Part shown: positions 1 through 33,058 of the stretch, in pieces
How positions within the stretch are numbered: the stretch's first letter is position 1
How the letters are laid out: the number at the start of each line of letters is the position of its first letter
Origin: Bacteroidota bacterium
GTDB lineage: Bacteria; Bacteroidota; Rhodothermia; Rhodothermales; JAHQVL01
Length of the DNA: 33,058 nucleotides
Reading direction: 5' to 3'
Assembly (NCBI GenBank): GCA_039111535.1
Contig: JBCCIM010000053.1
Coordinates: forward strand, 1 to 33,058
Notes under the pieces: generated by a model
Told to the model about the DNA's origin: nothing
Seen by the model: only the letters and a program-made list of their open reading frames with translations
Database searches by the model: none
Position numbers and translations under genes: made by a program

Positions 1-1314
1 CCAATTGGGTTTATCAACAGGTACCTGCTTGAGATATTTATCGGACTGTTTTCCCTTCGCTTCTTTCTGCAGCAAGGGCAAAAACTAAAAATGCAGCCCT
101 ATCTGCACTTGCCGATCAGCCTAAAACGGCTCGTTTACTTCTTTCAGGCGTTTTCTCTCCTGAGCTTCCACAATATAATCCCCTACCTGTTTTTCATCCC
201 GTTCAGCATACGGTATTTGTGGCAGGGTTATCCGGGTCCTGGGGGCGCGATGTTCTGGCTCGCCGGCATCACGCTCATCCTGCTCATTTCCCACTACACC
301 AACAACCTGCTGCGCGCAATTCTTACCAAAAACACGTGGTTCTACGTGCTCACGATCAGCGTCTTTGCATCGCTGCTGGTGCTCGACCAGGTGATAAATA
401 CGCAATACTTGCAGCTCTTTTCGGAGATACTGTTTGAAGAACTGCTGCGGCAAAATCTGATTTTATTGGGCCTGCTTTTGTCGCTCGCGGTAAGCATCGT
501 ATTATACTCAAGCGCGCTTATCCAGCAAAACCTGCTGGCCTCACCCGTGGTTGCCCAGCATCAGCGCACGCAGCGTACCAACATCATTTTTGCGCCCGAA
601 CGCGGGCAGGTACTCAACCTGATCTTGCTTGAACTCAAGATGATCTGGCGCAACAAGCGGCCCAAACACTATTTTTTGCTTTCTGTAGTTTTTGCTGTGG
701 CATACATCGCCTTGATGCTCACTGAAAGCCAGGTGTTTAGCTCCCGTGCAATCTCGGCGATCATAGGTATTTTTGCTTCAGGTACGTTTGCGCTGAATTA
801 CGGGCAGCTTATGTTTTCCTGGGAAAGCACCTATTTTGACGGGTTTCTTGCCCGCAACATCCGGCCAGAAGAACTGATTCTGGCAAAACTGATGTTGCTG
901 CAGGGTTCATGCCTGGTCTTCTTTTTGATCAGCCTGCCGCTTTTCATATTTTTGAGCCCTAACCTGCTGTTGTTACACGTTACGTTTTTGTTTTACAACG
1001 CCGGCGTAACGAGTGTTTTGATGCTTGCCTTGGCCGTTCGCAACCAGCGACGGGTCAACATAGCCCGAAGCGGCAGCTTCTTTAATTACGAAGGATTCTC
1101 AGCCATGCACTGGCTCTGGATCCTGCCCACGATAACGCCCCCGGCAATTTTGCTCTATTTCCTGGAGAACATCACCTGGACTGCGTTGTTGTTTATCGGC
1201 GGTATTGGTGTGACTAGTCTGGTTCTGTCGAAACGATGGAGCTTGTTTTTCACAGAGCAGCTACTCGACAAAAAGTACGTGATGGCTTCAGGATTCAGGC
1301 AATATGAGAGTTGA
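1..1314 (+). CDS. DUF5687-like ABC transporter membrane protein (5' end outside the window)
   Basis: Polytopic inner-membrane protein, probably the permease half of an ABC exporter of unknown substrate. The frame is open without a stop from base 1, and the residues upstream of the first in-window ATG (position 91), such as LFSLRFFLQ, fit the N-terminal part of DUF5687 proteins. The true start is therefore left of the window and ATG 91 is internal. Visible features are the PYLHLPI stretch typical of the family, many hydrophobic segments (two near each end and several in the middle) and a basic cytoplasmic-looking loop around MIWRNKRPKHY. The last 11 bp overlap the downstream ATPase gene, which indicates translational coupling. 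The family assignment rests on remembered sequence patterns and on the ATPase partner. The substrate cannot be inferred. Confidence 0.75.
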   Translation, partial: PIGFINRYLLEIFIGLFSLRFFLQQGQKLKMQPYLHLPISLKRLVYFFQAFSLLSFHNIIPYLFFIPFSIRYLWQGYPGPGGAMFWLAGITLILLISHYTNNLLRAILTKNTWFYVLTISVFASLLVLDQVINTQYLQLFSEILFEELLRQNLILLGLLLSLAVSIVLYSSALIQQNLLASPVVAQHQRTQRTNIIFAPERGQVLNLILLELKMIWRNKRPKHYFLLSVVFAVAYIALMLTESQVFSSRAISAIIGIFASGTFALNYGQLMFSWESTYFDGFLARNIRPEELILAKLMLLQGSCLVFFLISLPLFIFLSPNLLLLHVTFLFYNAGVTSVLMLALAVRNQRRVNIARSGSFFNYEGFSAMHWLWILPTITPPAILLYFLENITWTALLFIGGIGVTSLVLSKRWSLFFTEQLLDKKYVMASGFRQYES

Positions 1315-2008
1315 AGTAGAACAGCTAACCAAGCGATACGGCGAGTTTTTTGCCCTGGAGATCCCGGCCTTGCACATCGAGTCCGGCGCTACCTTTGGCC
1401 TTGTCGGCAACAACGGAGCCGGCAAAACGACCTTCCTCCGCCTGCTGCTCGACCTTCTCCGCGCAGATACGGGCACCATTGCCATTCACGAATGGATTGT
1501 AGCACAAACCGACGACTGGAAATGCCACATCGGTTCGTATCTCGACGAATCGTTCCTGCTCGATTACCTCACGCCCCTTGAGTTCTTTTCTTTTGTGGGC
1601 AGCCTGTACGGATTCTCTAAAAAAGAGACCATCACCCGCGTTGAACCCTATCGTGATTTTCTGCCTGCAGACGCGCTACATGCCAGCAGTAAATACATCA
1701 GAGACCTTTCTAAGGGCAACGCCAAGAAAGTCGGCATTGTCGCCGCCATGTTTGTGCAGCCTGAAATTGTGATCCTCGATGAACCCTTTGCCAACCTGGA
1801 CCCCCGCTCTCAAATTGTACTGAAGAGTTTGCTGCAAAAGCTGAACAAAGAGAAAGGATCAACCTTGCTGATTTCAAGCCACGACCTTGCCCACGTAACG
1901 GAAGTATGTGAACGCATTGCCGTACTGGAAGAAGGCAAGCTAGCGCAAGAAATCCAAACGTCTGACGCCACCTTGCGCGAACTCGAAACGTACTTCGCCA
2001 CACAGTAA
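1304..2008 (+). CDS. ABC transporter ATP-binding protein
   Basis: Cytoplasmic ATPase of 234 residues that should power the preceding DUF5687-like membrane protein. Walker A is GNNGAGKTT (residues 35-43), the signature is LSKGN (135-139), Walker B is VILDEP (156-161), the D-loop is NLDP, and the switch histidine lies in SSHDL (H193). The usual Q-loop glutamine is not evident: the equivalent segment reads SYLDES (78-83). I believe this is also seen in other ATPases paired with DUF5687 proteins. The ATG at 1304 lies inside the upstream gene (11-bp overlap) and gives the normal N-terminus of an ABC domain. The gene ends 16 bp before the convergent hemL stop. The ABC ATPase call is very safe; the transported molecule is unknown. 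Confidence 0.93.
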   Translation: MRVEVEQLTKRYGEFFALEIPALHIESGATFGLVGNNGAGKTTFLRLLLDLLRADTGTIAIHEWIVAQTDDWKCHIGSYLDESFLLDYLTPLEFFSFVGSLYGFSKKETITRVEPYRDFLPADALHASSKYIRDLSKGNAKKVGIVAAMFVQPEIVILDEPFANLDPRSQIVLKSLLQKLNKEKGSTLLISSHDLAHVTEVCERIAVLEEGKLAQEIQTSDATLRELETYFATQ

Positions 2009-2024
2009 CCAGCACCATACGTGC

Positions 2025-3329
2025 TTATCCCAACGCCACTTCCAACGCTTTTCGATACGCTTTGAGGGTGTCACCCAGTTCTTTGGGGCCATGCTCGGTT
2101 GAGAAGAAGTAGGCCTCAAACTGCGAAGGCGCCAGGTACACGCCAGCATCAAGCATCGCATGAAAGAAACGACCGTAAGTCTCTGTGTCACAAGTCTTTG
2201 CAGTGGCATAATCCACAACTTCGACGTCGGTAAAGAAGAGGCATCCCATGGACCCGACGCGGGTTGTGTAGCAGCTGTGTCCGAGTGAGAACAGGATATC
2301 GCGCACCCCTTCTTCGAGCGCAGCTCCGTAAATCTCGAGCCGGCTATAAAAGCTGGGGTCGTCAGCAATTTTTTTAAGGGTTGCAAAGCCGGCATGCATG
2401 GCAAGTGGATTACCAGAAAGCGTTCCAGCCTGATAAACGGGACCAACGGGCGACACATAATCCATTACGTCTGCCCTGCCGCCATAAGCGCCTACAGGCA
2501 GCCCGCCACCAACAATTTTACCCAACGTGGTCAGGTCGGGTAATACACCGTACAAAGCCTGTGCCCCGCCCGGTGCTACCCTGAAGCCTGTCATCACTTC
2601 GTCGAAAATGAGCAAAATGCCGTGGGTATCACACAACGATCGCAAGCCTTCCAGAAATCCGGGTTTAGGCGGTACACATCCCATGTTGCCGGCAATCGGT
2701 TCCAGTATGATGCAGGCAATTTCGCCTTCGTTGGCTTTTACAATGGCCTCCACGTGTGATAAATCGTTGTAGCGAGCGAGCAGGGTATCCTGCGCTGTCC
2801 CGGGCGTTACGCCGGGAGAGTTCGGCGCGCCAAAGGTCATCGCGCCACTTCCAGCGGCAATCAGGAAACTGTCGCCATGTCCGTGGTAGTTGCCTTCAAA
2901 CTTTATGATTTTATCCCTTCCCGTAAAACCACGTGCCAACCGAGCGGCGCTCATGGTCGCTTCAGTCCCAGAGTTGACAAACCGTACTTTTTCGATAGAG
3001 GGCACAAGTTCGCACACCAGGCTTGCGAGCTCTATTTCGATGACAGTGGGTGCACCAAAGGAAGTGGAATGTCCAGCTGCTTTCTTAACCGCCTTGATCA
3101 CATCGGGATCAGCGTGGCCAAACAGCATGGGCCCCCAGGAGCCGATGTAATCGATATAGGCGTTGCCATCAACATCGGTTACGTAGGCGCCGGCAGCCTT
3201 TTTGAAGAAGCGTGGCGTCCCACCAACGCTTTTGAATGCACGGACCGGTGAGTTCACCCCACCAGGGATTACATGCTGGGCACGTTTGTACGCTTCAGCA
3301 CTTTTCTTTGCTTTAGGAGAATTGGCCAT
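2025..3329 (-). CDS. hemL: Glutamate-1-semialdehyde 2,1-aminomutase
   Basis: PLP-dependent cytoplasmic enzyme converting glutamate-1-semialdehyde to 5-aminolevulinate in the C5 tetrapyrrole pathway. The N-terminus ([15 protein letters not shown]) is diagnostic. Other motifs are GTEATMSA and GNYHGHGD near the cofactor phosphate, FDEVMTGFR with the aspartate that contacts the pyridine nitrogen (about D243), and [12 protein letters not shown] with the Schiff-base lysine (about K271). The length of 434 aa is normal. A TTG one codon upstream (3332) could also start the gene, but the ATG at 3329 is the simpler choice. It is last in a same-strand series hemF > hemH > hemL, 62 bp downstream of hemH, which suggests co-transcription of early and late heme steps. 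Confidence 0.97.
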
Positions 3330-3391
3330 CAAATAAAATAAATCAACGGGGTCTTAAACGTAGTGCCGCAACATACGTCAGCCTTACACAC

Positions 3392-4693
3392 TTACGCAGC
3401 AGACTCTGTGCTAACGCTCGGGGCATTTATGGCTGGGCCTCCATCAATCGTCCACTTACGCGCCTCGGTAATCAACTCACACTGATGACAGCGGGTGCAA
3501 CGGTCTTCAGATTTATAGCGGGGCAACTTGTTTAGTGGGCGCAATGGATAGCTGCGCGCATCAGCAGGTGCGCCATCACCAGACGTTTGTACGTCAGCCT
3601 GATTTGGCAGTACCAGTTGGGAGACAGTGACTTCACCCAACGCTTCTATGAAAAGCGGATGGCTGTTGAGACCGGAAACCACTTCATAGTGGTGAATGCC
3701 AAAGTCTTCAGCCTCTTCCCTAATTTCAATATCGAGTTCAAATGCCGTTTCGACATGGTCCGACACAAAGGCAACCGGGACCATCAGTACAGCCTTTACC
3801 TCTTTCTTGGCCAGTTCCTCAAGCTTGTCGGGCGTGCTTGGGGTGAGCCATTCTGCCGGTCCAACTTTGCTCTGGAAAGCCACGTGGAAAGTACGGTCGT
3901 CTGTGCGGGTATTCATAACCTGCTCTACCGTACTGTTCACCAGGCAGCAATACGGATCCCTGCGCTCTTTCATCTCGCGCGTTGGGGTACCGTGGGCGCT
4001 AAACACAAGGTGTACGTCATTCCGAATTTCCCGTGGGAAGCGCTGGAGTGCTTCATCAATGCGTTCGTTGAGCGCTTTCAAGTATTTCGGGTTGGCTGCA
4101 TATTCAAAAGCAAACGTAGTCGGCCAGGCATTAATTTCGCCGGCTTCTTCCAACATCCACCAGTATAGCAAGGAAGATCCGGTTGTCGTTTTTGAGTACT
4201 GGGGGTACAGCGGCATCAGAATCACTTTTGTGATGCCGTCAGCCTTCATCTGCGCAGCAGCTTCTTCGCTTGTAGGATGCCAGTACCGCATTGCCACGTA
4301 GGTGTGGAAAGAAACGCCGGCTTTTTTGCCGTACGCTTCATTGAGGTGCTTCTCGAGATGGTCCGCCTGCTCCTTTGTCAGTCTGTTGATCGGTGACCCA
4401 CCGCCAATCTCTTCGTAGTCTTTGGCAACCTTCTTGGAGCGGGTTTTAGAAATCAGGCTTGAGATCCAGTGTCGCAAAATCCCTTTCAAGGGAATATCTA
4501 TGATGGCCGGATCCATAAAGAGGTTGTACAGAAACGGCGCTACATCTTTGGTTGAATTGGGGCCACCAAGATTCAGTAATACAACCGCCACTTTATCCCC
4601 TTTCTCTAGTTCGAGGGGATCAGTTGAGTAATACGCTCCTGTAATCAAGCGCTGATCATACTCATATTTCTTCAGAAACTGTCTTGGGGTCAT
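3392..4693 (-). CDS. hemH: Ferrochelatase with cysteine-rich C-terminal extension
   Basis: Terminal heme-synthesis enzyme that inserts ferrous iron into a porphyrin. Motifs are LLNLGGPNS (39-47), a GGGSP segment near 97-101, RYWHP (136-140), MPLYPQYS (160-167), FSAHGTP with the catalytic histidine H234, and FVSDHVET with the conserved glutamate E315. At 433 aa it is clearly longer than the common 310-350 aa. There is about 30 aa before the core and about 60-70 aa after it. The extension carries a C-x2-C-x2-C motif (C399, C402, C405), and a CC pair lies at 249-250. Some bacterial ferrochelatases bind a [2Fe-2S] cluster through C-terminal cysteines, so a cluster is possible here, but that is inferred. 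ATG 4693 is the start. hemF lies 173 bp upstream and hemL 62 bp downstream. Confidence 0.96.
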   Translation of the reverse strand: MTPRQFLKKYEYDQRLITGAYYSTDPLELEKGDKVAVVLLNLGGPNSTKDVAPFLYNLFMDPAIIDIPLKGILRHWISSLISKTRSKKVAKDYEEIGGGSPINRLTKEQADHLEKHLNEAYGKKAGVSFHTYVAMRYWHPTSEEAAAQMKADGITKVILMPLYPQYSKTTTGSSLLYWWMLEEAGEINAWPTTFAFEYAANPKYLKALNERIDEALQRFPREIRNDVHLVFSAHGTPTREMKERRDPYCCLVNSTVEQVMNTRTDDRTFHVAFQSKVGPAEWLTPSTPDKLEELAKKEVKAVLMVPVAFVSDHVETAFELDIEIREEAEDFGIHHYEVVSGLNSHPLFIEALGEVTVSQLVLPNQADVQTSGDGAPADARSYPLRPLNKLPRYKSEDRCTRCHQCELITEARKWTIDGGPAINAPSVSTESAA

Positions 4694-4866
4694 TTTATGT
4701 ATACGACAAAAATTACGTGCTTAGTAAGGGCTTAAATGGATTTTAGACACCCTTCAGTTCCGTCTTTACCTTGAAGTTTTTACGAATCGGGTGTTGTGTA
4801 TTTTCAGGGAGTTAGGAAAAAGCAAGTCACTTCCTGATACACACTGTTTGCACGCAAGCTACGGGG

Positions 4867-5817
4867 TTAAAGGGAGAGCCAGTCGCGCGGCTCAAAGAAC
4901 CACTGCGCCTTTTCTTCGGGTGATCCTGGCTCGGGCTGCCAATCGTAGTGCCACTGCACTGCGGGTGGCAAGCTCATCAGGATGCTCTCCGTTCTTCCGT
5001 CGGTTTCAATACCAAAGCGAGTGCCGCGGTCGAAAAGCAGGTTAAATTCGACATAGCGCCCGCGTCGGGTTTCGTGATACTGTTTCTCCCGGTCACCATA
5101 AGGCTGATCTTTGCGCCGGTTTACGATGGGGAGGTAGGCGTCGAGAAACGTATTGCCGGCATCCTGTACGTAATTAAACGCTTCTTCAGGCTCATTTCGT
5201 ACATAATCAAAGAAGATACCTCCCACACCGCGGGTTTCTTTGCGGTGTCGCAGGTAGAAATACGCATCACAACGTGCTTTGAATTCAGCATACGAAGCAA
5301 GCGGATGGGCATCACAAACCTTCTTCCATTCACGATGGAAATGTTGTGCGTCCTCGATGTACGGATAATACGGCGTCAGGTCCGCGCCACCACCAAACCA
5401 TTGGTCAATCGGGGCATGTAGATTTTCCCCAAGTGCAAAGTAACGGAAGTTGGCATGAACGGTTGGCACATAAGGCGACCTTGGGTGCACAACCAGCGAG
5501 ATACCCGTTGCAAAAAATTGCGTTGCCGGCACATCCAGCACCTTGGCCATACGCTCCGGCAAAATGCCGTGCACCGCTGACGTGTTTACACCGGCTTTTT
5601 CGAATACCACTCCACCCGCCATCACGCGGGTACGACCGCCGCCGCCGCCTTCACGAGACCAAAAGTCTTCCTGAAAGGCTGCCCCCCCATCGAGGGCTTC
5701 AAAAGCATGGCAAATATCATCCTGCAAACGCTGTACAAACGTCTGCATACGCGTCGCCATCGACTGGTCAGGAGCTTCTTCTTGCAACACAGAATTGATC
5801 AGGGTCTCTTTTTCCAC
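4867..5817 (-). CDS. hemF: Oxygen-dependent coproporphyrinogen III oxidase
   Basis: Aerobic enzyme that decarboxylates coproporphyrinogen III to protoporphyrinogen IX. Family signatures run through the whole protein: HPRSPYVPTVHANFRYF (111-127), WFGGGADLTPYYPY (140-153), RGVGGIFFDY (196-205) and the C-terminal FNLLFDRGTRFG and SLPP blocks. The length of 316 aa is typical. The start is a GTG at 5817, with AAGGAA on the minus strand 11 nt upstream (5829-5834) as a plausible ribosome-binding site. A later ATG at codon 20 is possible but would trim the family N-terminus. It is the first gene of the hemF-hemH-hemL series and implies aerobic growth. No gene for the intermediate oxidase (hemG/hemY) is in this window. 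Confidence 0.97.
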   Translation of the reverse strand: MEKETLINSVLQEEAPDQSMATRMQTFVQRLQDDICHAFEALDGGAAFQEDFWSREGGGGGRTRVMAGGVVFEKAGVNTSAVHGILPERMAKVLDVPATQFFATGISLVVHPRSPYVPTVHANFRYFALGENLHAPIDQWFGGGADLTPYYPYIEDAQHFHREWKKVCDAHPLASYAEFKARCDAYFYLRHRKETRGVGGIFFDYVRNEPEEAFNYVQDAGNTFLDAYLPIVNRRKDQPYGDREKQYHETRRGRYVEFNLLFDRGTRFGIETDGRTESILMSLPPAVQWHYDWQPEPGSPEEKAQWFFEPRDWLSL

Positions 5818-5940
5818 AGTAATATCTATTCCTTAGCTTACAGTGTAATGCATACCTTACCAAAAAGAAAGCAACAACCTCGCCAGATACAGGGTACTGC
5901 CATTTAACGGTATACAGACAATCACCTAATCCTTACATAC
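5818..5940. promoter_or_regulatory. Divergent intergenic region between hemF and the 96-aa gene
   Basis: This 123-bp gap separates two divergent genes and must hold a promoter for each by layout. I could not pick out a convincing -7/-33 pair of the Bacteroidota type on either strand, so no box is named. The only specific signal is the AAGGAA (minus strand, 5829-5834) ahead of the hemF GTG. Confidence 0.35.
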
Positions 5941-6231
5941 ATGACCATTATAGAGTATGCGCCGACGGAAGAAGAAATTCTGGACTTTGTAAATGATAGC
6001 ATCCGTCAGATGCAGGAAACCGCGATTGAACCCAAATACATCATGCTTGGCCCCGAGGCCTATACAACGATGCAACAAGCTATGGGAAAGCGCTTTAACC
6101 GAGATGCAGGTGCATTTGAAACTTACCAATTCTTTCCTATCGTTGTGGATCCCCTTCGGAAAGACACCGTCTGCGTACTCCCCGCCCCCGCCCGTTGCGT
6201 CGATGAAGTAACTATTCAAAGAGTCGGCTAA
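5941..6231 (+). CDS. Small protein resembling Family 4 (HK97 A-domain) encapsulin shell proteins
   Basis: A 96-residue protein without signal peptide or membrane segment. It starts with an acidic amphipathic helix (residues 8-28, EEEILDFVND), then PKYIMLGPEAYTTM (31-44), a variable middle, and a beta-rich end with IVVDP (67-71) and VCVLPAP (77-83). This order resembles the archaeal DUF1884/Family 4 A-domain shell proteins as I remember them: a helix, then 'P-x-I-I-x-x-G-x-E-A-Y', then 'V-V-D' and 'V-P-G' strands. Homology is inferred from pattern only. The known members lie beside an enzyme gene that is their presumed cargo; here the nearest genes are hemF (divergent) and a convergent pseudouridine synthase. 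The call could equally be 'conserved hypothetical protein'. That the gene is real is likely, from its length, its codon use and the convergent layout. Confidence 0.5.
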   Translation: MTIIEYAPTEEEILDFVNDSIRQMQETAIEPKYIMLGPEAYTTMQQAMGKRFNRDAGAFETYQFFPIVVDPLRKDTVCVLPAPARCVDEVTIQRVG

Positions 6232-6263
6232 TTTCGGGTTTTCGGGTTTTCGGGTTTTCGGGT
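6232..6263 (+). repeat. Four tandem copies of TTTCGGGT with G-quadruplex spacing
   Basis: Starting at the base after the stop codon, the 8-bp unit TTTCGGGT is repeated four times without a mismatch. This puts GGG tracts at 6236-6238, 6244-6246, 6252-6254 and 6260-6262, each separated by five bases, which satisfies the usual four-tract G-quadruplex pattern on the plus strand. It lies between two convergent genes, so it may act on transcription ends, or be a neutral slippage repeat. Confidence 0.85.
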
Positions 6264-6293
6264 TGCTTCTAAATCACATTAACCACCACATAC

Positions 6294-6349
6294 CTCACTC
6301 CAAACTCCTCACTCCACACTCCTCTCTCCAAACTGCTCTCTCCTCACCC
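6294..6349. repeat. Four degenerate 14-bp pyrimidine-rich tandem repeats
   Basis: Units begin at 6294, 6308, 6322 and 6336 and follow CTC(A/T)CTCCAAACTC with a few substitutions; the last unit is the most diverged. The array runs over the stop codon of the minus-strand pseudouridine synthase gene (6344-6346), so its last copy forms part of that gene's end. No terminator stem with a T tract was recognised here. Confidence 0.7.
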
Positions 6350-7165
6350 CTTCACCAATCCCTTAATATGCGCTTTAAACGCCGTGCCCCAAGAATCTGG
6401 CGGCGGTGCGGTCCAGCCCATTTTTTCGCCCAGCGTTGGATGCTCCAGCCGCAGGAGGTAACTGTGCAAGGCAAGGTTACGGCCATCCAGTTCTGTTTTT
6501 GCGCGGTAACGAAAGTCTCCTATAATGCGGTGTCCGATGTTGGCAAGTTGCACCCTGATCTGGTGTGGACGCCCGGTACCTAGTTTCACTTCTACCAGCG
6601 ATCGATTGCCTTCTATTGCCAGGCTCTTATAGGTCAGTTCTGCCCGTAGCCCTTTTGGATGGTCAGCTGTGACAACGCGTACCTTGCGATGATCTTTCCA
6701 TACGTAGTTCACCAGCGTTTCGCTGCCTGTAAGCCGGCCTTCCACCATGGCGATGTACCGCTTTTCGATGGTGCGCTGCTTGAATTGCTGCGTGACGCGG
6801 CTGGCGGCTTTTGAGGTACGGGGAAACACCATCACACCCGATACAGGGCGATCCAATCGGTGTACCAAGGCCAAAAATACATTACCGGGTTTGTTGAAAT
6901 GATCTTTGAGGTAGGCTTTGGCGAGGCTGTGCAAATCTTTGTCCCCGGAAGCATCCCCCTGTGTCAGCGTTCCGGCCGGCTTGTTTACAATGAGCAGGTG
7001 ATTGTCCATATACAATACCCGCGACGCCACCATGGCTATGCCGTCAGCAAGCGAAAGCGGCGCATCGGTCGACACGCTTCTCGATTTGCGCCCCTTTCCT
7101 TGAGAACCCTTGTGGTTGCCGGCGCTTTTTCCTTGATCCATCCTGTTTCGTTCTGCTCCTTTCAT
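6344..7165 (-). CDS. RluA-family pseudouridine synthase without S4 domain
   Basis: Isomerises specific uridines in rRNA or tRNA to pseudouridine. The catalytic core is clear: LLIVNKPAGTLTQGD, then HRLDRPVSGVMVF with the catalytic aspartate of HRLD, KRYIAMVEG, and GRPHQIRVQLA near the C-terminus. No N-terminal S4 RNA-binding domain precedes the core. Instead there is a basic, low-complexity leader rich in K, G, S and Q that may contact RNA. The start is uncertain: TTG 7177, ATG 7165 and ATG 7141 are all in frame. A minus-strand AAAGGAG lies just inside the 7165 ATG, about 14 nt before the 7141 ATG, which is long for a ribosome-binding site. It follows the MmcQ/YjbR gene closely and is last in that operon. 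The exact RNA target cannot be read from the sequence. Confidence 0.92.
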   Translation of the reverse strand: MKGAERNRMDQGKSAGNHKGSQGKGRKSRSVSTDAPLSLADGIAMVASRVLYMDNHLLIVNKPAGTLTQGDASGDKDLHSLAKAYLKDHFNKPGNVFLALVHRLDRPVSGVMVFPRTSKAASRVTQQFKQRTIEKRYIAMVEGRLTGSETLVNYVWKDHRKVRVVTADHPKGLRAELTYKSLAIEGNRSLVEVKLGTGRPHQIRVQLANIGHRIIGDFRYRAKTELDGRNLALHSYLLRLEHPTLGEKMGWTAPPPDSWGTAFKAHIKGLVKG

Positions 7166-7198
7166 ATTACAGCACAACTCTTATTTCTGCGCAGCATC

Positions 7199-7555
7199 TT
7201 ACAATACAGCCAAACGATCACGATCAGCCCGTGTAAGGCCTTTAACAACCAGAGCATACGAGTGATCGATCAATTCGCGCACGTCAGCATCAGGCAGGGT
7301 GCCGTCGCATACCACCGTATTCCAGTGCTTTTTGCTCATGTGATAGCCAGGCTGGACTGCTTCATAAGCTTCTCTGAGCTCGATCGCCCGTTCAGGATCA
7401 CATTTAAGGTTGATTGACAACGGACGCGCTTCGATGTTGGTGAGCGCAAACATTTTACCCATCACCTTATACACGAGGGTCGTCTCATCAAACGGGAAGG
7501 TCTCAGTCACGCCTTTCTTTTGGAGGCAATAATTGCAGAAGGTCTCGAAGTTCAT
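7199..7555 (-). CDS. MmcQ/YjbR family protein
   Basis: A 118-residue cytoplasmic protein of the MmcQ/YjbR family, whose fold resembles CyaY and whose members are described as DNA-binding-like; the biological role is not established. The family pattern is complete: ETFPFDE followed by YKVMGKMFAL, then NLKCDPE, then the HMSKKHWNTV block (residues 72-81) and a C-terminal helix. The ATG at 7555 gives a full-length family member. It sits 13 bp after the TM2-domain gene and a few tens of bases before the pseudouridine synthase, so the three are probably one transcript. There is no sign of truncation. Confidence 0.93.
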   Translation of the reverse strand: MNFETFCNYCLQKKGVTETFPFDETTLVYKVMGKMFALTNIEARPLSINLKCDPERAIELREAYEAVQPGYHMSKKHWNTVVCDGTLPDADVRELIDHSYALVVKGLTRADRDRLAVL

Positions 7556-7568
7556 GGGTAGCCGGCGC

Positions 7569-8654
7569 TTATCCGTTCATGTAGCCCGTATACAAAAAGA
7601 AAATAACAACCAGACTGAGTCCCCACCGGATATAGTTTTCCCGGCGTAACAGGACGTGTTTCATGAGCAATGCACCAATGGGTGCGGCAAACCCATAAAC
7701 CGTAATAAAACCAAGTGCCATGCTTTCCGCCCAGTTACCCATAAATCCGTCAAAATTGAGGGTTCTGATCATTTCCCAGGTGTCACCAAAGAACAGCCCC
7801 AGCACAAGCTTGCCGGCAACGAACACACTGCCAAGCTCCAGATACAGTAAAACTTCTGTCCGGGCTTTTTTATTAAACGGTGCGTAGAGCAGACCGAGCA
7901 ATGGGCGGATGTATAATTTCCACCGCCGGCCCGGTTCATTAAAGTGATAAAATAGCCGCAACCGGTAATCCCAGTGAATCATGCCACCTACAAATGGCCA
8001 TTGGTGCCAGGGAACGAGCATATCGACAAAATTGATCATCAGTACCATGGTTACAACGGCATAGGCGGCGCCGTTATACCCTGAACCTCCAGTGATCGCC
8101 CCCAGCAAAAACCCAAAAAAGAGCAACGCCAAAGCGTCGGCGATAAATTCTCGCCGTTTGCCCCACCGGGTTTGGGGTTTGCCTTTTGGGTTGAGACGCG
8201 CTTGGCCCCAGGCAGGATAATCGAGAAATGCGTCCGGTGTTGCCACAGGTACGTAGTCCATACCGATGGGAGGTTCGTCAGCAGCCTCGCGGCGATCCTG
8301 TTCGGCATTGTATGCCGTAACCATGCTGCGCACTTTTGCAATATCCAGGATCCACCATACCAGTACGCCCCCCAACGTGGCGAGCATCAGGATACCGTAT
8401 CCCACCTGTCCTACATAAAACCTGTGGAGGCCAAGAAAACCGCCCAAATAACACAGCACGCGTGCAATACCCTCATTTTTCCGTCGGTAGGTATGGAGTT
8501 CACGAACTAACTGGTTGTGCACCATCGGGTCAACTTGCTGGTATGGCGCAGCAGGTGCGGCTACAAAAGCCTGCGGCATTGCACGCATCGCATGTGCGGC
8601 TTTGGAGGCAGTATTTTTTAAGATATTGCCCTTTCCTACCCGTTCACTTTCCAT
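7569..8654 (-). CDS. TM2 domain-containing multi-pass membrane protein
   Basis: An integral membrane protein of 361 aa. Residues 63-106 form a TM2 domain: two hydrophobic helices around a short turn with GGFLGLHRFYVG and WWILDI. After a polar stretch (about 107-168) come roughly five more hydrophobic segments, near 170-190, 197-215, 268-290, 312-335 and 343-359. The N-terminal 45 residues are Ala/Pro-rich and probably cytoplasmic. Most TM2 proteins are short, so the long C-terminal membrane portion is unusual; I do not recognise it as a named family. ATG 8654 is the start. It is the first gene of the three-gene minus-strand operon. The function is unknown. Confidence 0.88.
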   Translation of the reverse strand: MESERVGKGNILKNTASKAAHAMRAMPQAFVAAPAAPYQQVDPMVHNQLVRELHTYRRKNEGIARVLCYLGGFLGLHRFYVGQVGYGILMLATLGGVLVWWILDIAKVRSMVTAYNAEQDRREAADEPPIGMDYVPVATPDAFLDYPAWGQARLNPKGKPQTRWGKRREFIADALALLFFGFLLGAITGGSGYNGAAYAVVTMVLMINFVDMLVPWHQWPFVGGMIHWDYRLRLFYHFNEPGRRWKLYIRPLLGLLYAPFNKKARTEVLLYLELGSVFVAGKLVLGLFFGDTWEMIRTLNFDGFMGNWAESMALGFITVYGFAAPIGALLMKHVLLRRENYIRWGLSLVVIFFLYTGYMNG

Positions 8655-8856
8655 TACATACCTTGCTGTTTGCGCCTATGTATTACCCCGATTCGGAAGA
8701 ATGACCTACAAGTCGTAGTGATTTCTCTAGAGCCTTGCCATGTAATTTGCACACAATCGTGACATTTAACAGGTAAGCCTTCTTTTTATTAGTTCACATC
8801 AATCGACGCCCCGGTCCTAAGATAGACTGAAAGCATAAGAAAAATAAGAACACCCC
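8655..8856. promoter_or_regulatory. Divergent intergenic region between the TM2 and TPR-like genes
   Basis: A 202-bp gap between divergent genes that must carry both promoters by layout. A TAATTTG on the plus strand, about 120 bp before the TPR-like ATG, is near the Bacteroidota -7 consensus, but no matching upstream box was found, so it is not called. No terminator or RNA was seen. Confidence 0.35.
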
Positions 8857-9333
8857 ATGCAAGCAATAGCTAGTAGCAACACCACATCCTACAGTACTGC
8901 ATATCGCTTACTCGAAGAGGGTCAATTGGAGGAGGCCGGCATGCTGTTCGGCACCCTCAACTACCATGAACTGTCTCGCGAAGAGGCACTTGCTGCACGC
9001 GTCGAAGCTATTCAGATTGCCATTCTTCAGGAACGGTTCTCTGATGCACTAACCCATGCTGAAGCCGCGCTTCAGATTGCAGAACATGAGCCGCTTATCC
9101 ACCACCTCGCCGGCCGCGCCCGTTGGGAGCAAGGCGATCAGTGGACCGCAGCTGAATCATTTGTATATGCTGCTGAACTCCTGGAAGGCCTCCACGCTGA
9201 ACAGCCACCAGCACAGTACAATGCAGATCCTTCTCAGGTATATTTCATGGCTGCAGAAGCCTGCCGTGCTTTTGAACAACATGCCGAGGCAATGGACTTT
9301 TACCAGCGCGCACATAAATATGCGCTACAATAA
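8857..9333 (+). CDS. TPR-like helical repeat protein
   Basis: A 158-residue soluble protein with no signal peptide. It consists of paired amphipathic helices with TPR-like spacing: AYRLLEEGQLEEAGMLF (16-32), AIQIAILQERFSDALTHAEAAL (about 51-72), HHLAGRARWEQGDQWTAAESF (about 82-102), and a last pair that includes YFMAAEACRAFEQHAEAMDFY. TPR proteins are protein-interaction scaffolds; no partner can be named. It lies alone on the plus strand, divergent from the TM2 operon and 627 bp ahead of the large surface operon. The ATG at 8857 is preceded by an A-rich stretch without a strong Shine-Dalgarno, which is normal in this group. It could be related to Bacteroidota tetratricopeptide proteins that resemble secretion chaperones, but nothing shows this. 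Confidence 0.75.
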   Translation: MQAIASSNTTSYSTAYRLLEEGQLEEAGMLFGTLNYHELSREEALAARVEAIQIAILQERFSDALTHAEAALQIAEHEPLIHHLAGRARWEQGDQWTAAESFVYAAELLEGLHAEQPPAQYNADPSQVYFMAAEACRAFEQHAEAMDFYQRAHKYALQ

Positions 9334-9403
9334 CAGTATATGATTAAACAACTACTATAAGTAATTACAGGCTACCCGCCAAAACCGGAACTGTGCCCCC
9401 CGA

Positions 9404-9419
9404 CCTATCGTACGTTAGG
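9404..9419. promoter_or_regulatory. 16-bp near-perfect palindrome, candidate operator
   Basis: The sequence reads CCTA-T-CGTACG-T-TAGG: outer 4-bp arms, one T/T mismatch, and a CGTACG core, so it is symmetrical except at one position. It ends one base before the next inverted repeat. Its size fits a dimeric repressor or activator site. The regulator is unknown. Confidence 0.4.
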
Positions 9420-9420
9420 C

Positions 9421-9454
9421 TGTTCTAAACCACACTTCTTGTCGCTTTAGAACA
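9421..9454. repeat. 9-bp perfect inverted repeat with 16-nt spacer
   Basis: TGTTCTAAA (9421-9429) is the exact reverse complement of TTTAGAACA (9446-9454). It could be a protein-binding site or an RNA hairpin. There is no T tract after it, so it is not a good intrinsic terminator for the TPR-like gene 90 bp upstream. Confidence 0.55.
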
Positions 9455-9863
9455 ACAGTAGTTTAACCGCACTCAAGGCACTTTTCCTGCGAACTACTTT
9501 TAAGAATCTGTGCCGCCCACGGCGCGCATTCATTGATCTAACTAACACGTTCTTCTAGTCACTGCGCATTCTAGCAGCTTTCGTTCGATAGCAAACTCTT
9601 TTGTCCAGTTCTTCTGTTTTTTCGCATCCTTGAAAGTAAGTGGATTTTCACAATTAACCTGGCCGGCAGAAGCACCCGCAAATGCCCCATCAAATCCCTT
9701 ACAGACGCGATTTAGACCACTTTCAAGAGATCTCCTTTGCTTTGAGCCAAAGACGCAGAAGCAGTGCGCATAAGACTTAAAAAATTACTATTTCAAGCGC
9801 TTATCGTGTGCATCTGATGGGGACCTATCCTCTTGTATTTCCTACGCCTCGGCCCTAAAACCC

Positions 9864-9887
9864 CGGTCCTGCCGGAAACAGGAGCCG
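9864..9887 (+). ncRNA. Stem-loop in the operon leader
   Basis: CGGTCCTG (9864-9871) can pair with CAGGA-G-CCG (9879-9887), giving eight base pairs with one bulged G and a 7-nt loop (CCGGAAA). It lies 74 nt before the operon's first ATG. It may be a structured leader element; it matches no riboswitch that I know. Confidence 0.35.
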
Positions 9888-9923
9888 TCAGATTCGCCAA
9901 CATCTTGCTGATGCTGGCTATTC

Positions 9924-9946
9924 TGCATTCAGGCCTTGCCTGAGCA
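9924..9946 (+). promoter_or_regulatory. Stem-loop immediately upstream of the ribosome-binding site
   Basis: TCAGGC-CTT-GCCTGA (9929-9943) is a perfect 6-bp stem, extended by TGC/GCA (9924-9926 with 9944-9946) across a 2-nt bulge. It ends one base before the AAGGGA, so it could influence ribosome access to the operon's first gene. Confidence 0.4.
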
Positions 9947-9947
9947 T

Positions 9948-9953
9948 AAGGGA
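9948..9953 (+). promoter_or_regulatory. Ribosome-binding site for the outer-membrane protein gene
   Basis: AAGGGA lies seven bases before ATG 9961. It supports that start even though it leaves an unusually long n-region (about 22 aa) ahead of the signal peptide core. Confidence 0.6.
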
Positions 9954-9960
9954 TTCAAGG

Positions 9961-11787
9961 ATGATATTCCGCACTGGTATGCGCAGCCTAATTGATGAAT
10001 TAGTCATTATTAACAGTTTCAGCAAATTGCGTCGCTCTCCGTTTCAATTTCTCTTTATCATTTCCAGCTTCGTTCTCGTGTTCGGATCTGCGTGGCCGTC
10101 CCAGGCCGATGCACAATCCCGACGCCCTTCGACCGTTTGGGGGCCCGTTACGCTGGGCGGTACCGTGGGCTTTTCTACAGAAGCTTACAGCGCTAGCGGT
10201 ATCAATGCGCGCCGGCCCAATGGAAGCGGGCGGCTATTTGGTAAAACGAGCGCGTCTATCAAGGATGTCCGGTACGGACTCGACTTCCTCCTTTCCACGG
10301 AAGACGATCGATTGCGTCAATCGCTCAACCGTGTTGCCGCTTCTGTTGCTTACAACAACTGGGATGCTACAGTGGGCGACTTCAGCCCTCGCTTGAATAA
10401 ATATGGATTAAATGGCGCCACCGTCCGCGGTGCTTCGCTTTCTTATGCGCCCGGTGATCTTTATTTCTCCTTTATGGCCGGCAGGTCTCGCCGCGCTGTT
10501 GACACCGGCGTAGGTGCACTCATCAGGCGCCCGGCGTTTGATCGAAATCTTTTCTCTGCCAGCGTAGGCGTGGGCCCCAAAACAGCAAACCACTTCCACT
10601 TGCAAGGACTCATTGCGCGCGACAAAGAGACTTCGCTTTCCACAGAAACAGCGGCACAGCCGGCTGAAAACGTAAGCTTCACGCCCTCTTTTGGCCTGTT
10701 CTTGCTTGAAAACAGCCTCGAAATCCGTGGCGAACTCACAGGATCTGCCTTCACGCGTGACGTGCGCGCAGCTGAAACAAGTGGTGATCTAACCCCTTCT
10801 TTCTTTGGCCTGTTTACACCGCGCGTTGGAAGCCGGTTTGATTATGCCAGCGATTTCAGCGCACGATACAGCATACAGGATTTCTCAGCGTCGGTCAGCG
10901 AAACGCTGGATCAGCTCACTATCCTCACGTCTTACAGCCGCGTAGCACCCGGATTCACGTCGTTGGGCCGGCCCTACACACGCAGCGATCAGGCAGTCTT
11001 TCGTTTCCAGCCCCAGGCCCGCCTGCTCAACAACAAAATGCAGGTGGCCCTCGACGTTACCAGCCGGCGGAACAACCTCGACAACAACCGCACAGCAACC
11101 CTCAAGCGCAATCAGATCGGCCTCTCAACCCAGGCACAATTGTCTGACGAATTCTTTTTGAATGCCTCCTTTATCCGCCTGGCAAATAACAACAACCCGC
11201 TGAGCAGCGACCCCGTGTTTGCACCACTCGAGCAACGGCTGCTTTCACGTTCCCTGATGTTAGCGCCCGTGTTAACGCGCGCCATCAATGGCCTGACGCA
11301 CAGATTTTCGCTCACCACAACATTCCAGTCGCTTAGCGACAAAACAGAACGCAGCGATAATGCGCCGCGGCCTACCATTGATTTCAATAACACCTCTACC
11401 ACATTGGGGCATCATGTGATTCTGGCGTCCGGACTTGCACTCAACAGCAGTTTGAGCCTCGTGAACAGCAAAGCGCCCTCAACAGATGTGAAAGCAGTAG
11501 GTGTTGTAGCCGGCGGTAGCTATGGCTTTTTCAACAGAAAATTAAATGTGAACCTGACGGGTGGATTGTCTCGCACAACCCTCACGTTCCAGCGCTTGCT
11601 GGAAGCAGAAGCGGCAATGCAAGAAACAGAAAAATCTACCCAGCTCACCTTCTCCCTGACCGGCACGTATCGCGTGACGCTCCGGGATGTGATCCGGCTT
11701 TCCGTGCGAGGTCTGTCAACCAACCAGCCCCTGCGCGGCAACTTTCAGGAAATTCAGTCAACACTCCGATTTGAACATCGGTTTTAA
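9961..11787 (+). CDS. Putative outer-membrane beta-barrel protein
   Basis: A 608-aa exported protein. The Sec signal has its hydrophobic core at about 29-43 and probable cleavage after ADA (residue 51). The mature part is full of alternating polar/hydrophobic strands with aromatic ends (YLVKR-free, e.g. LSYAPGDLYFSFMAG, FSARYSIQDFSASVSE, LNVNLTGGLSR) and lacks Cys. It ends in FEHRF, with a terminal phenylalanine as in outer-membrane barrels inserted by the Bam complex. VGDFSPRLNKYGLNGA (about 138-153) is a distinctive segment. It is first in the four-gene cluster, 33 bp ahead of the giant gene, so it may anchor or export its partners. It is much longer than PorP/SprF barrels (about 300 aa) and I do not assign it to that family. 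The molecular role is unknown. Confidence 0.75.
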   Translation: MIFRTGMRSLIDELVIINSFSKLRRSPFQFLFIISSFVLVFGSAWPSQADAQSRRPSTVWGPVTLGGTVGFSTEAYSASGINARRPNGSGRLFGKTSASIKDVRYGLDFLLSTEDDRLRQSLNRVAASVAYNNWDATVGDFSPRLNKYGLNGATVRGASLSYAPGDLYFSFMAGRSRRAVDTGVGALIRRPAFDRNLFSASVGVGPKTANHFHLQGLIARDKETSLSTETAAQPAENVSFTPSFGLFLLENSLEIRGELTGSAFTRDVRAAETSGDLTPSFFGLFTPRVGSRFDYASDFSARYSIQDFSASVSETLDQLTILTSYSRVAPGFTSLGRPYTRSDQAVFRFQPQARLLNNKMQVALDVTSRRNNLDNNRTATLKRNQIGLSTQAQLSDEFFLNASFIRLANNNNPLSSDPVFAPLEQRLLSRSLMLAPVLTRAINGLTHRFSLTTTFQSLSDKTERSDNAPRPTIDFNNTSTTLGHHVILASGLALNSSLSLVNSKAPSTDVKAVGVVAGGSYGFFNRKLNVNLTGGLSRTTLTFQRLLEAEAAMQETEKSTQLTFSLTGTYRVTLRDVIRLSVRGLSTNQPLRGNFQEIQSTLRFEHRF

Positions 11788-11820
11788 TCCCCCAACAGTT
11801 TACGTACAAGCAGCAGTTGA

Positions 11821-14800
11821 ATGCAGCGATTTTCGCCGACACATAGCACCCGATGCCATAGCCTGTGCACAGCAGTGGTATTTGCCATGCTCGTGCACCT
11901 GGGCCTGATTCTGCCAGAACTTGGTCTGCAGCAAGCCCATGCCCAGGGGACAGCCCAGGTTGTCTTCACCGGTATCCCTCCCGTTTTGTCTTCGCCCTAT
12001 ATCGCAGACCTCGAACGGAGCTACCAGCAAGGCTTGTTTACGACGCAGTTTATCTACGTGAGCCCAAGCCGACAGCCACAAAATTTCCGGTTCCGGCTTA
12101 CGCTGGAAGTAAACGGGGAAACGCGTATCGACATGACGTCGGAAGCCAACGCGTACACGCCCGGCATCCACGTCTACCGCACCTTTGACGATCCGCCGGC
12201 CATTGAATTTCCGCTGCCCTACGAAGAACTGATCCAATTGCTCAACGCAAGTGTTGATCAATCGGGCCTGCTGCCTGAAGGTGACTATGTGCTTAGCATC
12301 GAACCACTTGTTGATGATGAATTGGCCCTCATCCCTTCCGTACCGGGCATGGCTTTCTTCAGTGTACGCTATGCTGAGCCTCCCCTGCTCCTCACGCCAC
12401 TCGATCAAACCGCGTTAAACTCTCAGTTTCCCGTGTTCTCCTGGACCCCTGTTACGGGCGCCCCTTTCACGAGCACATTCGAATATGAATTGTTGATTGT
12501 TGAAGTCTTTCCGGGACAAGCGCCCTACCAGGCACTCGAAAGCAACATCCCACTGGTACAAGAAGGCCTCGTTGGACAAACGGCCTTTGTTTACACGCTT
12601 GCCGAGTTGCCGCTTGAAGAAGGTAAAAACTACGCCTGGCAGGTTCGCGCACGCGACGTAAACGAGCAAATGCCAATTCTCGACCAGGGTGAAACAGAGT
12701 TTTACACGTTCACTGTTGGTCAAGACGGACTTGGATCCATGATCACAGCCTGGAGCTTCCCTGTCAGTGATCCTTTCCTGATTTATGATTTTGAGGATAG
12801 CGCGGACATCGATCCCGCAGACACAGAAATTTTCATAGATGGTGCGCTGCCCATTGAGCTCATGGGACTCGGGAGCGAGGCGCAATTCGACAAACTGCTC
12901 ATTGACGCAGAAACGCAATCTATTATTGAAGGCAGCATCACATTTCGTGAAGCCATTGCCCTTGAAGTGGCTATAAACCCGCTTTCAGACGCACTCACCG
13001 GATATCGCGCGGTGCCATCTGGTGAAGCCCTTGAACTCCCTGATGGCCTGCTCCTCGAGCTTGGCGCAGATGTATTCATTGACCGCAACGGATTGCACCC
13101 GAGAGGCACCCAAAAGGCAATTGTCTCCTATACGGGTCTGCCAAAAACAGAGTGGACGGCTACATATTCTGGTGACTTCACCCTCAACTTCGCGCCATTC
13201 CAAATCTCCCGGGGCCGTGTAGATTTTGCTGCTGGCGGCGTTGCCCAAGCATACGCAGACGAGACTGGGTTTCACTTGATCGACCAGAGCGACCCCGTCA
13301 TCGCCCAAATCCCGGACCGACTACAATTGCCGGATGAGCAGGTTGCTTTTATTGATCTCAAACGGGCAGGACAATCGCTGGTTGACATAGAACCGGCCGC
13401 TGGCGGGCAATTCAGTGTCACCGGCAAACCCGGTGTACCACTCCATCTTGCCTTGCCAGGCCTCGACCGGATTACACCTGATGCAGCGCATCACTTCACT
13501 GCCTCACTGGAAGATGTAGTTATCGACGCCCAGACCGGACAACTGGTGAGTGGGCAGATTACAGCAACACCTGATGAAACTGCAGCCTACATCACGCTTG
13601 ATGCCCTTGGGTTGCCCATCGCACCAACAGCATTCAAAACACGGCATACCGACACAGGAGTCAAAATCGATATTGAAGGACAGCTTACCCTTTTTGGGCA
13701 ACCCCTTCGAAATGCTGAGCCCATACAGTTTACGATGGATGAAGCCGGCGTAGTCACCGGTGCCATCGATCTTGCCGAAGCAGATGCCTACATTTTCCTG
13801 GATGGCGAAGCCGGCAACGTTAGCATGGATATCACTGACGCCCAGGGCATGTTACGCGTACCGCTCAATGCCTTTGCGCCAGCTCAGGGCGGTTTCGACG
13901 TTACCGGTACCTTCAACCTGAACAAAGGGGATAACGTTGTTGCTGCAGCAGCCCTCAACTTCTACTACACTGGGGAAGGACGGGTAGCCATTGATTCGTT
14001 TGCGCCAATTGAAAATGAAAGCAACTCCCGCTCCATATCGCTAAATGGCGCCGGCCTGCAAGTAGATAAAATTGAGGCGCTCGATCTTTACTACACCCAT
14101 GGACAGCCCGTCCGGTATGTTGCAGATTTACAGGCCAGTTTAATGCCTTTTAACGGCACGTCCAGGCTTGCACTTCCGCTTACGGGTGTTGAACTGCACC
14201 AGCACAAATTCTATATCCCTGCACAAGAAGCCCATCCGGGTACACCTGGGTTCACCTATTTTGCTCGCAAGGCAGGCCCAGCTACCCTCAGCCTGCTTGC
14301 CTATCGCATTCCAACGACCCTGGTTGCGAGAAAAAGCGAAAATGGATCGGCCACCGTCACGCCTTATTACGATTTTGAAGTAAACCTGCGGGATGCTGCT
14401 GGCTTCCCAGATGGCTTTGCTGATTTGCCACTTACACTGCAGGATGCGCAGATTGTAGACGGACTGGTTAGCGGCAACATCTTGCCTTACACACCGGCGA
14501 AAGGCAGCCTTACGCTTCCAATGGAAGCCGGTGTATTTAACGCACACGCTATTTCCGGTGCTTTTGCCGTAACGGATGACGCACAGGCGTTCGTCGTTTC
14601 CGCGCACGGCACGCTCGACCTCTCCGGAGCCATTACGGGAAGCACACAGCCGTGCGCTGTGCCAGACCTGACCCTCACAATTAATGCAGCAGGCGAAATT
14701 TCTGGCAACGCCACACCTTTTGCCCCATGTACTACATTTTCGCTTGGCCCTGTTGCAGCCGGTTTTGAAGAAGCCGAACTGGCAATCACCACGGATGAGA

Positions 14801-17800
14801 CAGGCCGGCGTTACCTCCTTTCAGGCGAGGTAACATCAATTAGCCGCAGAGGATCACGTCAAACAGCTGCCGCAACAGGACCGCTGGTACTCGACTTGCT
14901 AACTGGCGATGTGCAAGAAGCTGACGTGCAAATTGAACGCCTGCTCTGGGAATTCCCGGTAACAGCCCCACGCTACCAGATCAGCGTTGAAGAAACGCAT
15001 TTGACGGCAGAAGGCTTTGCCCTTGCAAACGATAGTACGGTTGCAATCACCGACATTAATACAGCAGACGCCTTTTTCCTCCGGCCGCAGGGCGACTTCC
15101 GGCTGGGCCTGCACCCTGGAAAGGCTAACAAAGGCAGTGCTGCACTTATGCCGCGCAATAATCCATCTGGCGTAAGGATTGCAACACTCGATGCAGACGG
15201 ATTTCATCTCCAGACAGCCGACAATCTGCTGCCTGAACGCATCGAGTTACCCGGCGCATTTGGCGCCTACCTCGACCTCGTACAGGCAGGCGAGGATGAC
15301 ATTGCGCTTGGAAAATCGGCAAACAAAGGCAACCGGACCCTGGAAACAGCTGATGAAGCCACTGTAAATCTTGTGATTCCGCAACTGGGCACCAGCCTTG
15401 CTATCCCTGTTGCCTTTGCCATCGAATTGACAGAAGGGCTCGCCTACGCCGGCGGCACCATCGAACACGACCTTGCCAATCGCCCTGTCAAGCTATTCAC
15501 TGGCGATTCCCCCCTGCTCATTACCGGAGTTCGCTACGACGACGAATCCAAACAACTTTCCCTGACGGGCCAACTGAAGGTCCCTGCATCTTTTACAGGA
15601 GATGAAGACGATCCGGACTTAGAAGTTGAAACCACACTGGCATTGTTCGCCAATGGCCTTGCTTCTGTTGATATGGAAGCGGCTACTTACGCCCTACACA
15701 GCGGCACCCTATCCCTGTCGCCACACTCAGCACATGTCATGCGTGCTTCGGGTGCATTACGGTTGACACTAAACGGCGCAATTGATAGTCCGGTACTGAA
15801 CCATGCCAACGTTGATTCTGCCCCACTTGGGTTTGAAGCAACTTATGCCTCTACGGCTACTGCATGGGCGCTTGCCGCTGTTGCGCCGGCAACGCAAAAA
15901 ATTGCCATTGACCAGGCCACATTGTTGCTTGATCCTTCAACTCCGCCTGTGCTGAGCGCCGCCCCCATGCCCGTTCTCGAACTGACCGGCGCGCTCGTCA
16001 TGCCCGCAACCATAAGCCAGGATTTTGTTTCAGAAGTTGCAATGGAAATTGGGCCGGGCGGCGTCTATGTCACCCAACTTGGCGAGTTTGATGCGCCCCA
16101 ATCTTTTTTCAACGGATTCCTGACAGCTTACCTCGAAGCTGCTGACATCTTTTACGACGCCGCTGAGCAAACGCTGGTCACTACCATTGATGGTGCTTTT
16201 GCGCCGGCATTGAGCCTGAATAACAATTCAGAAACGCACCATACCTTTGGCACGCCGACAGACCTGTTGCCATTTTCTGGCATTGAACTGTCGACAAACG
16301 GCGCAATAACGCTGCGCGATTCCAGCTTCGGGCGCAATACAACCAGCAGTACCGAAGAACTCAGGTTACTGGCGGATCTCCCACGCATCCCTGTAATTTC
16401 TCAGCATTTCTGGATTGAAGAACTGATCCTGAAAGCCGTGGACGGAGAACTAATGCTTGGCGTCGAAGGCACGGTGCGCTTGCCTACGCCTGATGGCCGG
16501 CGGGTGTTACTCGGCAACCAGACCATCGATGAAACCACGGCCAGCCTCTACTCAGACCGCATGCCGGTTGCCCTGACCTTAAACAGCAAGGGCCAGTCCC
16601 TCACCATGAAAGGCACCGCCAGCCAGCCTGTTTTGATGGCGAACAACCTGGAAACAGATGAAAACGCAACACAACGCGGGTTCAACATCAACGGTGCATA
16701 TCTGCATTTCAACCCGCAGTTCGCCGCAGATAACAGAATACACAGCGCGGCGTCGTTGCAGGTCCCAACAGGTGCCGTTAGCACAGATTCTACCGGGGAA
16801 GCGTTGCACGCTGCGATCAACTTTGGCGATGGCGTAAGCACGCGCCGGCACCCGGGTATCATCATTGCCCAGGCAAAGCAACAGCAATACCTTGTGGCAG
16901 AACAGCCGGCAGCCAATCGCCCGGCCTTTACACTATCGGAAGAACTATTTGATACGGAAATCCAGACCCTGGCACTGCCAAATCCGGAAGTGCCGACGGT
17001 TACGCTGGGCGGCCTGAGCCGGCTCAAAGTACCTGGGCTTGCCGGCGTTTTTCCGGTTGACAACATTACCCTCGCCCCTGAAGGCATACAGTCGCTCGGC
17101 CAGTCTGCAGGTCCCGCAGGCATTACGTTTGGGCAATCGGGGCTCTTTGAAGTAGGCTGCGTAAACCTTGGCATTAACGGTCGTGCAAGCAATGAACCCG
17201 GGTTTTCGGGTGCTGGCGCTACAACTTCCAGCACTGTCTCGCGCATCCAGTTTGGCGCTGTCTGTGGAGACAGCCTGTCGATGACCTTGACGGATAAATA
17301 CCTGCATGGCACCTACAGTAACCTGATCATCAGGAAAAATGGTGCAGCGCCGGCAGCTCAGTTCACCAGTACAACAATTAATTTGAATCAACTGGGGGCG
17401 GTAACGGGCAACCTGACAACGACGCGTGACACCACAGTAGCTGCCCTTGCCCTGGAGGGTACAACTACCTTCCGCGGCATCCGGTTAGGTACCACCGGTA
17501 CCCTCAGAGAAATTGACGGCAAAAGTAGCCTTGGCATGTTGTTTAATCCATCGACGAGTACCCTCGATCTGCTCGATGGCGCCGCTACTGCATCGCTTGC
17601 CGGCGGTGGCCTCTTTTTGAATCCAACAGCAAGTGACCTGGCGCTGGTCGACCTGGCGCTCAACGAACGTAGCAACAACGGATTTTCATCCAACAAACCA
17701 GCCGGCTTCTCTCATACTGGCCTCCACGCCATTTTACCTGTTGAGTTACAACTCGCAAACGGCGAAATCCCGGTATTAAGTGGCACCGGACTCATGGAAG

Positions 17801-20800
17801 CAGGTACGCAGTTCACCACACTGGATCTTGACGGCGCGCTCCTCGAACAGGAGGATGCACTGAACGCCGGGATGTTCTTGGTAGAGCAATCATCCACGGA
17901 AGACACGCAACAACTACTCGGACTGGCTGATGTAAGCCTCAACTATGTATCCCTGGCCGGCGGCATTCTCAAAGCTAACGTAACAGCAGCATCGCACGAA
18001 AGCGGCCTCTCATGGTCTGTTGCTGGCCGTGCAACTGTAGATCTCGTTGACACCATCAACTTACCTGGCCAATTTCTCATTGGGCAAGATGGCTTGCTGC
18101 TCGATTTGCATACAGCCCCAAATCTCAAAGCCGGGCCTTTGTCCCTCGAAAGAGATATCAACCTGTCGGTCTGGTCGAGCCCGAGTCGCAGCACGTTGCA
18201 AGGATATGCAGCATTTGATGCAGCACTTGATCTCATTCCAGGGTTTACCGTTGCGCCCGTAAAGCTCTATGGTAGCTTCATCGAAGACAATGATGAAAGC
18301 CTCTTCTATGCAGCCAGAAATATATTCGCCGATGTGCCCTTTGTCTACTCGGGTCCCATCGACCCCTGGCTCTCTTTGCAGGAAGGAGAGGTATATGGCG
18401 GCGATGCACGCAATACAACGTTCCGCCGCATGATTACGGACGCGCGACAGTTTGGCAACGCTGTACCGGTGCATGCAACGAACGCCATCAATGCACTACG
18501 TAACGCGTTGCAGGTACAGCAAACGCTCGCCTTTAACCCCGTTCGTTCGGGCAACCTTCCCTATTTTGCGCAGGGTGCTGCAGCCCTCAAAGAAACCGGA
18601 GAAGCCTGGGCCACGCTTGAATCCGATGCTGTAGCGGCTGATGCGTTGCCCGAGGTGTTGGAAACACTCCGTGAAGGCCTATACAACGATACAAGCCGTC
18701 CTGCCTACGCCCCCAACCAGGACCTGCCGGCGCCTGACACTAAAACCCAGGATGCACTCAACCGGATGACTGCGAGTGTTGCAGCCGCCAAGCGTTCTGC
18801 AGACTCAGACATATTTGCCCTGAATGGCCTCCTTCCCCGTCCCCTGCTCTGGAATTCAGATTATGTTGAACTCGCGTCGGCATTGACCACGCTTCCTGTC
18901 ACCTCTGTCACCTGGCCCGGCAACGCAGAAAACCCGCAGGCCGGCTTCTCGATAGATGCTGCCCTGCAAGCTGCACAGCAGGCAAGCCTGCAGGAATTCA
19001 AGCAGAAAAATGAAGGCCTCGATGTACAATTCCTCCGCACAGTTGGCGGGGTTGAATTAAACATGGTCAACCTGAAAATTGCGCGCTCACCGCAGCAGGC
19101 AATCGACTTTACCAAAGCCACAAGCGCCATTTCAGAATATTACGCGCAGCATATTGACAGTGATTGGGAATTACTCAACTGGACACAGGAAAAAGCAACC
19201 TGGCTGGCAACCCAGGAAGACGCCGTGGATCGTGGCATTCGTGAAAACTTGCGGACGTTTAACGACAAAGAAAACAGCGAAGACGCACTGCGCGACATCA
19301 CCCGACAGCGACACAACCAGGTGCGCCAACTGGCCCGTAATACGGCGTGGGCACGCGAAGATCTTCCAGAAGATCAGCGCTTTGCCCAATACCTCTCCGG
19401 GCTTGATGCAGATGGGCTGAAAGCTGAATTTCAGACAACAGCAAAAGATCTCTGGTACGATGTACCGATGGCTGCCCTCACGGCACTCAGTGACACCCTC
19501 TCGTCGCTCCTTGATGCCCGCAATGAACAATTTGCTACGGGCATGGACACTTTGGGCAAAGCCTACGGTGCGTTCTCGCTTGCACTGGATCCGCTCTATG
19601 ATATCCAAACGCGCTTTACAACAACGCTGTACGGCATGGCCGAGGAATACCGGACATGGCGTGGTACCATCCGCCGGCTCGATCCCGAAGCAGTAAACTA
19701 TGCGTTCCAGTTTGTCCCCTACCGCGGCAACTACCGGATTCTTGCAGATGATTTGATTCCTCCGGTCATCGAAGACATCAGTATTACCCCAACAAGCGAA
19801 GGCTTCCTCAATAATACAATGCTTACGTGGTCTGCAACGCATCCGGTAGACCTGGTAGAGACCAGCCTTGCCCTCTCTTACGAGGCAGATGCTGCGCCAC
19901 AATTTGCAAGTGTATCCGATGCGCCTGGCTTTTCCTTTTTCACGGCCAAGCCCGACAGAGAGACCACGGAGCGTGATGTAAATGTTACGCTTCGCGTGCG
20001 TGGCGCCGGCGGTGTCCCGGCAGTCAAAAAAGGCCAGTTCACCGTAACCGTTGACCCTGCTTCTGATGTTGTGATGGCAGAAGCAGATTCACCCTTGATT
20101 CCATCAGACCAGACGCCGCCACCAAGGCCTCGCATTGCAAATCTTGGATATTCCTCCTATTTCAGCGACACCCCAAATACCCTGCAATTTGACCTGGCTC
20201 CTATGGCAGATGATGAGTCAGGCATCGAGCAGATTACCTATCGGATTGTCAACGACCGCAATGAAGAAGAAATCCTTCAGGACTGGACTGAACTTCAGAA
20301 AAGTACCGACTACTTCGCCGGCCGGCTTGTAGAAACCAGCCTGCCCGTGCAGGAAAAAGAATTGGCAGTACGGGTTGAGGTGCAAGTCAGGAACGAAGCC
20401 GGCCTTACGTCAGATGCCAGCGCTTCAATTTCTCTGGCACTTGACGACTCCAAGCCTTTTGCCGCTATCGAAAACATCTCCTACTTCAACGAATTTGACC
20501 TGAAGCATCCACGTGCAATTGCCCTTTCCCTCGGTGAAGTCGCTGATGAAGAATCAGGTATCGATTTGATTGAGTATGCGCTGCTTGAAGGTGCGCGCGC
20601 TACGCTGGCAGACGCAATCTGGCAGCCGCTCCAGTCTTTTCCGAATCGAGACACCCGCGCCGGCTATGAGACCTATTTCATCAACCTTAACGATGATACC
20701 CTGCCAGAAAGCAGGACACGGTTTGCGCTGAACTTGCGCATTACGAACGGCGCCGGGCTACAAACCATCGTCAACGAAGTACTCGACATTCCGGGCCGCG

Positions 20801-23800
20801 ATGTTACACCGCCAAGTGAGCCACTCGTATCCATAGCGCACAGCGGTTTCTACAATACAGTGGCCCAAAACCAGTTGCGCATTATTGTCAGCGGAAGCCA
20901 GGACTTTGAATCGGGCATAAGCGCGGTACGTTACCGGATCATTGACGGCAAAACAGGGCACGAGATTTCGCCATGGGACGACTTCCTCTTCCTCGACCCC
21001 AATAGCCCAACCTTTATTCTGCCGGCGTCTGAAAAGCACATTGCCCTGCCTGCATTTGAGAGCAGCCGCACCATCATTGTAGAAACTCAAACAACCAATG
21101 CTGCCGGCCTTACCTCAAACAAAGGGGTACGCTTCCTGCAGTTGGAGCAAGACAACACAGCGCCGACTTCCCCAACCCTTGAAGTAGCCTCGACACAACA
21201 AGCTGCATCAGGCAACATCCTCCTTACCGTTGGTGCAAGCCAGGATCCCGAGTCTTACATCAGCCAGGTCAATTACCGGGTTGTGGATATGGCAAACCAG
21301 CAGGCATTACAAAGCTGGCGCCCCCTGCTTCAATTGGTCCAGCCCTTCCCAACATTTCCAGGCCTTACGACAAGCATCGATGCATCAGAAGTGCCCGTAG
21401 GCATTAAAGCTGGTATCCAGGTCCAGCTTATTAATCAGCAGGGCCTGCAAACCATAGCAGCGAGCCCGCTCGACAGGTCCGAAGACCTGACGCCGCCGCT
21501 GGCACCATCGCTCTTGCTCGAAGCGACAGCGGCTTCATCTGAAGAAGAAATTCCACTCAAGGTATACCTCGGTGAAAGCCGTGATCTCGAATCAGGCATT
21601 GCAAGTGCACGCTACCGGGTCCGTGACCTCTCAACAGGCAGCAACACGGCATGGACAGATATCGCGCTCAATGGCATGTCATTCACCATGCCCGGGGGTA
21701 CCTTGAACACTACGCTACCTGGCCTTGCAGCAACGCAAGCTTATGCACTGGAAGTAGAAATCCGCAACGCCGCCGGACTCGCCACCCGCGTTTCTGGCAT
21801 AATCGACCGAGACACTGAGACGGTATTCCTGGACGGTGCGCCGGCGCAACCCCACGTAGCGCTCTTCCACTTTGACGAAGACAACACCATTCGCCAGGAT
21901 GAACTGGAGCTGACCGTGTTCCCGAGTATCGACGCCCATACGCTGCTCGATTCGCTGCAATACAAAATCACTGTATTCGACAGCCAGCAAAACGAAATGG
22001 GAAGCCGCGATCGTGGCACATGGCGCACCGTGCCTTACCGGACGTCAAAACCAGACATACCGTTCACGACCTACCTGCCCTTCCGTATGCAGGATGACAT
22101 GGCAACGGTACAAGTTGCTGTGCGCTTGCTTAATGCGCAGGGTTCGTCGCCGATTGCACAGGCGCAGCGTCAATTGAAGTTGGATAGCGACACCTCAGCA
22201 CCAGCAATCCAGCCGCTTGCGTATAGCTATTCCGGGTACCACAAAGCTGATTCCCCCAACGCACTCACGCTCAACCTGCGAGACATCACTGATGCCGACT
22301 CGCGCATTGCCCAGGTGAGCTACCGGGTTGTGAATGACCAGAACACCAGTGACGTGGTTGTCGACTGGACCGACGTGTCGCGTATCAACAAAGCCGGCAT
22401 TTTTGCACCGGACAACGTTTCGATTGTGCTACCCGAATTTAGCCGCAACCGCAAATTGCGGATTGAAACACGCGCCCTCAACGGTGCCGGCATCGCGTCA
22501 ACGGCAGACACAACACTCGACGTAATTGTTGATCGCACCGCGCCAGTGATTGCCGATCCTGAACTTGCATTCACAGGCATTACATCAGCCCATGGCGATC
22601 CGGGACTTGTTGTTTATCTCGGCGCAATTACCGATGAAGAATCACGCATTACGTCTGTTGCTTACCGTGTCTACGCAAATGACGACCAGGAGGCTACGGT
22701 GGTAGATTGGACTTCACCGGAACTGGTAACAAGCAACCATATTCGCCTGCCGGCAATCTCGGCACCGCTTTCTGCACAGCAGTTGGGAGACACCTTTACG
22801 CTGGAAGTAGAAGCCAAAAACGAAGCAGGTCTCGCGACTACCCTCGAACGGGAAGTAAACGCCAATCTGGATAATTCTGCCCCACAGATGCCCAAAGTTG
22901 AAGTGTCTTACCGCGAAAGCGACCTCGGCACAGACTATCTACTGATTGAACCTGGTGCATTCCGCGACGCTGAGTCCAAAATCGCGGCGTTGGCCTACCG
23001 CCTGGTCGATAGCAACAATCCGGAAACCGTATTTATCGACTGGATCCAGATTCCAGTCCCGAATGACATCCGCGTATCGGTTGCAGCGATCGCAATTCCC
23101 CGGGCAGAAATCCCTTATGACGGTGCTGCGGTGCTGGCTGCAGAATTCCGCGCAACCAACGGCGCCGGCCTCTCGAGTACACGGCGCTCAACGGTTGAGT
23201 TACCCGGCGATGTGAGTCCGCCAGATTCACCCTCGCTCATTGTTGCGCACCGCAATGCCTACGATCCGTTACACCCAAACACAGTGGAAATCCAGATCGG
23301 ATCGAGCGAAGATACCCAGTCTGCCATTGCGCAGGCACAGTACCGGATCATCGATACCGCAACAGGTGATGAACTAACAACGTGGACGCAATTGCCTATC
23401 ACTTCGGAAGGCTACTTCCCGGGAACGATAGTCTTTAAGGAGCTCCCTTTAATTGAGCAGAGCGCGTCGTACAAAATTGAAGTAGAAATCCTGAATACCG
23501 CCGGCCTGGTGAATAGCATTACGGAAGATGTCCGCGTTGACATCCAGAATGATGCAACACCGCCGGCCTCGGTGATTTCACTGCACTATTTCGAAAACGC
23601 GCTTGCCCTGGTACTGGACGAGTTGGCCGACCCCGAGTCTAAAATCAGGAAAGTGGAATACCGCTTCCTCGACAATGTAGACCAGAGCGAATTACAGCCC
23701 TGGACCGATCTGTTTGAGATTGTCACGCCGCAGGGTGTGTATCCGAAGCAGTCGTTCAACATCAACCAGCCGGCTGTACGCTCGGGCAGAACGCTCAAAA

Positions 23801-23886
23801 TTGAAGTGCGGGTCACCAACGGGGCCGGCCTGCAAACAACCGTCAGCAAAACCGTCTTAGCAAGATCCCCCGATTCTGATCAATGA
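11821..23886 (+). CDS. Giant secreted multidomain protein (4021 aa) with TANFOR-like N-terminus and 11 Ig-like repeats
   Basis: Sec signal peptide cleaved probably after AHA (residue 41). Layout by residue: about 45-180, a domain resembling the N-terminus of Bacteroidota TANFOR-type giants (PPVLSSPYIADL, LPEGDYVLSI; tentative); about 184-300, an FN3-like domain (FPVFSWTP, NYAWQVRARD); about 303-2195, a long beta-rich region of irregular repeats; about 2195-2640, a helical, Gln/Ala-rich region; about 2763-4021, eleven tandem Ig-like repeats of 110-118 aa. Only four mature cysteines were found, in two close pairs (945/970 and 1780/1815), which could form disulfides. No T9SS C-terminal domain, LPXTG or membrane anchor is present: it ends RSPDSDQ. 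It lies between the barrel gene and an FN3 gene whose ATG overlaps its stop, so a cell-surface complex is inferred. Adhesion, gliding or scaffolding are guesses. Confidence 0.85.
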   Translation: MQRFSPTHSTRCHSLCTAVVFAMLVHLGLILPELGLQQAHAQGTAQVVFTGIPPVLSSPYIADLERSYQQGLFTTQFIYVSPSRQPQNFRFRLTLEVNGETRIDMTSEANAYTPGIHVYRTFDDPPAIEFPLPYEELIQLLNASVDQSGLLPEGDYVLSIEPLVDDELALIPSVPGMAFFSVRYAEPPLLLTPLDQTALNSQFPVFSWTPVTGAPFTSTFEYELLIVEVFPGQAPYQALESNIPLVQEGLVGQTAFVYTLAELPLEEGKNYAWQVRARDVNEQMPILDQGETEFYTFTVGQDGLGSMITAWSFPVSDPFLIYDFEDSADIDPADTEIFIDGALPIELMGLGSEAQFDKLLIDAETQSIIEGSITFREAIALEVAINPLSDALTGYRAVPSGEALELPDGLLLELGADVFIDRNGLHPRGTQKAIVSYTGLPKTEWTATYSGDFTLNFAPFQISRGRVDFAAGGVAQAYADETGFHLIDQSDPVIAQIPDRLQLPDEQVAFIDLKRAGQSLVDIEPAAGGQFSVTGKPGVPLHLALPGLDRITPDAAHHFTASLEDVVIDAQTGQLVSGQITATPDETAAYITLDALGLPIAPTAFKTRHTDTGVKIDIEGQLTLFGQPLRNAEPIQFTMDEAGVVTGAIDLAEADAYIFLDGEAGNVSMDITDAQGMLRVPLNAFAPAQGGFDVTGTFNLNKGDNVVAAAALNFYYTGEGRVAIDSFAPIENESNSRSISLNGAGLQVDKIEALDLYYTHGQPVRYVADLQASLMPFNGTSRLALPLTGVELHQHKFYIPAQEAHPGTPGFTYFARKAGPATLSLLAYRIPTTLVARKSENGSATVTPYYDFEVNLRDAAGFPDGFADLPLTLQDAQIVDGLVSGNILPYTPAKGSLTLPMEAGVFNAHAISGAFAVTDDAQAFVVSAHGTLDLSGAITGSTQPCAVPDLTLTINAAGEISGNATPFAPCTTFSLGPVAAGFEEAELAITTDETGRRYLLSGEVTSISRRGSRQTAAATGPLVLDLLTGDVQEADVQIERLLWEFPVTAPRYQISVEETHLTAEGFALANDSTVAITDINTADAFFLRPQGDFRLGLHPGKANKGSAALMPRNNPSGVRIATLDADGFHLQTADNLLPERIELPGAFGAYLDLVQAGEDDIALGKSANKGNRTLETADEATVNLVIPQLGTSLAIPVAFAIELTEGLAYAGGTIEHDLANRPVKLFTGDSPLLITGVRYDDESKQLSLTGQLKVPASFTGDEDDPDLEVETTLALFANGLASVDMEAATYALHSGTLSLSPHSAHVMRASGALRLTLNGAIDSPVLNHANVDSAPLGFEATYASTATAWALAAVAPATQKIAIDQATLLLDPSTPPVLSAAPMPVLELTGALVMPATISQDFVSEVAMEIGPGGVYVTQLGEFDAPQSFFNGFLTAYLEAADIFYDAAEQTLVTTIDGAFAPALSLNNNSETHHTFGTPTDLLPFSGIELSTNGAITLRDSSFGRNTTSSTEELRLLADLPRIPVISQHFWIEELILKAVDGELMLGVEGTVRLPTPDGRRVLLGNQTIDETTASLYSDRMPVALTLNSKGQSLTMKGTASQPVLMANNLETDENATQRGFNINGAYLHFNPQFAADNRIHSAASLQVPTGAVSTDSTGEALHAAINFGDGVSTRRHPGIIIAQAKQQQYLVAEQPAANRPAFTLSEELFDTEIQTLALPNPEVPTVTLGGLSRLKVPGLAGVFPVDNITLAPEGIQSLGQSAGPAGITFGQSGLFEVGCVNLGINGRASNEPGFSGAGATTSSTVSRIQFGAVCGDSLSMTLTDKYLHGTYSNLIIRKNGAAPAAQFTSTTINLNQLGAVTGNLTTTRDTTVAALALEGTTTFRGIRLGTTGTLREIDGKSSLGMLFNPSTSTLDLLDGAATASLAGGGLFLNPTASDLALVDLALNERSNNGFSSNKPAGFSHTGLHAILPVELQLANGEIPVLSGTGLMEAGTQFTTLDLDGALLEQEDALNAGMFLVEQSSTEDTQQLLGLADVSLNYVSLAGGILKANVTAASHESGLSWSVAGRATVDLVDTINLPGQFLIGQDGLLLDLHTAPNLKAGPLSLERDINLSVWSSPSRSTLQGYAAFDAALDLIPGFTVAPVKLYGSFIEDNDESLFYAARNIFADVPFVYSGPIDPWLSLQEGEVYGGDARNTTFRRMITDARQFGNAVPVHATNAINALRNALQVQQTLAFNPVRSGNLPYFAQGAAALKETGEAWATLESDAVAADALPEVLETLREGLYNDTSRPAYAPNQDLPAPDTKTQDALNRMTASVAAAKRSADSDIFALNGLLPRPLLWNSDYVELASALTTLPVTSVTWPGNAENPQAGFSIDAALQAAQQASLQEFKQKNEGLDVQFLRTVGGVELNMVNLKIARSPQQAIDFTKATSAISEYYAQHIDSDWELLNWTQEKATWLATQEDAVDRGIRENLRTFNDKENSEDALRDITRQRHNQVRQLARNTAWAREDLPEDQRFAQYLSGLDADGLKAEFQTTAKDLWYDVPMAALTALSDTLSSLLDARNEQFATGMDTLGKAYGAFSLALDPLYDIQTRFTTTLYGMAEEYRTWRGTIRRLDPEAVNYAFQFVPYRGNYRILADDLIPPVIEDISITPTSEGFLNNTMLTWSATHPVDLVETSLALSYEADAAPQFASVSDAPGFSFFTAKPDRETTERDVNVTLRVRGAGGVPAVKKGQFTVTVDPASDVVMAEADSPLIPSDQTPPPRPRIANLGYSSYFSDTPNTLQFDLAPMADDESGIEQITYRIVNDRNEEEILQDWTELQKSTDYFAGRLVETSLPVQEKELAVRVEVQVRNEAGLTSDASASISLALDDSKPFAAIENISYFNEFDLKHPRAIALSLGEVADEESGIDLIEYALLEGARATLADAIWQPLQSFPNRDTRAGYETYFINLNDDTLPESRTRFALNLRITNGAGLQTIVNEVLDIPGRDVTPPSEPLVSIAHSGFYNTVAQNQLRIIVSGSQDFESGISAVRYRIIDGKTGHEISPWDDFLFLDPNSPTFILPASEKHIALPAFESSRTIIVETQTTNAAGLTSNKGVRFLQLEQDNTAPTSPTLEVASTQQAASGNILLTVGASQDPESYISQVNYRVVDMANQQALQSWRPLLQLVQPFPTFPGLTTSIDASEVPVGIKAGIQVQLINQQGLQTIAASPLDRSEDLTPPLAPSLLLEATAASSEEEIPLKVYLGESRDLESGIASARYRVRDLSTGSNTAWTDIALNGMSFTMPGGTLNTTLPGLAATQAYALEVEIRNAAGLATRVSGIIDRDTETVFLDGAPAQPHVALFHFDEDNTIRQDELELTVFPSIDAHTLLDSLQYKITVFDSQQNEMGSRDRGTWRTVPYRTSKPDIPFTTYLPFRMQDDMATVQVAVRLLNAQGSSPIAQAQRQLKLDSDTSAPAIQPLAYSYSGYHKADSPNALTLNLRDITDADSRIAQVSYRVVNDQNTSDVVVDWTDVSRINKAGIFAPDNVSIVLPEFSRNRKLRIETRALNGAGIASTADTTLDVIVDRTAPVIADPELAFTGITSAHGDPGLVVYLGAITDEESRITSVAYRVYANDDQEATVVDWTSPELVTSNHIRLPAISAPLSAQQLGDTFTLEVEAKNEAGLATTLEREVNANLDNSAPQMPKVEVSYRESDLGTDYLLIEPGAFRDAESKIAALAYRLVDSNNPETVFIDWIQIPVPNDIRVSVAAIAIPRAEIPYDGAAVLAAEFRATNGAGLSSTRRSTVELPGDVSPPDSPSLIVAHRNAYDPLHPNTVEIQIGSSEDTQSAIAQAQYRIIDTATGDELTTWTQLPITSEGYFPGTIVFKELPLIEQSASYKIEVEILNTAGLVNSITEDVRVDIQNDATPPASVISLHYFENALALVLDELADPESKIRKVEYRFLDNVDQSELQPWTDLFEIVTPQGVYPKQSFNINQPAVRSGRTLKIEVRVTNGAGLQTTVSKTVLARSPDSDQ
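20107..23883 (+). repeat. Eleven tandem Ig-like repeats of the giant protein
   Basis: Repeats start near bases 20107, 20445, 20800, 21151, 21484, 21832, 22189, 22531, 22870, 23209 and 23550. Each opens with D-x-(T/S)-x-P-P or a variant. In the middle is D-x-E-S-(G/K/R)-I-x-x-(V/A)-x-Y-R, then a conserved Trp (W-T-x-(L/V)), then V-E-V-x-x-x-N-x-A-G-L before the next repeat. Repeat 6 has lost the ESGI motif (it reads DAHTLLDSLQYK) and repeat 10 reads DTQSAI. DNA identity between copies is low, so these are old duplications. The fold is inferred to be beta-sandwich. Confidence 0.85.
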
Positions 23887-25973
23887 TATATCAGCTCCCA
23901 TATCGTTTAATCTTACCCTGTCGGCTACTGTTTGCCGTAGTGGTTAGCTGTATGTTTTTGGCCGGCACAAGCCTGCAGCAAGCAGTGGCGCAACCGGTAC
24001 AACCGGAAATCAGGATTGCCGTCCAGGAAGACAATCCAATCGTCTTTGTTTACCATACAGCGATGATTCCCATTGGGCACGGCTTCAACATCTACAGAAA
24101 AGATGGCGCCAACGAGGAATACGAGCAGTTAAACACTTACCCCATCCGGGGCGTGGCGTCAGGCACAGAACTCCGCGCATTCCTGGGGACGCTGTACGAC
24201 GACATCGAACAAACAACAGGACAGTCGACAGACAACGGTACGCTGACCAAACTGCGAAGCGACTTCAAGACGGCGAACCTGCTAACCTTCATCTACCCTG
24301 AGATAGCCGCCTCACTAGGCCGCATCTATGAAGATCAGACAGCAACGCTGGATGCGCCGGCTACCTATAAAATTGAGTTTGTAGATGCACTCGACGCCCC
24401 AACGGGCGATGTGCTCGAACAAACCGCACTCCTGCTTCCTCAGAAGCCCGATGCCCCAACACAGCTTCGGGCTGAAAACCAGGGCAATCTGATCACCCTG
24501 TACTGGCGCTACATTCCCCCGAACGAGAACGCTGACGACAAGGTTATTCGGTTTGATGTTTACCGGGTAGACCCCATGACAAACCAGCACCAGCAACTAA
24601 ACAAAAAGGTTGTACTACGCAACAACGCGTTGTTTGAATACGCGCTTACGTTCGAGGTACCAACTGTTGGACAGACAGAGCAGCTATATGTCCGCTCGGT
24701 AGACATTACCGGCCAGGAAAGCGACCAGAGTGTGATCTTGCGGTACGATGCCATTGACCTGGATCCACCAAATGAGGTACTCGAAGCGGACGCACGGCCG
24801 TTATCAGGCCAGCGGGTGCAGGTATCCTGGCGCAGCGGAAATACGAACGCGGCTGGCAATGACATTGCCGGCTTCAACGTGTACCGCTCCACAGCATTAC
24901 ACGACGAAGCGGCTTATACAAAGCTGAATGCCGCACCGCTTGGGGCCAACACAACCCTGTTCAACGATACCCTTTCCGTATCTACAGGCGGCGATGTGTA
25001 TTTCTATCGCGTGACAGCAATCGACGCGAGTGGCAACGAAGGTGCCCGCAGCACGGCAGCCATGGCACTCGTCGCAGACCAGACTCCGCCACCTGCGATT
25101 GGCACATTGCGCGCTGAGGCAAATGAAGACGGCACCGTATCGCTAGACTGGCGTGCACCGCGGTCCGCAACAGATTTTGAAACGTTTATTGTATTGCGGC
25201 AACGCCTGGGACAACACGCACCCGCTTTGCCGATGCGTATAAATCCGGCTACACTCACCACAACTTCACTGGTGGATAGAGGAGAAGCCGGACGCGGATT
25301 CTATGAAGGGGCCACGTATAAATACACGGTTCACAGCGCTGACGCTTCGGGTAATTTCAGCGCGCCTGTTACCACTACATTGCGCATACCGGACGAAACC
25401 GCGCCGGTAGCACCCAATGGCGTTCAGGCTGTGGTAGAAAATAACGCACGCATTGCGGTGTTCTGGAATCCCTCCCCTGCCCGGGATGTCATGTCGTATG
25501 TCGTTTACCGCAGGGAAGCCGGTTCAAGCAAGCTCATTGCAACACCTGTACCTGCGCATACGCGCCGGCTGGAAGACCAGCAGGTTGAGCGTGGCACCAC
25601 GTATGCCTACTGGGTAACCGCAGCAGATTCAGCAGGCAATGAAAGTTTGCAATCTGATCCTTTTGAAATTCAAATGCGCGACTATGCCGCCCCACGGAGT
25701 GTGCGCAATGTAAAGCTCTCAGCAGACGATGGCACTGTTTCCATTGCCTGGGAGCCTGTATCAGCTTTTGACATGGCCGGCTACGAAGTGCTGCGCGCAT
25801 CACGCCTTACGGGCACTTATGCGGCCATTACCTCCCATCTCCTCACAGACAACAGCTGGCAAGACGAAGCATCGTCTACCAATCGTTGTTATCGCGTCCT
25901 GGCCATAGACACCTCTGGCAACAGAAGCCGCCCAAGCCAGCCTGTCTGTATCCGCCCTACTGCAAGCCAATAA
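23883..25973 (+). CDS. Secreted fibronectin type III repeat protein
   Basis: A 696-aa protein with a Sec signal (cleavage probably after AVA, residue 36). The N-terminal domain (about 40-185) contains [10 protein letters not shown]. Five FN3 domains follow, starting near 189, 293, 399, 504 and 600. They show the usual marks: P-P at the domain edge, W in strand B (YWR, SWRS, DWRAP, FWNPS, AWEP), F-x-V-Y-R in strand C and Y-x-V-x-A-x-D-x-x-G-N in strand F. Two cysteines (669 and 689) in the last domain could form a disulfide. It ends IRPTASQ, without a T9SS sorting domain. Its ATG overlaps the stop of the giant gene (ATGA), a strong sign of translational coupling, and the next gene starts 7 bp later. 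It is probably an accessory surface subunit working with its neighbours. Confidence 0.88.
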
Positions 25974-25980
25974 TCCAGGG

Positions 25981-28900
25981 ATGACTTTACTAGCCAACAT
26001 ATTAACCCGATACCGCGTCAGTTTGACGATGCTGTGTGTTGCCTTTTTAGTGGCAGCACACCCGGTAGATGCTAAAGCAGGCAGCGCTATCGAGCGCAAT
26101 GCCCTCGCTGAAGCCCGCATCGATCCGCCCGTTTCCAACGGCATCGATGATATCACCGTACTAGAAGATGCAGCCGCACAGGTGATCAACCTGTTCGATG
26201 TATTTGATGACGACGTTGATGCGGATGAAGACCTCGTCTTCTCGATAGAAGGCAACACGAACCCTACCCTGCTGAGCACCTCGATTGATGACGCAAGTGG
26301 CTTGCTGACCGTAACGATTACGGGTGATGTGTCGGGAACTGGGCTCATCACAGTTCGCGCTACTGACACGGGCCTAGAGTCAACCGATGTGCCGTTTAAC
26401 GTAACGGTTACGGCTGTAAACGATGCACCTTCTTTCAGTCTGGGTACGCCGCCAACAATCAACGAAGACGCCGGCGCGCAGACGGTAACCAATCTCGCAA
26501 CGGCCATCAGCCCAGGCCCCGCTGACGAAGCCGGCCAGGTTGTCACCTTTGCAGTCACCAACAATACCAACGCTGCCCTGTTTTCCGTGCAGCCGAGCGT
26601 ATCCAGTACAGGCACCCTAACTTACACGCCCGCAGCCAATGTTTCTGGCTCGGCCACCATCACCTTGCAGCTGAGTGATGATGGCGGTACGGCAAATGGC
26701 GGGGTAAATACCAGCCCAACCCAGACGTTTACCATCACCGTAAATGACGTCAATGACGCGCCGTCATTTACCAAAGGCGCCAACATCAATGTAGGGGAAG
26801 ACTCAGGCGCGTTTAGTCAGACCAACTGGGCCACAAACATCAGCGCAGGACCAAATGAAGAAGGCCAGATTCTGACCTTCAACCTCTCTCCTACCAATAC
26901 CAACCTGTTTGCCGTCCAGCCCGTCATTACAGCAGCGGGCACGCTTTCTTTCACGACGGCAACCAACGCTTCTGGAACGTCCACGGTCACTGTTTCCTTG
27001 TCGGACAACGGCGGTACAGCCAATGGTGGAGACGACGAGAGTCCGTCACAAACCTTTACCATTACTATCGACGGGCAGAACGATCCGCCGACAACGTCGG
27101 GCATCAGCGACCAGAACGAACTGGAAGACGCGAACAACCGGGTAATCAACCTCTTTTCTGCATTTGATGATGAAGAAGATGCAGACGCAGCGCTAACGTA
27201 CCAGGAACTGAGCAACTCGAACGCGGCCCTTTTCACGAGTACAACTGTTAACCAGGCAGCCGGCACGTACACGCTGGATTTTGCGCCGGATGCAAACGGC
27301 TCAGCCAACATCACTATCCGCGTAACAGATACACAGGGGTTGTTTGTTGATGAATCATTTACGGTGAACGTAACCGCTGTAAACGACGAGCCCTCCTTTA
27401 CCAAAGGCGCTGACCGCGTAGTTTCAGAAGACGCAGCCTTCCAGACTGACATCGGCTGGGCAACCAATATTTCCGCCGGCCCACTCAATGAGGCCACGCA
27501 AACACTGACCTTTGACGTATCCAACAATAATGCTGCGCTTTTCCAATCTGCCCCAAGCATTTCCAGCACGGGTACACTGACCTACCACCCTGCTCCTGGG
27601 GTCAGCGGCGTGGCAACGGTTACCGTCTCCCTGATGGATAACGGCGGTACAGCCAACGGCGGCGATAACGAAAGTCCGTCACAAACCTTTACCATCACCA
27701 TCAGCGGTGAAAACGACCAGCCTACAACATCAGGCATTGCCAATTTGCAGGTTGTAGAAGACGCTGTAAACACAACAATTGGCCTCTTCCCCTCGTTTGC
27801 AGATGAAGAGGACGCAGATACACAGCTAACTTACAGCGTCGTTGGCAATACCAACCCAGCCCTTTTTGGTACCATCCCGGCCATTGGTTCATCCGATGGT
27901 ATTCTAAATCTGCCGCTGGCGCAAGACGCGAGTGGCGTTGCTACGCTAACGGTACGCGCCACGGATAGCGGCGGCCTGTTTGTAGATGCGGCTTTTCAGG
28001 TCGAAGTGCTCTCGGTCAACGACGCACCTTCGTTTACCTCCGGTGGCAATGTGTCTGTACCGGAAGATTCGCCGGCATACAGCGCGCCATGGGCAACCAA
28101 TATCTCAGTTGGGCCGGCCAACGAGTCTATCCAGAGCGGTACGTTTAACCTTGTTGTAGATGACCCAACGCTGTTTGATGTAGTGCCTGTAGTTGGTCCA
28201 ACGGGTGTGCTCGACTTTACGCCCAAACCCAACACGTCGGGCGCAACAAGTGTGACCATCAGCCTGCAGGATAACGGCGGCACCGCAAACGGTGGCATTG
28301 ATACAAGCCCGGAAATCACATTTCAAATCAACATAGAAGGCGAAAATGACGCACCGGTGGCCGTTGATGATGCCTACACCGTCCTTGAAGGCGCATCCCT
28401 AACAGCATCACCCGGCGGCACACCACCCGGTGTACTCGACAACGACCTCGACGACGACGGAGACGTGTTAACGGCTTCGGTCATCCTCGAACCCAAACAT
28501 AGCAGCAGTTACTCCCTCCTGCCAAACGGTACACTGTTCTACGTACACGACGGCTCGGAGAATGTATCGGATTCACTCACCTATGTCGCGTTTGATGGCA
28601 CAACAAACTCCAACATTGCTACCATCTACCTGAACATCAAAGAAAGTAACGACCCGCCGGTGGCGAACAACATCAGCGACATTGTGGATATAGAAGATGG
28701 CGCGCTCCGGCTTGTAAACCTCTACGCCGCATTTGATGACCCAGATGATGCAGATGACGCCCTGACGTACACCGTTGAGAACATCAGCAACCCGGCGCTT
28801 TTTGCAGACCTGACCGTCAATACGGAAACCGGACAACTGGAAATCACTTATGCCCCCGATGCCAACGGGGCATCGAGCATTACAGTTCAGGCAACAGATC

Positions 28901-31900
28901 CGGGCGGCTTGACGGATCAGGCTTCATTCAATGTAACCCTGACACCGGTAAACGACGCGCCGTCTATGACGCCAGGTCCGGACATTACGCTGGATGAAGA
29001 TCCAGGCCCACAGTCTATTACCAACTGGGCAACGAACCTCGTAGCAGGCCCGCCAGATGAATCCACGCAAGTGGTTACGCCGAGCTTCTTCGTATCCAAT
29101 CCTGGCCTCTTCAGCGTCCAGCCGGCGCTTTCGATTAACGGCATCAATGGTACGCTTACGTTTACCCCTGCCGCACAGACTGACGGGCAATCCAGCGTTA
29201 CACTGACCCTGTCTGACAACGCCGGCGGCAACAACAGCGCCAGCTACGACTTCCTGATTACGATCCAGGGTGACAACGACAAGCCAACTTCTGTGACCAT
29301 CGAAGACATCACCGTTAACGAAGACGCCGAGACCGTCACGTTCAACCTGTTTGATATTTTTGATGATGTAGAAGATGCGGACAACGAACTGACCTATTCT
29401 TTGGAAGGGAATTTCAACAACGGCCTGTTTGAAGACCTTTCGATTGAGGGCACACCCAAGATCCTCACCATCAACTACGCAGCCAATGCATTTGGCGAAA
29501 CCACAGTAGGCATCCGGGCAACGGACACCGAGGGATTGTTTGCGCAGGAAGACGTGAAAATCACGATCAACCCCGTGAATGATGCGCCGGCTTTTGATGC
29601 AGGTCCCAACGTAACCATCGGCCAGAATTCGCCAGCATACGAAGCGCAGTGGGCCGAAAACATCAGCGCCGGCCCCGCCAACGAAAGTGGACAGGAGCTG
29701 TTTTTTGCCGTAACCATTACCAACGGCACAGAAGGCCTCTTTGCAGAACTGCCGGCCATCAGCGAAGATGGGGTGCTTACATTCACACCTGCGATCGGCG
29801 ACAACGTATTTGGCGATGCAGAATTGTCTGTTATCCTGGGCGACAACGGGGGTACCGACAATGGGGGTGTATCGCAGAGCATCGCAGAAACCTTCACCAT
29901 AAGCATCCGCCGGCTCAACACCGCACCCTCCGGCGTAGCGGATAACTACATTGTAGACCAGGGGCAATTGCTTTCTGTGGGCGCGGCCAACGGCGTTCTG
30001 GCAAACGACAGCGACCCGGAAAACGACAACCTTACAGTGCGGCTCATCACAGGACCGGCGAATGCATCATCCTTCACGCTTAATGGCGACGGTTCGTTTT
30101 CCTATCGCCACAACAACACACCCTCAACCAATGACGCGTTTACCTATGTAGCCAACGACGGCTTTGACGACTCAAACGAAACTACAGTAACGATATCGAT
30201 CCAACCGTCTGGTACCCTCTCGCTGGCCGCCCTTGAAGTACTGGAAGACGCAGATCCTTCGGTGATCAATGTGCGCTCAGCCCTTTCTCTGGCAGATGGG
30301 TACGAGTATATCATATCCAATGTATCCAACCCTGCCCTGTTTGCAGAAACGGCTATAGACACATTGGCCGGCATCCTCACGGTAACGTACGCGGCCAATG
30401 CCAACGGCGAGGCCAATATCAACATCACGGCTACAGCAGTTGAAGAAGGAGGCGACCCAATTGTAGCAACGCAGAAAATCACGATTCTGTCGGTAAACGA
30501 TGCGCCCATTGCAGTGGACGATATCACGGCAACAATCCAGAACCGCGCCGTGGAAATCGATGTGATTTCGAATGACGTAGACTTTGACAATGACAACCTG
30601 ACCATTTTCAGGATTACCAATCCGAATGCCGGCACCGTACAGGCGCTGCCCAACGGCAACCTGTTCTATCGCCCGGCAACCGACTTTACGGGGATTGCGA
30701 ATTTCAACTACTCGATCCGCGACGACAGCTCTGCTGCTGCAGAAGGCCTCGTAACCGTGACCGTTTTCTCTGGCCGGTTTGTGGTGGATGATCTTGGGTT
30801 TGCCACGGCGTCAGTCAGTGCTGCCTATAACATCAGCAACGCCGGTGAAGTCGTAGGCGCCTCACTGGGTACAGGCGGTGGCATCCAGGCCTTCTCTTCA
30901 ACGCAGGACTTACCCCTGGCTGTAAGCGAAGCCCTCGACGCAAACGATTTTGGTCAAATTGTAGGTGCCTCCACGTTTGACACCGGCCTGAATACGGGTC
31001 CGGTTTTCCAGGCCACATTGTGGGATACCTCCGGCGTGAACAACCTGGGCTCCCTCGATGGCCGGATCAGCAAGGCGTACAGCATCAACAATGCCGCGCA
31101 AATTGTGGGTATCTCGAGCAAGCCGGGTTCCGATCTATTCCGGGCCGTACAGTGGGACGGGATGGAAATTGCCGAACTGGAAGCCGGTGCAGAAGAGGAA
31201 AGCCAGGCATTCGACATCAATGAAGCCGGCGTAGTTGCAGGCTATGCCGGCGCTACGGCAGCCATCTGGCGCGACACCGAAATTGAAACCCGCCTGCTGG
31301 GTACGGCCGGCCGCGCCTACGCAATCAACGCCAGCGGCGAGACCGTGGGCAGCGTCGACGACGGCGCTATCAGAGCAGTTTTCTGGGATGATGACGGTTC
31401 TGCAGTGTCGCTCCAAATTGACGGCAGCACCTTTAGCGAGGCATACGGCATCAACAACTCAACCTGGGTGGTGGGTGCGTACTTGCCGGCCGGCACTGGT
31501 AAAACAGGCGCTGCACCAATTCGCAAAGCTGATGCGCTGCGTAGCAATGACGAAGCAGCCAAAACCAAAGGCAGCAATACCCTGCACGAAACGCAACAGG
31601 TCAACAACAACCTCCGCGCCTTCTTATGGCAGGGCGATACCGTGCTCGACCTTAACGATTTCATCGACGCCGCTTCTGGCTGGGTGTTGCTCGAAGCGCG
31701 CGCAATCAACAACGCTGCGCAGATTACGGGTATCGGTCTGTTCAACGGCGAGCGGCAAGCGTTCCTGCTCTCCCCCACGCTCAACAAAACCCCAACAGCC
31801 GCGATGGACCGCGTTGGCCTCATCCAGATCCAGCCGCTGGTGATTGATGTATTGGCAAACGACCACGACCTGGACGGCGACAGCCTCCGCGTGATGTCGG

Positions 31901-32334
31901 CTGAAGACGGAGATTATGGCCGCGTGGTGCTGAAAAAAGATAACACGCTCACGTACCATCCGGGGAAGTACTTCCCGGGTACAGACACCTTCACCTACAT
32001 CATCACCGACGACAACGGCGGTATGGCTGAAGGCCGGGTAGAAATCTACATGGATGAAAACGCCGCGCCTGAAGAACTGTCGCTCGACCAAAACTACCCA
32101 AACCCCTTCAACCCGCAGACCACCATTACCTACGGCCTCCCCGAACCCGGCCGCGTGAGCCTGGAAGTGTTTAACCTGATCGGCCAACGCGTTGCCGTAC
32201 TGGTAGACGGCATGTTGCAAGCCGGCAAACACCACGTGGTGTTTGACGCACAGGGGCTGCCGGGCGGCGTGTATGTGTACCGGTTAAAGACGAATGAGAC
32301 GAGCCTTAGCCGGCGGCTGATTTTGGTAAAATAG
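25981..32334 (+). CDS. Cadherin/Ig-like repeat and HAF-repeat protein with T9SS type A sorting domain
   Basis: A 2117-aa secreted protein. Signal peptide cleaved probably after VDA (residue 31). Residues 49-1598 hold fifteen Ig/cadherin-like modules of about 100-110 aa. Type A has '[17 protein letters not shown]'. Type B has 'APSFTKG..V.ED', 'WATNISAGP' and 'DNGGTANGG'. Type C is VCBS/Big_9-like with 'NDxDxDxD' calcium-type acidic motifs. Residues about 1599-1933 are HAF-family extracellular repeats. One more type C module (1937-2032) and a T9SS type A C-terminal sorting domain (about 2033-2117) follow. It is the only protein of the cluster with a T9SS signal, so it is expected to be exported and attached at the cell surface, stabilised by calcium. 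It starts 7 bp after the FN3 gene. The ligand or function is unknown. Confidence 0.93.
26125..30774 (+). repeat. Fifteen tandem Ig/cadherin-like modules of three types
   Basis: Module starts (bases), using the A/B/C types defined in the gene entry: A 26125, B 26428, B 26758, A 27085, B 27388, A 27718, B 28024, C 28351, A 28654, B 28957, A 29281, B 29584, C 29926, A 30208, C 30502. The order ABBABAB-C-ABAB-C-A-C shows an A+B pair of about 210 codons as the main duplication unit. A 23-bp identical stretch at 27040-27062 and 27673-27695, in neighbouring B modules, shows relatively recent duplication or conversion. Confidence 0.85.
30775..31780 (+). repeat. HAF-family extracellular repeats
   Basis: About six to seven copies of a roughly 40-60 aa unit with A-(Y/F)-x-I-N-x-x-G-x-(V/I)-V-G followed by A-x-x-W: for example [54 protein letters not shown] and [14 protein letters not shown], the last ending in [15 protein letters not shown]. 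This is the pattern of the 'probable extracellular repeat, HAF family'. A hydrophilic insert (residues about 1839-1878) interrupts one unit. Confidence 0.85.
32077..32331 (+). other. T9SS type A C-terminal sorting domain
   Basis: The last about 85 residues carry [19 protein letters not shown], then [35 protein letters not shown] and a basic end, RRLILVK. This is the FlgD-like sorting domain recognised by the type IX secretion machinery in Bacteroidota and Rhodothermota. It predicts export across the outer membrane and processing at the surface. Confidence 0.95.
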
Positions 32335-32416
32335 ATGCTCCATGCGCAAGGAATTGATGTCCGATCCTACGGGCACTGAAGGGGCTCTTTTAGGTGATAA
32401 TCTCTGTTGAGAGCGA

Positions 32417-32956
32417 ATGCTACAAGAAATCGAATCGTTACTCGCGAAAGCCCAACACTGGCACATATTTGTGCTTTTAACAGGATTATTTCTATTACCA
32501 AGATATACCTGGGTCGGCTCAGGGCATCCTGTTGTTGCAGCCGGCATGAGTGCGTTGTTCTTCGTGGCATTTTTGATGTGGCTTTGGGTAATCCTAAAGA
32601 CTTCCCATAAGATGCTTCCACCAGAAAACACACCTCCTTTACCACAATTAATGAAGCTTTTTTTGTTTGTCGGAGGCTGGGGCGTAGTCTCAACACTCAT
32701 GATTTCAGCAACGGATTCTGTTACAGGATTGATGCGTCTGCTAAACATTGCTTCATTTTCCTGCATCGTGTATCTGCTTGTTATCGTAGCCAAGAGCTAC
32801 GTAAGGACACAAAGCGATTCATCGATCACCTTCATGGACTATGCAGGCATCGCCGTACTGCTGTGGATTTTCCCTTTGGGCGTATGGCTGATCCAACCAG
32901 CAGTGAATAAAATGTATAGCGCTACCGGCTCAGATTCGGGTATTCAAGACGTATAG
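32417..32956 (+). CDS. Small multi-pass membrane protein of unknown function
   Basis: A 179-aa integral membrane protein with four to five hydrophobic segments, near residues 15-33, 38-61, 79-98, 107-128 and 141-160. The C-terminal helix reads LLWIFPLGVWLIQPAVNK. A similar W-(F)-P-(I/L)-G-(I/V)-W-x-I-Q-P-x-(I/V)-N pattern is, as I recall, common in small Bacteroidota membrane proteins of unknown role. There is no signal peptide and no catalytic motif. The ATG at 32417 lies 82 bp after the surface operon. No clear terminator separates them, so read-through is possible, but its function need not be linked. It is not recognised as any transporter or enzyme family. Confidence 0.78.
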   Translation: MLQEIESLLAKAQHWHIFVLLTGLFLLPRYTWVGSGHPVVAAGMSALFFVAFLMWLWVILKTSHKMLPPENTPPLPQLMKLFLFVGGWGVVSTLMISATDSVTGLMRLLNIASFSCIVYLLVIVAKSYVRTQSDSSITFMDYAGIAVLLWIFPLGVWLIQPAVNKMYSATGSDSGIQDV

Positions 32957-33019
32957 TAAGCTTTACGATTAGCATTTCAGGTTGGCATGTAGTTTAATTA
33001 CCAGCTAATGTTAGCTTAC
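32956..33019. repeat. Nested inverted repeat downstream of the small membrane protein gene
   Basis: GTAAGCT (32956-32962) pairs with AGCTTAC (33013-33019), and inside it ATTAGC (32968-32973) pairs with GCTAAT (33004-33009). The arms are separated by 5 and 3 unpaired bases and the central loop is 30 nt. It begins at the last base of the stop codon. No T tract follows, so it is not a classical terminator; it may stabilise the mRNA 3' end. The remaining bases to 33058 show nothing further. Confidence 0.4.
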
Positions 33020-33058
33020 AGGAATGCAATCGAAACAGGTCTTTTATGACACTCTACA

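Follow-up and report, generated by a model that had tools for sequence, protein, structure and literature searches.

The window, a stretch of 33,058 nucleotides from a member of the Rhodothermia (Bacteroidota), carries a trio of genes that appears to be an undescribed means of holding giant proteins at the cell surface and perhaps of exporting them. The trio encodes a predicted 26-stranded outer-membrane barrel, a 4021-aa giant with a TANFOR-like N-terminal domain (N-domain), and an Fn3 protein. In the reading that we prefer, with a probability of roughly 0.55, the giant is a barrel-dependent surface protein whose N-domain would dock on the barrel. We found no description of such a barrel-giant-Fn3 trio in the main texts of the open-access literature.

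Together with a fourth gene, the trio forms a set of four open reading frames on the plus strand (608, 4021, 696, and 2117 aa) separated by gaps of 33, -4, and 7 bp, exactly where an earlier, sequence-only reading of this DNA had placed them. That reading had also assigned Sec signals to all four products, and each of them indeed has a strongly hydrophobic N-terminal segment and no further TM-like segment. The features are as follows.

9961..11787, plus strand: predicted outer-membrane barrel, 608 aa (AF2 model and homologues)
11821..23886, plus strand: putative giant surface protein of 4021 aa, Sec signal present (its orthologue in G001, a sister genus, measures 4026 aa)
11950..12783, plus strand: N-domain of the giant, aa 44-321, whose first half is TANFOR-like and whose second half is Ig/Fn3-like; proposed to dock on the barrel (hhalign to TANFOR alignment)
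12751..20220, plus strand: middle of the giant, aa 311-2800, kept across families
20221..23883, plus strand: C-terminal Ig-like array of the giant, motif D-x-E-S-G-I, aligning poorly between families
23883..25973, plus strand: Fn3 partner of 696 aa, in which the signal and a conserved N-terminal region (about aa 40-219) precede the Fn3 domains
25981..32334, plus strand: cadherin/Big_9 repeat protein of 2117 aa that also has HAF repeats and a T9SS CTD of type A
30772..31770, plus strand: HAF-repeat region, aa 1598-1930, the part common to T9SS proteins adjoining the cassettes of other families
32095..32325, plus strand: T9SS type A C-terminal sorting domain

The start of the Fn3 gene overlaps the stop of the giant's gene by 4 bp, and the Fn3 assignment made from the letters is borne out by a match to PF00041 (1.3e-11). 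In the sister genus, all four genes recur in unchanged order (608/592, 4021/4026, 696/683, and 2117/2211 aa). With this conservation in another genus of the family, at identities of 37-55%, the arrangement is not due to chance. Promoter and terminator scans inside the operon gave nothing clearly above shuffled sequence, and the window contains no Rfam families or tRNAs.

The barrel has no significant Pfam domain. That it is a barrel had been a guess from the letters, which is now backed by an AF2 model of 26 long antiparallel strands (pLDDT 81, pTM 0.70, from a 9-sequence alignment; the AF2 alignments comprised 7-9 rows of window sequences and related loci). Strand 1 of 26 starts the model directly, and the model has neither a POTRA domain nor a plug. 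The h-region of the signal peptide spans residues 31-41; as the hydrophobic stretch lies only there, the true start may be downstream of position 9961. The best whole-length structural match in the PDB is MtrB (6r2q_B, Z 20.8, 463 residues aligned, rmsd 5.5), and porins form a plateau below it at Z 16-18. AlgE, LptD, and MtrB are among the structural matches, and Foldseek also listed FimD/PapC ushers, SprA, and LptD. None of these structural matches (MtrB, ushers, SprA, LptD) was matched in sequence, and PDB searches returned no sequence relatives for the barrel, the N-domain, or the middle of the giant. The modelled size and fold allow a wide pore, which is not proof of protein export.

Several assignments of the barrel were rejected. 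A PorP/SprF anchor is at odds with the 26 rather than 14 strands of the AF2 model and with the lack of PorP_SprF Pfam matches in 11 members of the barrel family. TpsB/Omp85 was dismissed on the lack of Omp85 or POTRA matches in the family and on the POTRA-free model, and MtrB/PioB (PF11854, with the haem partner MtrA) on a match in fold only, with no match in sequence and 0 CXXCH motifs. The missing CXXCH likewise led us to discard multihaem electron transfer. Homologues of the barrel occur in 92 of the 245 class genomes (E<=1e-8), a count that takes in distant relatives of ~900 aa. A conserved operon found in several classes encodes an N-domain-like protein of ~380 aa, a FecR protein, a barrel of the same wider family (~800-917 aa), and a CHASE2-adenylate/guanylate cyclase (L181, 6289-12926, and L187, 5497-12409, the two loci checked against Pfam; also L180 and L182-L186), which suggests that the wider barrel family has a part in a signalling system as well.

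The giant has no Pfam match at E<=1. The first 1,020 aa of its middle are predicted to be all-beta without a confident known fold (pLDDT 68, pTM 0.45); the PDB matches of the middle (teneurin, LptD, OspA, usher) are all weak, with Z<6, and we claim no fold. Between families, residues 1-2800 can be aligned, in contrast to the last 1,200. Compared with the giants of other families, that of the window lacks a block of ~600 aa near the N-terminus and has a longer Ig tail. Among 25 complete giants from class cassettes, 16 measure 3,900-4,150 aa, and length stays near 4,000 aa across families despite swapped internal blocks. At about 4,000 to 6,381 aa, the giants are some of the largest proteins met in this analysis. 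The 6,381-aa example is a TANFOR-type giant with the Fn3 partner directly after it, and the stretch that was read contains no barrel (L178 and L179, G019:C39:350001-376156, positions 4313-23458); similar ORFs of ~6,400 aa occur in G029 and G005.

The N-terminal ~280 residues of the giant are TANFOR-like. TANFOR is described as the "trafficking" domain of Bacteroidetes polymorphic toxins, whose export route is unknown and whose dependence on the T9SS is hypothesised only (Jana, Salomon, Bosis 2020, PMC7073777). The TANFOR model TIGR02542 does not match the window directly, and its direct search in 198 genomes of the phylum gave nothing at E<=0.001; matches came only in genomes picked by the N-domain family's own profile (best 2.8e-13). 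Outside the class, the N-domain profile and TIGR02542 match the same ORFs. In hhalign, the window-type N-half and a TANFOR alignment of six sequences (five clear TIGR02542 matches and one weaker, E 0.001) share 110 collinear columns (Prob 90.2, P 1.5e-6). The system is widely distributed: of 394 genomes from across the phylum, 116 match the N-domain profile, and 69 of 170 sampled genera contain a relative of the domain.

In the class, the three genes occur together at 21 cassettes, 20 of which have the order barrel-giant-Fn3, with the Fn3 gene first in the remaining one (G197); nearly every locus examined that has a long enough contig and a close relative of the barrel shows the former order. 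The exceptions are two orphan barrels from one genus (G019:C50, G005:C3) and a mini-locus in the window's own genome (G000:C98). In other classes the trio was found at 15 of 18 loci examined, ordered barrel-TANFOR-Fn3 or TANFOR-Fn3-barrel. The gene order varies and the membership of the trio is constant. Named genomes with the system include those of Roseithermus sacchariphilus and Rhodohalobacter halophilus. Outside the class, the barrel was detected in 35 of 36 genomes positive for the N-domain or TANFOR. Of 53 barrel matches on contigs that bear an N-domain, 51 share its strand and are no more than 20 kb away, with 0 at that distance on the other strand; the selection of these genomes by the N-domain conditions the presence of the barrel and not the linkage. 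The sequence-only reading had proposed a single surface structure, which separate occurrence of the genes in relatives would speak against. Apart from the few orphan barrels, genes 1-3 stay together, but gene 4 does not stay with them. Phylum-wide recurrent synteny thus upholds one functional unit, but not the proposed role of the T9SS protein as its anchor or exporter, as most cassettes have no adjacent T9SS protein.

The part of the giant that accompanies the barrel can be narrowed down further. At minimal loci the neighbour of the barrel is a protein consisting of the N-domain only (332 aa at C98 in the window's own genome, 406 aa in G197), so that it is the N-domain and not the body of the giant that travels with the barrel. 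In three genomes of two families, N-domain and barrel even form one uninterrupted ORF of 863, 947, and 1016 aa (L192, 8302-10893; L193, 10635-13478; L194, 4356-7406, respectively), and in the fused barrels the first strands are followed by a helical, coiled-coil-like insert. Distances between barrels and those between N-domains correlate with r=0.87 over 50 loci (permutation maximum 0.26), much of which species phylogeny alone gives. The true pairing ranked first, by a small margin, among 16 within-genome paralogue swaps. It is the genomic linkage, on the same strand, and the fusions that point to a dedicated barrel partner of the giant's N-domain, in agreement with the earlier proposal that the barrel serves the giant. 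For TANFOR proteins in general, no partner barrel is mentioned in the consulted sections of PMC7073777, nor did we find one elsewhere in the open-access literature. The T9SS has only been hypothesised as their route across the outer membrane; the conserved partner barrel, the N-domain-only loci, and the natural fusions offer a concrete, testable binding pair. The own-genome mini-locus (L195, G000:C98, 1304-10924) is paralogous and also encodes a 1506-aa protein without Pfam match, a 639-aa barrel, and a 688-aa protein with T9SS CTD besides its 332-aa N-domain protein.

A mechanism along these lines would begin with export of the giant by Sec. Its TANFOR-like/Ig N-domain would then dock on the periplasmic side of the dedicated 26-stranded barrel or inside its lumen, and the barrel would anchor the giant and probably give its long beta-rich rod and its C-terminal Ig array a way to the outside. 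The Fn3 protein would be an obligate accessory, acting in assembly or as a surface adaptor, and the HAF/cadherin protein, exported separately by the genome's T9SS, would join as an optional fourth component and may serve to decorate the structure. The data show the gene content, the linkage across the phylum, the natural fusions of N-domain and barrel, the barrel fold as a prediction, and the lack of a recognisable T9SS CTD on the giant. From these we infer that the giant docks physically, lies at the surface, passes through the barrel, and functions in adhesion or as a fibre. A tentative extension, which we rate well below docking itself, is that the barrel represents a new Bacteroidota pathway of outer-membrane export and anchoring, in which it would recognise TANFOR-type N-domains and pass giants, in some lineages toxins, independently of T9SS and Omp85. 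If true, this pathway would be a non-homologous counterpart of two-partner secretion.

In TpsB/TpsA and CDI systems, a barrel gene lies beside that of a giant exoprotein, and the two products pair through a conserved domain at the N-terminus of the exoprotein; the gene layout is alike here, as is the proposed pairing. TpsB, however, is a 16-strand Omp85 barrel with POTRA domains, and the barrel here gave no match to either. Intimin/invasin and the inverse autotransporters are single chains with a small barrel, an extracellular Ig array, and a distal C-terminus. A barrel-anchored extracellular Ig array with a distal C-terminus is also what we propose here, but the barrel is a separate and much larger protein. 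MtrB/PioB (PDB 6r2q) resembles the predicted barrel in fold and strand number (26), but not in sequence, and no multihaem partner is encoded here. Within the phylum, giant-plus-barrel anchoring exists in SprB/SprF (PMC9143113). In the SprB-SprF and PG1035-PorP pairs, a giant surface protein is likewise encoded beside its dedicated anchoring barrel (PMC9143113); there, the protein has a type B CTD and the barrel is a 14-stranded PorP-like member of the FadL family, which probably binds the C-terminal signal. Here, in contrast, the barrel has 26 predicted strands, the giant has no CTD, and it is the N-terminal domain that travels with the barrel.

The main rival takes up what Jana et al. suggested for TANFOR proteins: the T9SS translocon SprA would export the giant, and the barrel would be only an anchor or shuttle, a functional analogue of SprF/PorP. 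SprA is encoded in 241 of the 245 class genomes. This near universality leaves room for T9SS-dependent export, and it also made presence or absence of the T9SS fail as a discriminator. Moreover, PMC7073777 reports T9SS in more than 95% of TANFOR genomes and enrichment of T9SS substrates and of Fn3, SprB, and Por_Secre_tail domains near TANFOR genes; SprF holds the giant SprB at the surface (PMC9143113), and HAF-CTD proteins recur beside the cassettes. However, no type A or B CTD was found on the window's giant (Por_Secre_tail, TIGR04183, and CHU_C/TIGR04131; Pfam at E<=1, NCBIfam on the last 1361 aa at E<=10), and the barrel was not detected as PorP/SprF and is modelled with 26 rather than 14 strands. 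We regard SprA-dependent export as unlikely, though as the strongest competitor of barrel docking. Further points against docking are the two orphan barrels, which exist without a nearby giant, and the related barrel that sits with FecR and a CHASE2 cyclase, so that the wider family is not only for giants. As to export, LptD and MtrB are 26-strand barrels of the same size, and neither exports protein.

Alternatively, the giant might be a periplasmic beta-rich conduit and the barrel a porin or a channel for lipid or polysaccharide, in an LptD- or MtrB-like path across the envelope. The size and fold of the barrel, with LptD, MtrB, and AlgE among its matches, and the modelling of the giant's middle as a continuous beta meander would suit this arrangement, which we nevertheless consider improbable: CXXCH motifs, and hence MtrB-like electron transfer, are lacking, no transport genes were seen in the cassettes, and the Ig-array tail and the TANFOR toxin relatives fit an extracellular place.

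Still less credence is due to a TANFOR polymorphic-toxin locus, in which the giant would be the delivery stalk of an antibacterial tip. Such toxins share with the window large Sec-exported proteins, a related N-terminal domain, and Fn3 and T9SS-CTD proteins nearby, the Fn3 neighbours being enriched near TANFOR genes (PMC7073777). They differ from the recurrent trio with its dedicated 26-strand barrel and Fn3 partner, where no toxin or immunity gene was found. A polymorphic toxin is recognised by a C-terminal toxin, or by a toxin and an immunity gene downstream, but searches of Pfam and NCBIfam revealed no such toxin on the window's giant, nor did ten further giants from the class or ten TANFOR-type proteins from other classes (the latter mostly trio-associated) show one at their C-termini, and the downstream gene encodes a large secreted Fn3 protein rather than an immunity protein.

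Finally, export or anchoring of the giant and the Fn3 protein by the T9SS HAF/cadherin protein, as the sequence-only reading had it, is hardly credible: the gene is adjacent and co-directional in the window and in the sister genus and has homologues at 7 class cassettes, but it is absent beside most cassettes, often replaced after the Fn3 gene by one for a TPR protein, its position varies, and the genome encodes at least 150 T9SS CTDs.

The domain assignments of this fourth protein fared better. Cadherin (Cadherin_4/5) and T9SS sorting domains (Por_Secre_tail 2.1e-7, TIGR04183 6.7e-9) were recovered, as was Big_9 (7.5e-95). The HAF repeats stay below the Pfam threshold (0.009), but homologues back their assignment. 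As a type A substrate of the T9SS, the protein has a Sec signal and a TIGR04183 score of 35.6 bits (cut-off 23), and its genome encodes SprA (G000:C183). Its last 612 residues (Big_9, HAF repeats, Big_9-like, T9SS CTD) are collinear with a T9SS protein (31%, 5e-72) whose gene directly precedes that of the barrel in another family. With at least 150 T9SS CTDs in the genome, a T9SS neighbour alone is a weak sign. HAF-CTD homologues, however, adjoin 7 of about 30 class cassettes, four upstream of the barrel and three downstream, and the protein is a genuine recurrent member of the system, although optional and positionally mobile. It can therefore not be a general exporter or anchor. At other cassettes, the gene that follows Fn3, if readable, often encodes a large TPR protein. 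HAF-CTD and TPR proteins look like alternative fourth members, and no HAF-CTD cassette read has a TPR gene after Fn3.

Directly upstream of the barrel gene, a gap of 627 bp separates it from the gene of a small protein (8857-9333; 158 aa, TPR-like by eye, without signal peptide), which is kept upstream of the barrel in the family's three genomes. Farther upstream follows an unrelated block on the minus strand that includes haem genes. Short tandem repeats at 6232-6358 (TTTCGGGT x4 and CCTCACTCCAAACT x3.6) overlap, or lie just outside, the end of a minus-strand pseudouridine synthase gene.
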